A DNA stretch of 64,000 nucleotides, from contig NZ_FWFT01000002.1 in assembly GCF_900172275.1 (NCBI RefSeq), forward strand, positions 124,001-188,000. Direction: 5' to 3'. Positions 1 to 64,000 of the stretch are shown here, in pieces. Made by a program: the position numbers and the translations under genes. Source of the stretch: Pseudooctadecabacter jejudonensis. Lineage in GTDB: Bacteria; Pseudomonadota; Alphaproteobacteria; Rhodobacterales; Rhodobacteraceae. The notes under the pieces were generated by a model that worked only from the letters and a program-made list of their open reading frames with translations, was not told where the DNA came from and ran no database searches. The stretch's first letter is position 1. The number at the start of each line of letters is the position of its first letter.

Positions 1-717
1 GGTCCGATCGGCAAGGGACGTCAGCACGGTGTAATCGGTGTGCGCGCGCTTTGCGCCCTCAACGCTGTCCACTTCGCGCGGATGCACGCAGCGCATCTTT
101 TCGTTCTCGCCCTTGCGGCCATGTCCGGGCATCTTCACCAGCCCGTATTTGACCGACCCCAATTTGGGGAGCGGCACGCCCGCAACCAAGGCCCAATAGA
201 TTTTTTCGGTGTTGCGATGACGAAACGCCTCAGTCAGTTTTTTGGCGGCCAAGCGCGTGCGGGCCAGAACCAAAACGCCGGAGGTGTCCTTGTCCAACCG
301 GTGCACCAATCGCGGCTTTTCATCATAGCCAAACTTCAACGCCTCAGCGAGGCCATCCACGTGACGCGTTTGCTTGCTGCCGCCTTGTGTTGGCAGGCCC
401 GCCGGTTTGTTCAGCACGATCACATCGTCGTCTTTGAAGATCACGCAGCCTTGGATCAGCTTGATGTCACTTGGCGAAATGTCGCGCGGGCGGTCATCGA
501 CTTGGTTCGGGTCAGGCAGCGGCGGGATGCGCACCTGTTGGCCGTCTTCCACACGGGTCGAGGATTTGACCCGTCCCCCCTCCACACGGATTTCGCCCTT
601 GCGGCACATCTTTTCGATCTGCCCCTGTTTCACATGGGGAAACCGGCGCTTGAACCAACGATCGAGGCGCTGATCGCCCTCGCCCGTGGCCACATATGTC
701 GTTTGAACCTTGCTCAT
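1..717 (-). CDS. rluC: RluC/RluD-family 23S rRNA pseudouridine synthase (3' end cut by window edge)
   Basis: About 239 residues are visible, reading leftward off the window edge, so the C-terminus is missing. The N-terminal 70 residues look like an S4 RNA-binding domain (DQRLDRWFKRRFPHV, then KGEIRVEGGRV). The catalytic domain follows, with the family motif HRLDKDTSGVLVLAR; its Asp is the catalytic nucleophile in RluA-type synthases. Such enzymes convert specific uridines of 23S rRNA to pseudouridine. The ATG at 717 overlaps the TGA of crcB in an ATGA junction, so the two are probably co-translated. RluC is the likeliest member because of the S4 domain and the DRT-type context, but RluD or another paralogue cannot be excluded. 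Confidence 0.88.
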   Translation of the reverse strand, partial: MSKVQTTYVATGEGDQRLDRWFKRRFPHVKQGQIEKMCRKGEIRVEGGRVKSSTRVEDGQQVRIPPLPDPNQVDDRPRDISPSDIKLIQGCVIFKDDDVIVLNKPAGLPTQGGSKQTRHVDGLAEALKFGYDEKPRLVHRLDKDTSGVLVLARTRLAAKKLTEAFRHRNTEKIYWALVAGVPLPKLGSVKYGLVKMPGHGRKGENEKMRCVHPREVDSVEGAKRAHTDYTVLTSLADRT

Positions 718-1088
718 CCCAGTACCCCACGCATGATCATGACACCTGCGATCAACGCCCCCAACGACAGCACCACGGACGCCCCCACATACACAGCCGC
801 CAGACCGGGCGTGCCGCGTTCGAATAGCGTGTATGCCTCAAGCGAAAAGGCTGAAAACGTCGTGAAGCCGCCCAACACCCCTGTCATCAAAAATGGATTC
901 ATATGGCCCAGCATTTTCTGCCCCAAATAGACAACGAGAAGGCCCATAACGAAGGATCCGATGACGTTGGCCGTCAGGACACCCACGGGGAAGCCCTGGG
1001 ATGGACGGTAAAGGGCCACGCCCACGCCGTAGCGGGCTGCGGCGCCGATGGCACCGCCTAAGGCGACTTGGATCACAGTTGGTATCAT
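714..1088 (-). CDS. crcB: CrcB/Fluc fluoride ion channel
   Basis: A 124-residue, very hydrophobic protein with four predicted membrane helices, the usual size for the Fluc family. It carries the family signatures GGAIGAAARYG near the start, LTANVIGSFVMG (pore Asn), and GGFTTFSAFSLE, the Phe/Thr track of the fluoride pathway. Fluc channels dimerise in the inner membrane and let toxic fluoride leave the cell. No fluoride riboswitch was recognised upstream, where rarA ends only 30 bases away. The stop codon overlaps the start of the pseudouridine synthase gene. Confidence 0.93.
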   Translation of the reverse strand: MIPTVIQVALGGAIGAAARYGVGVALYRPSQGFPVGVLTANVIGSFVMGLLVVYLGQKMLGHMNPFLMTGVLGGFTTFSAFSLEAYTLFERGTPGLAAVYVGASVVLSLGALIAGVMIMRGVLG

Positions 1089-1118
1089 GGGCGCGTCATA
1101 TTCCCGTGGTGGGCAGAG

Positions 1119-2435
1119 TCAACCGTTGCGCTTGGCCCGCAGTTTGGCGAAAAAATCGACCCGTTTCTTCAGTTCGCGCTCATAGCCGCGATCGACAGGC
1201 GTGTAATAGACACCCCGTTTCATGGTGTCAGGGAAGTAATTTTGGCCGCTGAACCCGTCTTCGGCGTCGTGATCGTAGGCATAACCATCGCCGTAGCCTT
1301 GGTCTTTCATCAGTGATGTCGGCGCGTTGAGGATGTGTTTGGGCGGGGGTTCTGACCCGGTCTTTTCTGCCGCGCGCATTGCGTTTTTGTAGGCTGCGTA
1401 GCCCGCGTTGGATTTGGGCGCGAGGGCGAGGTAGGTGACAGCCTGCGCCAGCGCCAATTCGCCTTCGGGGGAGCCAAGACGTTCATAGGTTTCCCAGGCA
1501 TGCAGGCAGATGGTTTGGGCCTGTGGGTCGGCCAGACCGATGTCTTCGACGGACATGCGGGTGATCCGGCGGGCCAGAAAACGCGGGTCTTCGCCCCCCT
1601 TGAGCATGCGGGCAAACCAATAGAGGGCCGCGTCAGGGTCAGACCCGCGCACAGATTTGTGCAAGGCACTGATCAGGTTGTAATGCTCATCCCCGGACTT
1701 GTCGTATTTCGTGGCGCGGCGCATGAGGCGTGTGGTCAGCGCGTCGGTGTTGAGTTTGTCTTTCGTCCGCCAGGCCGCGACCTGCTCAATCAAGTTGAGC
1801 AACCCGCGCCCATCGCCGTCAGCCATCTCCAACAGAGCCTCACGGGCGTGGGCGTCGAGGGGGAGTTTACGGCCGAGTTCCTGTTCGGCCCGTTGGGCAA
1901 GACGTTCCAAATCCGCTAAAGAAAGCCGTTCCAGAACAAGGACTTGGGACCGGGACAGGACGGCCGCGTTGAGTTCAAAGGACGGGTTTTCGGTGGTCGC
2001 GCCGACCAGCAGGATGGTGCCGTCTTCCATATGGGGCAGGAATCCGTCTTGTTGCGCTTTGTTGAAACGGTGGATTTCGTCAACGAACAACAGGGTCCCG
2101 CGGCCGTTCTGTCGGCGCAGTTTGGCGGCCTCGAACACTTTGCGCAGCTCCGGCACGCCAGTGAAAATCGCGCTGATCTGGATGAAATGCAGGTCGGTTT
2201 CATCGGCCAATAGGCGGGCAATGGTGGTTTTACCCACGCCGGGCGGGCCCCAGAAAATAAGCGATGACAGTGAATTGGAGGCCAGCATCACACCCAGCGG
2301 CGCATCAGGGCCGAGGACCTGTTCCTGCCCGATCACATCAGCCAGCGTTCGCGGACGCAAGCGATCCGCCAACGGGCGCGGTGCCGTGGTGGGCAGATCC
2401 GCCGCAGCGGCGCCAGTGTCAAAAAGATCGGCCAT
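1119..2435 (-). CDS. rarA: Replication-associated recombination protein A (MgsA/RarA AAA+ ATPase)
   Basis: A 438-residue AAA+ ATPase of normal length. Walker A is GPPGVGKTT (about 63-71), Walker B LLFVDEIHRFNKAQQD (about 114-130), and sensor-1 GATTENPSFELN (about 145). The C-terminal half matches the clamp-loader-like tetramerisation region (DPDAALYWFARML, FPDTMKRGVYY). RarA acts at stalled replication forks, on single-strand DNA ends with SSB. The ATG at 2435 has no Shine-Dalgarno sequence, but a well-spaced promoter places the transcript start at or within a few bases of the ATG, suggesting a leaderless mRNA. Confidence 0.95.
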   Translation of the reverse strand: MADLFDTGAAAADLPTTAPRPLADRLRPRTLADVIGQEQVLGPDAPLGVMLASNSLSSLIFWGPPGVGKTTIARLLADETDLHFIQISAIFTGVPELRKVFEAAKLRRQNGRGTLLFVDEIHRFNKAQQDGFLPHMEDGTILLVGATTENPSFELNAAVLSRSQVLVLERLSLADLERLAQRAEQELGRKLPLDAHAREALLEMADGDGRGLLNLIEQVAAWRTKDKLNTDALTTRLMRRATKYDKSGDEHYNLISALHKSVRGSDPDAALYWFARMLKGGEDPRFLARRITRMSVEDIGLADPQAQTICLHAWETYERLGSPEGELALAQAVTYLALAPKSNAGYAAYKNAMRAAEKTGSEPPPKHILNAPTSLMKDQGYGDGYAYDHDAEDGFSGQNYFPDTMKRGVYYTPVDRGYERELKKRVDFFAKLRAKRNG

Positions 2436-2441
2436 GGGGGT

Positions 2442-2470
2442 AAGGTATGTTCGGGGTCGGGGCGTCGCAA
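2442..2470 (-). promoter_or_regulatory. Probable sigma-70 promoter of rarA
   Basis: On the minus strand, TTGCGA (2470-2465) is separated by exactly 17 bases from TACCTT (2447-2442). The expected start site is about 2437-2434, on top of the rarA ATG at 2435. The spacing matches the other promoters called in this window. Confidence 0.5.
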
Positions 2471-2472
2471 TG

Positions 2473-2504
2473 AAAAAGGCCCGCCTGCGAACAGACGGGC
2501 CTTT
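2473..2504 (-). terminator. Rho-independent terminator after rplQ
   Basis: Minus-strand stem AAAGGCCCGTCTG / CAGGCGGGCCTTT with a TTCG tetraloop, followed by a T run. It ends the rplO-to-rplQ block 21 bases past the rplQ stop. Confidence 0.85.
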
Positions 2505-2524
2505 CTACGAATGAAATCAGACGT

Positions 2525-2941
2525 TTATTCAGCGGCTTCTTCGGCTGCAACGCGGGCTTTGTCAGCGGCACCTTTGGCATCCACGTCGCGATCGACGAAT
2601 TCGATGATCGCCATTGGGGCCATGTCGCCATACCGGAAACCGGCCTTCATGATGCGGACATAGCCACCCTGACGTTCAGCATAACGGGGGCCGAGGACGT
2701 CGAACAATTTCGCGACATACTGGTCTTGTTTGAGCTGGGACGCGGCCTGACGGCGGGCGTGCAGATCGCCGCGTTTGGCCAGCGTGATCATCTTTTCGAT
2801 GATCGGACGCAGTTCTTTTGCCTTGGGCAACGTTGTTTTGATTTGCTCATGTTCGATGAGCGAGCCGGCCATGTTGGCCCACAATGCCTTGCGGTGTTCG
2901 TGGGTGCGGTTCAGGCGGCGGTAACCTCGTGCGTGACGCAT
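2525..2941 (-). CDS. rplQ: 50S ribosomal protein L17
   Basis: A 138-residue L17 beginning [20 protein letters not shown], the invariant opening of the family. Its Ala/Glu-rich tail ([16 protein letters not shown]) is slightly longer than in E. coli L17. L17 binds 23S rRNA near the exit tunnel. It is the last gene of the rplO-secY-adk-rpsM-rpsK-rpoA-rplQ block. A 155-base spacer with the GTATGG array separates it from rpoA, unusually long for this pair. Confidence 0.97.
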
Positions 2942-3039
2942 TTTGTAGTCTCCATTTTGTTTTAGGGTGGGCCTTGGCGATGCGTGTCGCGGGCTCCGTT
3001 ATTGGGGCGGAATTGCCCAGGGTTTTGCCGAAATCGGCG

Positions 3040-3089
3040 GTATGGCTTGCGTATGGCAAGCGTATGGCTGGCGTATGGCTACGCCAGCC
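3040..3089. repeat. GTATGG array with exact 11-base period, plus hairpin
   Basis: GTATGG starts at 3040, 3051, 3062 and 3073, four copies spaced exactly 11 bases apart (mostly GCGTATGGC). The last copy lies in a perfect 10-base-pair hairpin (3066-3075 with 3080-3089, loop TGGC), and the second in a smaller one (GCTTGC / GCAAGC). The array lies just past the rpoA stop. A second array with the same unit and period is at 55999-56048. Confidence 0.85.
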
Positions 3090-3096
3090 ACATAGG

Positions 3097-4113
3097 TTAG
3101 AAGCTGTCTTCGAACTTCTTGGCCAAATCTTCGATATTGTCTGGCGGCCAGTCTTCGACGTCCATGCCAAGGTGCAGACCCATGCCGGACAGAACCTCTT
3201 TGATCTCGTTCAGGGACTTGCGGCCAAAGTTCGGCGTGCGCAGCATTTCTGCTTCGGTCTTCTGGATGAGATCGCCGATGTAGACGATATTGTCGTTCTT
3301 GAGGCAGTTTGCAGAGCGGACAGACAATTCCAACTCGTCCACTTTCTTCAGCAGCAGCGGGTTGAATTCCAGACCGTCGTCGTCCGAGGACGCCTGTGCG
3401 GATTCTGGTTCGTCGAAGTTCACGAAGATCGACAGCTGGTCCTGCAGGATGCGCGCGGCAAAGGCCACGGCGTCATCCGGCGTGATAGATCCGTCTGTTT
3501 CGACCTTCATGGTCAGTTTGTCATAGTCGAGAACCTGACCTTCGCGGGTCGGCTGCACGTCATAGCTGACTTTTTTGACGGGGGAATAAATCGCGTCGAT
3601 GGCCATCATGCCGATGGGCGCATCTTCGGGCTTATTCTTGTCGGCAGAGACGTAGCCTTTGCCCGTGTTGACCGTCAGTTCCATGTAGAGATCTGCACCT
3701 TCGTCGAGGTGACAGATCACGTGGTCTTTGTTCAGCACTTCGATGCCTGCGGATTCGGAGATGTCGCCAGCGGTGACAACGCCTGGACCCTTCGCCTGCA
3801 CCTGCAGACGCTTGGGGCCTTCGACTTCCATGCGGATCGCGACGCCTTTGAGGTTCAACACCACGTCAGTGACGTCTTCGCGCACACCTGAGATGGAGGA
3901 GAATTCGTGCAGGACGTTGTCGATCTGAACGGCTGTGATGGCAGCGCCCTGAAGGGAGCTCATCAGGATGCGGCGCAGGGCGTTGCCCAGCGTGAGGCCG
4001 AAGCCACGTTCAAGCGGTTCGGCAATGACTGTGGCCTGACGCATCGGGTCATTGCCCGGTTTGACGTCAAGTTGTGTTGGCTTGATCAGTTCAGCCCAGT
4101 TCTTGTGGATCAT
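3097..4113 (-). CDS. rpoA: DNA-directed RNA polymerase subunit alpha
   Basis: A 338-residue alpha subunit. The N-terminal dimerisation domain has the conserved [20 protein letters not shown]. The C-terminal domain (about 260-330) contains [19 protein letters not shown] and [16 protein letters not shown], the DNA- and activator-binding face. An in-frame ATG exists at 4125, but the start at 4113 is preferred because GGAGGG lies four bases before it and [12 protein letters not shown] is the usual alphaproteobacterial opening. It assembles beta and beta' (rpoB and rpoC, about 45 kb away here) into core polymerase. Confidence 0.97.
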
Positions 4114-4181
4114 GTGTCCCTCCATTCCTGTTTGCCTTCATGTCCAAAAAGGCAAACGCCCGAGGTTGAAAATGACGAAAT

Positions 4182-4206
4182 GGGGCCACGGAACATCCGT
4201 AGCCCC
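4182..4206 (-). other. Intercistronic hairpin between rpsK and rpoA
   Basis: An 11-base-pair stem with one mismatch (GGGGC.ACGGA / TCCGT.GCCCC) and a three-base loop. On the minus strand it is followed by ATTTCGTCATTTTC, only weakly T-rich, so it could be a partial terminator or a processing/stability element. Confidence 0.55.
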
Positions 4207-4225
4207 AAGGGGTATTTTGTGTCGC

Positions 4226-4618
4226 TTAGACGCGGCGGCGCTTTGGTGGGCGGCAGCCGTTGTGGGCCATGGGCGTCACGTCACGGATCGACGTGATGTT
4301 GAAGCCGACAGCAGCCAAGGCGCGCAGTGCGGATTCACGGCCGGAACCGGGGCCCTGCACTTCGACCTCAAGCGTTTTAACGCCATGTTCCTGAGCCTTC
4401 TTGCCCGCATCCTCAGCGGCCATCTGGGCCGCGTAAGGTGTGGATTTCCGGGAACCTTTGAAGCCCATGGTGCCAGCAGACGACCAGGAGATCGCGTTGC
4501 CCTGCACGTCAGAGATCAGGATTTTGGTGTTGTTGAAGCTGGAATTTACGTGTGCAACGCCAGCTGCGATGTTCTTGGAGACCTTCTTCTTGCCTCCGCG
4601 ACGGGGATCACGTGCCAT
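4226..4618 (-). CDS. rpsK: 30S ribosomal protein S11
   Basis: A 130-residue S11 with the conserved core [34 protein letters not shown] and C-terminal [12 protein letters not shown]11 lies in the 30S platform and contacts S18 and S21. It sits 15 bases after rpsM, in the usual alpha-operon order rpsM-rpsK-rpoA-rplQ, but rpsD, present in enterobacterial versions, is absent. Confidence 0.97.
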
Positions 4619-4633
4619 TGGTCGTACCCTCCC

Positions 4634-5002
4634 TTATTTCTTCTTACCGGCAATGGCCTTCGCGGGGCCTTTGCGGGTGCGTGCGTTGGTGGAGGTCCGC
4701 TGACCGCGAACGGGCAGGTTCCGGCGATGACGCAGGCCACGGTAGGACCCGAGGTCCATCATGCGCTTGATGTTCATCGTGACTTCGCGACGCAGGTCGC
4801 CTTCGACGGTGTAGTTTTCGTCGATGTGTTCACGGATTTTCAGGACTTCAGCGTCGGACAGTTCGTTCACACGACGGGTGTGATCGATGCCTACGGCGTC
4901 GCAGATGGCGACGGCGGAGGTGTTGCCGATACCGGTGATGTAGGTGAGGGCGATTGGAACCCGCTTTGCAGTCGGGATGTTTACGCCGGCAATACGTGCC
5001 AC
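4634..5002 (-). CDS. rpsM: 30S ribosomal protein S13
   Basis: A 122-residue S13. The start is a GTG at 5002 (protein reads [16 protein letters not shown]), chosen because AAGGA lies upstream and S13 proteins begin here; the frame stays open further upstream without homology. Signatures are ALTYITGIG and the C-terminal [25 protein letters not shown]13 forms intersubunit bridges at the head of the 30S subunit. A hairpin at 5024-5043 precedes its ribosome-binding site. Confidence 0.96.
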
Positions 5003-5023
5003 GTGTCTTTTCCTTTTCGTTGC

Positions 5024-5049
5024 GGGTCCGTAACGCCGGACCCTTTTTT
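5024..5049 (+). other. Hairpin upstream of rpsM with T run on the opposite strand
   Basis: A perfect seven-base-pair stem GGGTCCG / CGGACCC with a six-base loop, followed on the plus strand by six T residues. That is terminator geometry, but for transcription opposite to the rpsM operon. In the rpsM transcript it would be a leader hairpin about 20 bases before the start codon. Confidence 0.5.
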
Positions 5050-5102
5050 CACAACGTAAGCCCGAGGCGATTTCTGCCAGCGGGCTCAAGTCATATCGAG
5101 GT

Positions 5103-5125
5103 GTTCAAAACAGGGTGCGACCCTG
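5103..5125 (-). terminator. Weak terminator downstream of the small adk-linked gene
   Basis: Minus-strand stem CAGGGT / ACCCTG with loop CGC, followed by TTTTGAAC. The stem is short, so it may be only a partial terminator between the secY-adk part and the rpsM-to-rplQ part of the block. Confidence 0.45.
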
Positions 5126-5172
5126 CGATTCCCATACGGGATGGGGGCTTTTAGGAGTGTTCGGGTGAACGG

Positions 5173-5400
5173 TCAAGCCTTTGCTGTGCCGTTGTCTTTC
5201 GGTCGGCCTTCCAGCCGTTTCAATTGACGTATGGTCTGGCGGATCCAGACCGACATCCCAAGTGCTGCGAACGACAGTATGACGAAAGTCTGGGGGGCCA
5301 TCCGCAACATCGTGAGTGTCAAAAACAGAAGCAATACACAGGCAAATGCCGCCGCCAATCTGGCGAGCGGCACGGCAACGGGTTGGACATTATGCGTCAA
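5173..5400 (-). CDS. Small two-helix membrane protein next to adk, unknown function
   Basis: About 75 residues if translation starts at the TTG at 5400, which overlaps the last codons of adk. The frame is open to 5448, and a GTG further in is also possible. Two hydrophobic stretches are evident ([21 protein letters not shown] and [16 protein letters not shown]), followed by a basic tail ([18 protein letters not shown]). The overlap with adk suggests coupled translation. No family was recognised and the start is uncertain. Confidence 0.55.
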
Positions 5401-5974
5401 GAACGCCTGCGATATCCGCCGCGACCTGGTCCATCGTGCCCAGACCATCCACAGACTTCAGATCGCCTTTGGCATGGTAGTAGCCAATGAGCGGGGAGGT
5501 CTGTTTGTAATAAGCCATCAGACGGACCTTGAGGCTTTCGGCGTTGTCGTCGGCCCGCGCTATGCCGCCTGCGGCGACAGCTTCGGCCGCGCGGCCAAGG
5601 ATACGATCCACCAGAACTTCGTCGTTCACTTCGAGAGCGATGACGTGATCAAGGGTGTTGCCGGTCTCGGCCAGCAGATCGCCCAAGGCGTCGGCCTGGG
5701 CCAGCGTGCGGGGGAAGCCGTCGAAGATGAAGCCGCCGTGGTCGCCGCCTGCCTCAAGCTTTTCGCGGATCAGGCCGATCACGATCTCGTCGGTGACCAG
5801 ATCGCCGCGGTCCATGACAGCAGCAACCATTTTGCCCATTTCCGTGCCGGAGGTCTTGGCCTCACGCAGCATGTCGCCGGTGCTCAGCTGAACCATATTG
5901 CGAGCATCTACGAGTTTGGCGGCTTGCGTGCCTTTGCCCGCTCCGGGTGGTCCGAGAAGGATAATATTGGTCAT
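5390..5974 (-). CDS. adk: Adenylate kinase (short form)
   Basis: A 194-residue nucleoside monophosphate kinase. The P-loop [10 protein letters not shown] is at residues 8-17, the AMP-binding segment STGDMLR at about 31-37, and [13 protein letters not shown] at about 84-96. After GRAAEA the LID is very short, without the Cys-rich or long LID of E. coli-type enzymes. It converts ATP plus AMP to two ADP in the cytoplasm. It lies in the secY-adk order common in bacteria; its ATG overlaps the secY TGA (ATGA), so translation is coupled. Confidence 0.95.
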
Positions 5975-7329
5975 CGACGAGACGGGCTCCGTTTCTTGCC
6001 ACCGCGCTTACCGCGCAGCTGGGATTTCTCGATCAGCCCTTCGTATTGATGAGCCAGAAGATGGGATTGGATCTGCTGGATGGTATCCATCCCGACGCTG
6101 ACGATAATCAAAACCGACGTGCCGCCAAAGTAAAAAGGAATGCTGAGGTTCGCGCGGAGGATTTCCGGCAACAGGCAGACCAGAGCCAGATAGGCAGACC
6201 CGAGGACAAGGATACGTGTGACCACGTAATCAAGATATTCCTTGGTGCGCTGACCGGGGCGGATGCCGGGGACAAAGCCGTTCTGGTTTTTCAGGTTGTC
6301 GGCCACTTCGTCCGTCTTAAACGCCACTTCGCGGGTGTAGAAGAAGGTGAAGAACACGATCATCGCCGTGAAGAAGATCAGGTACAGCGGTTGACCGGGC
6401 CCGAAGTAGGCCAGGATCGTGGACATGATCGGCCCAGCGGTGTCACCGCCCGAAAACGTGCTGAGCGTGGTGGGCAGCAACAGCAGCGCAGAGGCGAAGA
6501 TCGCGGGGATCACGCCGGCGGGGTTCACTTTGATCGGCAAGTGGGACGAGCCACCGTCAAAGACCTTCATGCCGACCTGACGGCGCGGGTACTGAATGTG
6601 GATCTTACGCAAGGAGCGTTCCATGAAGACCACAAAGGCGAAGACCGCGATGACCATGGCGAAGACGCCCAGCACCAGACCCCAGTTGTTGGTTTCCTGA
6701 CCCTGGGCCAGGAAGCCCGCGAGGGCGGCGGGAACTTCGGCGATGATACCGACGAAGATGATCAGAGAGATGCCGTTGCCGATGCCGCGTGCGGTGATCT
6801 GTTCCCCCAGCCACATCAGGAACATGGTGCCACCCACCAACGTAATCACGCAGGCCAGGCGGAAATAGAGGCCGGGGTCAGTCGCCAAATCGCCCGCCTC
6901 AAGCGAGGCGGCCATGCCGTACGCCTGGAAGGTGGCCAGCACCACGGTGCCGTAACGGGTGTATTGATTGAGCTTTTTGCGGCCCTGTTCACCCTCTTTT
7001 TTCAACTGCTTGAGAGGTTCCCACATGGCCCCCAGAAGCTGCACGATGATCGAGGCAGAGATATAGGGCATGATGCCAAGGGCAAAAATACCCATCCGGC
7101 CAAGCGCGCCACCGGTGAACATCGACAAGATGCCCCCGATGCCAGAGGCCGCTTCGTCCATGAAGGCGCGCAGGGCGTCGGTGTCGATGCCGGGCACCGG
7201 AATATAGGTGCCCAAACGGTAGACGATCAGAAGGCCGAGGGTGAAAAAGATCCGCTGACGCAATTCTTTGGCCTGGCCAAAGGCCGACCAACTTGTGTTC
7301 GCGGCCATTTGCTCTGCTGCTGATGCCAT
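5971..7329 (-). CDS. secY: Preprotein translocase subunit SecY
   Basis: A 452-residue polytopic membrane protein with ten predicted helices, forming the protein-conducting channel with SecE and SecG. Recognisable parts are [11 protein letters not shown] in the first loop, [15 protein letters not shown] (helix 2), [22 protein letters not shown] (helix 4/5 region, quoted in part) and [11 protein letters not shown] in the cytoplasmic loop before helix 9. The ATG at 7329 has an AGG eight bases upstream. An internal ATG seven codons later is possible. secE is not in this window. Confidence 0.96.
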
Positions 7330-7356
7330 ATCGGGTGCCTATATCTGTTATGCAAA

Positions 7357-7423
7357 CGCCGCTGGCCGGGGATCCAGCAGCGGCGCTTTATCCATGAAAC
7401 GATGTAAGGGGCGAAGCCGCCCC
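7357..7423 (-). other. Two hairpins between rplO and secY
   Basis: CGCCGCTG (7357-7364) pairs perfectly with CAGCGGCG (7378-7385) across 13 bases. GGGGCG (7408-7413) pairs with CGCCCC (7418-7423) around a four-base loop. On the minus strand neither is followed by a clear T run, so processing or partial attenuation is likelier than full termination. Confidence 0.5.
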
Positions 7424-7433
7424 CCACAAGTCG

Positions 7434-7907
7434 TTATTCAGCGGCTGGCGCGGCTGTGACCGTCAGTTTACCGCCCGCTTTTTCGACAGCTTCGACGGCG
7501 CCTTTGGACGCGCCGGTGACTTCGATCGTTGCTTTTGCCGTCAATTCACCCTTGGCGAGGACGCGCACACCGTCGAGTTTACGACGCAGCGCGCCGGACG
7601 CGACAAGGCTGTCTTCGGTGATGGACCCAGCGTCGAGCTTTTTGGCGTCGATGAATTTCTGGATCAGGCCGAGGTTGATCACGGCGTATTTTTTACGGTT
7701 GGGCTTGTTGAAACCGCGCTTAGGCAGGCGCTGGTAGAGGGGCATCTGGCCGCCTTCGTAGCCACCAATGGCCACACCGGAGCGGGATTTCTGACCTTTG
7801 ATACCACGGCCACCCATCTTACCCATGCCAGAGCCTGGACCACGGCCCACGCGTTTCTTTGGCTTGGTTGCACCTGGGTTGTCGTGCAGTTCGTTCAATT
7901 TAACCAT
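7434..7907 (-). CDS. rplO: 50S ribosomal protein L15
   Basis: A 157-residue L15 beginning [20 protein letters not shown]. It has the Gly-rich N-terminal segment ([20 protein letters not shown]) and the [17 protein letters not shown] motif, and ends in an Ala-rich tail. L15 is a late-assembling 23S rRNA binder. Here it is the first gene of a transcript of its own: rpmD, its usual neighbour, is 3.1 kb away beyond ilvA, a pilin-like gene and an acyltransferase. Confidence 0.96.
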
Positions 7908-7999
7908 GTCGCTGTCTCCTTGCCGGAAGACCTGACCCAGCGAAGATCAGGCACGCGGCGTTGATGTTGATTCTTATGGCCCACGCGGACCACTGGCGG

Positions 8000-8028
8000 C
8001 GTATAGGACAGCCGCGCGGGGCTGACAA
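8000..8028 (-). promoter_or_regulatory. Promoter of the rplO-secY-adk-rpsM-rpsK-rpoA-rplQ block
   Basis: Minus strand TTGTCA (8028-8023), 17 bases, TATACG (8005-8000). The leader to the rplO ATG is about 85 bases. The same arrangement, with TATACG after a C-rich spacer end, is found before rpmC. Confidence 0.65.
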
Positions 8029-8122
8029 GGGGTTTGGGCCGCCCCCGCTGCCCCTTTGGGGGCCGCGTCCTTACCCTATCCGCGCCCCGATTTGGCCCGA
8101 TTGCCGTGATACGCCGTGGCGC

Positions 8123-9268
8123 ATGACCCACACAGACGCCCTGCCCCGCCACTTTACCTGCATTGACGCCATGCGCGGCATTGCCGCGATTTTCGTCGTG
8201 ATGTTTCACGCAACGCGCTTTTTTCAGGATCAGGCGGGCGTGCATGTGGTGCCGGTGGCCCCTGAAGACATGCCGTATGGCGCGTGGCTGTGGCCTGCGT
8301 TTGTTTATGGCGAAGAGGCTGTCCGGTTGTTCTGGGTGATTTCGGGGTTTGTTTTTGCCCATGTGTATTGGAACCGCCCCACCACCGCGCGCGAGTTTGC
8401 TGTGGCGCGGTTTGCGCGGCTGTATCCGCTGCATTTTGTGACGCTGATTTTGGTGGCGGGGATGCAGATGATCAGCCTGCAGACACAGGGGCACTGGCAG
8501 ATCACCGGCAACAACGATCTCAAACACTTTGTGCTGCAGCTGTTCCTTTTGGACAGCAGTTTGGCCCTGTCCGACGGGGTGAGTTTCAACGCGCCGATCT
8601 GGTCGGTGTCGGCTGAGATTTTCGTTTATGTGCTGTTCTTCCTGTGTCTGCCATTGACCCGCCGCGCGCCCCTGAAGGGATCGCTGATTTTGGCGATGCT
8701 GTGTTACGGCGTTTTGGTCATCAGGCCTGATGGGTTTCTGATCGGGCCTTGGGTCTTTGCCTGCGGCGTGTTCTTTTTCGCCGGTGCGGCATGCTATGCT
8801 GGCTATGTTGGCCTGCGCGGGGCGGTGCGGCCCTTGGCCGTCAGTGTGGCGGGCCTGATTGGGGCGACGGTCATTGCGGGTCTTTTGGGGTTGCATGACG
8901 TGGCACTTTTGGTGGGATGCTGCGCCATCGTGATGGCTTTGGCCGCGATGGAACGCAGCGTGCAGGCGCGGCGCGGTGTGCGGGGCGGTATGCTGCAGTT
9001 TTTGGGCGACATCAGCTACAGTCTTTATCTGGTGCATATGCCGATCCAGATCCTCGTGGTGCTGATCATTGATCTGTATTTTGGCGGCGGACGGGACTTT
9101 GCCGCGTCATACCTGACGTTGCCGCTGTTCATCGCGGGCAGCATTTGGGTCGCCTATCTGACGAACCGGTATTTTGAGAAACCAGTGGGGGCGTGGCTGC
9201 GCGGCAAAATGCAAAAACGCCGCACACCGGTGGGTGGCGACGTTAAAGGCGTTTCGGTCGGAACGTGA
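8123..9268 (+). CDS. Acyltransferase 3 (OafA/YrhL-type) membrane protein
   Basis: A 381-residue integral membrane acyltransferase with about ten helices. The N-terminal IDAMRGIAAIFVVMFHATRF carries the family's conserved R-G and the essential His of helix 1. Then come FWVISGFVFAHVYW and RFARLYPLHFVTL (the R-x-x-R-x-x-P signature), and late in the protein GDISYSLYLVHMP. These enzymes transfer acyl groups, often acetyl, to exported glycans. The ATG at 8123 was chosen because homology begins at FTCIDAMRG; no strong Shine-Dalgarno precedes it. It is the only plus-strand gene in the rpmD-rplO insertion, and its TGA abuts the stop of the next gene. Confidence 0.88.
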   Translation: MTHTDALPRHFTCIDAMRGIAAIFVVMFHATRFFQDQAGVHVVPVAPEDMPYGAWLWPAFVYGEEAVRLFWVISGFVFAHVYWNRPTTAREFAVARFARLYPLHFVTLILVAGMQMISLQTQGHWQITGNNDLKHFVLQLFLLDSSLALSDGVSFNAPIWSVSAEIFVYVLFFLCLPLTRRAPLKGSLILAMLCYGVLVIRPDGFLIGPWVFACGVFFFAGAACYAGYVGLRGAVRPLAVSVAGLIGATVIAGLLGLHDVALLVGCCAIVMALAAMERSVQARRGVRGGMLQFLGDISYSLYLVHMPIQILVVLIIDLYFGGGRDFAASYLTLPLFIAGSIWVAYLTNRYFEKPVGAWLRGKMQKRRTPVGGDVKGVSVGT

Positions 9269-9541
9269 TCAGCGGCTAGAGCACGCGGCCTCGGCTGCGG
9301 CCAAACGGGCCTGCAGTTCGCGGGGGTTGCCTTCCATAATGGCGGCAATGTCGGTCACAAGGCAGTCTTCCACCGCTTCGGCGAGGTTATTGGCCCCAAG
9401 CGCCACATCACGGGCATGGGCCGCACCCAACATCATGACAGACGCGGTTAGAACCACGAAATCCGTGGTCACTGCGCCATCCTCATCGGCGCGAAACGCC
9501 TTGAGATGGGCTGCGATTTTGGTCTGCAGGGCAGATGGCAT
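9269..9541 (-). CDS. Small Flp/pilin-like single-helix protein, unknown function
   Basis: A 90-residue protein with a charged N-terminus, then EDGAVTTDFVVLTASVMMLGAA and a polar C-terminal half with two Cys residues (EDCLV, AACSSR). The acidic patch, Gly-Ala-Val-Thr and hydrophobic helix resemble small Flp-type pilin or pseudopilin proteins of Rhodobacteraceae, but no peptidase site could be fixed and no tad genes are nearby. Its stop codon directly abuts the convergent acyltransferase stop. Confidence 0.6.
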   Translation of the reverse strand: MPSALQTKIAAHLKAFRADEDGAVTTDFVVLTASVMMLGAAHARDVALGANNLAEAVEDCLVTDIAAIMEGNPRELQARLAAAEAACSSR

Positions 9542-9622
9542 GATCTTCGTCCAATCCTCGGTTCAGGTTTGAACAAGGTAAACGACGATTGTGGCAAAAA
9601 TTTGGGGCGATCTGGCCGTGAT

Positions 9623-10837
9623 CTAGATGCCTTGGTCGGTGCGCAAACGGAAGCCGTGCCCGCGCAGGGTGGCGACGATGTCTTTGACCTGTTCGGCATC
9701 GCGGGCCTCAATCACCACTTCAAGTTCTGCCTGTTTGAGGGAGACGGACTGCATCATGCGTTGGTGGATGACCTCAACAACGTTGGCGCCGGCCTCACCG
9801 ATCAGACGGGAGATGTCGGCCAGCTGACCGGGCGTGTCGTCGATTTCGAACGTCAGCCGCACGATGCGCCCGTCGCGCACAAGGCCGCGCAGAATGAGGG
9901 TTGAAAGGAGGCGGCTGTCGATGTTTCCCCCACAAACGACCAGTCCGACCTTTTTGCCTTTGAAGTGATCAAGATTGTTTTTGATGACCGCAAGGCCCGC
10001 ACCGGGCGCGCCTTCGGCCACCAGTTTTTCCGCCGATAACAGATCAAACACAGCGTCTTCGATCTGGGGTTCGGTCGCGGTGAGAACCTGTGCGACATGG
10101 GTTTTGATGATGTCGATGTTGGCGGCAGCGGGCGCCTTGACGGCGATGCCTTCGGCGAGGCTGGCGCCGCCGAAATGCGTGTCGTGGGCGTTCACCTGGG
10201 CCGAGACGGCATCAAAAAGTTCGGCTTGCGCGCCGATGATTTCGACCTGCGGTTTGACCGCTTTGGCGGCCACCGCCATGCCCGCAATCAACCCGCCCCC
10301 GCCGATGGGGATGACGATGGTGTCAAGATCTGGTGCCTGATCGAGCATTTCCAGCGCCACGGTGCCCTGCCCCGCGGCGACGACCGGATCGTCGAAAGGG
10401 TGGATAAATGTCAGGCCGTCCTGTGCAGCGTGGTCGAGTGTGAATTGCACGCTGTCGTCAAAGCCCTTGCCGTAGGTGATGACGGTGGCGCCGAAGGTTT
10501 CGGTGGCCTTGATTTTGTTGAACGGCGTGCCTTCGGGCATGACGATCGTTGAGGCGATGCCAAGGCGGGTGGCGTGGTACGCGACCCCTTGGGCGTGGTT
10601 TCCTGCGGAGCAGGCGATCACGCCCGCTTGGCGTTGGACATCGGTGAGGGTCAGCAGTTTCGCCAAGGCCCCACGGGATTTGAACGCATTGGTGTGCTGG
10701 CGGTTTTCGAGTTTGAGGTGCAGGTCGATCCCCAGTTGCAGCGACAACCGCGTGGCAGGGACCAGCGGCGTGAGGATGGTGGCGTCGCGAATGGCGTCGT
10801 GGGTGGCGCGGATCAGGTCGGGGGTGAGGGCTGTCAT
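9623..10837 (-). CDS. ilvA: Threonine ammonia-lyase (threonine dehydratase) with C-terminal ACT domain
   Basis: A 404-residue PLP enzyme of fold type II. The Schiff-base Lys is in KLENRQHTNAFKSRGA (about residue 50-60), and the phosphate-binding loop GGGGLIAG is present (VIPIGGGGLIAGMAVA). The last 85 residues are an ACT domain (RLTFEIDDTPGQLADISRLI). It deaminates threonine to 2-oxobutanoate, the first step to isoleucine. The single ACT domain also fits catabolic-type enzymes, so biosynthetic use is inferred. The ATG at 10837 was preferred over an upstream frame-open start because homology begins at TPDLIRATHDAI. Confidence 0.9.
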   Translation of the reverse strand: MTALTPDLIRATHDAIRDATILTPLVPATRLSLQLGIDLHLKLENRQHTNAFKSRGALAKLLTLTDVQRQAGVIACSAGNHAQGVAYHATRLGIASTIVMPEGTPFNKIKATETFGATVITYGKGFDDSVQFTLDHAAQDGLTFIHPFDDPVVAAGQGTVALEMLDQAPDLDTIVIPIGGGGLIAGMAVAAKAVKPQVEIIGAQAELFDAVSAQVNAHDTHFGGASLAEGIAVKAPAAANIDIIKTHVAQVLTATEPQIEDAVFDLLSAEKLVAEGAPGAGLAVIKNNLDHFKGKKVGLVVCGGNIDSRLLSTLILRGLVRDGRIVRLTFEIDDTPGQLADISRLIGEAGANVVEVIHQRMMQSVSLKQAELEVVIEARDAEQVKDIVATLRGHGFRLRTDQGI

Positions 10838-10891
10838 GTGATCACCGTGGCGACCGATGATCGTGGACGCAATGATATTTGTGGTCGGGGG

Positions 10892-10937
10892 CAAATTCTC
10901 ATTGAGAATTTGAGTGCAGACTTTCGTAGAAAGTCTG
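10892..10937. repeat. Tandem double hairpin with three-base loops (copy A)
   Basis: CAAATTCTC-ATT-GAGAATTTG (10892-10912), then CAGACTTTC-GTA-GAAAGTCTG (10917-10937). Both stems are perfect, nine base pairs each. The second hairpin is closely related to the one at 51416-51438. It lies between the rpmD terminator and ilvA. Confidence 0.75.
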
Positions 10938-10945
10938 AGACCGAC

Positions 10946-10978
10946 GAAAAACGCCCCACCGTTTCCGGCGGGGCGTTC
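10946..10978 (-). terminator. Terminator of the rpmC-to-rpmD block
   Basis: Minus strand GAACGCCCCGCC / GGTGGGGCGTT with a six-base loop, then a T run. It lies 26 bases past the rpmD stop and separates the ribosomal block from ilvA. Confidence 0.85.
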
Positions 10979-11003
10979 TATTGCGACATCAAAGGTAAGG
11001 GCC

Positions 11004-11192
11004 TTAGCCCTTTTCTTCGATGATCTCGACCATGTGGGGGATGCTTTCGACCATGCCGCGCACGGAAGGTGTGTCTTCCAATTCGCGGGTTTTGTGCATC
11101 TTGTTCAGGCCCAGACCGATCAGCGTTGCACGCTGTTTGGCGGGGCGACGGATCGGAGAGCCGATCTGTTTTACGACGATGGTTTTTGCCAT
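11004..11192 (-). CDS. rpmD: 50S ribosomal protein L30
   Basis: A 62-residue L30 ([20 protein letters not shown], then [20 protein letters not shown]). It follows rpsE by three bases, as in most bacteria, but is the last gene before a terminator; rplO, which normally follows directly, has been separated. Confidence 0.96.
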
Positions 11193-11195
11193 GGT

Positions 11196-11774
11196 TTAGG
11201 CCTCCTCAGCGACTTGAGCGGATGCGTCGGGCGCATCGTCACGCTTGGGCAGGATGTCTGCCACTTTCTTACCGCGACGCTGTGCGACGGACCGAGGCGA
11301 TGCCTCTTTCTTCAGGCCGTCGATGGTGGCGCGGATCATGTTGTAGGGGTTCTGGGAGCCGATGGACTTTGCCACGACGTCCTGAATGCCCAGCATCTCG
11401 AAGACGGCACGCATTGGACCACCTGCGATGATCCCGGTACCTTGTGGGGCGGTGCGCATCACAACGCGGCCAGCGCCGTGGCGGCCTTCCATGTCGTGGT
11501 GCAGGGTGCGGCCTTCGCGCAGTTGCACGCGGATCATCTGACGCTTGGCTTGTTCGGTTGCCTTGCGGATGGCCTCTGGGACCTCCTTGGCTTTACCTTT
11601 GCCGAAGCCGACGCGGCCTTTCTGGTCGCCCACGACCACGAGGGCTGCGAAGCCGAAACGCTTACCACCCTTAACGGTTTTGGAGACACGGTTGATCGCA
11701 ACCAAGCGATCGGCGAATTCTGGTGTTTCGTCCCGATCACGACCTTTGCCGCGACGGTTTTCACGTTCTGCCAT
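11196..11774 (-). CDS. rpsE: 30S ribosomal protein S5
   Basis: A 192-residue S5. The double-stranded RNA-binding-like N-terminal domain has [20 protein letters not shown] and [17 protein letters not shown]. The C-terminal domain has [18 protein letters not shown] and [18 protein letters not shown]. The tail is acidic and Ala-rich. S5 helps decoding accuracy near the mRNA entry channel. Confidence 0.97.
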
Positions 11775-11890
11775 GAGAACTTTCCTTTGTTTCAGGTGGC
11801 CCGCAGGCCGGTTGTTTCAATCGCGGTGACGCAGGTGCGCGTCCCGGATCATCGGAAGGGCCGCCGCGATGGCAGCCCTTCGCAGGGGTC

Positions 11891-12250
11891 TTAGACTTTC
11901 AGGCCGCCTTCGCGGGCTGCATCGGCCAGAGCCTTGATCTTGCCGTGGAAGAGGAACCCGCCACGGTCGAACTGGGCTTCGGTCACGCCTGCCTTCTTGG
12001 CGCGTTCTGCGATTGCAGCACCCACCTTGGCAGCCGCTTCGACGTTGTTCTTGCCAACGACGCCGAGATCTTTCTCGAGCGAGGAGGCAGATGCCAAAGT
12101 CACGCCGTTCGCATCGTCGATCAGCTGTGCGCTGATGTTCTTGCTTGAGCGGTGCACGGACAGACGCGGCTGGCCGTTGTTGACCTTACGCAGCTTGTTG
12201 CGAACACGCAGGCGGCGCTTGATGAAGAGTTGACGCTTGGAGTTTGCCAT
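11891..12250 (-). CDS. rplR: 50S ribosomal protein L18
   Basis: A 119-residue L18 that binds 5S rRNA. The start at 12250 gives [20 protein letters not shown]; the frame is open for 29 more codons upstream but without homology. Core motifs are [17 protein letters not shown] and the C-terminal [25 protein letters not shown] 116-base spacer holding a GAAGGGC / GCCCTTC hairpin separates it from rpsE, longer than usual. Confidence 0.96.
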
Positions 12251-12255
12251 GGGTC

Positions 12256-12786
12256 TTACCTCTTGCCTTCTTTGCGGAAGATATACTCGTCCACATATTT
12301 GATGCCTTTGCCTTTGTAGGGCTCGGGCTTGCGCCATTCGCGGATGTTTGCGGCGACCTGGCCAACCAACTGCTGGTCGGGGCCTTCGACAACGATCTGC
12401 GTGGGCTTCGGAGCGGTCACGGTCACGCCTTCGGGGACGGTGAAGTCCACGTCGTGCGAGTAGCCGAGGTTGAGTTTCAGGACATTGCCCTGCATCTGGG
12501 CGCGGTAACCCACACCGTTGATCTCAAGCTCTTTTTTGAAGCCATCGGTCACGCCAGTCACCAAGTTGGCGATCTGGGTGCGGGACATGCCCCACTGCTG
12601 GCGGGCGCGCTTGGACTTTCCGCGCGGATCCACCTTAACCGTGTTCTCTTCGACTGTGATTGTCACATCGTCCGTGGCGGTGAAGCTGCGGGTGCCTTTT
12701 GGCCCCTTCACTTCAACCGTCTGACCGGAGACAGACGCCGTCACACCGCTGGGCAGTTCGACGGGTTTCTTACCAATACGAGACAT
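12256..12786 (-). CDS. rplF: 50S ribosomal protein L6
   Basis: A 176-residue L6, start [15 protein letters not shown] with AAGGAG eight bases upstream, which rules out the longer open frame. The C-terminal signature [24 protein letters not shown] lies at the end (quoted residues are part of it). L6 contacts the sarcin-ricin loop region of 23S rRNA. Confidence 0.96.
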
Positions 12787-12796
12787 CTTGTTCTCC

Positions 12797-13189
12797 TTAG
12801 AATACGGTGCAGAGCACTTCGCCGCCAACTTTGGCTGCCCGTGCGTTTGCGTCCGACATCACACCTTTGGAGGTGGAGACAATCGACACACCCAGGCCCT
12901 GACGGACGGATGGGATGTCATTGACGCCCATGTACACGCGACGACCGGGCTTGGAGACCCGTTTCACTTCGCGAATGACAGGGGTGCCTTCGTAGTATTT
13001 CAGGCTGATTTCAAACGCAGGATGACCTGCGGTATCTTTCGTGGCTTCATAGCCGCGAATGTAGCCTTCGTCTGCCAGCACATCCAGAACCCAGCCGCGC
13101 AGTTTGGACGCGGGGGTGGCCACGACGGATTTACCGCGCATTTGGCCGTTGCGGATGCGTGTCAGCATATCACCGATAGGATCGTTCAT
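12797..13189 (-). CDS. rpsH: 30S ribosomal protein S8
   Basis: A 130-residue S8 beginning [20 protein letters not shown], with the C-terminal [22 protein letters not shown] motif (partly quoted). S8 binds helix 21 of 16S rRNA and in E. coli represses the spc operon. No copy of that binding site was sought successfully here. Confidence 0.97.
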
Positions 13190-13201
13190 ATCTGTCTCTC
13201 C

Positions 13202-13507
13202 TTACCAGCTGGACTTGACCATGCCGGGGATTTCGCCGTTGGAACCAAGGTCCCGCAGAGCGATCCGGCTGATCTTGAGCTTGCGGTAGTACGCGTGCGG
13301 ACGTCCCGTAAGCTGGCAACGGTTGTGCAAACGTGTCGGTGCCGAGTTGCGCGGCAGTTTGGCAAGCTTGAGGCGCGCTTTGAAACGCTCTTCCATGGGC
13401 TTGCTTTCGTCGTTTGCGATTGCTTTGAGTTCGGCGCGTTTTGCTGCGTACTTTTCGACGAGCTTCTGACGCTTCACTTCGCGGGCGATCATGGATTTTT
13501 TAGCCAT
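13202..13507 (-). CDS. rpsN: 30S ribosomal protein S14 (zinc-free long form)
   Basis: A 101-residue S14 beginning [20 protein letters not shown]. It is the long form without the CxxC zinc ribbon; the conserved region [20 protein letters not shown] holds a single Cys. The start at 13507 was chosen from homology over a longer open frame. It follows rplE by 14 bases. Confidence 0.96.
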
Positions 13508-13521
13508 ATCTATCAGTCCCC

Positions 13522-14085
13522 TTAGCTGTTGAACGGCATGTTGAAATGCTTCAACAGCGCTTTTGCTTCTGCATCGTTGTCTGCAGTGGTGCAGATCACG
13601 ATATCCAGGCCCCAAACTTCGTCGACTTTGTCGAAGTTGATTTCGGGGAAGACGATGTGTTCCTTCATGCCCATGGCGTAGTTGCCACGGCCATCGAACG
13701 ACTTGCCGGACACGCCGCGGAAGTCGCGGATGCGGGGCATGGCGATCGTGATCAGACGATCAAGGAATTCAAACATACGGTCGCCACGAAGGGTCACTTT
13801 GGCACCCAGAGGCATGTCTTCACGAACGCGGAAACCAGCGATGGATTTCTTGGCTTTGGTGATGACGGCCTGCTGACCGGCGATGGCTGTCAGATCTTCC
13901 TGGGCCGATTTGGCCTTTTTGGAGTCTTTCACAGCTTCTGCGCCTGCGCCGATGTTCAGGACGATTTTGTCCAGACCCGGGATTTGCATGTCGTTCTTGT
14001 AGCCGAATTCTTCCTTCATCGCGGCGCGAATCTTGGAGGCATACTCGGCCTTCAGACGGGGGGTGTAGTTTGCGGTGTCGAGCAT
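13522..14085 (-). CDS. rplE: 50S ribosomal protein L5
   Basis: A 187-residue L5 (5S rRNA and P-site tRNA contact). Motifs: [38 protein letters not shown] (partly quoted), [19 protein letters not shown] and [17 protein letters not shown]. Its start overlaps the rplX stop by one base (TGATG). Confidence 0.97.
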
Positions 14086-14390
14086 CAGATCACGTCCCCT
14101 GTTGTCTTGGCGAAGCGGACTTTCTTGTCGCCGTCCATCTTGAACCCGACGCGCGTGGCTTTGCCGTTTGCGTCGACGATGGCGAGGTTGGACAGATCAA
14201 TCGGCATGGCCTGTGGCGTACGGCCACCCTGGCTTGTCTGGGATTGCTTCACGTGACGGATCGCGATGTTCACGCCGTCGACGACAGCCTTGCCGGCTTT
14301 CGGGTCAACGGAGCTGATTTCGCCCGTCTTGCCTTTGTCTTTGCCGGCCAGCACGATGACCTTGTCACCCTTGCGGAGTTTAGCAGCCAT
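14085..14390 (-). CDS. rplX: 50S ribosomal protein L24
   Basis: A 101-residue L24 with the KOW motif near the start ([21 protein letters not shown]), the initiator of 50S assembly. It is followed with a one-base overlap by rplE and preceded by rplN. Confidence 0.96.
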
Positions 14391-14391
14391 A

Positions 14392-14760
14392 TTACAGCAC
14401 CTCCGGAGCGAGCGAGATGATCTTCATGAAGTTCTTCGCGCGCAGTTCACGAACCACTGGCCCGAAGATACGGGTGCCAACAGGTTCGTTGTTGTTGTTG
14501 AGAATGACGGCCGCGTTGCGATCAAAGCGGATCGCGGTGCCGTCTTCGCGGCGGACTTCCTTGGCGGTGCGTACGACGACGGCCTTACGGACGTCACCTT
14601 TCTTTACGCGACCACGTGGGATGGCCTCTTTCACCGATACGACGATGATATCGCCGACCGATGCGTAACGACGGTGAGAACCGCCGAGCACCTTGATGCA
14701 CTGAACACGGCGTGCGCCGCTGTTGTCAGCAACATCTAGGTTGGTCTGCATCTGGATCAT
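14392..14760 (-). CDS. rplN: 50S ribosomal protein L14
   Basis: A 122-residue L14, [20 protein letters not shown], with [24 protein letters not shown] and C-terminal [12 protein letters not shown] (quoted in parts). It contacts helix h14 of the 30S subunit and is the docking site of silencing factor RsfS. The spacer to rpsQ is 75 bases. Confidence 0.97.
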
Positions 14761-14835
14761 GGGTTTCTCCTGACCTTTGAACTCAGCGTAATCCGTCGCT
14801 GGCCCAGGGTTTCACGAAACGGGGGTGTGACTGCC

Positions 14836-15063
14836 TTAGGCAATCACCTCCCAGCGTTTGGTTTTCGACTTCGGCGCACATTCCTGAATGCGGACTTGGT
14901 CACCGACGTTGAATTGGTTGTTTTCGTCGTGGGCCCGATACTTTTTGGACTTACGGACGGTTTTCTGAAGCAGCGGGTGCTTGAAGCGACGCTCGACCGA
15001 CACAGTGACAGTCTGGGCGTTTTGGTTGGAGGTCACGACCCCCTGCAGAATACGCTTAGGCAT
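14836..15063 (-). CDS. rpsQ: 30S ribosomal protein S17
   Basis: A 75-residue S17 ([20 protein letters not shown], then [20 protein letters not shown]). It follows rpmC by three bases, the conserved order. Confidence 0.97.
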
Positions 15064-15066
15064 TGA

Positions 15067-15273
15067 TTAAGCCTCCGACGCAGCGGCTGCTGCTTTTTCG
15101 TTCAGAATGGTTTTCACACGGGCCGCATCGCGTTTCACGGTGCGCATACGTGCTGTGTTTTCAAGTTGGCCTGTGGCCTGCTGAAAGCGCAGGTTGAAGC
15201 TTTCTTTTTTCAACGCTGCGAGGTCATCACGCAGCTGGTCGGGGGTTTTGTCCCGAAGTTCTTTGGCGTCCAT
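15067..15273 (-). CDS. rpmC: 50S ribosomal protein L29
   Basis: A 68-residue L29 ([20 protein letters not shown], then [20 protein letters not shown]). An AAGGAG sequence lies upstream. It is normally just after rplP, but here it is the first gene of a transcript: rplP is about 17 kb away, and a promoter lies 100 bases upstream. Confidence 0.96.
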
Positions 15274-15372
15274 CGGACGGCTCCTTTGTCAACATCACCG
15301 GCAGGCCGTTTGGTGTGAATATTGCACACGCCACGTGACCCGATTCTCCGGTGGAGTGGGTTAGATTGGGGG

Positions 15373-15401
15373 CGTATAGGGGGGATGGGGGCGTGTGGCA
15401 A
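15373..15401 (-). promoter_or_regulatory. Promoter of the rpmC-to-rpmD block
   Basis: Minus strand TTGCCA (15401-15396), 17 C-rich bases, TATACG (15378-15373). The leader to rpmC is about 95 bases. The remaining DNA between 15402 and 15567 shows no supported gene. Confidence 0.65.
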
Positions 15402-15567
15402 GGGGTGTTTGCCCGGATACGGGCGATCTTTGCGAAACCCACTTTTATCCTGGTCGCACTCTACCATAGGATGCAGAAATGAATGAAGTGATGGCGGAAA
15501 GGGGCCGTCTTGCCTGTCGTCCTGGCCGTTTGGGATCGGTCAAAGTGAATGGGTCATAGGTGTGCTT

Positions 15568-15876
15568 ATGGAACTTACTGTATTGATGGCATTGCTGTGA
15601 ACCGGCCTTGTTGCGATTGGCACCGTGCTGTTTGACAGCGATTCACCAGATGACGACGGCCCGCCGACTGGTACGGTCAACGGCACCGACGGTGATGATA
15701 CTGTGAGAGTGAGCGGGCTGGAGATCTTCGACATTGATGAGGTCAATTTCGGTGATGGTGATGATACCTTCACATCAAATGATGTGCCGGCTGCTGAAGT
15801 CGTATTCCTCAGCAGACGAGCGCATGATCTTTGGTGCAGCAGCGGCACGTATGACAAACGGCCGCCACCACGCTGA
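15568..15876 (+). pseudogene. Remnant of an RTX-like calcium-binding protein
   Basis: ATG at 15568 opens MELTVLMALL and is stopped by TGA at 15598-15600. The same frame continues with a hydrophobic TGLVAIGTVLF, an acidic linker (DSDSPDDDGPPTGTV), then NGTDGDDTVRVSG and NFGDGDDTFTSND, which match the GxDGDDT pattern of haemolysin-type calcium-binding repeats. After about 85 codons similarity stops and the frame ends in a basic, Pro-rich tail. A GTG at 15625 could restart translation but has no ribosome-binding site. The in-frame stop and the loss of the repeat region indicate a decayed gene. Confidence 0.65.
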
Positions 15877-15882
15877 CCACGA

Positions 15883-16539
15883 TTATTTAGGCGTCCGACG
15901 CATCTGGATCGAGACGGATTCAGGCGCGAACCCGATATACTCGTAATCTGCCGGATCATAGGTTTCCATCAGCGCCTTGTATTCATGATGCCGCCAGCCG
16001 GGGTAGCCGTACAGTTCGTCAAACAAAATGACGCTGCCTTTGCGAAGACGCTTTTTCAGCGCCTTGAGGGCAAAGAGGGTCGGCGTGTAGGTGTCCATGT
16101 CCATGTGCACAAAGCCCACGGGGCGGTCTGCGTTGGCTTTCAAATAGCCCGGCAGCGTATCCTGCACCCAGCCTTTGACCAAGGTCACGTTGTCCGGCAC
16201 GTCGGGCAGTTTGCCACCGGTGCTAAAGGCACCTGCACCGCGGCCGGTCTGGATGCCGGTCCAGTCCTCCTCTAGCCCTTCAAAACTGTCAAAGCCGGTC
16301 ATGGACAGACCGTGACCGGCCAGATGTTTGCCAAACGTCCGGCAGCCCGCGCCCTCGGCCACGCCAAGTTCCATATAAAGCCCGTTTTCAACCGCGTTGT
16401 CCGTGGCGCGCTTGATCGCAAAGACACGCCCTTGTTCCTTGCGTTTGAACAGCATGGATTGCTCCATCTCGCTTTTGAAATGCTGCATGCTTTCGACGCG
16501 CGATTGGTGCGCCAGAAGATCAATGGGGGAGTCTGCCAT
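15883..16539 (-). CDS. TylF/MycF-type class I SAM-dependent methyltransferase
   Basis: About 218 residues from the ATG at 16539; a TTG ten codons upstream is also possible. The SAM motif is YMELGVAEGAGCRTFG, followed by FDSFEGLEEDW, VGFVHMDMDTYTPT (the D-x-D metal/substrate motif), and ILFDELYGYPGWRHHEYKAL. The pattern matches TylF-like O-methyltransferases that modify sugars or other small molecules. No biosynthetic cluster surrounds it, so the substrate is unknown. It is divergent from the oxygenase-like gene at 16653. Confidence 0.82.
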   Translation of the reverse strand: MADSPIDLLAHQSRVESMQHFKSEMEQSMLFKRKEQGRVFAIKRATDNAVENGLYMELGVAEGAGCRTFGKHLAGHGLSMTGFDSFEGLEEDWTGIQTGRGAGAFSTGGKLPDVPDNVTLVKGWVQDTLPGYLKANADRPVGFVHMDMDTYTPTLFALKALKKRLRKGSVILFDELYGYPGWRHHEYKALMETYDPADYEYIGFAPESVSIQMRRTPK

Positions 16540-16618
16540 GGGATTGCCTGTTGGTTTGTATTTTTGCAAAGGGTAAGGCGTCTGCCGATGTCTGGCCAGA
16601 CTTGTGCGCTATGGCGCG

Positions 16619-16647
16619 TTGAATTGCGCCAATCCGTGCGGTAACGA
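16619..16647 (+). promoter_or_regulatory. Probable promoter giving a leaderless transcript
   Basis: TTGAAT (16619-16624), 17 bases, TAACGA (16642-16647). The predicted start site is at or next to the ATG at 16653, which has no Shine-Dalgarno sequence. Confidence 0.45.
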
Positions 16648-16652
16648 CACAC

Positions 16653-17261
16653 ATGGCCCAGATTAAATCCCTCTTTGTGACCCGCCTTTACCATGCCCCG
16701 CTTGGCCCCATTGACGCCGATGAGTTGCGCGCGTCGTGTTATTCCATCGCTGAGGATGATGAGGCCGGGCAGGAGTGGTGTGAGGAGAACGCGTTTCCGG
16801 GTTACACTTCTTATGCGTCGTTGACGGACCTGCCGTGGCGGTTTCCGATCTTTGCGGAGGTAAAGGCGGCGTTGGATGCCCATGTGGCCACCTTTGCCGA
16901 GGATCTGGCGTTTGATCTGGATGGGCGCGATTTGGTGTTGGAAGATATCTGGATCAATATCCTGCCCGAGGGTGGCATTCACACCAGCCACATTCACCCC
17001 CATTCGGTGATCTCGGGCACCACTTACGTGAAGATGCCTGAGGGCGCATCTGCGCTGAAGTTGGAGGACCCGCGCGCGCAGATGATGATGGCGACCCCAC
17101 CCCGCCGCAAGGATGCGGATGAGGCACTGCAGCAGTTTGTCTATGTGAAACCCGCCGTGGGGGATGTGCTGTTGTGGGAAAGCTGGCTGCGCCATGAAGT
17201 GCCGATGAACATGTCCGAAGACGACCGGATTTCGGTCAGCTTTAACTACAAATGGGCCTAG
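16653..17261 (+). CDS. Putative 2OG-Fe(II) oxygenase-like protein (TIGR02466-type)
   Basis: A 202-residue cytoplasmic protein. The pattern IHTSHIHPHSVISGTTYVKMPEG (about 107-128, partly quoted), then VGDVLLWESWLRHEVPMN, and a late Arg (DDRISVSFNYKW) matches the His...His...Arg layout of the double-stranded beta-helix iron/2-oxoglutarate fold, as in the family annotated TIGR02466. The substrate is not known. The ATG directly follows a promoter and lacks a ribosome-binding site. Confidence 0.75.
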   Translation: MAQIKSLFVTRLYHAPLGPIDADELRASCYSIAEDDEAGQEWCEENAFPGYTSYASLTDLPWRFPIFAEVKAALDAHVATFAEDLAFDLDGRDLVLEDIWINILPEGGIHTSHIHPHSVISGTTYVKMPEGASALKLEDPRAQMMMATPPRRKDADEALQQFVYVKPAVGDVLLWESWLRHEVPMNMSEDDRISVSFNYKWA

Positions 17262-17354
17262 ACGTCTAAAATTGTCAGCATTCACCGGAAGGCCGATAAG
17301 GCCTTGGTAAGGGTTGGGCGTTAGGCCTGCGCCATCTCAGAACGGGATGGTGAT

Positions 17355-18041
17355 ATGCGGCTGATTTTCTTTGTGATGTGTGTGGTCTGGGCCAGCGGGG
17401 TGCGGGCGGAATTGCAATCGCTGTTTCCACGCAATGAAGTGGCCGTCGCGACCGCGCAGGGCAGTTTGTTTGCGGGCGCGCAGGCGGGCCTGTTTGCTCG
17501 GCCCGAGAGGGCTGCATTGCCCACCACGAATGCCCGTTTTGTGGCACCGCGAAGTACGGGCAGCACCCCGGTTGATCAATTGTTGAGCCTGATTGCCGAG
17601 GCGGAGGCAGGATCTAAGGGCTATGATGCGGTGCAATATGGCGCGCGTATCCGACCTGCTTTGCCGCCAACGCAGATGACGTTGGGCGACATTTATGCGT
17701 GGATCGATGCAACGCCCGGACAGCCGCACGCCATTGGTCGCTACCAGTTCATCCCCCCGACCCTGCGCCGCGTGGCGCAGATCCGCGGATTCGGCCCCGA
17801 AACACCGTTTACACCTGGCGTGCAGGATGCGTTGGCGGTGGTTTTGCTGGAGGACGCGGGGCTGTCGGCGTTTAAGGCAGGGGACATGGACAGGTTGGTG
17901 TTCATGCACAATCTGGCAAAGATCTGGGCCGGCCTGCCGCTGCCCAACGGGCGGTCATATTACGAAGGCTATGCTGGCAATTCAGCGTCGATGTCGTGGG
18001 CCGTATTTGATGGGGGCATGCGGGCGATTTGGGGGGTGTGA
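17355..18041 (+). CDS. Secreted lysozyme-like (phage-type muramidase fold) protein
   Basis: A 228-residue protein with a Sec signal peptide (MRLIFFVMCVVWASGVRA, cleavage probably after GVRA). The mature part has LLSLIAEAEAGSKGYDAVQ, whose Glu is in the position of the catalytic Glu of lysozyme-like enzymes, and HAIGRYQFIPPTLRRVA, the G-R-Y-Q motif of lambda-endolysin-like and GH104-like proteins. It probably acts on peptidoglycan in the periplasm. No holin or phage gene is near, so a host role such as wall remodelling is likelier than a prophage remnant. Confidence 0.75.
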   Translation: MRLIFFVMCVVWASGVRAELQSLFPRNEVAVATAQGSLFAGAQAGLFARPERAALPTTNARFVAPRSTGSTPVDQLLSLIAEAEAGSKGYDAVQYGARIRPALPPTQMTLGDIYAWIDATPGQPHAIGRYQFIPPTLRRVAQIRGFGPETPFTPGVQDALAVVLLEDAGLSAFKAGDMDRLVFMHNLAKIWAGLPLPNGRSYYEGYAGNSASMSWAVFDGGMRAIWGV

Positions 18042-18516
18042 GGCCAAAGGTCCGTTGTGCCAACGAAGCGGAACAGGATTTGTCGGCTTTGCTGACGCAG
18101 CACATGCCTGCAGGCGCCGCATGTCCATCGCTTTGCTGCGGCAAACTTCGCCAAACCGGCCCTTCGCAGCGACAGATTGCGGGGGACCCAAGACAGAGGT
18201 TTTGCCGCACACTCTGGCCGTACGAACAGCGCAAAGCGAAGCTGCTGCTGGTTGAACAGCGGCCCGCACTCTCCTTGCCACATTTTTTAAGCATCTCCCT
18301 TTGATCGTGGCGTGATGGTCGCCCAACTGACTGAAGGAAGGATCATTCGTCGGATGGGCGGGCCTCTCCTCGATATCCATCAGCGTGACTTTCAATGTGT
18401 AGAAAAGATGGGCAATCAAACAACGAATGCTCAATTTGGCTGCGGATAAGTCGTTTGCGCTCTTTAGGGTCTCACCCGCCATTGACGTTCTGATGACCGG
18501 CTCAAATGACGTCGTC
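18042..18516. other. Non-coding spacer before nasT
   Basis: No supported gene lies in these 475 bases. The left 230 bases contain imperfect inverted segments (GCAGCACATGCC with the later GGCGCCGCATG and GCTTTGCTGC), reminiscent of decayed intergenic repeats. A nasT promoter must lie in the right half, but no convincing -35/-10 pair or NtrC-type palindrome was identified. Confidence 0.5.
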
Positions 18517-19101
18517 ATGAACCGTGATCTTCGCATTCTCATCGTTGAACCTGACCCCGAGCGCGTGCAGGGGATCATCAGCGCTTTGACGGAGGCCGGA
18601 TGGACGGATGTCAAAGCGCTGGCACAGATTTCGGCCTTGGACCGCACGGTCAAGAAATTTGTTCCGGATATCGTTCTGATCGACCTCAGCAATCCTGACC
18701 GCGACACGCTTGAACATATCTCGTTTGCCTCGGAAACCTCCAAGCGCGCGGTTGCCTTGTTCGTGGATCAGACCGACGATGCCTTGACGCAGGCGGCGCT
18801 GAACGCTGGGGTCAGTGCGTATGTGGTCGACGGCCTCAAGATGGAGCGGATAAAATCGGTCCTTGAGACGGCCATCGCCCGGTTCAAAATCATGCGGCAA
18901 ATGCAGTCGGAGTTGGATGCCGCGAAACAGGCGCTTGAGGATCGCAAAACCATTGATCGCGCCAAAGGCATCCTGATGCGCCAGCGCAACATCTCCGAAG
19001 ATGATGCCTACACGCTGCTGCGCAAGACGGCGATGGGGCAGAACCGAAAGGTGATCGACGTGGCGCACGCGCTGGTCACGGCGGCGGACCTGCTGTCATG
19101 A
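18517..19101 (+). CDS. nasT: NasT nitrate-responsive ANTAR antiterminator
   Basis: About 194 residues from the ATG at 18517 (MNRDLRILIVEPDPERVQ). Upstream in-frame ATGs at 18493 and 18427 exist, but homology starts here. The N-terminal receiver-like domain has Asp56 in VLIDLSNPDRD. The C-terminal ANTAR domain (about 132-192, RKTIDRAKGILMRQRNISED) binds paired RNA hairpins and stops terminator formation. In known systems NasS holds NasT inactive without nitrate. The gene overlaps nasS (ATGA), and the putative target leader is downstream at 20329-20457. Confidence 0.9.
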   Translation: MNRDLRILIVEPDPERVQGIISALTEAGWTDVKALAQISALDRTVKKFVPDIVLIDLSNPDRDTLEHISFASETSKRAVALFVDQTDDALTQAALNAGVSAYVVDGLKMERIKSVLETAIARFKIMRQMQSELDAAKQALEDRKTIDRAKGILMRQRNISEDDAYTLLRKTAMGQNRKVIDVAHALVTAADLLS

Positions 19102-20240
19102 GCGATATTGTCCTGAACTGCGGTTACGTCCCATTGGTGGATTGTGCACCCTTGGTGATCGCAAAGGACCTTGGATTTGCAGCTGAAGAGGGGCTGGTGC
19201 TTAACCTTGTGGCGCAACCGTCCTGGTCGGCGTTGCGAGATATGCTTGCGCTGGGTCATCTGGACGCCGCCCATATGCTTTCCCCGATGCCGGTTGCCAT
19301 GTCGATCGGGCTGGGTGGATTGCCTGCACGGGTGGACGCGCTGATGGTCCTGTCGGTTAACGGTACGGTGTTCGGCGTGTCGAACGCACTTGCGGCAGAC
19401 CTAGGCGAGGTGCCCTTTGGTGATGCACAAGGGCTGTTGGCGGCCCTTGCCGCGCGCACGTCGGGTCCGCTGCGGATTGGCGTCCCGTTTCATTATTCTA
19501 TGCATCGACTTTTGCTGTCCTATTGGGCTTCGTCGGTGGATGGCCTGAAGACGGAGGAGATCGTGGTGCCGCCGCCGCGCATGGCAGATGCTGTTGCCAA
19601 CGGGTTTGTCGATGCGTTCTGGGTCGGCGAGCCGTGGGGCAGCGTTGCCGTCCAGCAAAACGTCGGACAGGTGATGATGACAGGCAAGGATGTCTGGGGG
19701 TTCGCGCCCGAAAAGGTTTTGGCCGTGCGCCATGACTGGACAAACGCAAATGAAGATGCCGCGGCGCGTCTGATGCGGGCCGTTTTTCGCGCCTCTGCCT
19801 GGCTTGACGCGGACAAAAACCGGACGCTTGCGGTGGAAATTTTGGCCCGCAGCGAACATCTGAGCATGTCGCCCGACCTGATTGACCCCGCGCTGACAGG
19901 ACAGATTACGCCGCGCTTGAACCATGCCCCACAGACGGTGGCGCGGTTTATGCAGTTCCACAAACACGCGGCATCCTTTCCGTGGCGCTCTCAGGCGGCA
20001 TGGATCGCCCGGCAACTTGGCGCGGATGCGACCGGCATCCAGACCGCAAAGTCCTGTTTCAGGTCTGATCTGTATCGCCGGAACCTTGGCGGGATCGGGG
20101 CCGACATGCCGGGCGCTTCGGAGAAAATCGAAGGTGCTTTGCGGTTTGAAACGGCAGTGGCATCGACGGGAGGCCATATGATTCTCGCCCCGGATGCTTT
20201 CTTTGATGGCAGAACCTTCGACTTTCCGGCTGAAAACTGA
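19098..20240 (+). CDS. nasS: NasS nitrate/nitrite sensor (cytoplasmic NrtA-like protein)
   Basis: A 380-residue protein with the NrtA/SsuA-like substrate-binding fold (YVPLVDCAPLVIAKDLGFAA, WVGEPWGSVAVQQNVGQV, VWGFAPEKVLAVRHDW). It has no signal peptide, unlike the true NrtA encoded next, as expected for the cytoplasmic NasS that binds NasT and releases it when nitrate or nitrite is present. It is translationally coupled to nasT by a four-base overlap. Confidence 0.9.
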   Translation: MSDIVLNCGYVPLVDCAPLVIAKDLGFAAEEGLVLNLVAQPSWSALRDMLALGHLDAAHMLSPMPVAMSIGLGGLPARVDALMVLSVNGTVFGVSNALAADLGEVPFGDAQGLLAALAARTSGPLRIGVPFHYSMHRLLLSYWASSVDGLKTEEIVVPPPRMADAVANGFVDAFWVGEPWGSVAVQQNVGQVMMTGKDVWGFAPEKVLAVRHDWTNANEDAAARLMRAVFRASAWLDADKNRTLAVEILARSEHLSMSPDLIDPALTGQITPRLNHAPQTVARFMQFHKHAASFPWRSQAAWIARQLGADATGIQTAKSCFRSDLYRRNLGGIGADMPGASEKIEGALRFETAVASTGGHMILAPDAFFDGRTFDFPAEN

Positions 20241-20328
20241 TGATTTTTTAGGCAGTCTTTACATTCCTGCCGGATTTCATGCGGCGCTGCAGCATTGCCG
20301 TTGCGCTTTGCCCGCAGGACGCCCCATC

Positions 20329-20359
20329 GTGAGTGCAAGGGGCAACGACGCCTACTCAC
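20329..20359 (+). promoter_or_regulatory. Candidate NasT (ANTAR) RNA target hairpin in the nrtA leader
   Basis: GGC-AACGAC-GCC (20341-20352) forms a hairpin with a six-base loop having A at position 1 and G at position 4, the loop rule known for ANTAR targets. An outer stem GTGAGT (20329-20334) / ACTCAC (20354-20359) extends it with a bulge. ANTAR sites normally pair two such hairpins; a second one was not convincingly identified. Confidence 0.5.
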
Positions 20360-20400
20360 TCGCGCAGACCGACGCAGGCCGCGCATCAATCAAGAGCAAT

Positions 20401-20457
20401 GCCGCTCGTAGGGACCACGGACTTTCTCCCCCGTGATCTTTACGTGCGGCTTTTTTT
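20401..20457 (+). terminator. Attenuator terminator in the leader of the nitrate operon
   Basis: The left arm 20401-20420 pairs with the right arm 20431-20450 along 20 positions (two mismatches, two G-U pairs) around a ten-base loop, followed by seven T residues. It lies between nasS and nrtA, 34 bases before the nrtA start, and has no upstream gene it would need to terminate except nasS. It is therefore the likely switch opened by NasT. Confidence 0.8.
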
Positions 20458-20490
20458 GTTTTGCCCCCCGGGCAAGGAAAGGATCTGAAC

Positions 20491-21861
20491 ATGAGAAGAA
20501 CACTCGCGGTGCTTTTGGCGACGTCCAGCCTGTTGGCGACGTCCGTTGCGGCCCAATCCCTCGATCTGGAAAAGGAAGACCTGACGCTTGGCTTTATCAA
20601 GCTGACCGATATGGCGCCTTTGGCTGTGGCCTATGAGCTTGGCTATTTCGAGGACGAAGGCCTGTTTGTGACGCTTGAGGCGCAGGCCAACTGGAAAGTG
20701 CTTTTGGACGGTGTGATCAGCGGAGAGCTGGACGGCGCGCATATGCTGGCCGGGCAGCCCTTGGCCGCAACGATTGGATACGGCACCGAGGCGCATATCA
20801 TCACGCCCTTTTCCATGGACCTGAACGGCAATGCCATCACCGTATCCAACGAAATCTGGGAGGAAATGCGCCCCAATGTTCCGCTTATGGATGACGGCCG
20901 CCCCCAGCATCCGATCAGCGCCAGCGCGTTGGCGCCCGTGGTTGAGGACTATCTGGATCGCGGCGAGCCGTTCAACATGGGCATGGTGTTCCCTGTCTCG
21001 ACCCACAACTACGAAATCCGCTACTGGCTGGCGGCTGGCGGGTTGCAGCCAGGGTACTATAGCGAACAGGATATTTCCGGCCAGATTGACGCAGATGTGT
21101 TGCTGTCGGTGACGCCGCCGCCGCAAATGCCCGCTACGATGGAGGCCGGCACGATCTTTGGCTACGCCGTGGGCGAACCCTGGAACCAGCAAGCCGTGTT
21201 CAAGAACATCGGCGTTCCGGTGATCACCGACTACGACATGTGGAAGAACAACCCTGAAAAGGTCTTTGGCATCACCGCCGAGTTTGCCGAAGAATATCCA
21301 AACACAACACTGGCCCTGACCAAGGCGCTGATCCGCGCCGCGATCTGGCTGGATGAAAACGACAACGCCAACCGCGAAGAAGCGGTGCAAATGTTGTCGC
21401 GCCCCGAATATGTGGGGGCTGACGCAGAAGTCATCGCCAATTCCATGACCGGTTTCTTTGAGTTTGAAAAAGGAGACGTGCGCCCTGCCCCGGACTTCAA
21501 CGTGTTCTTCCGCTATAACGCGACCTACCCGTTCTATTCGGACGCCATTTGGTATCTGACCCAGATGCGCCGCTGGGGCCAGATCAGCGAGACGATGCCC
21601 GATGAATGGTATTTTGAGACCGCCGCTGACGTGTACCGCCCTGACATTTACCTTGAGGCGGCGCGCCTGTTGGTCGACGAAGGCATGGCAAACGAGGCGG
21701 ATTTCCCGTGGGACAGCGACGGGTTCAAGGCCCCGACGCCAGCGTCTGACATTATTGATGCCATCCCCTACGACGGCCGCGCCCCCAATGCCTACATCGA
21801 CAGCCTGCCGATTGGCCTGAAGTCCGGCCAGACCGTCATCGACGGCGAAGTTCAGGGCTAA
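20491..21861 (+). CDS. nrtA: NrtA periplasmic nitrate-binding protein
   Basis: A 456-residue protein from the ATG at 20491 (GGAAAGGA eight bases upstream). The Sec signal peptide is [20 protein letters not shown] with cleavage near AAQS. The mature part matches NrtA/CmpA proteins: [77 protein letters not shown] (partly quoted). It captures nitrate for NrtB and the ATPase. Its expression is probably governed by the attenuator just upstream. It shares its fold with NasS. Confidence 0.93.
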
Positions 21862-21941
21862 ACAACCGCTGTCCGTGCTGCCAATCGCGGCGCGGGCGGC
21901 CCTTTCTCCTTTCCCTCAAAAGCAGCAGTTGGACACCCGAT

Positions 21942-23015
21942 ATGACCGCGATTGACCCCACAACACTCGACGCAGAGGCCCGCCGCCAACGTCGGTTTGC
22001 CCGTATCAACAAGGCCGACGCGTGGTTTCGCGTGTTGGGTCTGTCATGGATGACACCCATTTTGAAAGCCGTAGCCGGGGACAACCCACGCGGACAGGCC
22101 AAGGAAATCTGGCGCCTGCTTGGGGTTCCGCTGCTTGCAATTGCGGTGTTCATCGGACTTTGGGCCACCTTGGCACCAAAGGTGCAAACGTCCCTTGGTG
22201 CCGTGCCCGGACCGGCACAGGTCTGGGAGCAGGTTGGCGAATTGCGTGCCGACGCGGTGCGCGAGGGCGAACGCGAGGCGGCGTTCTATGTCCGCCAAGA
22301 CGAACGCAACGCTGAACACATCGCAAATGGGGAGCCCGACAAAGTCCGCGACCGTGTCTATACCGGCAAGCCCACCTACTACGACCAAATCTGGACTTCG
22401 ATCAAAACGGTCTTCTTCGGCTTTCTCATTGCGTCCATCGTCGCGATCCCGCTCGGTATTGCAGCTGGTCTGTCGGCCACGGCCAACGCCGCGTTGAACC
22501 CGCTTATTCAGATTTTCAAACCGGTCTCTCCGCTGGCGTGGCTGCCCATTGTGACCATGATCGTGTCGGCGACTTATACGACCAGCGACGGCATGTTCTC
22601 GAAGTCGTTCCTGATCTCGGCCATCACCGTGACGCTGTGTTCGCTTTGGCCGACGCTGATCAACACCGCACTGGGTGTGTCCAGCATCGACAAAGACCTC
22701 GTGTCGGTGTCCCGTGTTTTGAAAATGAACACCTACACCAAGATCACCAAACTGGTGCTGCCCTCGGCCCTGCCATTGATCTTCACGGGTTTGCGCCTGT
22801 CCCTTGGTGTTGGCTGGATGGTGCTGATTGCCGCCGAAATGCTGGCGCAGAACCCCGGTCTGGGCAAATTCGTCTGGGACGAATTCCAGAACGGATCGTC
22901 GCAGTCGCTGGCCCGCATCATGGTCGCCGTGTTCACCATCGGCATCATCGGCTTCCTGCTGGACCGCGTGATGTATGCGCTGCAATCCATGTTCACCTTC
23001 AGCAACAATCGGTGA
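21942..23015 (+). CDS. nrtB: NrtB nitrate ABC transporter permease
   Basis: A 357-residue inner-membrane permease of the BPD/SsuC type with about six helices. After an N-terminal helix ([20 protein letters not shown]) comes a long periplasmic-type insert, and then the permease core with the EAA-like loop [20 protein letters not shown], which contacts the ATPase. It passes nitrate from NrtA into the cytoplasm. It ends five bases before nrtCD. The insert of about 70 residues between helices 1 and 2 is a visible feature of this family branch. Confidence 0.92.
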
Positions 23016-23020
23016 TCGGT

Positions 23021-24679
23021 ATGAGCATTCTTCAATTCACCAACGTCTCGAAGAGCTATGGCGATACGCCGGTTTTGAAAGACATCAACCTTGATGTGGC
23101 AGAGGGCGAGTTTGTCGTTATCCTCGGCTTCTCGGGCACGGGTAAGACGACGCTGATCAATCTGATGGCGGGGCTTGAACACCCCACACGCGGCACGGTC
23201 AGCTTCAAGGGCTCTCCCGTTACGGAACCGGGCCGCGAACGGGGGGTCATTTTCCAAAGCTACTCGCTGATGCCTTGGCTGACGGTGCACGGCAATGTCG
23301 CGCTGGCCGTCGATACGATGTTCCCGGACATGTCCAAGGCTGAGAGGGCTGCAAAGGTCGCGCATTACGTCGATATGGTGGGCCTGTCCCACGCCGCCAC
23401 CCGCCGCCCTGCTGAATTGTCCGGCGGGATGCGCCAGCGGGTCAACGTGGCCCGCGCGCTGGCGATGGACCCTGAGATGTTGTTGCTGGATGAGCCACTG
23501 TCTGCGCTTGATGCGCTTACACGTGCCAACCTTGCAGACGAAATCGAAGCGATCTGGGATGCCGACAAGAAAACCTGCGTGCTGATCACCAATGATGTGG
23601 ACGAGGCGATTATTTTGGCCGACCGCATCATTGCTTTGAACCCCGACGGCACCTTGGGGGATGAATTCAAAGTCGACATCCCGCGTCCGCGCGACCGGGT
23701 GGCGATGAACACCAACCCCGATTTCAAGACCCTTCGCGCTGAGGTCACGAATTACCTGATGGATGTCGGCATCGCCGCGAAGGTTGAAGAAAGCCGTACG
23801 CTGCCCAAAGTCACGCCGATCCACAATGTCCCTGCGGCGGTGAAACAGGCGCAAGAGGGTGGCATTGATGAGAAATACCTGAATTTTTCCCAGCTTGATA
23901 AGGTCTATCCGACGCCCAAAGGCCCTCTCACGGTGGTCGAGAACTTTGATCTGAAGATCAACAAGGGTGAGTTTATTTCGCTTATCGGCCATTCTGGTTG
24001 TGGCAAATCCACGGTGCTGACGATGGCCGCGGGGCTGAACCCGATCAGCAAGGGCGCGATCCGGTTGGATGGTTGGAACGTCGAAGGCGCTGACCCTGAG
24101 CGCGCTGTGGTGTTTCAGTCGCCCAACTTGTTTCCCTGGCTGACGGCAAAGGAAAACGTGTCGATCGGGGTGGACAAGGTCTATCCCCGCGCGTCCCAGG
24201 CTGAACGTCAGGACGTGGTCGAATACTACCTTGAACGCGTTGGGCTTGCCGACAGCATGGACAAGGGCGCGGCTGATTTGTCCAACGGGATGAAACAACG
24301 TGTCGGGATCGCACGTGCCTTTGCCTTGTCGCCCAAGTTGTTGCTGCTTGATGAGCCCTTCGGGATGCTTGACAGCCTGACCCGGTGGGAATTGCAGGAA
24401 GTGCTGATGGAGGTTTGGTCGCGCACCAAGGTGACCGCCATTTGCGTCACCCACGATGTGGACGAAGCGATTTTGCTGGCGGATCGCGTTGTGATGATGA
24501 CCAACGGACCGCAGGCGACCATCGGCAAGATTACTGATGTGAAGCTGCCGCGTCCCCGCACCCGCAAGGCGCTTCTGGAACATCCAGATTACTACGCCTA
24601 CCGGCAAGAAGTCCTCGATTTCCTGGAGGAATATGAGCACGGCGCCAAACCGAAACCCAAAGCCATCGCAGCGGAGTGA
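23021..24679 (+). CDS. Nitrate transporter ATPase with two ABC domains in one chain (NrtC-NrtD type)
   Basis: 552 residues holding two complete ABC ATPase domains. Domain 1: Walker [10 protein letters not shown] (36-44), signature LSGGM (133-137), Walker B MLLLDEP (153-159). Domain 2: Walker [10 protein letters not shown] (323-331), signature LSNGM (420-424), Walker B LLLLDEP (440-446). The switch His is present in domain 2 (VTHDVDEA, 478) but replaced by Asn191 in domain 1 (ITNDVDEA). The sites are therefore asymmetric: the site formed by Walker A-2 and signature-1 looks canonical, the other degenerate. It powers NrtB. Unlike cyanobacterial NrtC it has no C-terminal NrtA-like sensor domain. 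Confidence 0.92.
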
Positions 24680-24684
24680 CCGAG

Positions 24685-27111
24685 ATGACCCAGAAACTGA
24701 TCGTGATCGGCGCAGGCATGGCCACAGGCCGGATGCTTGAGGCGCTGGTCGAGGCGAAGGCAGATTACCACATCACTCTCATCAACGGGGAGCCACGCGG
24801 CAACTACAACCGCATCATGCTGTCCCCCGTGTTGTCGGGTGAAAAAACCTATGCAGAGATCGTGACCCATGATGACGCATGGTATGCGGACAACGGCATC
24901 GCAACACGGTTTGGCTGTTTCGTGGACACCGTGGACCGCGCCGCCAAAACCGTGACGCTGACCACCGGCGAAACACTGGACTACGACAAATTGGTCTTCG
25001 GGACCGGGTCCACCCCCTTCATGATCCCCCTGCCCGGTCACGATCTGGACGGCGTCATCGCCTACCGCGATCTGGAAGACACCGAGAAAATGATGGGCCT
25101 TGGGCCAGACAATACCTGTGTCGTCATCGGTGGCGGCCTGTTGGGACTTGAGGCCGCTGCGGGCATGGCCGCGCGCGGGGTCGATGTGACCGTTGTGCAC
25201 ATCATGGGCCATCTGATGGAACGTCAGTTGGATGAGGCTGCGGGGTATCTGTTGCGCAAGGCGCTGATCGACAAGGGCATCACTGTCAAATGCTCGGCCA
25301 ACTCTAAGGAGATTCTTGGTAAGGACGGTCACGTCCGCGCACTTTTGCTGGATGATGGCACTGAGCTGCCCTGTGATCTGTTGGTCATGGCTGTGGGCAT
25401 CAGGCCCAATGTGAAGCTGGCGCAGGAGGCAGGATTGGCCGTAGGCCGTGGCATCCATGTGGATGACCAGATGCTGACGTCCGACGCCGATGTATTGGCC
25501 GTGGGCGAATGCGTTGAACATAACGGCGCGATCTTTGGCCTTGTCGCACCGCTGTATGACCAAGCCAAGGTGGCCGCGAAAACCCTGATGGGTGAAACGG
25601 ATGCCTTCGTGCAAAAGGAGCTGTCCACCAAGCTGAAGGTCACGGGATGTGATCTGTTCAGTGCGGGTGATTTTGCCGATGGGGAGGGACGCGAGGATAT
25701 CGTGTTCCGCGACCCGGCGCGCGGCGTCTATCGCCGGTTGGTGGTGCAGAACAACGTTGTCATCGGGGCCGTGATGTATGGTGACACCGCCGACAGCAAC
25801 TGGTTCTTCGGCCTGATCCGCGACAAGACCGACATCGCGGACATGCGCGACACGCTGATCTTTGGCCCCGCCTATCAAGGGGGGACCCCCCTGGACCCTT
25901 TAGCAGCTGTTGCAGCCTTACCGCGTGACGCGGAGATCTGTGGCTGCAACGGTATCTGCAAAGGGCAAATCGAAGACGCCATCGCGGCGGGCGCCTCTGA
26001 TCTGGGCGCGATCAAAGCCACGACCAAGGCCAGCGCGTCTTGTGGCACCTGCACGGGGCTGGTGGAACAAGTGTTGGCGGTGACACTGGGCGATGAGTTC
26101 GTGATCCCCGCTGCAGCCTCCATGTGCGGCTGCACAGATATGACCCACGAAGACGTGCGGCGCATGATCAAATCCCAGCGTCTGACGTCCATGCCTGCCG
26201 TCTGGCAGGAATGCGGCTGGAAAACGCCCGATGGGTGCCACGTCTGCCGCCCTGCGTTGAACTTCTATCTGCTGGCCGATTGGCCGCTGGAATACAAAGA
26301 CGACCCGCAAAGCCGGTTCATCAACGAACGCAAACACGCCAACATCCAGAAGGACGGGACCTATAGCGTCGTGCCACGCATGTGGGGGGGGATCACCACC
26401 CCGAAAGAACTGCGCGCCATTGCTGACGCGGCGGATAAATACATGGTGCCCACGGTCAAGGTCACCGGCGGTCAACGCATCGACCTGTTGGGCGTGCGCG
26501 GCGAAGACCTGCCTGCGATCTGGAAAGACCTGAACGATGCGGGCATGGTGTCGGGCTATGCCTATTCCAAGGGGCTGCGGACCGTGAAAACCTGTGTCGG
26601 CACGGATCACTGCCGCTTTGGCACACAGGACAGTACCGGCCTTGGTATCAAGCTGGAACAGACGCTGCATGGGGCTTGGACGCCGCATAAGCTGAAACTC
26701 GGTGTGTCGGGCTGTCCGCGCAACTGTGCCGAGGCCACGTGCAAGGACATCGGTGTGGTTTGTGTCGACAGCGGCTATCAGATCAGCATCGGTGGGGCCG
26801 CTGGCATGGACGTCAAGGAAACCGAACTGCTGATGCAGGTCGGCACGGAAGACGACGCAATTCTGACCATCAAGGCGGTGACGCAGCTGTATCGTGAGAA
26901 CGCAAAATACCTCGACCGGATTTACAAATGGATGGCCAAGGTGGGGCTTGAGTGGATCAAGGAACGGGTAGAGGCAGATCGCGACGCATTGGTTGAGAGG
27001 TTCGAACTCAGCCAGACGATTTATCGTCACGATCCTTGGGCCGATCACGTGGCAAAGCAGACCGAACGCTATCAGCCCCTTGCCAATCTTACCCTGGAGG
27101 CTGCGGAATGA
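24685..27111 (+). CDS. nirB: Assimilatory nitrite reductase [NAD(P)H] large subunit
   Basis: An 808-residue NirB. The N-terminal FAD/NAD(P) domains carry VIGAGMATGRMLEALVEA and VVIGGGLLGLEAAAG. The BFD-like [2Fe-2S] region has CGCNGICKG and CGTCTG (about 418-450). The C-terminal sirohaem/[4Fe-4S] reductase has CVGTDHCRFG (about 635) and GCPRNCAEATCKD (about 675), the four Cys cluster ligands. It reduces nitrite to ammonium using siroheme made by CysG of the same operon. The ATG at 24685 was chosen because GGAG lies eight bases upstream; a GTG overlapping the previous stop is also in frame. Confidence 0.95.
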   Translation: MTQKLIVIGAGMATGRMLEALVEAKADYHITLINGEPRGNYNRIMLSPVLSGEKTYAEIVTHDDAWYADNGIATRFGCFVDTVDRAAKTVTLTTGETLDYDKLVFGTGSTPFMIPLPGHDLDGVIAYRDLEDTEKMMGLGPDNTCVVIGGGLLGLEAAAGMAARGVDVTVVHIMGHLMERQLDEAAGYLLRKALIDKGITVKCSANSKEILGKDGHVRALLLDDGTELPCDLLVMAVGIRPNVKLAQEAGLAVGRGIHVDDQMLTSDADVLAVGECVEHNGAIFGLVAPLYDQAKVAAKTLMGETDAFVQKELSTKLKVTGCDLFSAGDFADGEGREDIVFRDPARGVYRRLVVQNNVVIGAVMYGDTADSNWFFGLIRDKTDIADMRDTLIFGPAYQGGTPLDPLAAVAALPRDAEICGCNGICKGQIEDAIAAGASDLGAIKATTKASASCGTCTGLVEQVLAVTLGDEFVIPAAASMCGCTDMTHEDVRRMIKSQRLTSMPAVWQECGWKTPDGCHVCRPALNFYLLADWPLEYKDDPQSRFINERKHANIQKDGTYSVVPRMWGGITTPKELRAIADAADKYMVPTVKVTGGQRIDLLGVRGEDLPAIWKDLNDAGMVSGYAYSKGLRTVKTCVGTDHCRFGTQDSTGLGIKLEQTLHGAWTPHKLKLGVSGCPRNCAEATCKDIGVVCVDSGYQISIGGAAGMDVKETELLMQVGTEDDAILTIKAVTQLYRENAKYLDRIYKWMAKVGLEWIKERVEADRDALVERFELSQTIYRHDPWADHVAKQTERYQPLANLTLEAAE

Positions 27112-27455
27112 CCGACTGGATTGACATTGCCCCTTTGGACGACATCCCCCCGCGCGGTGCACGGATGATCAAAACCGCGCTGGGATGCGTCGCAGTGTTT
27201 CGGACGGCTGACGATGAGGTCTATGCCCTCGACAATGCCTGCCCGCACAAAGCGGGGCCTTTGGCGGAAGGGATCGTGCACGGCAAAGCGGTGACGTGCC
27301 CGCTGCACAACTGGGTGATTTCGCTGGAAACCGGCGAAGCGCAAGGTGCGGATGAAGGGCGCGTTGCGACCTATCCGGCGCGGGTGGATAACGGGCGCAT
27401 CCTGCTGGATCGCGCGTTCCTGAAGGCCCGGCCCGCATCCGAGGCTGCTGCATGA
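27108..27455 (+). CDS. nirD: Nitrite reductase small subunit (Rieske-type)
   Basis: 115 residues with the Rieske [2Fe-2S] ligands CPHKAGPL and CPLHNWVI. NirD partners NirB in NAD(P)H-dependent assimilatory nitrite reduction. It overlaps nirB by four bases (ATGA) and nasA by four bases. GGAG lies upstream within the end of nirB. Confidence 0.94.
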   Translation: MTDWIDIAPLDDIPPRGARMIKTALGCVAVFRTADDEVYALDNACPHKAGPLAEGIVHGKAVTCPLHNWVISLETGEAQGADEGRVATYPARVDNGRILLDRAFLKARPASEAAA

Positions 27456-30028
27456 CCCTCACCCGCACCACATGTCCCTACTGCGGCGTGGGCTGCGGGG
27501 TTCTGGCTGGCGCTGACGGCACGATCAAGGGCGATCCTGATCATCCCGCCAATTTCGGGCGGCTGTGTTCCAAAGGAGCGGCCTTAGGGGAGACGATTGA
27601 TCTGGACGGTCGGCTGCTGCATCCGAAGGTCAACGGCGTTCGCACAAACTGGGACAGCGCGCTTGATCTTGTAGCGTCAAACTTCAGCGCCGCGATTGCC
27701 GAACACGGGCCAGAAAGCGTGGCGTTTTATGCGTCCGGGCAATTGCTGACCGAGGATTATTACGTCGCCAACAAGCTCATGAAAGGGTTCATCGGGGCGG
27801 CAAACATGGACACGAATTCGCGGCTTTGCATGGCGTCGTCCGTTGCGGGGCACAAACGCGCGTTCGGGACCGACACTGTTCCGGGCACGTATCGAGACCT
27901 TGAAGAGGCCGATTTGATTGTCCTCGTTGGCTCCAACCTCGCGTGGTGTCATCCGGTCCTTTATCAACGGATTGCGGCGGCGAAAGAGGCGCGCCCCAAC
28001 ATGCGCATCGTCAATATCGACCCGCGCCGCACCGCCACGTCCGATCTGGCGGATCTGCACCTGAGCATTGCGCCCGACGGGGATGTTGCGCTGTTCAACG
28101 GCCTGCTTGCGCATCTGGCAGAGGCGGGCCGCATCGACGCCAACTATGCCACAGCGCATGTGAACGGATTGGCCGAGGCCGTCACGACGGCCAAGGATAC
28201 CGATGTGGCCGACACCGGATTAAACGCGCCTGAGCTTGCCGCGTTTTTCGATCTTTGGGCGCGCACCGACAAAGTCGTCACGGTTTATTCCCAAGGTGTG
28301 AACCAATCCCAAAGCGGCACCGACAAGGTCAACGCCATCCTGAACTGTCACCTTGCGACGGGGCGGATTGGCAAACCCGGTTGCGGGCCATTTTCCGTGA
28401 CAGGCCAACCCAATGCGATGGGCGGACGCGAGGTGGGCGGGCTGGCCAACATGCTCGCCAATCATCTGGACATCGCCGATCCGGACCACCGCGCCGCTGT
28501 GCAGGCGTTCTGGGACAGCCCGACGATCTGCACCACACCGGGGCTGAAGGCGGTTGATCTGTTTGCCGCCTGCGCGGCCGGCAAGATCAAGGCGCTTTGG
28601 ATCATGTCCACAAACCCTGCCGTGTCCTTGCCGGACAGTGACGGCGTGGCAGCGGCGATTGCCAATGTGCCGTTTGTGGTCACGTCAGATATGCTTGAGG
28701 CGACGGATACCAATGACCTTGCCCATGTGCTGTTACCCGCCGCAGGCTGGGGGGAAAAAGACGGGACGGTCACGAATTCTGAGCGGCGCATTTCGCGCCA
28801 GCGGGCGTTTTTGGAAACACCCGGCGAGGCGCGCGCCGATTGGCGGATCATCAGCGATGTCGCGGCCCGCATGGGATTTGCTGACGCCTTCGCCTACCGG
28901 AAACCTGCCGACATCTTTGCCGAATATGTCGCATTGGACGCGGCGCTGTCCGCGTTCCCGCGCGATCTGGACCTAAGCATTTTTGCCGATGCCGACTATG
29001 CCAACCTGATCCCGACGCAATGGCCGCAGGACGATAAACGCTTTTTTGCGGACGGGCAGTTCTATCATCCAGATGGCAAGGCCCGCATGGTTCCGGTAAC
29101 GTCGCCCGCGCTGTCGCAGCCGCGCTTTGCGCTGAATACGGGACGCAACCGCGACCAGTGGCACACGATGACCCGCACGGGAAAATCCGCCCGGTTGGGC
29201 GCGCATTTGGCGGAACCCTACCTGGAGATCAATCCGTGCGATGCCGTCGAGTTGGGGGCCGGCCCCGGTGCAATTCTAAAGGTTGAAAGCCCCTTCGGTT
29301 CGGCCCTGTTGCGCGCCTTGATCACGGATCGCGCGCCCCAAGGCCAGCTGTTCGCACCGATGCATTGGACCCGCCAACGCACCACAAGTGGCACGATCAA
29401 CAGCCTGACCGCGCCGGACGTTGACCCCGTTTCGGGGCAACCGGCGCTGAAATCTGGCGGCGTGACTGCAACCGTCTTTGGTGCAACGTGGTATGGGTTT
29501 CTTGCGTGCCGCACGCGGCCTGTGCCGCGTACGCCCTATGCCGCCGTTGCGCGGACGGCAACGGGGTGGCAGGCGGAACTGGCCTCAGATCAGACCCCCG
29601 ATGACTGGTGCGCCGAGGCGCAGGTGCTGGCGGATGTCATGGATGCGCAGATATCTGTACAGACGGATCGGGCCAGCGGCACGACCCGCGTGGCCCTGCA
29701 TAGGGACGATGTGATTGAGGCCCTTTTGTTCGTTGCACCGCGTCCGGTTGTTGCAGCACGCAGCGCCGTTTGCGCATTGATTGGCACCGACACGCCGCCT
29801 CTTTTGGCCCTTGCTGGGCGTGGAGCGGCCGATTTGCCGGATCCAGGCCCGACCGTTTGTGCCTGCTTCAATGTGGGCCGTACGACGTTGCTGTCAGCCG
29901 TGGCGGGCGGGGCCAGAACCGTTATGGCACTGGGGGAGGTGACCTGCGCGGGCACGAATTGCGGATCATGCAAGCCCGAGCTTGCGGCATTGCTGGCGGC
30001 GGGATCCCTGCCGATGGCGGCTGAATGA
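27452..30028 (+). CDS. nasA: Assimilatory nitrate reductase catalytic subunit
   Basis: An 858-residue molybdopterin enzyme. The N-terminal [4Fe-4S] ligands are in CPYCGVGCGV plus GRLCSKG. The Mo-ligand Cys is in TNSRLCMASSVAGH (about 126). The C-terminal molydopterin dinucleotide-binding domain contains FALNTGRNRDQWHTMTRTGK (partly quoted). The last 60 residues are a BFD-like [2Fe-2S] domain (CACFNV, then CAGTNCGSC), as in NasA proteins receiving electrons without a separate NasC. It reduces nitrate to nitrite in the cytoplasm. No nasC or narB-linked ferredoxin gene is present. Confidence 0.95.
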   Translation: MTLTRTTCPYCGVGCGVLAGADGTIKGDPDHPANFGRLCSKGAALGETIDLDGRLLHPKVNGVRTNWDSALDLVASNFSAAIAEHGPESVAFYASGQLLTEDYYVANKLMKGFIGAANMDTNSRLCMASSVAGHKRAFGTDTVPGTYRDLEEADLIVLVGSNLAWCHPVLYQRIAAAKEARPNMRIVNIDPRRTATSDLADLHLSIAPDGDVALFNGLLAHLAEAGRIDANYATAHVNGLAEAVTTAKDTDVADTGLNAPELAAFFDLWARTDKVVTVYSQGVNQSQSGTDKVNAILNCHLATGRIGKPGCGPFSVTGQPNAMGGREVGGLANMLANHLDIADPDHRAAVQAFWDSPTICTTPGLKAVDLFAACAAGKIKALWIMSTNPAVSLPDSDGVAAAIANVPFVVTSDMLEATDTNDLAHVLLPAAGWGEKDGTVTNSERRISRQRAFLETPGEARADWRIISDVAARMGFADAFAYRKPADIFAEYVALDAALSAFPRDLDLSIFADADYANLIPTQWPQDDKRFFADGQFYHPDGKARMVPVTSPALSQPRFALNTGRNRDQWHTMTRTGKSARLGAHLAEPYLEINPCDAVELGAGPGAILKVESPFGSALLRALITDRAPQGQLFAPMHWTRQRTTSGTINSLTAPDVDPVSGQPALKSGGVTATVFGATWYGFLACRTRPVPRTPYAAVARTATGWQAELASDQTPDDWCAEAQVLADVMDAQISVQTDRASGTTRVALHRDDVIEALLFVAPRPVVAARSAVCALIGTDTPPLLALAGRGAADLPDPGPTVCACFNVGRTTLLSAVAGGARTVMALGEVTCAGTNCGSCKPELAALLAAGSLPMAAE

Positions 30029-30960
30029 CCCTTGCGCCGTTTGTCCGCATTGTCGCCCGCGGCGCCGGGCGGGCACGGGCCCTGACCCTGGACGAGGCGC
30101 GCGACGCAATGGCGCTGATCCTGAACGGCAAGGCCGCACCGGAAGCCATCGGTGCCTTGCTGATGGTTCTGCGGTTGCGTGGAGAAACACCGGAAGAGAT
30201 TGCAGGGTTCACGGCGGCCCTGCGCGCGCATGTATCTGGCGCGATACCTGCTGCAGACCTTGATTGGCCGTCTTATGCGGCAGGACGCAGTCGCGGTGCG
30301 CCGTTGTTTTTGTTGTCTGCCAGGTTGGTCGCGCAGGCAGGCTACCGTGTGTCATTGCACGGTTGGAATTCGCATCAATCCGCTGCGGCGTCGGTGCGCG
30401 CGGCCTTGGATCTTGCTGGACCGGACGTCGGCTACGCCCCTTTGGAAACGCTTTGTCCTGCGGCCTTTGATATGTTGGGCCTGCGCGACACGTTTGGACT
30501 GCGGTCCTGCATCAACACGGTGCTGCGCATGTGGAACCCGAGCGGGGCGCCCGTCAGCGTGCAAGGCGTGTTTCATCCCTCCTATCGCGGGTTGCAGGCC
30601 CGTGCGGCCGAGCGTCTTGGACAGCGCAATCTGGCGATCATCAAGGGCGGCGGCGGCGAGTTTGAACGCCATCCGTCCAAAGACATCTGTGTATTCGGCC
30701 TGCGTGACGGGGCCCACATCCAGACGCCCGCCCCTGCCGCGACCAACAACACCCGCCGCCTGCACGAAACGGGCCATGCGATTGACCTGTCAGCCTTGTG
30801 GCACGGCCATCTCAATGATGCGTTTGCCATTGCAACGGTCACCGGCACAGCAGGGCTGGCGCTTTATGCGCTCAAAGCAGCACCGACGGTTGAAAAGGCC
30901 GATAAACTGGCGCGTGCCCTTTGGGAGGCGCGCCACCAACCAGAAAGTCGTACCGCATGA
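30025..30960 (+). CDS. TrpD2/YbiB-like glycosyltransferase family 3 protein
   Basis: A 311-residue homologue of anthranilate phosphoribosyltransferase. The N-terminal helical domain (DEARDAMALILNGKAAPEAI, GALLMVLRLRGETPEEIAGF) and the alpha/beta domain (VQGVFHPSYRGLQARAAERL, IIKGGGGEFERHPSK) are recognisable. The phosphoribosyl-pyrophosphate loops of true TrpD are not intact, as in the YbiB/TrpD2 group, for which nucleic-acid binding has been reported. It overlaps nasA and cysG by four bases each, so it is part of the nitrate operon; its role there is unknown. Confidence 0.8.
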   Translation: MTLAPFVRIVARGAGRARALTLDEARDAMALILNGKAAPEAIGALLMVLRLRGETPEEIAGFTAALRAHVSGAIPAADLDWPSYAAGRSRGAPLFLLSARLVAQAGYRVSLHGWNSHQSAAASVRAALDLAGPDVGYAPLETLCPAAFDMLGLRDTFGLRSCINTVLRMWNPSGAPVSVQGVFHPSYRGLQARAAERLGQRNLAIIKGGGGEFERHPSKDICVFGLRDGAHIQTPAPAATNNTRRLHETGHAIDLSALWHGHLNDAFAIATVTGTAGLALYALKAAPTVEKADKLARALWEARHQPESRTA

Positions 30961-32354
30961 AGACCTTTCCCATGTTCTTGCAAATGGCTGGCCGCCGCGT
31001 TGTGATCGTTGGGGGTGGCGAACAGGCCGCGCAAAAGACACGCCTGATGCTGAAGACACAGGCGCGGATTGAGGTGTTGGCGACGGACCTTGACCCTGAA
31101 CTGGCCGATCTGGCCGCCGCAGGCCGTGTGATCCATCGCATCGGCCCGATCACGCCGCGTGTCTTTGCAGACACCGCGCTTGTTTTTGTGGCAACGGGCT
31201 GTCCGGGTCTGGACGCGGCGCTGCACGCGCTGGCGAAGGCCGCAGGCGCGACCGTGAACGTCGTGGACCAACCGCACCTGTGTGATGCGATTACACCGTC
31301 CATTGTGGACCGCGATCCGGTGGTCGTTGCCATTGGCACCGAAGGCACAGCGCCCGTGCTTGCTCGCCAAATCAAGACGAAACTGGAAGAAAGCCTTGAA
31401 CCGCGTCTGGGTGATCTTGCTGCCCTTGCGGGTCGGATGCGTGTGGCAGCCGCCGCCCGACTTGCCCCGCGCGCACGGCGCGATCTGTGGCGCTGGGTGT
31501 TTAATGACACGCCGCGCCGCATGTTCGCCAGCGGGGCCGAGCGGGAGACCGCAAAGCGCATCAAGTCGGCCATTGAGACCGGCGATTTCGGCACATCCCA
31601 AGGCGGGAGTGTCAGCCTTGTGGGCGCAGGCCCGGGGGCCAAAGACCTCATCACCTTGCGCGGCGTGCAACGCCTGCAAGAGGCCGATGTGATCTACTAC
31701 GACCGCCTGCTTGACCCTGAAATCCTGGAACTGGCCCGTCGCGACGCGGAGCGTATCTATGTCGGAAAGGCGCCGGGATGCCATTCGTGGCCGCAGGAAA
31801 AGATCACCCAAACGCTGGTGTCGGCCGCCAAACGCGGCCAACGCGTCGTGCGTCTCAAATGCGGTGATCCGGGGATTTTTGGACGCAGCAGCGAGGAAAC
31901 CGATGCGCTGACCGCAGCGGGCATCCCGTTCGAGATCGTCCCCGGCGTCACTGCGGCCTGCGCGGCTGCAGCAAGTGCAGGGCAAAGCTTAACTGACCGC
32001 GAAGGCGTGGACACGCTGGTTCTGTCGACCGGACACCGTACGGATGGCTATGCTGTCCCAGATGCCATCGCCGAAATCCGCCCCGGAACCTGCGTGGCCC
32101 TATACATGGCGGTCGGTGCGGCCGAACGCATTGTACACCGTCTGAGCACGCAACATCCAGACGTTCAGTTTGACGTGCAAATTGCCTGCAAGGCGCAACG
32201 GACGGGTGAAGTCCTGCTTGACTGTCCGCTTGAGGATTTGCCGAAGACGCTGACGGAAAATGAAATTCTCGGGGAAACGATCATCTTCCTGCGCTGGCCG
32301 CGTGGACAAAAGGCGACCGAAGACCGGACCAGACAGTTCGGTGCGGTGTCTTAG
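30957..32354 (+). CDS. cysG: Siroheme synthase (uroporphyrinogen-III methyltransferase / precorrin-2 dehydrogenase / ferrochelatase)
   Basis: A 465-residue two-part enzyme. Residues 1-200 are the dehydrogenase/ferrochelatase (VVIVGGGEQAAQKTRLML). The C-terminal SAM-dependent methyltransferase has SLVGAGPGAKDLITLRGVQR and LKCGDPGIFGRSSEE, then VPGVTAACAAAASAG. It makes siroheme for NirB (and sulfite reductase). ATG at 30957 overlaps the previous stop (ATGA). It is the last gene of the operon, and a shared terminator lies at 32587-32620. Confidence 0.94.
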   Translation: MKTFPMFLQMAGRRVVIVGGGEQAAQKTRLMLKTQARIEVLATDLDPELADLAAAGRVIHRIGPITPRVFADTALVFVATGCPGLDAALHALAKAAGATVNVVDQPHLCDAITPSIVDRDPVVVAIGTEGTAPVLARQIKTKLEESLEPRLGDLAALAGRMRVAAAARLAPRARRDLWRWVFNDTPRRMFASGAERETAKRIKSAIETGDFGTSQGGSVSLVGAGPGAKDLITLRGVQRLQEADVIYYDRLLDPEILELARRDAERIYVGKAPGCHSWPQEKITQTLVSAAKRGQRVVRLKCGDPGIFGRSSEETDALTAAGIPFEIVPGVTAACAAAASAGQSLTDREGVDTLVLSTGHRTDGYAVPDAIAEIRPGTCVALYMAVGAAERIVHRLSTQHPDVQFDVQIACKAQRTGEVLLDCPLEDLPKTLTENEILGETIIFLRWPRGQKATEDRTRQFGAVS

Positions 32355-32586
32355 GGGGCAACCAAACGGAACAGGTCTATTTGTCTTCGTCAGGATGACG
32401 GACACCCGTGGATGCACGCGGTCCACTTGGACCAGATCCGAGACGTTGATTTTTATATGGCCACAGCCACGCCATTTGCTGTCGATTGCCACGTTTCCCA
32501 AAGCCAATTCGCGGCCCCAACAGCGTGGTCCAGACCATGTTCGGATCGCCAATTCCGCAATGCGTTCAAAGCCGACGTTTCCTACA
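32355..32586. other. Spacer between convergent cysG and rplP
   Basis: No supported gene. Small inverted repeats occur (CGTCAGGATGACG and GTCCACTTGGAC), neither with a T run. Confidence 0.4.
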
Positions 32587-32620
32587 AAAGAAACCCCCCG
32601 CCGATGTTTCGACGGGGGGC
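32587..32620 (-). terminator. Terminator shared by rplP (minus) and cysG (plus)
   Basis: A strong stem CCCCCCGCCGA / TCGACGGGGGG with a short loop. On the minus strand it is followed by TTTCTTTTGT, and on the plus strand by CTTGATTTTG. It can end both convergent operons, the rplB-to-rplP block and the nitrate operon. Confidence 0.8.
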
Positions 32621-32643
32621 TTGATTTTGACGGGGCGCGCTTT

Positions 32644-32699
32644 CATCGCTTCTGCGAAACGATGGCCACGCACGTGGCGATTTTCACGTTGTGAAAATC
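32644..32699. repeat. Three tandem short-loop hairpins at the rplP 3' end
   Basis: CATCG.TTC-TGC-GAA.CGATG (32644-32664), GCCACG-CA-CGTGGC (32665-32678) and GATTTTCAC-GTT-GTGAAAATC (32679-32699). They are contiguous, with loops of two or three bases. The last overlaps the rplP stop codon. The terminator follows 24 bases further on. Confidence 0.7.
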
Positions 32700-33111
32700 A
32701 CCAGTCTTCGCGGACCACGGTGCGGGTTTTGAGAGGAAGTTTCATCGCAGCAAGGCGCAGGGCCTCACGGGCGATGTCTTCGTTCACGCCGTCGATCTCA
32801 AACATGATGCGGCCAGGTTTGACCTTGCATGCCCAACGATCCACGGAGCCCTTACCTTTACCCATACGAACTTCGATGGGCTTGGCGGTGATCGGGGTGT
32901 CCGGGAAGATGCGGATCCAAACACGGCCCTGACGTTTCATATGACGCGTCATGGCACGACGTGCAGCTTCGATCTGACGTGCTGTCACACGCTCTGGCTG
33001 GGTCGCTTTGAGGCCGTATGTGCCGAAGTTCAGATCGGAGCCGCCTTTGGCTTCGCCCTTGATCCGGCCTTTGTGCATCTTGCGGAATTTAGTGCGCTTT
33101 GGCTGAAGCAT
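32698..33111 (-). CDS. rplP: 50S ribosomal protein L16
   Basis: A 137-residue L16 beginning [20 protein letters not shown], with [20 protein letters not shown] (partly quoted) and [21 protein letters not shown]16 helps organise the A-site tRNA pocket. It is the last gene of the rplB-to-rplP transcript. Its usual next gene rpmC is separated by the 17 kb nitrate insertion. Confidence 0.97.
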
Positions 33112-33123
33112 TGTTCAAACCTC

Positions 33124-33837
33124 CTAGCGGTCACGGCCCGGACGGGCGCCACGTGGGGCAGGACCATCCTGAAGCTCTTGTTGACGGCGGTCACGTGCAG
33201 CTGGATCGTGTTCCATGATCTCGCCTTTGAAGATCCATGTTTTGATCCCGATGATGCCATAAGGCGTCATCGCTTCAACGTGGGCGTAGTCGATGTCGGC
33301 ACGCAGGGTGTGCAAAGGCACGCGGCCTTCACGGTACCATTCAGTCCGCGCGATCTCGGCACCGCCAAGACGACCCGCGAGGTTCACACGAATACCCAAG
33401 GCACCCATGCGCATCGCGTTTTGCACCGCACGCTTCATGGCGCGACGGAAGGACACACGACGTTCCAGCTGCTGCGCGATGGATTCACCCACGAGGGCTG
33501 CGTCCAGCTCAGGCTTGCGGACCTCAACGATGTTGAGGTGCAGTTCGCTGTCGGTCATTGCAGCAAGTTTCTTGCGGAGCGTTTCGATGTCCGCGCCTTT
33601 CTTGCCGATGATCACGCCAGGACGTGCAGTGTGGATGGTCACGCGGCACTTTTTGTGCGGACGTTCGATGATGACACGGCTGACGCCGGCCTGCTTGCAC
33701 TCTTTCTTGATGAAGTCCTTGATCTTCAGGTCTTCGAGAAGGAGGTCACCGTAATCCTTGGTGTCGGCGTACCAGCGGCTGTCCCAGGTGCGGTTGACCT
33801 GAAGACGCATGCCGACGGGGTTTACTTTGTTACCCAT
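33124..33837 (-). CDS. rpsC: 30S ribosomal protein S3
   Basis: A 237-residue S3 with the KH RNA-binding domain ([21 protein letters not shown]-x-x-G loop) and the C-terminal [20 protein letters not shown] and [14 protein letters not shown]. The start overlaps the rplV stop by one base. The tail after [10 protein letters not shown] is basic and Gly-rich. Confidence 0.97.
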
Positions 33838-34217
33838 TATGCTTGCTCCTCAACTTGGCGCACTTTGATGGTCAGCTCTGCAAAGGGCTTGATGATTTTG
33901 CCAAAACGGCCACGGGCGCGTGGGCGACCGCGTTTCATCGTCAAGTTTTTGCCCACGAAGGCCTCTGCGACGATGAGTTCATCGACGTCGAGGTTGTGGT
34001 TGTTCTCGGCGTTGGCGATCGCAGACTGAAGGCATTTCTTCACGTCCTGCGCGATGCGCTTTTTGGAGAACGTCAGATCGACCAGAGCCTTGTCCACGGA
34101 TTTCCCACGGATCATCTGGGCGACGAGGTTCAGTTTCTGCGGGGATGTGCGAAGCATGCGCGTTTTCGCCATTGCTTCGTTGTCAGCCACGCGGCGGGGA
34201 TTTTTATCCTTGCTCAT
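33837..34217 (-). CDS. rplV: 50S ribosomal protein L22
   Basis: A 126-residue L22 ([40 protein letters not shown]; partly quoted), lining the exit tunnel with its beta-hairpin. It starts three bases after rpsS. Confidence 0.97.
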
Positions 34218-34220
34218 GAC

Positions 34221-34499
34221 TTACTTCCGCTTCGCTTTTTTATCAGCCGCATGGCCATAATAGGTGCGGGTCGGGCTGTATTCGCCGAACTTCTGACCGA
34301 TCATGTCTTCGGTGATGGAGACTGGGATGTGCTTCCGGCCGTTGTAGACGCCAAACGTCAGACCAACGAACTGGGGCAGGATGGTGGAACGGCGGGACCA
34401 GATTTTGATCACGTCGTTGCGGCCGCTTTCTTTGGCAGCTTCGGCTTTCTTGAGCACGTAGCTGTCCACGAAGGGACCTTTCCAGACGGAGCGAGCCAT
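34221..34499 (-). CDS. rpsS: 30S ribosomal protein S19
   Basis: A 92-residue S19 ([59 protein letters not shown]), in the 30S head with S13. It follows rplB by two bases. Confidence 0.97.
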
Positions 34500-34501
34500 A
34501 G

Positions 34502-35344
34502 TTAACGACCCTTCTTCTTGGCGTGCCGGGACCGGACGATAAGCCGGCTGGACGCTTTGTTCTTGTTACGTGTCTTGGCGCCCTTCGTGGGCTTACCCCA
34601 AGGTGTCACAGGGTGACGACCACCAGATGTCCGGCCTTCACCACCACCGTGTGGGTGGTCGATCGGGTTCATGACAACACCACGGACAGACGGACGAATG
34701 CCCTTGTGGCGCATGCGGCCCGCTTTACCGTAGTTCTGGTTGGAGTTGTCGGGGTTGGACACAGCACCAACGGTGGCCATGCATTCCTGACGGACAAGAC
34801 GCAGTTCACCAGAGCTGAGACGGATCTGGGCATAACCCCCGTCGCGGCCCACGAACTGTGCGTAGGTGCCAGCAGCACGGGCGATCTGACCGCCTTTGCC
34901 GGGCTTCATTTCGATGTTGTGAACAATCGTACCGATGGGCATGCCAGAGAACGGCATTGTGTTGCCTGGCTTGATGTCTGCCTTGGCGGCGGAAATCACC
35001 TTGTCACCAACGCCGAGGCGCTGCGGGGCAAGGATGTAGGCCTGTTCACCGTCTGTGTACTGGACCAGAGCGATAAAGGCGGTGCGGTTGGGGTCATATT
35101 CAATGCGTACGACGGTCGCTTCGACGTCCATCTTGTTGCGCTTGAAATCTACGATCCGGTAGAGACGCTTTGCGCCACCACCACGACGACGTGATGTAAT
35201 CCGTCCGGTGTTGTTCCGACCGCCCGACTTGGTCAAACCCTCAGTGAGGGATTTGACAGGACGTCCTTTCCAAAGCTCCGAACGGTCGATCAGCACCAGC
35301 CCACGCTGGCCCGGCGTCGTCGGTTTATACGACTTGAGTGCCAT
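34502..35344 (-). CDS. rplB: 50S ribosomal protein L2
   Basis: A 280-residue L2 with [40 protein letters not shown] and the near-invariant [20 protein letters not shown] near the peptidyl-transferase centre. It is the first gene of its own transcript, with a structured leader of about 150 bases and a promoter at 35501-35529. The toxin-antitoxin pair upstream separates it from rplW. Confidence 0.97.
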
Positions 35345-35368
35345 GTTAGCTTCTTCCGTTTGCTTGGC

Positions 35369-35487
35369 GGCCCCAACGGGTGGGGCCTATATGGTTGAGG
35401 CCCCCGTAGGTGCCCAATTTAGATGCCTTTTGCGCGCAGCTGTGCAACGCGCGAGACAACGACGAAGCCCCAGACGAATCTGGGGCT
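35369..35487 (-). promoter_or_regulatory. Structured leader of the rplB transcript
   Basis: At the 5' side AGCCCCAGA / TCTGGGGCT (35466-35487) forms a perfect nine-base-pair stem with a UUCG tetraloop in the RNA. Nearer the start codon, three segments compete: GGGGGCCT (35405-35398), AGGCCCCA (35388-35381) and TGGGGCC (35375-35369). The middle segment can pair with either neighbour, giving two mutually exclusive hairpins, the closer one ending 24 bases before the rplB ATG. This resembles an autoregulated ribosomal-protein leader; the ligand is unknown. Confidence 0.5.
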
Positions 35488-35500
35488 GAGCCGATGGGGT

Positions 35501-35529
35501 CTGATAGGGGGTGGGGTGGGGTTGGTCAA
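35501..35529 (-). promoter_or_regulatory. Promoter of the rplB-to-rplP block
   Basis: Minus strand TTGACC (35529-35524), 17 C-rich bases, TATCAG (35506-35501). The start site is expected near 35494, about 150 bases before rplB. It lies 24 bases past the end of the toxin gene. Confidence 0.65.
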
Positions 35530-35553
35530 GGGGGTGAGGTGGATAGTCGACCA

Positions 35554-35958
35554 CTAAGGCTTCATGGCAGGTAATCTACAACCAAAGTATGTTTTTATAA
35601 GTTGTGGTGTTTCAGGCGATTTGCAAACTCCGTTCGCAACCTTCAGAAAGACCTGGGCATTCATATCGGTTTTTGGGACGAAAATTTTCCGAGCTATACC
35701 AGTCTCTAAAGCTGATGCGGGTCGGACCTGAGCAAAGCGGTAAGCAACATATGATTTAGGCTTAGAAAGCCAAGGATGTTCGTGCGGAAGCAAGATGCAG
35801 GTAGGATCGCACTTGTCAGTCACGAATTCCGTAATGGATACAATCAGATTATTCCCATCCGCATCGGTATCGTTGCACACAACATGTAAATGCATCCTAT
35901 CAGGGTCACGTCGAGGGCCAGATGGTATCAGCAAGGTTCCAGCCCTGTAGACACTCAC
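35554..35958 (-). CDS. Probable toxin of a Panacea-type toxin-antitoxin pair (PemK/MazF-like pattern)
   Basis: About 134 residues from a GTG three bases after the antitoxin stop; an internal ATG 21 codons later (MHLHVVCND) is an alternative. HLHVVCNDTDADGNNLIVSI, then KCDPTCILLPHEHPWL and SYVAYRFAQV, resembles small beta-barrel toxins paired with Panacea antitoxins. No exact family is certain. The gene is clearly richer in A+T and rare codons than its ribosomal neighbours. The order antitoxin-toxin and near-overlap suggest co-translation. The toxin call rests mainly on the partner. Confidence 0.6.
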   Translation of the reverse strand: MSVYRAGTLLIPSGPRRDPDRMHLHVVCNDTDADGNNLIVSITEFVTDKCDPTCILLPHEHPWLSKPKSYVAYRFAQVRPASALETGIARKIFVPKTDMNAQVFLKVANGVCKSPETPQLIKTYFGCRLPAMKP

Positions 35959-35961
35959 TAT

Positions 35962-36531
35962 TTACACCAGCCGATCAAAAAGTGCATTCATTCTCTTCTC
36001 GTCCTGGAGGCGGTCAACATGGGCTTGCGGATTAGTTACACCGACGTTTTGCATTATCCGACGCAGCGGAATTACTTTCGATGACTTTCCTGGATCCTCC
36101 CATTCGGGAAGATTTTTGGGATCATGTGTCCAGTCAACCAAATCCCAAGTTTGGTAGGATCCAAATTCGTCCCAAATAGCTTCTAAGGCCGTCAAATCAG
36201 CCTCACTCAGCTCATCAAGATCACTGATAGATAAATCCCGCCGCGATAGAGACACTCGGTTGTTTTCAACAGACTCAAGAAACTCCAACCACGGAGCCTT
36301 CTCGTGGTCTCGAACCTCACCTTTGAGGTAGTTATAAGTAGTAGAGTTTACAGGACCATGCTCCATGGAAACGCGTGTTTCACTTTGGATTGGGAAACCA
36401 TAGCGAGAGATACTTTCCCGATCAGCAAGGTAAACCAACTTGATCGCTTTGAGCATATCAAGCGCAACTCTACCGTTCTTCAAAGCGAAGAAAGCTATCG
36501 TTTGAGCCGCTTTTCTCGGGTTGTAAGACAT
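35962..36531 (-). CDS. Panacea (SocA/DUF4065-type) antitoxin
   Basis: A 189-residue protein whose first 75 residues match the Panacea/SocA-like domain: RKAAQTIAFFALKNGRVALD, MLKAIKLVYLADRESISRYG, FPIQSETRVSMEHGPVNSTT, YNYLKG. Such domains neutralise a partner toxin directly. The C-terminal part is acidic (SDLDELSEADLTALEAIWDE) with no known motif. It precedes the probable toxin by three bases. Base composition is markedly A+T-rich compared with rplW and rplB, a sign of transfer. Confidence 0.8.
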   Translation of the reverse strand: MSYNPRKAAQTIAFFALKNGRVALDMLKAIKLVYLADRESISRYGFPIQSETRVSMEHGPVNSTTYNYLKGEVRDHEKAPWLEFLESVENNRVSLSRRDLSISDLDELSEADLTALEAIWDEFGSYQTWDLVDWTHDPKNLPEWEDPGKSSKVIPLRRIMQNVGVTNPQAHVDRLQDEKRMNALFDRLV

Positions 36532-36573
36532 ATTTGCCAGGGTTTCTGATTTGGGACAGTGCTTATCGAATCA

Positions 36574-36606
36574 ATTATATTGTGATTGAGATAGTGTTGC
36601 GCAACA
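36574..36606 (-). promoter_or_regulatory. Promoter and palindromic operator of the toxin-antitoxin pair
   Basis: Minus strand contains a perfect TATAAT (36579-36574), 43 bases before the antitoxin ATG. Overlapping the -35 zone is a perfect 12-base palindrome TGTTGCGCAACA (36595-36606). A palindrome there is a plausible autorepression site. The -35 hexamer itself is not clear. Confidence 0.55.
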
Positions 36607-36643
36607 AAATGCAAGAAATATGACGAGAGTCGCAAATTGTGGC

Positions 36644-36669
36644 GAAAGCCCCCGCTTTTCAGCGAGGGC
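36644..36669 (-). terminator. Terminator of the rpsJ-to-rplW block
   Basis: Minus strand GCCCTCGCT / AGCGGGGGC with loop GAAA, then TTTC. It lies 31 bases after the rplW stop, upstream of the toxin-antitoxin promoter. Confidence 0.75.
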
Positions 36670-36699
36670 CTCCTAAGATCAACGTCAACGCGCCAACCC

Positions 36700-36996
36700 T
36701 TACAGGCCAGTGCTCACGTCGATCGTGTTGCCTTCTTCCAGCGTCACGTAGGCTTTCTTCACGTCTTTGCGCGTGCCCAACCGGCCGCGGAAGCGTTTGT
36801 TTTTGCCTTTGGTGATCGTGGTGTTCACAGCCTTCACCTTCACACCAAAGAGAGCCTCAACGGCTTCCTTGATCTGCGGCTTGTTGCTGTCGATGGCCAC
36901 TTCGAACACAACTGCATTGGCTTCAGAGGCCATGGTTGCCTTCTCGGTGATCACCGGCTTGCGGATCACGTCGTAATGTTCTGCCTTGGCGTTCAT
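36700..36996 (-). CDS. rplW: 50S ribosomal protein L23
   Basis: A 98-residue L23 ([60 protein letters not shown]), docking site for trigger factor and SRP at the tunnel exit. The ATG at 36996 overlaps the rplD stop (ATGA); the longer open frame upstream is inside rplD. Confidence 0.97.
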
Positions 36997-37610
36997 TTCA
37001 AACGAGCCTCCAGTGCTTCGACGCCTGCTTTGGTCAACACAAGCGTGTCGGAGCGCAGGATGTCGTAGACGTTGGCACCCATGGAGGGCAGCACGTCCAG
37101 GGTTTCGATGTTGCGCGCGGCGCGGGCAAAATCTTCGTTCACGGCGGCGTCGATCACCAGGGCACGCTTCCAACCCAATGCGTTGACCGCTTTGGCCAGT
37201 GCGTTGGTTTTCGCGTCCTTCATCGCGGCCTCGTCCAGGATCACCAGCTCACCTGCCGCTTGCTTGGCGGACAGCGCGTGGCGCAGGCCGAGTTTGCGGA
37301 ACTTTTTGGTCAGCTCGTGGCCGTGGGACCGTGGTGTTGGGCCCTTGTAGATACCACCTTTGCGGAAGATCGGGGCAGAGCGCGCGCCGTGGCGTGCGCC
37401 GCCGGTGCCTTTCTGGCGATAGATCTTCTTGGTGGAATAGGACACCTCGGAGCGGGTCTTTACCTTGTGGGTGCCCTGCTGCGCGTTGTTGCGCTGCCAG
37501 CGGACCACACGGTGGAGGATGTCCACGCGAGGCTCAAGACCGAAGATGGCCTCGTCCAGATCGACGGAGCCAGCGGCCTTACCGTCCAGTTTGATTGCAT
37601 CAGCTTTCAT
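36993..37610 (-). CDS. rplD: 50S ribosomal protein L4
   Basis: A 205-residue L4 ([60 protein letters not shown]). AAGGAG lies nine bases before the ATG at 37610, inside the end of rplC, which it overlaps by 11 bases. In E. coli L4 represses the S10 operon through its leader; the rpsJ leader here also holds a terminator hairpin. Confidence 0.97.
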
Positions 37611-38472
37611 CGGATGTGTCTCCTTCAGCTGCGCCACCCTCTTCGGCCTTATCGGCTTCGATGGAGGCTTCGGCTTCTTTCAGCGCGGCTTCTTCTGCGG
37701 CGGCCTGTTCTTCAGCGGCGGCCTTTGCAGCGGCTTCCTCTTCTGCGGCAGCTTGTGCAGCAGCTTCGTCAGCCAAACGCTGGGCTTCACGGGCGGCAGA
37801 GGCCAGAGCAGCAGGGTAGATCACATTCTCAGGTGTCGGCTTTTTGACCGCATCCTTGATTGTGACCCAACCGCCTTTGGACCCGGGCACAGCGCCCTTG
37901 ACCATGATCAGGCCACGATCCGTGTCGGTCTTGACGACCTGCAGGTTCTGCGTGGTGACCTTGGCGGCGCCCATGTGACCGGCCATTTTCTTGCCTTTGA
38001 ACACCTTGCCGGGGTCCTGACACTGACCGGTGGAGCCGTGCGAACGGTGCGAGATGGACACACCGTGTGTCGCCCGCAGACCGCCGAAGTTGTGCCGTTT
38101 CATGGCACCGGCGAAGCCCTTACCGATCGACGTGCCGGACACGTCAACGAACTGACCTTCGAAGTAGTGAGACGCGATGATCTCTTCGCCCACTTCGATC
38201 AGGTTTTCTTCTGCAACGCGGAACTCAGCGACCTTGCGCTTGGGCTCAACCTTCGCCTTGGCGAAGTGGCCGCGCATGGGGGCGGAGGTGCGTTTGGCTT
38301 TGGCCGTACCGGCACCCAGCTGAACCGCGACGTAACCGTCGGTGTCCAGGGTGCGTTGTGCCACAACCTGCAGATTGTCGAGTTGAAGAACGGTCACAGG
38401 GATCTGCTTACCGTCCTCTTGGAAAAGACGGGTCATGCCCACCTTTTTTGCGATTACACCAGAGCGCAACAT
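37600..38472 (-). CDS. rplC: 50S ribosomal protein L3 with long Ala/Glu-rich C-terminal extension
   Basis: 290 residues, against about 210 in E. coli L3. The core is normal ([60 protein letters not shown]). From about residue 218 a tail of Ala and Glu repeats begins ([20 protein letters not shown]), probably helical and surface-exposed. Such tails occur in other Rhodobacteraceae L3 proteins as far as is known. It is followed by rplD with an 11-base overlap. Confidence 0.96.
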
Positions 38473-38484
38473 CAGTAGCCCTCC

Positions 38485-38799
38485 TTAAACCTTGATCTCG
38501 ACGTCAACACCGGCAGCCAGGTCGAGCTTCATCAGCGCGTCCACGGTCTGGGGTGTCGGGTCGACGATATCCAGAAGACGCTTGTGCGTGCGGATTTCGA
38601 ACTGATCACGGGATTTCTTGTCAATGTGGGGTCCACGCAGAACGGTGAACTTTTCGATCTTGTTTGGAAGCGGGATCGGCCCCCGAACAGATGCACCCGT
38701 GCGCTTGGCAGTATTGACGATCTCTTGTGTGGACGCATCCAGCACGCGGTAGTCAAATGCCTTCAGGCGGATGCGGATGTTTTGGCTAGCAACGGCCAT
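38485..38799 (-). CDS. rpsJ: 30S ribosomal protein S10
   Basis: A 104-residue S10 ([60 protein letters not shown]), also NusE, a partner of NusB in antitermination. It is the first gene of its block; promoter and attenuator-like hairpin are within 150 bases upstream. Confidence 0.97.
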
Positions 38800-38883
38800 G
38801 TCATCACCCTTTACCTTAGGGTTCTTAACGGAGAGGAAGATGGCGGCTCATCCGGCACCCTCATCGCGTATTTTGTCCAATAT

Positions 38884-38908
38884 AAAAAGGCGCGTAGAAT
38901 CGCGCCTC
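38884..38908 (-). terminator. Terminator-like hairpin in the rpsJ leader
   Basis: Minus strand GAGGCGCG-ATTCTA-CGCGCCTTTTTATATT: a six to eight base-pair stem and a five-T run. No minus-strand gene ends nearby upstream. The predicted rpsJ promoter start (about 38914) is just before it, so it would act as an early attenuator. Confidence 0.6.
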
Positions 38909-38920
38909 TTGGATGGGTGG

Positions 38921-38949
38921 CTTTTAGGGGGACTTCGCCCATGGGGCAA
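38921..38949 (-). promoter_or_regulatory. Promoter of the rpsJ-to-rplW block
   Basis: Minus strand TTGCCC (38949-38944), 17 bases ending in CCCCC, TAAAAG (38926-38921). The predicted start is about six bases before the attenuator hairpin. Confidence 0.5.
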
Positions 38950-39085
38950 GCGTATTCTTGTGTTTTGGCCCCAAGGATCCCGGCGCGTGGGTTAAGGGGT
39001 GCCCCACCGCATCGCGCCGACATTAATATCTTGTTCAGTCTTCCTTGTTAGCACCAAGACGGGGGCGATCGAAACGGATCGTAAG

Positions 39086-39976
39086 ATGAACATTGATACC
39101 TTTATGGCAGGGCGCACGGACGCTGACGTTCTGAGCATTTTGCCGACCGCGCCTCTGTCGCAGGTGGCAGAGACCTTAACAAGCCACGGGATAGGCGCCC
39201 TAGTGGTGCTTGATGATTTTGGCAACCTTGTCGGCATTGTTTCGGAACGCGACCTGATACCGGTATTTGCCCGTGCAGACGCCATGGCCTTTGACGATCC
39301 TGTGTCGTCGATCATGACGAAAAATGTGGTCACCTGTACGGTCGAGGATGAGGTGGGGTATGTGCTGCGGCTGATGACGACAAACAACATTCGCCACATT
39401 CCCGTCAAGCGGGGCGGCGTCCTGCGGGGGATGATCAGCATCAGGGAACTGTCGCGCGCCTATGATATGCTGATGCATCAGGCCAATACGGATCCATTGA
39501 CCGAGCTGTCGAACAGACGGCCATTTCTAAAGAACCTCAAAACCGAATTTGCGCGCGCGCGGCGCACCCAGCGCCCACTGTCGGTCGCCATGATCGATCT
39601 GGACCATTTCAAACAAGTGAACGACACCTATGGCCATGCTGCGGGCGACGCGGTGCTTCGGGCTGTTTCGGATGCCTTGATTTTGGAGTTTCGGTCAATC
39701 GATCTGGTGGGACGTTTGGGTGGGGAGGAGTTTGCCGTGATCTTTCCGGAAACCGATCTGTCCGGGGCTTTTACGGCCTGCGAACGATTGCGCGATGTCG
39801 TGGCATCGACCCCGGTTGAGGTGGACGATTTGCTGATCAATGTCACCGCCAGCATCGGGATCGCAACCCTGCAGGAGGAGTCTGAAAATGGGATGGCCCT
39901 TTTGGAAGAAGCCGACGCGCGTTTGTTGGCCGCGAAATCCGCTGGGCGAAATCGGGTTCTCTCAAAGGCCGCTTAA
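39086..39976 (+). CDS. CBS-pair diguanylate cyclase
   Basis: 296 residues from the ATG at 39086. Two CBS motifs occupy about 5-125 (IGALVVLDDFGNLVGIVSERD and NNIRHIPVKRGGVLRGMISI, partly quoted), usually binding adenosyl nucleotides. The GGDEF domain (about 135-290) has the active-site GGEEF and a product-inhibition site RSID five residues before it, so it is predicted to make and be inhibited by c-di-GMP. No membrane helix is seen. It is the only plus-strand gene between tuf and rpsJ. Confidence 0.9.
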   Translation: MNIDTFMAGRTDADVLSILPTAPLSQVAETLTSHGIGALVVLDDFGNLVGIVSERDLIPVFARADAMAFDDPVSSIMTKNVVTCTVEDEVGYVLRLMTTNNIRHIPVKRGGVLRGMISIRELSRAYDMLMHQANTDPLTELSNRRPFLKNLKTEFARARRTQRPLSVAMIDLDHFKQVNDTYGHAAGDAVLRAVSDALILEFRSIDLVGRLGGEEFAVIFPETDLSGAFTACERLRDVVASTPVEVDDLLINVTASIGIATLQEESENGMALLEEADARLLAAKSAGRNRVLSKAA

Positions 39977-40033
39977 CTTAGTCTACGATAACCGCACGGT
40001 CTGACCGTCAAAAGGCGACGGCAGCGCACCGTC

Positions 40034-40237
40034 TTATTTGGGTTTCACAACGCGGCTGACTTCATTCCCGTCAGGATCAATCTTGGTGATCGTACGTGGT
40101 CCGTCTTGCATATGCATTCCGGGCGCCCAACGATGAGACGCATATTGTTCGATCGTCTTAGAGCCGTCGCTGTGCTCAAAAACACGGTCTGTGCTGCCGC
40201 GCCCAAGGCGATCGTAGTTGCGAGAGTACCTAGCCAT
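40034..40237 (-). CDS. Small hypothetical protein
   Basis: 67 residues from the ATG at 40237, which has GGAGG eight bases upstream. The sequence is basic and polar (MARYSRNYDRLGRGSTDRVF, EHSDGSKTIEQYASHRWAPG) and ends in VSRVVKPK. No family, signal peptide or membrane helix was recognised. The good ribosome-binding site supports expression. It lies downstream of the tuf terminator. Confidence 0.6.
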   Translation of the reverse strand: MARYSRNYDRLGRGSTDRVFEHSDGSKTIEQYASHRWAPGMHMQDGPRTITKIDPDGNEVSRVVKPK

Positions 40238-40380
40238 TGCATCGTCCTCCATCGGTAAGTCAACCTTCGTTGACCCTAGGTCAATGCGCTTGATCCGTAA
40301 AGTGACGGCCCCGTGCGACGCCAATCGCATGTCTGGGCAAAGCCGCGTTCAAATGGTTTCAAACCTTCGAACCGCCATAC

Positions 40381-40412
40381 AAAAAGGCCCCCGCTTTGGG
40401 CGGGGGCCTTTG
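40381..40412 (-). terminator. Terminator of the rpsL-rpsG-fusA-tuf block
   Basis: Minus strand AAAGGCCCCCGC / GCGGGGGCCTTTTT, a twelve-base-pair stem with a five-base loop and T run, about 85 bases past the tuf stop. Confidence 0.85.
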
Positions 40413-40496
40413 GTATTGGTTAGACTTCATCGGCTCTCATCGAAACTGTGTTTCGACTGCCGCCGCTGCAGTCTCGTAACTTTGGCAAAGCCAGAA

Positions 40497-41672
<1,176 letters not shown>

Positions 41673-41699
41673 GATGGCCTCCTTGAATGTGTTGTGTGA

Positions 41700-41746
41700 G
41701 ACCTCGGGCCGCAGCCCGAGGTCACCTAAGCCGGGGCCGGCTTAGG
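41700..41746 (-). other. Two tandem hairpins at the fusA-tuf junction
   Basis: CCTAAGCCGG-GG-CCGGCTTAGG (41725-41746) spans the fusA stop, and GACCTCGGGC / GCCCGAGGTC (41700-41723) follows. Both stems are perfect, ten base pairs, with loops of two to four bases. There is no T run, so RNA processing or differential stability of tuf is likelier than termination. Confidence 0.65.
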
Positions 41747-43859
41747 CGAATTTCGCCTGGATCTCGTCAGAGATGTTGGATGGCACCGGATCGTAGTGGT
41801 CGAACTGCATGGTGAAGTTCGCGCGACCCGAAGACATCGAACGCAGGTTGTTGATGTAGCCGAACATGTTGGCCAGTGGCACGAAGGCGTCGATCGCGAT
41901 GGCGTTGCCGCGCGTATCCTGACCCTGCACCTGACCGCGGCGGGACGTGAGATCACCGATGATGCCACCGGTGTATTCCTCAGGTGTCACCACCTCGACC
42001 TTCATGATGGGTTCCAACAGCTTGGCGCCGGCCTTTTTCATGCCTTCGCGCATACACATACGTGCTGCGATTTCGAACGCGAGGACCGAGGAGTCAACGT
42101 CGTGGAACTTACCGTCCAGAAGCTGCACCTTGAAGTCGATCACGGGGAAGCCAGCCAGAGGGCCGCTGTCCATGACGGACTGAATGCCCTTTTCAACACC
42201 TGGGATGTATTCCTTTGGAACCGCACCACCCACGATGAGGGATTCGAAGGAATAGCCTTCGCCCGGCTCTGTCGGCATGATGTTAAGCTTGACCTCACCG
42301 AACTGACCGGAGCCACCAGACTGTTTCTTGTGGGTGTAGGTGTGTTCAACCGCGTGACCAATGGTTTCACGGTAGGCCACCTGCGGTGCACCGATGTTGG
42401 CTTCGACCTTAAATTCACGCTTCAGACGGTCCACGAGGATGTCGAGGTGAAGTTCGCCCATGCCCTTCATGATGGTCTGACCGGATTCCAGATCAGTTTC
42501 CACGCGGAAGGACGGGTCTTCTGCGGCGAGGCGCTGCAGACCCATGGACATCTTCTCTTGGTCGGCCTTCGTCTTGGGCTCAACCGCGATCTCGATCACC
42601 GGATCGGGGAAGGTCATCGTTTCGAGGACCACCTGATCCTTGTCGTCCGACAGGGTGTCACCGGTTGTGGTGTCTTTCAGACCAGCCAGCGCGATGATGT
42701 CACCTGCGAATGCTTCGGTGATTTCATCCTGCTTGTTGGAGTGCATCATCACCATACGGCCGATGCGTTCCTTGCGGCCCTTCGTGGTGTTCATCAGCGT
42801 GTCGCCTTTGTTCAGCGTACCGGAATAGATCCGCGTGAACGTCAGCGTCCCCATGTAAGGGTCGTTCATGATTTTGAACGCAAGGCCGGAGAACGCCATG
42901 TTGTCGTCTGCACGACGGGCGATGTTACGGGTTTCTTCTTCGTCGCCGGGGGCAAAGCCCATGTAATCCACAACGTCCAGCGGGCTGGGCAGATAGTCGA
43001 TCACAGCGTTAAGCAGCGGCTGAACACCTTTGTTCTTGAAAGCAGAGCCACCCAGAACAGGCACGAAGGACATAGACAGTGTGCCCTTGCGCAGCAGTTT
43101 GCGCAGGGTCGGCACGTCAGGTTCGTTGCCTTCGAGGTATTCCATCATGGCGTCGTCGTCCATTTCGACGGCGGCCTCGACCATTTTGCCACGCCATTCG
43201 TTGGCCATGTCCTGCAGCTCTGGGCGGATGTCTTTCTTGATCCAAGACGCGCCGAGGTCTTCGCCCTCGTACACCCATTCCTGCATTGTCACGAGATCAA
43301 CCAGACCTTCGAGGTCGGATTCGGAGCCGATTGGCACACCAACGGGCACGGCGCGTGCGCCGGTGCGGTCTTCGATCTGTGCAACACAGTTGAAGAAGTC
43401 GGCGCCGATCTTGTCCATCTTGTTGACGAAGACGATGCGCGGAACCTTGTAGCGGTCAGCCTGACGCCACACGGTTTCTGTTTGTGGTTCAACACCAGCG
43501 TTGCCGTCGAGCACGCAGACCGCGCCGTCGAGAACAGCCAAGGAGCGTTCAACTTCGATGGTGAAGTCAACGTGTCCGGGGGTGTCAATGATGTTCATCC
43601 GGTGCTTGGGGCTGTCAGGGGTCTGACCGTCCTCAGTGCGTTCCCAGAATGTGGTTGTCGCAGCGGAAGTAATCGTGATCCCGCGTTCCTGTTCCTGCTC
43701 CATCCAGTCCATGGTGGCTGCACCATCGTGCACCTCACCGATGTTGTGGGATTTACCAGTGTAGAACAAGATCCGCTCGGAGCAGGTGGTTTTACCTGCA
43801 TCGATGTGGGCCATGATGCCGAAGTTGCGATAAAGTTCGAGAGGGTATTCGCGTGCCAT
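41742..43859 (-). CDS. fusA: Elongation factor G
   Basis: 705 residues. G motifs: [20 protein letters not shown] (G1), [20 protein letters not shown] (G3), [12 protein letters not shown] (G4). Domain IV has [20 protein letters not shown] (partly quoted). It drives translocation and ribosome recycling. Order rpsL-rpsG-fusA-tuf is conserved. Confidence 0.97.
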
Positions 43860-43874
43860 TGGGTCTGCTTCCTC

Positions 43875-44345
43875 TTACCAGCGGTAGTGGCTGAACGCTT
43901 TGTTCGCGTCGGCCATTTTATGGGTGTCTTCGCGCTTTTTGACAGCTGTGCCGCGGCCGTTGACGGCGTCGACAAGTTCACCTGCAAGGCGCTCTTCCAT
44001 GGTTTTTTCGTTCCGGCCTTTGGCGGCTGCGATCAGCCAGCGGATGGCCAGAGCCTCACGGCGTTCGGGGCGCACTTCGACGGGCACCTGATAGGTGGCA
44101 CCACCGACGCGGCGCGAGCGCACTTCGAGGTTGGGTTTGATGTTGTCGAGAGCTTCGTGGAAAACCTCAACAGGGGCTTTCTTCAGCTTGTCTTCAACGC
44201 GGTCAAAGGCGTTGTAGACGATGCGCTCAGCAACGGATTTCTTCCCGTCGATCATGAGGTTGTTCATGAACTTGGACAGGACTTTGTCACCAAATTTTGC
44301 ATCGGGCAGAATCTGGCGTTTTTCAGCGGCGTGACGACGTGACAT
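43875..44345 (-). CDS. rpsG: 30S ribosomal protein S7
   Basis: A 156-residue S7 ([60 protein letters not shown]), initiator of 30S head assembly. It follows rpsL by 12 bases. Confidence 0.97.
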
Positions 44346-44357
44346 TTAATGATCCTC

Positions 44358-44729
44358 TTACTTAGGACGCTTCGCGCCGTACTTGGAGCGACGCTGTTTC
44401 CGGTCTTTGACGCCCTGGGTATCCAGAACACCGCGCAGGATGTGGTAACGCACACCGGGAAGGTCTTTCACACGACCGCCGCGGATCAGAACCACGGAGT
44501 GTTCCTGAAGGTTGTGGCTTTCACCCGGGATGTAGCTGATGACCTCAAAGCCATTTGTCAGGCGCACTTTGGCAACCTTACGCATAGCGGAGTTCGGCTT
44601 CTTCGGTGTCGTTGTATAGACACGTGTGCACACGCCGCGCTTTTGCGGGTTGCCTTCAAGGTGAAGCGATTTGGAGCGTTTTACTTTGGGCTGCCGCGGT
44701 TTGCGGATCAGCTGTTGAATCGTTGGCAT
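44358..44729 (-). CDS. rpsL: 30S ribosomal protein S12
   Basis: A 123-residue S12 starting [20 protein letters not shown] at 44729. The two streptomycin-relevant lysines are wild type: [13 protein letters not shown] (Lys43 region) and [13 protein letters not shown] (Lys88 region). First gene of the str block, with a leader of about 225 bases. Confidence 0.97.
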
Positions 44730-44961
44730 TAGGCTGGTTTCCCTACTTCCTACACATGTGTTGCAGCACCGATCGCGCCGCGGTTTTCTAATTCTCGTGT
44801 GCATCTTGCGTCCAAAATGCACAAATGACCCGCTGTCGTAGCCTTACCGGAGCATACGGAGCGGTTGGGTATTCAGAGGATCGGACCAGCAGTAGGTCGG
44901 ATCTTGACCACGACGATTATGATGCCTGACCAACGGGTGAACCCACGGCCAAGTTGCGCGC

Positions 44962-44990
44962 TCTCTACAGCGGTTGGGATGAGGTGTCAA
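44962..44990 (-). promoter_or_regulatory. Promoter of the str block (rpsL-rpsG-fusA-tuf)
   Basis: Minus strand perfect TTGACA (44990-44985), 17 bases, TAGAGA (44967-44962). It lies directly after the EamA gene. The 44730-44961 leader shows no further gene. Confidence 0.65.
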
Positions 44991-44997
44991 CAGCGCC

Positions 44998-45909
44998 TCA
45001 GCGCGGGCGCAGGCCTTTGGCAGAAAGGGCCGCGGTCTGTCGGCTGGCGCGTTCCCGGTAAAGGGTAAAGAGGCCAGTGGCCACGACGATTCCCGCGCCG
45101 ATCATCGTCAGCCGGTCCGGCCATTCGTTGAACAGCACAAGGCCTAGAATCAGTGCCACCAGCAGTGATGTGTAGCGGAACGGGGCTACAAACCCGATGT
45201 CCCCTCCGCGCATGCCTGCGACAGCCGCCGTATACCCTGCCATCAGGCACAGCGCCGCGCCTGTGATCAACGCGCCCTCGCCCAAGCTGGGCACGACCCA
45301 GCGTTCCTGAAGGACCACTGACCCGAGCCCTGACAGCACCGTGACCCCAATGGCCGCCGCCAATGCCACACGGGTGGACGGAATGGTGGACGACAATTTT
45401 CGTGCCGCCAGATCGCGCAGGGTCACAGCCGCGACAGCCGCCAGCCCATAGAGAGAATAGACCGTGAAGCCATCCATGCCGGGGCGGATGATGATGGTGA
45501 CCCCCACAAACCCAACGACAATCGCCGCAATCCGGCGCCAGCCCACGGCCTCGCCGAAAAAGAGCGCCGCGGCCAGGGTGACGGTCAGCGGCAGGGCCTG
45601 CAAGATCGCCGACAGATTGGCCAGCGGCATAGAATAGAGCGCGGTCAGGAAAAAGACGGTGCCCACCGCCTCAGCCGCCGTGCGCAGGGCGGTCAACTTC
45701 CGATCCTGCGGGGTGGTCCGATAGCGCAGATGTCCCATGGACCACGCCAAAACAAACAGGCCGCCCGTGATCAAACAGCCGCGCAAAAAGATCTGCTGAA
45801 AGAACGGCAGCCCCCCCGACGCAAGTTTCATCAGCGCATCGTTGACGGTGAAGGCCGTCATCGACACCATAATCAAGAGGGCCGCCCGTATGTTATCTGA
45901 CACTGCCAT
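44998..45909 (-). CDS. EamA/DMT-family transporter
   Basis: A 303-residue membrane protein with about ten helices in two EamA repeats (ALLIMVSMTAFTVNDALMKL ... and ATLRDLAARKL-side second repeat; PFRYTSLLVALILGLVLFNE near the end). The Glu in LVLFNEWPD is typical of the last repeat. Such proteins export metabolites or amino acids; the substrate cannot be told. It has the same orientation as the str genes but its own transcript is likely. Confidence 0.88.
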   Translation of the reverse strand: MAVSDNIRAALLIMVSMTAFTVNDALMKLASGGLPFFQQIFLRGCLITGGLFVLAWSMGHLRYRTTPQDRKLTALRTAAEAVGTVFFLTALYSMPLANLSAILQALPLTVTLAAALFFGEAVGWRRIAAIVVGFVGVTIIIRPGMDGFTVYSLYGLAAVAAVTLRDLAARKLSSTIPSTRVALAAAIGVTVLSGLGSVVLQERWVVPSLGEGALITGAALCLMAGYTAAVAGMRGGDIGFVAPFRYTSLLVALILGLVLFNEWPDRLTMIGAGIVVATGLFTLYRERASRQTAALSAKGLRPR

Positions 45910-45959
45910 GCTCCCGTGCTATCAGCGGGGCCCGCGGGTGGAAAGCACCCTGTCAAAGC

Positions 45960-46930
45960 CAACCGACATCGCGACCGAAGAAGTTCAGACAGACCTCTCA
46001 TGGCGTCGAACACGGGGAGAATTTGTTCGTGGGCTCAGCGGGTTTCGCAACTGGATCGGACCGCAGGACACCCCGCCTGGCCCGACCGGTTCATCTGATT
46101 GTGGCCTTGAATTGCCCATGGTGTCACCGCGTGACAGTGGCACGATCTGTGCTTGGCCGGACTGACAGCATTACAATGGACCTGGCCATCCCCAACCACG
46201 AGGACAATCTGTGGACATTTGATCAGACACGGCCCGCATCCCTCACCGGCGCCTCTGCCCGACTGCACCTATGAGACGGGGATCGGCCAAGCCCATCGGT
46301 ATGCCAAGGCAATCTATGAGGCCGAAGGGTCTGATGAAAAACCCCTCCCACACCTCTACGTCAAAACGACGAAACGGATCGTCACGAACGAAAGCGCAGA
46401 TATTGTCCAGATGCTGTTCGCATATGGGGCAAAACTTGGCGGCAATGGGCTTGATCTTCACCCCGCAGCGCTGCGCCCCGAGGTCGACGCGCTTATCACG
46501 TCAATCTGCATCGCCATCAACAACGGGGCCTACAAAGCAGGTTTTTCTTCCGATCAATACGTCTATGCGGCGCCGTTTGAGACCTAATTTGAAGAACTGC
46601 ACGCCCTCAATGACCCTTTGGCGGACGGCCGCCCCTATTTGACAGTGGACACCTTTACCGAAGCAGACTTGCGGCTCTTCCCGACGCTCTTTCGTCACGA
46701 GCCGGTCTACGATGTCCGCATGAAACTGAACGGCGCCCGCAGTCTGGATTATCCAAACCTGTGGCGATGGCTGTGCCGGGTCTATGCGGTGCCAGACGTA
46801 GCCGTGGCCTCCTCGCTGCTTCATTGCCGGCAAGGCTATTTTGGAACAAGATGATCCCGTTGGGCCCGACCCATCCAATGTCTTATCCGGACGCCTACCT
46901 GCACCCTGACCTCGCCCCATCATGATGCAC
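45960..46930 (+). pseudogene. Decayed glutathionyl-hydroquinone reductase (YqjG/ECM4-type GST) gene
   Basis: Segments in three frames together cover the family. Frame a (about 45960-46090): WRRTRGEFVRGLSGFRNWIG. Frame b (about 46085-46215): LIVALNCPWCHRVTVARSVL with the catalytic Cys, then LWTFDQ. Frame c (about 46235-46850): KRIVTNESADIVQMLFAYGA, NNGAYKAGFSSDQYVYAAPF, an in-frame TAA at 46585-46587, then DTFTEADLRLFPTLFRHEPV. A further shift near 46845 would give NKMIPLGPTHPMSYPDAYLH. At least two frameshifts, a small deletion after PPGPTG and one stop show it is inactive. Confidence 0.85.
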
Positions 46931-46984
46931 CAAAATGGGCCCTTCATGGACGACGGAACAGCCCGTTTCTTTGGGTCAAAAAGA

Positions 46985-47065
46985 CCTCGGGGGTGAGGCG
47001 CAGCCGAGGGGGCAGCGCCCCCTTCCCCGCCGCGAAGCGGCGCGGGTCGGATGGGCAAAGCCCAT
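46985..47065. repeat. Chain of four hairpins past the rpoC terminator
   Basis: In order: CCTCGG / CCGAGG (46985-47009), GGGGGC-AGC-GCCCCC (47008-47022), CGCCGC-GAA-GCGGCG (47028-47042), ATGGGC-AAA-GCCCAT (47051-47065). Three of the four have three-base loops. They lie between the decayed reductase gene and the rpoC terminator. Confidence 0.7.
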
Positions 47066-47072
47066 TCGAAAC

Positions 47073-47107
47073 AAAAGGGCCGCCGGCTTTCACCAACGGC
47101 CCTTTTT
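47073..47107 (-). terminator. Terminator of rpoB-rpoC (bidirectional)
   Basis: AAAAGGGCCG / CGGCCCTTTT stem with a 14-base loop; T runs on both strands. It lies 20 bases past the rpoC stop. Confidence 0.8.
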
Positions 47108-47127
47108 ATGTCACTGAAACGGACGAC

Positions 47128-51381
<4,254 letters not shown>

Positions 51382-51415
51382 ATCGATACCTTTTCAGTAT
51401 GGTGGGAGGGGTGAG

Positions 51416-51463
51416 GCAGGCTTTCATCGAAAGCCTGCGCCCAAAATTTCGAGGAAATTTTGG
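51416..51463. repeat. Tandem double hairpin with three-base loops (copy B), rpoB-rpoC junction
   Basis: GCAGGCTTTC-ATC-GAAAGCCTGC (51416-51438) and CCAAAATTTC-GAG-GAAATTTTGG (51441-51463). Both stems are perfect ten-base-pair helices; the second abuts the rpoB stop. Read on the minus strand, the order and sequences resemble the element at 10892-10937. Confidence 0.8.
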
Positions 51464-54400
51464 TTACTCATCATCCTCCGCATCCAGGAGTTCCATGTTG
51501 AGGCCTAGCCCGCGGACTTCTTTCACAAGAACGTTGAACGATTCTGGCACGCCAGCCTCGAAGTTGTCCTCGCCCTTGACGATGCTTTCATAGACCTTCG
51601 TCCGGCCTGCCACGTCGTCCGATTTCACCGTCAGCATTTCCTGCAAGGTGTAGGCGGCGCCGTAAGCTTCGAGTGCCCAGACTTCCATCTCACCGAAGCG
51701 CTGACCACCGAACTGCGCCTTACCACCCAGCGGCTGCTGCGTGACGAGGGAGTACGGCCCCGTAGAACGGGCGTGGATCTTGTCGTCGACCAAGTGGTGC
51801 AGTTTCAGCAGGTATTTGATGCCCACTGTCACAGGCCGTGCGAACTGTTCACCGGTGCGCCCGTCGAACAGGATCGACTGACCGGATTCAGAGAACCCAG
51901 CACGTTTGAGCGCATCGTTGACGTCGGCCTCAACTGCGCCGTCAAAGACGGGCGTTGCGATTGGCACACCGCGGGTCACGTTGCCTGCGGCCTCGACCAG
52001 TTGGCCTTCGTCCATGCCTTCGATGCCTTCTTCGTAGACATTGTCACCATAGGCGATCTTCATGGCGTCGCGGACAGGTGTCAGATCACCGGACCGGCGG
52101 TATTCGCCAAGGGCTTCGTCGATGTGCAGGCCCAGACCGCGTGCGGCCCAACCCATGTGCGTCTCAAGGATCTGACCGACGTTCATACGCGATGGCACGC
52201 CGAGCGGGTTCAGAACGAAGTCGACTGGCGTACCGTCTGCGAGGAACGGCATGTCCTCCATCGGGACAACCTTGGAAATGACACCCTTGTTGCCGTGACG
52301 ACCGGCCATTTTGTCACCGGGCTGCAGCTTACGCTTCACCGCCACAAAGACTTTGACCATTTTCATCACGCCCGGGGGCAGATCGTCGCCGCGGCGCACT
52401 TTCTCGACCTTGTCTTCGAACCGTGCGTCGAGCAGTTTTTTCTGCGCTTCGTACTGTTCGTTCAGGGCTTCGACGATTTGTGCGTCGCCTTCTTCCTTCA
52501 GCGCTAGCTGCCACCAGTGGCTGCGGGGCATATCGTCCAGCAGGGCCGCGTCGATGGTCGTGCCAGCCTTGATGCCTTTGGGGCCTTTGGCGACGGTTTT
52601 GCCTTCGATCATGGTGCGCAAACGGGCGTAGATGTTGCGATCAAGGATCGTCATCTCGTCGTCGCGGTCACGGGCGAGGCGTTCGACCTCTTCCCGTTCG
52701 ATCTGCAGGGCACGTTCGTCTTTTTCGACACCGTGGCGGTTGAAGACGCGAACCTCAACAACTGTCCCGAAGTCGCCGGGTGGCAGACGCAGGGAGGTGT
52801 CGCGAACGTCGGAGGCTTTCTCACCGAAGATGGCGCGAAGGAGTTTCTCCTCTGGCGTCATCGGGCTTTCGCCTTTTGGCGTGATCTTACCGACCAGGAT
52901 ATCCGCAGGGCCAACCTCTGCACCGATATAGACGATGCCCGCTTCGTCAAGGTTGCGCAGAGCTTCCTCACCGACGTTGGGGATGTCGCGGGTGATTTCC
53001 TCTGGCCCAAGCTTGGTGTCACGGGCGGCGACTTCGAATTCCTCAATGTGGATAGAGGTGAAGACGTCGTCGCGCACGATACGCTCGGAGATCAGAATGG
53101 AATCTTCGTAGTTGTAGCCGTTCCACGGCATAAACGCGACGACGACGTTCTTGCCGAGCGCCAGTTCACCGATATCCGTGGAGGGGCCGTCTGCGATGAC
53201 CTCACCTTTGCCGACTGTGTCGCCCACCTTCACCAGCGGACGCTGGTTGATGCAGGTGTTCTGGTTGGAGCGCTGGAACTTGCGCATACGGTAGATGTCA
53301 ACGCCGGGGTCGCCGACCTCAAGGTCGGACGTGGCGCGCACAACGATACGTGTGGCGTCGACCTGGTCGATGATCCCGCCGCGCTTGGCCATGATCGCCG
53401 CACCGGAGTCGCGGGCAACCACTTCTTCGATACCTGTACCAACCAAGGGTGCCTCAGCCTGCAACAAAGGCACAGCCTGACGTTGCATGTTCGAGCCCAT
53501 CAGGGCGCGGTTCGCGTCGTCGTTCTCAAGGAACGGGATCAGCGAGGCCGCGACGGAGACCAACTGCTTGGGCGAGACGTCGATCAGGTCCACGTTGCCC
53601 GTGGGGGCCAGCGTGTATTCACCGTTTTGACGGGTGTTGACCATTTCGTTGGTGAAGACGTTGTTTTCATCCAAGGACGCGTTGGCCTGCGCCACCGTGT
53701 GACGCATTTCTTCGGTCGCAGACATGTAGGACACTTCGTCTGTGACCTTGCCGTCGACAACCTTGCGGTATGGCGTTTCGATGAAGCCGTATTTGTTCAC
53801 GCGGGCAAAGGTCGCCAGCGAGTTGATCAGACCAATGTTTGGCCCTTCCGGCGTTTCAATCGGGCACATGCGGCCATAGTGGGTCGGGTGCACGTCGCGG
53901 ACCTCAAAGCCGGCACGTTCGCGGGTCAGACCGCCTGGCCCCAGTGCGGACAGACGACGCTTGTGCGTGACTTCCGACAGCGGGTTGGTTTGGTCCATGA
54001 ACTGCGACAGCTGCGAAGAGCCGAAGAATTCGCGCACGGCAGCGGCAGCAGGTTTCGCGTTGATGAGATCCTGCGGCATGACCGTATCGATTTCAACCGA
54101 GGACATACGTTCTTTGATCGCACGTTCCATCCGCAGAAGGCCAACGCGATACTGGTTTTCCATCAGCTCACCCACGGAGCGGACACGACGGTTGCCGAGG
54201 TGGTCGATGTCGTCCACATCGCCCTTGCCATCGCGCAATTCAACCAGCGCCTTGATACAGGATACGATATCTTCACGGCGCAGGGTGCGCAGCGTGTCTT
54301 CGGCCTCAAGTGCGAGGCGCATGTTCATTTTCACACGGCCCACGGCAGACAGGTCATACCGCTCGGCGTCGAAGAACAAGCTGTCGAACAGGGTCGATGC

Positions 54401-55603
54401 GGCGTCAACGGTGGGCGGCTCGCCCGGGCGCATCACACGGTAGATGTCCATCAGCGCGGTTTCGCGGGACATGTTTTTGTCCGACGCCATGGTGTTGCGC
54501 ATGTAGGGGCCGACATTGATGTTATCGATGTCGAGGACAGGAATGGTGGTGACGCCAGCATCCACCAGCTCCTTCAGGGAGCCGCCGATGACTTCGCCAT
54601 CTTTGTCCATTTCCAACGTCAACTCATCCCCGGCTTCGACGTAGATCGCACCGGTTTCTTCGTTGATGATGTCGAGGGCGGCAAATTTGCCAACGATCTG
54701 TTCGTAAGGCACGAGAAGTTCGGTCACTTCGCCTTCGTCGATCAGCTTTTTGACCGCGCGGGGCGTCATTTTCTTGCCCGCTTCACCGATCACTTCACCA
54801 GATTTGGCATCGACCAGATCGAACGTCGGGCGGGTGCCGCGCACACGTTCGGGGAAGAACTTGGTTTTCCAGCCCTTCGCCTTCTTGTCGTAGGTGTAAT
54901 CGACAGTGTCATAATAGGCGTTCATGATCGCTTCTTGATCGAGGCCCAGCGCGTACAGCAGTGTTGTCACTGGCAGCTTACGGCGACGGTCGATGCGCGC
55001 GAACACAAGGTCTTTGGCGTCGAATTCAAAGTCGAGCCACGACCCGCGATACGGAATGATCCGGCAGGCGAACAGCAGCTTGCCCGAGCTGTGCGTTTTG
55101 CCTTTGTCGTGGTCAAAGAACACACCAGGAGAGCGGTGCATCTGGGACACGATCACGCGTTCCGTTCCGTTCACAACAAAGGTGCCGTTCGGTGTCATCA
55201 GGGGCATATCGCCCATGAACACGTCTTGTTCCTTGATGTCCTTCACGGACTTCGCGCCCGTGTCTTCGTCGACATCAAACACGATCAGACGGAGGGTGAC
55301 CTTTAGCGGCGCGGAATAGGTCATGTCGCGCTGCTGACATTCCTCAACGTCGTACTTTGGCTTTTCAAGCTCGTACTTCACGAATTCCAGAATGGAGGTT
55401 TCGTTGAAATCCTTGATCGGGAAGACCGACTGGAACACACCCTTGATCCCTTCGCCGTCCAGCGGCGTGTCGCTGTCGCCGGAGCGCAGGAACAGATCAT
55501 AGGAGGATTTCTGAACCTCAATGAGGTTCGGCATATCAAGCACTTCGTTGATTTTGCCATAATATTTACGGAGACGTTTCTGACCGAGGAACGTTTGCGC
55601 CAT
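51464..55603 (-). CDS. rpoB: DNA-directed RNA polymerase subunit beta
   Basis: 1379 residues. The rifampicin region is wild type ([40 protein letters not shown]). Further motifs: [54 protein letters not shown] and, at the end, [20 protein letters not shown]. Start at 55603 ([20 protein letters not shown]) is family-typical. rplL, its usual upstream neighbour, is 3.3 kb away. Confidence 0.97.
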
Positions 55604-55845
55604 GTGTCTGAAAACCTTTCAAATTTTCTCAACGGTGCAGGGCAGTTGGGCGACTGACCTGCGGCCATACGAGACAGCAAAAAGGGGGTCCATTCTCGCC
55701 GCGCGACCCAAAGCGCGGCCCTCGACCCCAAATCTACCTTGGAAAACACCCCGCAGGGCCCTTACCAAGACAGAGCGCAATATTTTGCCTTCCCCTTGAA
55801 AACGTTAAGTTTTTCGAAGGGTGTGTCGGCTCCATATTGCAAGAC
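55604..55845 (-). other. rpoB leader region
   Basis: No gene is supported. It contains GCCGCGC / GCGCGGC (55699-55719 area) and an A+T-rich stretch with AAAAC / GTTTT inverted segments near 55798-55813. The promoter of rpoB-rpoC should lie here, but only a weak candidate (TTAACG, 17 bases, AAATAT) was seen. Confidence 0.4.
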
Positions 55846-55877
55846 AGAAAAGGCGGCCCCGAATCAATCGAAGCCGC
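55846..55877 (-). terminator. Terminator after the SLC13-type transporter gene
   Basis: Minus strand GCGGCTTCGA / TCGGGGCCGC, ten pairs including two G-U, loop TTGAT, then CTTTTCTGTC. It lies about 190 bases past the transporter stop and insulates rpoB. Confidence 0.65.
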
Positions 55878-55998
55878 ATCTCGCGGTTATTTAGGATGTC
55901 TAAAGATATTTGGCAAGGGGGCGCGCCCCTCCACTTGGTTGGGTCATAGTTTGCCCCCAGTCCCATCCTTGGGTCAAGGGCTAACCACAAAACAGGGC

Positions 55999-56048
55999 GT
56001 ATGGTTCCCGTATGGTTTGCGTATGGCACAGGTATGGCTGATGTCTGG
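55999..56048. repeat. Second GTATGG array with exact 11-base period
   Basis: GTATGG starts at 55999, 56010, 56021 and 56032, and a degenerate GTCTGG at 56043. The period is exactly 11, as in the array at 3040-3089. Like that array it lies just downstream of a minus-strand gene, ending 17 bases before the transporter stop. Confidence 0.85.
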
Positions 56049-56065
56049 CAAATGCGCCCTGACCA

Positions 56066-57955
56066 TCAGAAGAAAATGGACAATCCCACCAGAGAGACCA
56101 CCAAAAACAGGATCGTCATGATCCCGCCGGATCGCACAAAATCCACCACGCGGTAGCCGGCAGGCCCCATGATCAGCGCGTTGACCTGATGGGTGGGGAT
56201 CAGAAAGGAATTCGAGGTTGAGATCGCAACCGTCAGCGCAAAAATCGCCGGATCGCCGCCCGCCTCGAACGCGATGGAGACGGCAAGCGGAACCAAAAGG
56301 ACAGTGGCGCCCACATTCGACATCACCAGCGTGAACGCCGTGGCAAGAACCGCAAGACCAGCCTGCAGCGCCCAAAGCGGCCAGCCGTCCAGCAACGTCA
56401 GGATTTGTCCGGCAATCCATGCCGCCGTGCCAGTGTTCTGCACCGCCTGCCCCAGCGGGATGAGGGACGCGAGAAGGAAAACGGTGCTCCAACTCACGGC
56501 GTCATAAGCCTCATCAATGCTGAGAACGCGCGACAGGATCATGCCCAGCGCGCCTGCCAGCAGACACAGGGACAACAACAGATCGGTGAACAGGATCAGG
56601 CCCAACGTCATCGCAAAAAACCCAAGGGCCCAGTTCACCTTGTTGGGGCGCAACTCCTCTTGCGGGAAATCGGAGGTCACGACGACATAATCGCGGTCTT
56701 GTTTCAGGCGGGTGAGCTTTTCCCAGCGCACGTGTACGACCAACGTATCGCCCGCCTGTAGGGGCACCGCGCCGATATGGGTGGCGACGTGGTCTTCGGT
56801 TTCCACATGGCTGAGCGTGTCCTCCCCGCGGTGGATCGCCAAAATCGACAGCCCGTGTTTGGACCGCAGACGCAGATCAATCGGGCTTTGGCCGATGACA
56901 GAGGACCCAGGTGGGATCACCACCTCCGCCACGCCGGATTCCGTGGCCGCGAAATCATCGGCAAAGATATCGAGGGCTGGCAGAATTTTGACGTTGTAGG
57001 GTGTGCAAAATTCATCCTCCAACGCGCGGCGCAGGCCCAGAACAGCCAAACGGCACGGGGCCTCAATCACGGTGTCGGCCATGGGCGCGATGACCTTGTG
57101 ACCCTTGTAGGATGTGCCGAGGATGTAAAGGTGGTGCGCCACCATGACGTCGGACAGGGTTTGGCCGATGAGAATGGACCCCTCCGGCACGCTGAGTTCA
57201 AACATATCCGCGCGCAGGCCGTAGGTGTTTTCGATGTAGTCCTGCATGGACCGCGCGGCACCGGCGTCCTCCCCCCTACCCCGCTGGCCGGGCAGGATCC
57301 AGCGGCCCAGCAACACGAAATACAGGACCCCCGTCAGCACCAACATGATGCCGATGGGGGTCACCGAAAACAGCCCAAAGGGTTCCATTTGTTGGCCCGC
57401 AGGCAACATGTCATTGGCCGTCGCCAACAGATCATTCAGAAGGATCAGGGGCGATGAGCCGACCATTGTGATCGTGCCGCCAAGAATGGCGCAAAAGCCC
57501 ATGGGCATGGCAAGGCGCGACATGGGAATTTCGGTGCGCGCTGAAATGCGGCTGATCACGGGCAAAAACAGCGCCGCGGCGCCGACGTTTTGCATAAAGG
57601 ATGAGATGACGCCGACGGTGCCGGACACGATGGGGATGATGCGCCCTTCGGTCGTGCCCCCGCGTTTGAGGATCAGCGCCGCGACTTTGGACATCAGACC
57701 GGTCTTGTCGAGGCCCGCGCCCACGATCATCACGGCGATGATCGAGATGACCGCGTTGGACGAAAAGCCAGCAAACAAATCGGCCCCATCAGACAGATTG
57801 CCCAAGCCCGGCACGGTGCTGAGGATCCCCAGAAGGGCCATCACCAGAAGAGCGGCAAGATCAATGCGGATGATTTCAGAGACAAACAGAAAAACGGTGA
57901 ACGCCAGCAGCCCAAGGACAACCATCATTTCGAGTGTGAGAACTGAACCGTCCAT
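56066..57955 (-). CDS. SLC13/DASS-family transporter with two TrkA-C domains
   Basis: 629 residues. About 11 membrane helices flank a cytoplasmic insert (about 215-410) with two TrkA-C-like domains (SVPEGSILIGQTLSDVMVAH and VIPPGSSVIGQSPIDLRLRS). The first helix bundle contains the SxxTxxGSSPLIL-type motif (GGTITMVGSSPLILLNDLLA) and the second VAISTSNSFLIPTHQVNALI. It is probably a Na+-coupled sulfate, citrate or similar anion symporter; regulatory nucleotide binding by the insert is inferred. GGAGG precedes the ATG. A 156-base spacer without genes separates it from the next gene. Confidence 0.88.
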   Translation of the reverse strand: MDGSVLTLEMMVVLGLLAFTVFLFVSEIIRIDLAALLVMALLGILSTVPGLGNLSDGADLFAGFSSNAVISIIAVMIVGAGLDKTGLMSKVAALILKRGGTTEGRIIPIVSGTVGVISSFMQNVGAAALFLPVISRISARTEIPMSRLAMPMGFCAILGGTITMVGSSPLILLNDLLATANDMLPAGQQMEPFGLFSVTPIGIMLVLTGVLYFVLLGRWILPGQRGRGEDAGAARSMQDYIENTYGLRADMFELSVPEGSILIGQTLSDVMVAHHLYILGTSYKGHKVIAPMADTVIEAPCRLAVLGLRRALEDEFCTPYNVKILPALDIFADDFAATESGVAEVVIPPGSSVIGQSPIDLRLRSKHGLSILAIHRGEDTLSHVETEDHVATHIGAVPLQAGDTLVVHVRWEKLTRLKQDRDYVVVTSDFPQEELRPNKVNWALGFFAMTLGLILFTDLLLSLCLLAGALGMILSRVLSIDEAYDAVSWSTVFLLASLIPLGQAVQNTGTAAWIAGQILTLLDGWPLWALQAGLAVLATAFTLVMSNVGATVLLVPLAVSIAFEAGGDPAIFALTVAISTSNSFLIPTHQVNALIMGPAGYRVVDFVRSGGIMTILFLVVSLVGLSIFF

Positions 57956-58111
57956 GTTTCCTCCATCCCGGGATGTTTAGCGCCATATGGGACGAGCGCA
58001 TAGGTCCAGTTTAAAGGTGGGGGATGGGCCAGGGGAGTGAGGATTGATGTGGCGATGGCGACGCGCACCAATGACGGCTTTCAGAGTAAATCGGAGAGCT
58101 TCAGAACCCGC

Positions 58112-58705
58112 CTAAGAAAAATCTGTGCTGCCGTCAGGAAGAATAACATATGAGAAAATCACTTCAGAAACGCTGTCGCCATGGGACTCACCTTTTACAT
58201 CGTGAATATGAATACACGCGAAGTTACCCAACACGTTTTGAAGGCAAACGATTTGGTTTTCCTTTGGTGTCACGACACGGTTAGAGAAGTCAAAAACCGT
58301 GACGTCTTTGATATCAGAAATTTGGCCGGCCCCCGTTGCCAAAGCAATGCGTGAAACATTCGCGGGATCGGAATACAAATGAATAGCCTCTCCCGAAGCA
58401 TTTGAAAATTTCAAAGTGAGTTCCGCTTCATCTTTTCCAATAAGAAATTGGCCGTTGTTTGCCTTGTATCCAAATGTGGTGCGGCCGCAGAGGCGATTGT
58501 TGACGTTTGAAGCCTGAAACGGCCAATAAATAGCGGTAAGAGTCGTTAACCCTCCAACAAAGACGACCAGTGGCTCTAAAGGGAACGACCAGTCAAGAAT
58601 TTCCACGATCCACCAAGCAAAAGACAAAACAAGAAACAGAATGGCGAGCCAAAAAAGTGCCGTTTTTTGACGACGCTGAAATCGGTAGAGAGTATTGTGC
58701 ATCAT
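58112..58705 (-). CDS. Two-helix membrane protein with a beta-rich C-terminal domain, unknown
   Basis: 197 residues. After a short basic N-terminus (RFQRRQK) come two helices, LFWLAILFLVLSFAWWIVEI and PLEPLVVFVGGLTTLTAIYW. The C-terminal 130 residues look beta-stranded and soluble (GKDEAELTLKFSNASGEAIH, VVTPKENQIVCLQNVLGNFA). The layout recalls two-helix effectors of immune systems, but no partner gene is present. Base composition is richer in A+T than the adjacent ribosomal genes. Function unknown. Confidence 0.7.
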   Translation of the reverse strand: MMHNTLYRFQRRQKTALFWLAILFLVLSFAWWIVEILDWSFPLEPLVVFVGGLTTLTAIYWPFQASNVNNRLCGRTTFGYKANNGQFLIGKDEAELTLKFSNASGEAIHLYSDPANVSRIALATGAGQISDIKDVTVFDFSNRVVTPKENQIVCLQNVLGNFACIHIHDVKGESHGDSVSEVIFSYVILPDGSTDFS

Positions 58706-58865
58706 GCCGTAGAAATAGGATGGGTTCCATCACAATAGAAGGCCTCGAAAACAATTGCCTTTGCGCTGAACAGGACTGCGAAAGCAGTTTGAGCAGAAGA
58801 CCTCTGCCAAAACAAGGTCGGGCATCGAATTCCGAAATGCAGCAAAGCCTGAAATGTTATCCCCA

Positions 58866-58902
58866 AACAAAAACGACGGCCCCTTTCGGGACCGCCGTCT
58901 TT
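58866..58902 (-). terminator. Terminator of rplJ-rplL
   Basis: Minus strand AAGACGGCGGTCCC-GAAA-GGGGCCGTCGTTTTTG: a long stem with a GAAA tetraloop and five T residues, 24 bases past the rplL stop. Confidence 0.85.
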
Positions 58903-58925
58903 GATCTTCCAAAGAAGAGCGTGGC

Positions 58926-59303
58926 TTAGGCCAGCTCGACCTCGGCGCCAGCTGCTTCCAGCTTGCCTTTGATGTCTTCGGCTTCTGCCTTGTCGACACC
59001 TTCTTTGATCTTGCCGCCAGCTTCGACGAGGTCTTTGGCTTCTTTGAGGCCCAGACCCGTGATGCCGCGAACTTCCTTGATCACGTTGATCTTGGATGCG
59101 CCAGCGTTCTTGAGAACGACGTCAAATTCTGTCTTCTCTTCTGCTGCACCGCCAGCGTCGCCGCCAGCAGGACCAGCCATCATCACAGCGCCGCCAGCTG
59201 CGGGCTCGATGTCGTACTCATCCTTGAGGATGGTTTTCAGTTCTTGTGCTTCGAGAAGTGTCAGGTTGACGATCTCTTCGGCAAGTTTCTTCAGATCAGC
59301 CAT
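58926..59303 (-). CDS. rplL: 50S ribosomal protein L7/L12
   Basis: A 125-residue stalk protein ([20 protein letters not shown]; Ala/Gly hinge; C-terminal [33 protein letters not shown]) that recruits translation factors. It follows rplJ by 68 bases. Confidence 0.97.
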
Positions 59304-59371
59304 TGTGCTTTTCCATTTCTAAATTTGTGTTCCAACGTGAGGGGTCTTCCCTACGATGGCAGTCAGATTGC

Positions 59372-59884
59372 TTACGCAGCCTTCTCTTCGATGGTCGAGA
59401 GAATGCTTGCGACGTTCGAAGCAGGCGCGCCAATGGCACCAGCGATGTTGGCAGCAGGTGCACCGATGCAACCAACGATGGAGGCGATAAGCTCCTCGCG
59501 GGATGGCATTTCGGACACGGCTTTCACACCGGCAGGGTCCAGAGCGTTCTCACCCATGGCACCGCCGAGGATCACGAGCTTGTCGTTTTCCTTGGCGTAT
59601 GTCTGAACAACCTTGGCCGCAGCCACAGGATCTTCAGAATAGGAGAGGACGGTCATGCCCGTCAGGTAATCCGCGATGCTTTCGCATGGTTTACCGTCGA
59701 GGGCGATTTTGGCGAGCTTGTTCTTGGCGACGCGCACAGAACCGCCAGCGTCGCGCATGCGACCCCGCAGATCCTGCATTTCAGCAACTGTCATGCCTTC
59801 GTAGTGGGCAACCACAACGACGCCAGAGCTTTCGAAGATTTGGCCGAGCTCTTCGACCAATTTTTCTTTCTGGGCTCTATCCAC
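59372..59884 (-). CDS. rplJ: 50S ribosomal protein L10
   Basis: A 170-residue L10 beginning at a GTG (59884), [22 protein letters not shown] lies seven bases upstream; the longer open frame has no homology. Core motif: [20 protein letters not shown]. The C-terminal helix binds L7/L12 dimers. rplK and rplA, normally directly upstream, are absent; a sensor cyclase gene is there instead. Confidence 0.96.
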
Positions 59885-60126
59885 AGTTTCACTCCAAGTT
59901 TGGGGGTTGGATGGTCCGCGCCCCGGCTCAATTCTGCCAAAGCCCCAAGGGGCCCGACGTTGTTGTCCATATTTAACGGGGGTTGAGCCGAACAAGGATG
60001 GAGCCCATGGAGAGCACCAGTCAAATTCGTTTCTTTCCCGCCTCGGGCAGGATTTATGAAGCAAGGCTTCACCCACCGTCTCGGACGATAGAACGCACCG
60101 CGAATCGCAGCCCGTTCATGGGTCGG
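59885..60126 (-). other. rplJ leader
   Basis: About 240 bases without a gene. In other bacteria L10-L7/L12 binds such a leader to repress its operon; a CCCCAAGGGGCC-type inverted segment near 59943-59953 is visible, but no full site was resolved. Confidence 0.4.
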
Positions 60127-60155
60127 TATTTAGTCGGCAATGGGACGTTTGTGAA
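60127..60155 (-). promoter_or_regulatory. Candidate promoter of rplJ-rplL
   Basis: Minus strand TTCACA (60155-60150), 17 bases, TAAATA (60132-60127). It would give a leader of about 235 bases. Confidence 0.45.
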
Positions 60156-60194
60156 GGGGGCTGCTGCGGCACGGCCCGCATTGGGGCGACCGGC

Positions 60195-61448
60195 TTACGC
60201 CGCCACGTCCCCAAGGGGCGGTTCATAGACGAAATCGCCGATGCACAATCGGCCACGGCCTGCATTTTTGGCCAGATACAACGCATGATCTGCGGCCGCG
60301 ATCAATTCATCGGATGTCTTGGCACTTGGCCCCGCCAGCGCGGCACCGATGGTTGCGCCTAAGGTCAGGTCAATGCCGTCATACTGCACGCCACGCGAAA
60401 TCTCTGCGATCATGGCTTGGCCCATCGCCTCAAGTTGTTCGTTGACGTCTTCCCAGTGTTTAAAAGGTGCGACCACAACAAATTCGTCGCCGCCCATCCG
60501 CGCGACCAGATCCTGCGGGCGGACCAGTTCCGCCATTCGTCTGGAGGCCTCTTGCAGAACATAATCGCCCGCAGGATGGCCATAGGTGTCATTGATGGCC
60601 TTGAAGTGATCCAGATCAATCTGGATGACGGCAACAGGGGCCCCGCTGTCCAGCCAGCCGTCCAAAGCCTGTTCCAGAACCGAGAACAACTGGGCCCGGT
60701 TGGCCAGCCCCGTAAGCGTGTCGTGAAAGGCAGCGTGATGGAGATCTTCGGCGATCGCCTCAATCCGTTGGGTTTTGGCCGTGATCTCTTCGTGGGAGCG
60801 TTCCATCTCTGCCAAGGTTCGGCGGACGCTGTATTGGGCCGGCAGAAAAATCAGGAGTCCTTCGAGGATGAGGATGGTACACGCGATGGCCAACATGATG
60901 TGGGATTGATTGGTCAGCGCATCGGTACGTCCGCGGGCGTCTGTTTCCCAAAGATTGACCGCACGGTCGAGGCTGGCCAGAAGCGGAACGCTGGCTTGCT
61001 GCAGAACAGGCAGTAGACGGGCACCGTCCGGTTCTGTCAAAACGCGCCGCGTCAGGTCGATATAGGCCCGCGACATCTGATCCAGATCACCTTCGGACAC
61101 ATAATGCGCCCGTGTGATATCAGACATATGGGGGCGATTGACCAGCCAGTCGTTTGAGGTGGAAAACGTCCAAAGCGCCTGTTCCAGTGCCGCGTCGGAC
61201 GCCGGGGTACGCTCCTCTTCCGGTGTGAGGGCAAGCAGCAAAATCCGCTGGCTCAGCATCCGTTGTTTTCCCGCGACATTGATGATTGTTGCGTCTTGTG
61301 CTGCCGCCTCAACCGCGCGCATCTGGGCCAGATGTGACCCCGCGATGAAGACCCCGACGAACAGCATGGCAAGCAAATACCGGCGCCATAACGTACGCGG
61401 ATTGCCAACAAGCAGATTAAAGATGCGAACGAAGGTCACGATGAACAC
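60195..61448 (-). CDS. Membrane sensor diguanylate cyclase with PilJ/NarX-type input domain
   Basis: About 417 residues; the start is uncertain (GTG at 61448 or 61439, or TTG at 61478; no ATG fits). A first helix (YLLAMLFVGVFIAGSHLA), then a periplasmic domain with INVAGKQRMLSQRI, matching the P-box-like segment of NarX/PilJ nitrate-type sensor domains, and a second helix (IMLAIACTILILEGLLIFL). The GGDEF domain has RMGGDEFVVV with an inhibition site RPQD five residues before GGDEF. It is predicted to make c-di-GMP in response to a small ligand. Confidence 0.87.
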   Translation of the reverse strand: MFIVTFVRIFNLLVGNPRTLWRRYLLAMLFVGVFIAGSHLAQMRAVEAAAQDATIINVAGKQRMLSQRILLLALTPEEERTPASDAALEQALWTFSTSNDWLVNRPHMSDITRAHYVSEGDLDQMSRAYIDLTRRVLTEPDGARLLPVLQQASVPLLASLDRAVNLWETDARGRTDALTNQSHIMLAIACTILILEGLLIFLPAQYSVRRTLAEMERSHEEITAKTQRIEAIAEDLHHAAFHDTLTGLANRAQLFSVLEQALDGWLDSGAPVAVIQIDLDHFKAINDTYGHPAGDYVLQEASRRMAELVRPQDLVARMGGDEFVVVAPFKHWEDVNEQLEAMGQAMIAEISRGVQYDGIDLTLGATIGAALAGPSAKTSDELIAAADHALYLAKNAGRGRLCIGDFVYEPPLGDVAA

Positions 61449-61605
61449 GTCGCTTTCAGGGAAACACAGATGCCCCAACCTGCTAATGCGTCAAAGTTAA
61501 CAGATTGTCGCCCCGATCGGGAAACGCCCCAATTTAACGCATGGCATTTTAATCAAACCAGACAGAGCGGTCCCCAAAAAGTACCGCTTTCAGTCTTGGA
61601 AAACG

Positions 61606-62934
61606 TTATGTTTTGGCCGCCTTAGCCTCGCCTGCGGATTTCACGCGCTGGCGCAAATCGGTGGTCGAGATGTTCTCGGTGCGCGGCAGATAGGTCACGT
61701 CACACAGGTCTTTCAGGTCATCAAACTTGCCGGTCCAATCATCGCCCATGGCGAACAAATCGGCCTTGTGTTCGATCACATCGCTGCGTTTTTGGTCCCA
61801 TGTCTCTTCGGGGATGACCAGATCAACGAAACTGCACGCCTCAAGCACCTCTTTGCGATCCTCATACGAGCAGACAGCTTTTTTGTCCTTTAGCGCGTTG
61901 AATTCATCAGTGGACAGCCCGACCACCAGTCTTTCACCCAGCTTTGCCAGACGTTCCAGAAGACGCACGTGGCCCGCGTGAAACAGATCAAAGGTGCCGT
62001 AGGTGATCACCGTGCGCGGTCCGGGATGGGCTTCGCGACACGTCCGCAAATAATCCTCAAACACCACATCCTGTTTGCCCATTTGATAGGTGTAGTAAGG
62101 ATCCGGCACCTTCCATCCGGGCCCGTAATTGACCGCGAGGATCGGGTCAGGATTGGCGGGGCCCATCAGATCAAACGGGCCGGTCGGCTTCAGTGGCAAC
62201 AGATCGGATTTGTGCACCGCTGCGGCACTGTAGGGATAAACCGACACCATGTCGTTGTCGTCGATCCATGCGGGAAACAGATCAAACTGCACGCCGGTCT
62301 TGGTGATCAGTTTCAGGATGCCGCGGTCGTCGTTCGTCATCCCGTCCAGCAAACCGCGCGCCTTGAGGCTGCGGGCTACGAATTTCCATTCCCGTGCCGC
62401 ACGTACCGGATCATTCGCCTTCAGCAGAACGCCCAGATCAATGTCGTCATCGTGGGGCAGGAAACTACCATCTCGCACCATGCCCAATAGGGTGCCGGAA
62501 TTGATAAAGGCCTCAAACCCGTCCTCGTTGAGCATCTGAAGGGCGGCATCAACATCCGCCGCGATTTCAGAGGCATCAAGGTTGGCAAACGTGTTTTCGT
62601 GATAGCCGTGCGGGGTCAAAGCCACCGGGTGCAAATAGGATTTGAACAGGTCAACAAACGCGTCAAACTCCGGCATTCGGTCCTGACGTTTGCAGACGTT
62701 GCGATACCGCGCCATGGTGCCCATCGCTTTTCCGGGCCGCAAACGGCCGATGGCGCAAATGCCTAAAAAGCTTTGCATGTATAGCTTGGACTTTTTGTCG
62801 ACGTCCTGGTCCATCAACCACAGGATTTTCTGCCGTGGACGGATGGTGTTTTGACCTGTTTTCAGGATCGTCATGACCTCATCCCAAAGGGCGTGAAGTT
62901 CGGCGTCTGTCTGGTTTTTGTGTTCGCTGCTCAT
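61606..62934 (-). CDS. LicD-like domain fused to a glycerol-3-phosphate/ethanolamine-type cytidylyltransferase
   Basis: 442 residues from the ATG at 62934. The middle (about 140-260) has SGTLLGMVRDGSFLPHDDDI and DLGVLL, the LicD/nucleotidyltransferase-fold motif with its Asp triad, then GVQFDLFPAWID. The C-terminal 130 residues are a cytidylyltransferase: TYGTFDLFHAGHVRLLERL (HxGH) and RTENISTTDLR (the RTEGISTT motif). The first 130 residues are helical and unassigned. Activation of an alcohol phosphate with CTP and its transfer to a glycan by the same chain is inferred. It may decorate surface polysaccharide. Confidence 0.85.
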   Translation of the reverse strand: MSSEHKNQTDAELHALWDEVMTILKTGQNTIRPRQKILWLMDQDVDKKSKLYMQSFLGICAIGRLRPGKAMGTMARYRNVCKRQDRMPEFDAFVDLFKSYLHPVALTPHGYHENTFANLDASEIAADVDAALQMLNEDGFEAFINSGTLLGMVRDGSFLPHDDDIDLGVLLKANDPVRAAREWKFVARSLKARGLLDGMTNDDRGILKLITKTGVQFDLFPAWIDDNDMVSVYPYSAAAVHKSDLLPLKPTGPFDLMGPANPDPILAVNYGPGWKVPDPYYTYQMGKQDVVFEDYLRTCREAHPGPRTVITYGTFDLFHAGHVRLLERLAKLGERLVVGLSTDEFNALKDKKAVCSYEDRKEVLEACSFVDLVIPEETWDQKRSDVIEHKADLFAMGDDWTGKFDDLKDLCDVTYLPRTENISTTDLRQRVKSAGEAKAAKT

Positions 62935-63047
62935 GGGCTGGAGGGTTACCGAAATTGGCCCGTCTGACAAAGCGGTTTGTTGCCGCTTGGGAAACAATCT
63001 TTGAAACGCGGCTTTGCCGAACACAGTATTGTCATGGTGGCGCTGAT

Positions 63048-63075
63048 TTGGCGCGATCCGTCTTCGACCTAATTG
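63048..63075 (+). promoter_or_regulatory. Candidate promoter of the hydrolase gene
   Basis: TTGGCG (63048-63053), 16 bases, TAATTG (63070-63075), 25 bases before the ATG at 63101. Confidence 0.35.
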
Positions 63076-63100
63076 ATGTTGGGTAGATCACAGGAGACAT

Positions 63101-64000
63101 ATGATGAAATTACCACATTTTACACGTCGATCCGCTTTGTTTGCAGGGGCCGCCGTGCCCTTTGCCGTGGCCCAGTTGCCAAACACCGCAGGCGCAGAGG
63201 GCCATGCCGCCGACCCGCAAAACGCCATTCAGAACACGTTTGAGATGGGCGACATGGCGGTCTCTACATTGCTTGCGGGTTCCCGCGCAGTCGACAACCC
63301 GCAAGGTATTTTCGGCATGAACGTGTCCGAAGAGGAATTCGCCGCCGTGAGTGCGGCAAATTTCCTGCCAACGGATCAATCCCAGTTCTACTTTACGCCG
63401 ACGGTGGTGCAAACAGGCACTGAAACCGTGCTGTTTGATGCGGGCCCATCGGCGGCAGGCACCACTGCCGCCCTCGCCCAAGCCGGGCTGGCGCCGGACG
63501 ATATCGACGTCGTCGTCCTGACCCACATGCATGGGGACCACATCGGCGGTTTGACCAATGACGCGGGCGATGTCACCTTTTCCAACGCCCGTTACGTGAC
63601 TGGACAGGCCGAGTTTGACCATTGGGCGGGGCTGGGCAACGACGGGTTTGAGGCCAAGGTCCGCCCCCTTGCAGAGAAAATGACATTCATCGCGGATGGG
63701 GGCGACGTGGCCTCTGGCGTCACCGCGATGGCGGCGTTCGGCCATACGCCGGGCCATATGGTCTATATGCTTGAGAGTGGCGGAAAGCAGGTGCTTTTGA
63801 TGGCGGATTTGGCCAACCACTACGTCTGGTCATTGGCCTACCCTGAATGGGAGGTTCGGTTCGATGCCGATAAAGCCGCCGCTGCCGCAGCCCGCAAAAC
63901 GGTGCTGGGCATGGTCGCCGCTGAAAAAATGCCCCTGATCGGGTATCACATGCCCTTCCCCGGTGTGGGTTATGTGGAAGAGGTCGACGCAGGCCGGTTT
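63101..64000 (+). CDS. Tat-exported metallo-beta-lactamase-fold hydrolase (3' end cut by window edge)
   Basis: 300 codons are visible, open at the edge. AGGAG precedes two adjacent ATGs (63101 and 63104). The N-terminus has a twin-arginine signal (HFTRRSALFAGAAVPFAVA). The mature part has the MBL metal motif LTHMHGDHIGGL and AFGHTPGHMVYMLESG, VLLMADLANH, and late GYHMPFPGVG, giving the two-metal site. It likely acts in the periplasm on a lactone, ester or similar substrate; the exact reaction cannot be told. Confidence 0.88.
   Translation, partial: MMKLPHFTRRSALFAGAAVPFAVAQLPNTAGAEGHAADPQNAIQNTFEMGDMAVSTLLAGSRAVDNPQGIFGMNVSEEEFAAVSAANFLPTDQSQFYFTPTVVQTGTETVLFDAGPSAAGTTAALAQAGLAPDDIDVVVLTHMHGDHIGGLTNDAGDVTFSNARYVTGQAEFDHWAGLGNDGFEAKVRPLAEKMTFIADGGDVASGVTAMAAFGHTPGHMVYMLESGGKQVLLMADLANHYVWSLAYPEWEVRFDADKAAAAAARKTVLGMVAAEKMPLIGYHMPFPGVGYVEEVDAGRF

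What the first reader, a model, noticed from the sequence alone, without database searches (positions are those of the whole stretch)
2473..60155. Ribosomal/RNA polymerase supercluster cut into seven blocks, most with their own promoter
Gene order and strand are conserved from rplJ to rplQ, but unrelated genes split the cluster after rplL, rpoC, tuf, rplW, rplP and rpmD. The block after each break (except rpoB, uncertain) begins with a TTG-type -35, exactly 17 bases and a TA-type -10 (44962-44990, 38921-38949, 35501-35529, 15373-15401, 8000-8028, and probably 60127-60155), and most end in a terminator. The C-rich spacers look alike. This suggests repeated insertion with independent or duplicated promoters keeping expression.
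Basis: partly seen in the sequence, partly recalled or inferred. Interest (0 to 1): 0.72.

Follow-up and report, generated by a model that had tools for sequence, protein, structure and literature searches.

The report
Gene docking sites split ribosome operons
In this marine bacterium and much of its family the long ribosomal gene cluster is cut at a few fixed points, usually bounded by a stop signal and a restart signal for transcription, and at some of these points unrelated genes are swapped in and out almost freely.

Summary
All six breaks are real. With a 17-bp-spacer promoter profile counted without this genus, the eight best sites on both strands of the window are the starts of eight ribosomal/RNA-polymerase blocks. 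The rplJ site alone is within chance.

In 134 Rhodobacteraceae sequences, gaps over 300 bp occur at these junctions (328 of 487, adk|rpsM included) but in only 5 of 2396 gaps at 27 other junctions. Other orders are compact at the three inner points tested. So most breaks are family-wide, not peculiar to this genome.

Split junctions usually have a terminator upstream (256 of 319) and a promoter downstream (219 of 298). The promoters are not copies of one another; the type also precedes rplK, rpsO, rpmI and ffh elsewhere.

Cargo at rplW|rplB and tuf|rpsJ turns over almost completely; at rplP|rpmC an oxygenase gene persists. Fragments of the rplW 3' end in some inserts suggest capture by recombination at flanking genes. 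Boundary-before-cargo order is suggested, not proven. New variant of known kinds.

The parts
60127..60155 (-). promoter-like site of rplJ-rplL (TTCACA-17-TAAATA)
   Evidence: weakest of the eight, within the range of shuffled windows
58926..59884 (-). block rplJ-rplL (rplJ start at 59884)
58877..58894 (-). terminator-like hairpin after rplL
56066..58705 (-). insert rplL|rpoB: 197-aa ORF (no Pfam family) and CitMHS/TrkA_C transporter
55636..55728 (-). Rhodo-rpoB RNA leader (RF03074)
47128..55603 (-). block rpoB-rpoC
44998..45909 (-). insert rpoC|rpsL: EamA transporter
44962..44990 (-). promoter-like site of rpsL block (TTGACA-17-TAGAGA)
40497..44729 (-). block rpsL-rpsG-fusA-tuf
40386..40408 (-). 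terminator-like hairpin after tuf
38999..39976 (+). insert tuf|rpsJ: CBS-GGDEF protein
38921..38949 (-). promoter-like site of rpsJ block (TTGCCC-17-TAAAAG)
36700..38799 (-). block rpsJ-rplC-rplD-rplW
35962..36531 (-). insert rplW|rplB: SocA/Panacea antitoxin-domain protein, low GC3
35554..35958 (-). insert rplW|rplB: 134-aa partner ORF, no family; homologues in 8 of 295 family genomes searched, the window's own included
35501..35529 (-). promoter-like site of rplB block (TTGACC-17-TATCAG)
35347..35415 (-). L2-Alphaproteobacteria leader (RF03142)
32698..35344 (-). block rplB-rpsS-rplV-rpsC-rplP
32594..32619 (-). terminator-like hairpin after rplP
15540..32354 (.). insert rplP|rpmC: methyltransferase, 2OG-Fe(II) oxygenase, nitrate/nitrite assimilation genes, cysG
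15373..15401 (-). promoter-like site of rpmC block (TTGCCA-17-TATACG)
11004..15273 (-). block rpmC to rpmD
10952..10975 (-). terminator-like hairpin after rpmD
7961..10894 (.). insert rpmD|rplO: threonine ammonia-lyase (9623-10894, -) and acyltransferase (7961-9268, +; the ORF as listed runs over the rplO promoter site, so its true start is probably further in)
8000..8028 (-). promoter-like site of rplO block (TTGTCA-17-TATACG)
5390..7907 (-). block rplO-secY-adk
2525..5002 (-). block rpsM-rpsK-rpoA-rplQ

Best explanation
The cluster is now a row of separately transcribed units. At most unit boundaries an intrinsic terminator ends the upstream unit and a growth-type sigma-70 promoter restarts transcription: TTG-type -35, 17 bp, TA at the start of the -10 and a base other than T at -7, the type proposed in print to be helped by CarD. 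At rpoB and rplB a known RNA leader follows the promoter. These boundaries make a few junctions inside otherwise uninterrupted essential operons tolerant of foreign DNA. Cargo is then gained, stacked and replaced, probably by recombination through the conserved r-protein genes on either side. Shown: fixed break points, association with terminators and promoter-like sites, 17-bp spacing, cargo turnover at two junctions, rplW 3'-end fragments in some inserts. Inferred: promoter activity, CarD dependence, recombination as the route, and boundary before cargo.
For: Break points: 5 of 2396 gaps over 300 bp at 27 other junctions against 328 of 487 at the seven split junctions. Terminators within 150 bp: split 256 of 319, unsplit forms of the same six pairs 31 of 118, 7 of 2199 over 25 other printed junctions (summed by hand). 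Promoter profile of the other four junctions, best score over 8 within 300 bp (rpsL, rpsJ, rplB, rpmC, rplO): split 34/41, 17/18, 41/92, 83/97, 44/50, together 219 of 298; unsplit 100-300 bp 10 of 55; under 100 bp 1 of 19; shuffles of split regions 0.7-4% (sums by hand). Spacer with held-out profiles, 14-20 all allowed: 17 in 248 of 298, shuffles 34 of 196. T at -7 in 3 of 298, though the profile that picks the sites itself prefers G there. rpoB site in 4 of 4 split genomes. rpsM: score over 8 in 31 of 47, shuffles 1.7%. Cargo shared by genome pairs at 0.06-0.12 divergence: rplW|rplB 35 of 1281, tuf|rpsJ 4 of 154, control rplQ|rarA 25 of 30. rplW 3'-end fragment plus terminator before cargo in G001, G003, L011, L042, two fragments in G005. 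A CarD-domain match in a 175-aa frame is in the genome.
Against: No transcript data. The tree-aware pair tests have too few informative pairs to reach 0.05 as a rule: strict pattern, pairs for/against: rpsJ 4.4/0, rplB 1.5/1.2 (no support), rpmC 1.7/0.3, rplO 1.4/0; loose: 3.0/0, 3.6/0.6, 2.3/0, 2.3/0. Counts treat related genomes as independent. At rplB only 41 of 92 split junctions reach score 8 with profiles of other junctions. The loose TTG-TA pattern is weak evidence: shuffles reach 17-62%. adk|rpsM, split in 8 of 47, has a terminator in 1 of 8 split and 5 of 37 unsplit. rplP|rpmC and rpoC|rpsL keep a common cargo gene and are not fast-exchange sites. Only one control boundary outside the cluster was measured. 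rplW fragments are rare (5 of 92 inserts, one of these a weak 52-bp match) and only some are nearer to another species. Some unsplit rplW|rplB junctions have a terminator but no visible promoter.
Confidence: 0.63

Rival explanations
1. Insertion first, rescue later: foreign genes broke read-through transcription, and selection then built promoters and terminators at each wound.
For: Good promoter sites are rare at unsplit junctions: 1 of 19 under 100 bp, 10 of 55 at 100-300 bp. At rplL|rpoB terminators are in 4 of 4 split and 0 of 5 unsplit genomes, and promoter sites in 4 of 4 split, with one poor pattern hit (16-bp spacer) among 5 unsplit. G127 and G092 show isolated insertions in otherwise mostly compact basal lineages.
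Against: Terminator-promoter pairs without any gene at rplP|rpmC in G121 (score 14.2), G021 (13.4), L025 (9.8) and G086 (8.0), more doubtfully G107 (5.6); G121 lies outside the clade that is split there. Promoters without a gene also at rplO in G087, L014, L025, L072 and G099. Terminators are already in 31 of 112 unsplit forms of tuf|rpsJ, rplW|rplB, rplP|rpmC and rpmD|rplO, against 7 of 2199 elsewhere. Most of these genomes are nested among split ones, so loss of cargo could also have left empty boundaries.
Confidence: 0.35
2. Integrative elements with their attachment site in the 3' end of rplW cause the hot spot.
For: Inserts in five sequences hold a copy of the rplW 3' end, with a terminator, somewhat as an att repeat would look.
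Against: No integrase was seen to recur: in 90 cargo proteins of the named loci no Pfam family is in more than 3, and two transposase-type hits are among the 25 of 71 families shown (the other 46 were not shown). Fragments differ from the full copy (80-97% identical over 60 bp) and are absent from most inserts; other junctions show few or none.
Confidence: 0.1
3. Ordinary operon fission: once units are separate, genes land between them as between any two operons; nothing special about these junctions.
For: Insertions between operons of this cluster are known in Gammaproteobacteria and Bacilli (PMC8046335, passages read). rpoC|rpsL, rplP|rpmC and the control rplQ|rarA keep common cargo.
Against: rplW|rplB and tuf|rpsJ share cargo in 3% of pairs where the control shares 83% (25 of 30 pairs).
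Confidence: 0.35

Closest known systems
[quoted passage not shown]
   Same: Small groups of unrelated genes inserted in the same gene cluster, also at rpoBC|str and str|S10.
   Different: Examples in the passages read lie between operons or just after rplL; here three lasting breaks lie inside S10 and spc as these operons are usually drawn (recalled): rplW|rplB, rplP|rpmC, rpmD|rplO, with terminator-promoter boundaries and, at rplW|rplB, fast cargo turnover.
Hot spots of horizontal gene transfer flanked by core genes (PMC5635113)
   Same: Fixed position between core genes, diverse cargo, often no mobile element, recombination at the flanks proposed.
   Different: [quoted passage not shown] here the spots sit inside ribosomal operons, made tolerant by boundaries. 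The per-species definition used there was not applied.
-7A/C/G sigma-70 promoters of Alphaproteobacteria, proposed CarD targets (PMC8407463)
   Same: No T at -7, in front of essential genes; TTG -35 and TA in the -10.
   Different: Here inferred by comparison only; spacer nearly always 17 and C-rich.
L2-Alphaproteobacteria leader (RF03142) and Rhodo-rpoB RNA (RF03074)
   Same: Rfam matches above the gathering score before rplB and rpoB.
   Different: No difference found; known elements that here sit just inside two of the boundaries.

Membership tests
-7A/C/G sigma-70 promoter class | base other than T at -7 of the -10 element | tested here: met
   8 of 8 sites in the window; T in 3 of 298 family sites, picked by profiles that prefer G there
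-7A/C/G sigma-70 promoter class | transcription start at the expected distance | not testable with these tools
   no 5'-end data; the one paper search for such maps listed 8 of 57 papers, none on this family
-7A/C/G sigma-70 promoter class | CarD present and activating | tested here: inconclusive
   CarD-domain match in a 175-aa frame (the domain family also holds transcription-repair proteins); activation not testable
core-flanked hot spot of gene transfer | same core genes flank different genes in different genomes | tested here: met
   rplW|rplB: 172 ORF families in 84 genomes with inserts, none in 10% of them (ORF calling is crude); pair sharing 59 of 3240
core-flanked hot spot of gene transfer | raised homologous recombination in flanking core genes | not tested
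   only indirect: rplW 3'-end fragments
integrative element at a gene 3' end | integrase gene in the insert | tested here: inconclusive
   none recurs in what was shown: 25 of 71 families shown; G006 has transposases
L2-Alphaproteobacteria leader | covariance model match over gathering score | tested here: met
   53.5 bits, cut-off 37.8
Rhodo-rpoB RNA | covariance model match over gathering score | tested here: met
   59.5 bits, cut-off 33.6
Panacea toxin-antitoxin pair | SocA/Panacea domain antitoxin | tested here: met
   75.4 bits, cut-off 25.7
Panacea toxin-antitoxin pair | adjacent recognisable toxin | tested here: inconclusive
   134-aa neighbour 3 bases away matches no Pfam or PADLOC family

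The most novel reading that the evidence does not exclude
Boundary modules (terminator, then a -7G promoter, sometimes an RNA leader) arose first inside the S10, spc and rpoBC operons within the Rhodobacteraceae and turned these junctions into permanent docking sites, where cargo, including defence modules, is exchanged between species through the highly conserved ribosomal genes on both sides.
Probability: 0.4. Interest if true: 0.72.

Novelty: new variant of a known kind. Interest (0 to 1): 0.56.

Why it matters
Ribosomal operons are the textbook case of frozen gene order. A family in which a few internal junctions became exchange sites, while 25 of 27 other junctions of the cluster were never seen with a gap over 300 bp, gives a natural experiment on what makes an operon interior tolerant of insertion. 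It also points to where strain-specific genes, some of defence type, can be found in marine Rhodobacteraceae.

Tried and rejected
Promoter duplication: rejected, since flanks do not match and the type is genome-wide. Generic sigma-70 scan: not usable here. Defence island at rplW|rplB for the whole family: not supported; of 90 cargo proteins few match PADLOC, and the 25 of 33 families shown are mainly one CBASS-type cyclase; within Octadecabacter several inserts do look defence-like. Integrase-driven insertion: not supported by what was shown. The mismatched-genome control for gene-end copies is not informative, because any rplW end finds the same fragment; the reversed control gave 0. Four hits of that scan are false: tuf copies 24-26 kb into a wrongly joined interval are second tuf genes. 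A literature look found no description of these breaks in Rhodobacteraceae in the listings seen: searches (open-licence papers only; most listings were capped).
Full report
What the window is. It is G000:C6:124001-188000 of a 3.4-Mb genome in a genus that includes Octadecabacter: same-genus genome G016 has the contig length (76577) of L011, titled Octadecabacter dasysiphoniae, and G017 has rplB at the same contig position (190-1029) as L026, Octadecabacter sp.. From high to low coordinates, all on the minus strand, it holds rplJ-rplL, rpoB-rpoC, rpsL-rpsG-fusA-tuf, rpsJ-rplC-rplD-rplW, rplB-rpsS-rplV-rpsC-rplP, rpmC to rpmD, rplO-secY-adk and rpsM-rpsK-rpoA-rplQ (most ribosomal genes named by eye and by their matches in relatives, rpoA and rpsM by NCBIfam). 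The inserts are a CitMHS transporter and a 197-aa ORF; an EamA transporter; a CBS-GGDEF protein on the other strand; a SocA/Panacea-domain protein with a 134-aa neighbour; 17 kb with a 2OG oxygenase, a methyltransferase and nitrate/nitrite assimilation genes; and threonine ammonia-lyase with an acyltransferase.

Promoters. I counted a profile on split junctions of the family, leaving out the genus, and scanned both strands of the window with spacer 17: the eight best sites are the starts of the eight blocks, scores 8.4-15.5, next best 7.5; five shuffled windows had maxima of 7.3, 8.2, 8.7, 8.8 and 9.5. The rplJ site (8.4) is therefore not significant by itself; a TTCACA-17-TA site recurs 253-273 bases upstream in 4 of 9 genomes. 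Two sites are new: rpoB, ahead of its Rhodo-rpoB leader, and rpsM (47 genomes examined, best spacer 17 in 32; score over 8 in 31, shuffles 1.7%).

Family comparison. I compared the window, 53 genomes of the family and the 80 named loci nearest by rplB (134 in all; the named and unnamed sets may overlap by a few organisms, and the named set leans to close relatives). Gaps over 300 bp: rpoC|rpsL 41 of 42, rplP|rpmC 97 of 110, rplW|rplB 92 of 120, rpmD|rplO 50 of 69, rplL|rpoB 4 of 9, tuf|rpsJ 36 of 90, adk|rpsM 8 of 47. The other 27 junctions: 5 of 2396, all at rpoB|rpoC (3 of 27) and fusA|tuf (2 of 57). Pairs on different strands or out of order are not in these counts: 4 at rplP|rpmC, 5 at fusA|tuf. 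rpsQ|rplN, the S10/spc boundary as usually drawn (recalled), is never split (0 of 111).

Outside the family. From the coordinates I worked out by hand: rplW|rplB at most 71 bp in 21 of 21 genomes of other orders that had both genes; rplB to rplN 2.2-2.5 kb in 18 of 19 measurable; rplN to secY 3.7-4.5 kb in 20 of 21. The exception in both is G053, a 0.6-Mb genome. So the three inner breaks are derived in Rhodobacteraceae. rpoC|rpsL is different: it is 2.4 kb in outgroup G045 too, so that break may be older.

Tree. A FastTree of 128 sequences from 19 ribosomal proteins puts G094, G118, G127, G022, G019, G107, G092 and G121 at the base, mostly compact, then a clade of 118 mostly split at rplP|rpmC (exceptions G021, G071, G086, G096, L025, L027), and inside it 112 mostly split at rplW|rplB and rpmD|rplO too. 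Fewest changes of state: tuf|rpsJ 17, rplW|rplB 14, rpmD|rplO 9, rplP|rpmC 8. The independent-pairs tests of split state against promoter pattern have too few informative pairs; for rplB with the strict pattern they give no support.

Boundary anatomy. Terminators within 150 bp of the upstream gene: split 4/4, 33/41, 32/36, 71/91, 78/97, 38/50 (rplL, rpoC, tuf, rplW, rplP, rpmD); unsplit forms 0/5, 0/1, 9/54, 12/27, 6/13, 4/18; 25 other printed junctions 7 of 2199. Left out of that last sum: adk|rpsM (1/8 split, 5/37 unsplit), the end of the cluster rplQ|rarA (18/24, 10/15), fusA|tuf split (0/2), and junctions with 30 or fewer genomes, which were not printed. In the window the hairpins after rpoC and rplW failed that strict scan but fold stably. 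Promoters by the profile of the other four junctions, score over 8: split rpsL 34/41, rpsJ 17/18, rplB 41/92, rpmC 83/97, rplO 44/50; unsplit 100-300 bp 0/1, 1/12, 1/19, 3/8, 5/15; under 100 bp rpsJ 0/1, rplB 0/9, rpmC 0/5, rplO 1/4; shuffles of the split regions 0.7-4%. The strict pattern gives 40/41, 14/18, 69/92, 76/97, 17/50 in split junctions, shuffles 10-13%. With held-out profiles and spacers 14-20 all allowed, 248 of 298 best sites have 17 (shuffles 34 of 196), and T stands at -7 in 3 of 298, with the reservation that the profiles prefer G there. rplB is the least uniform (58 of 92 with 17). Published passages describe -7A/C/G promoters as over-represented before essential alphaproteobacterial genes and propose CarD as activator (PMC8407463, passages).

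Not duplicated, but a genome-wide type. Between seven blocks of the window (rpsM not included), flanks are on average 29% identical, spacers 38%, hexamers 68%. A strict pattern with up to one mismatch finds 13 places in the genome (the backward control finds 10, so number alone proves nothing), but 11 of the 13 stand within 200 bases before the start of a core gene: four of this cluster, rplK-rplA, rpsO, rpmI-rplT, ffh, pyrB, mreB and an inositol-monophosphatase-like gene (names by eye from the sequences, not from a family search).

Cargo. For inserts over 500 bp and genome pairs at 0.06-0.12 protein divergence, homologous cargo at the same junction is shared by 35 of 1281 at rplW|rplB, 4 of 154 at tuf|rpsJ, 46 of 208 at rpmD|rplO, 66 of 78 at rpoC|rpsL, 1349 of 1465 at rplP|rpmC and 25 of 30 at the control rplQ|rarA. 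Closer pairs (under 0.06): 9 of 56 at rplW|rplB, 2 of 10 at tuf|rpsJ. rplP|rpmC is held by the 2OG gene, in 75 of 97. In the genus the rplW|rplB cargo looks different in each species examined: Panacea pair (window), DUF5343 plus HEPN candidate defence pair (G001), HNH protein (G003), CBASS-type cyclase (L011), transposases and a HEPN protein (G006), and unassigned ORFs in G005, G008, G009, G013, G015. The nitrate genes occur elsewhere in congeners: full-length nirB of 79-96% identity in 11 of 18 other genomes, and a unit of the same order in G010, with no ribosomal gene in the 20 kb read.

Footprints. Inserts of G001, G003, L011 and L042 hold a second copy of the rplW 3' end followed by a terminator, ahead of the cargo next to rplB; G005 has two, the second with stop codons inside. 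Over the last 60 bases the L011 fragment matches the window at 90% and its own rplW at 80%; the G003 fragment matches G008 at 93% and its own at 88%; G005's second matches G001 at 97% and its own at 90%; the G001 fragment and G005's first are nearest their own, and L042 is tied. I read these as scars of cargo taken from the same junction of another strain; the differences are only 3 to 6 bases, so this is an inference. G016 is the same contig as L011 and not counted apart. Some of the Octadecabacter fragments may descend from one event.

Order of events. At rplP|rpmC, G121, G021, L025 and G086 have a terminator and a promoter (scores 14.2, 13.4, 9.8, 8.0) but no gene; G107 has a terminator and a weak site (5.6). 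G121 and G107 lie outside the clade split there. Empty junctions with promoters also occur at rplO: G087, L014, L025, L072, G099. At rplW|rplB the L2 leader is present in unsplit G129, G150, G086, L025, L066 and L075, several with a terminator after rplW, while loci of G019, G107, G118, G121 and G061 gave no leader match. This favours boundary before cargo but could also follow from loss of cargo. How rplB is transcribed where a terminator but no promoter is visible is unexplained.

Judgement. Observation confirmed. Novelty: breaks of this cluster and core-flanked hot spots are known separately (PMC8046335 and PMC5635113, passages read); their combination inside ribosomal operons, with regular boundary modules, was not met in the listings of my ten paper searches.

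Noticed in passing
G000:C6:190892 (about 2.9 kb beyond the window's right end) and window 60195-63820: rplK-rplA has a promoter of the same type beyond the window (one mismatch), and a GGDEF/PilJ protein and a cytidylyltransferase/LicD-like protein stand next to rplJ in the stretch towards it, so rplA|rplJ seems to be a further break.
   Followed up: partly
window 35554-36531: SocA/Panacea-domain gene followed 3 bases on by a 134-aa ORF of no known family, found in only 8 of 295 family genomes searched, own included: a candidate toxin-antitoxin pair.
   Followed up: partly
L011:4573-5451, G001 and G003 at rplW|rplB: Different defence-like genes (CBASS-type cyclase, PDC-M34 pair, HNH protein weakly like a type IV restriction enzyme) sit at the same junction in congeners.
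   Followed up: partly
G129, G150, G138, G021 at rplW|rplB: Unsplit junctions with a terminator-like hairpin after rplW but no convincing promoter before rplB; possibly attenuation ahead of the L2 leader.
   Followed up: no
G014, G027, G069, L030 at rplP|rpmC: In these four the two sides of the junction lie on different strands or out of order, so rearrangements seem to have an end at this same junction.
   Followed up: no
window 18427-32354 and L231: Nitrate/nitrite assimilation unit inside the ribosomal cluster; the same gene order in G010, with mosaic identity (nirB, nrtB about 96%, nasA, cysG about 74-80%).
   Followed up: partly
window 5173-5448: A 91-aa frame between adk and rpsM overlaps the rpsM promoter site and matches no NCBIfam model; probably not a gene.
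   Followed up: no
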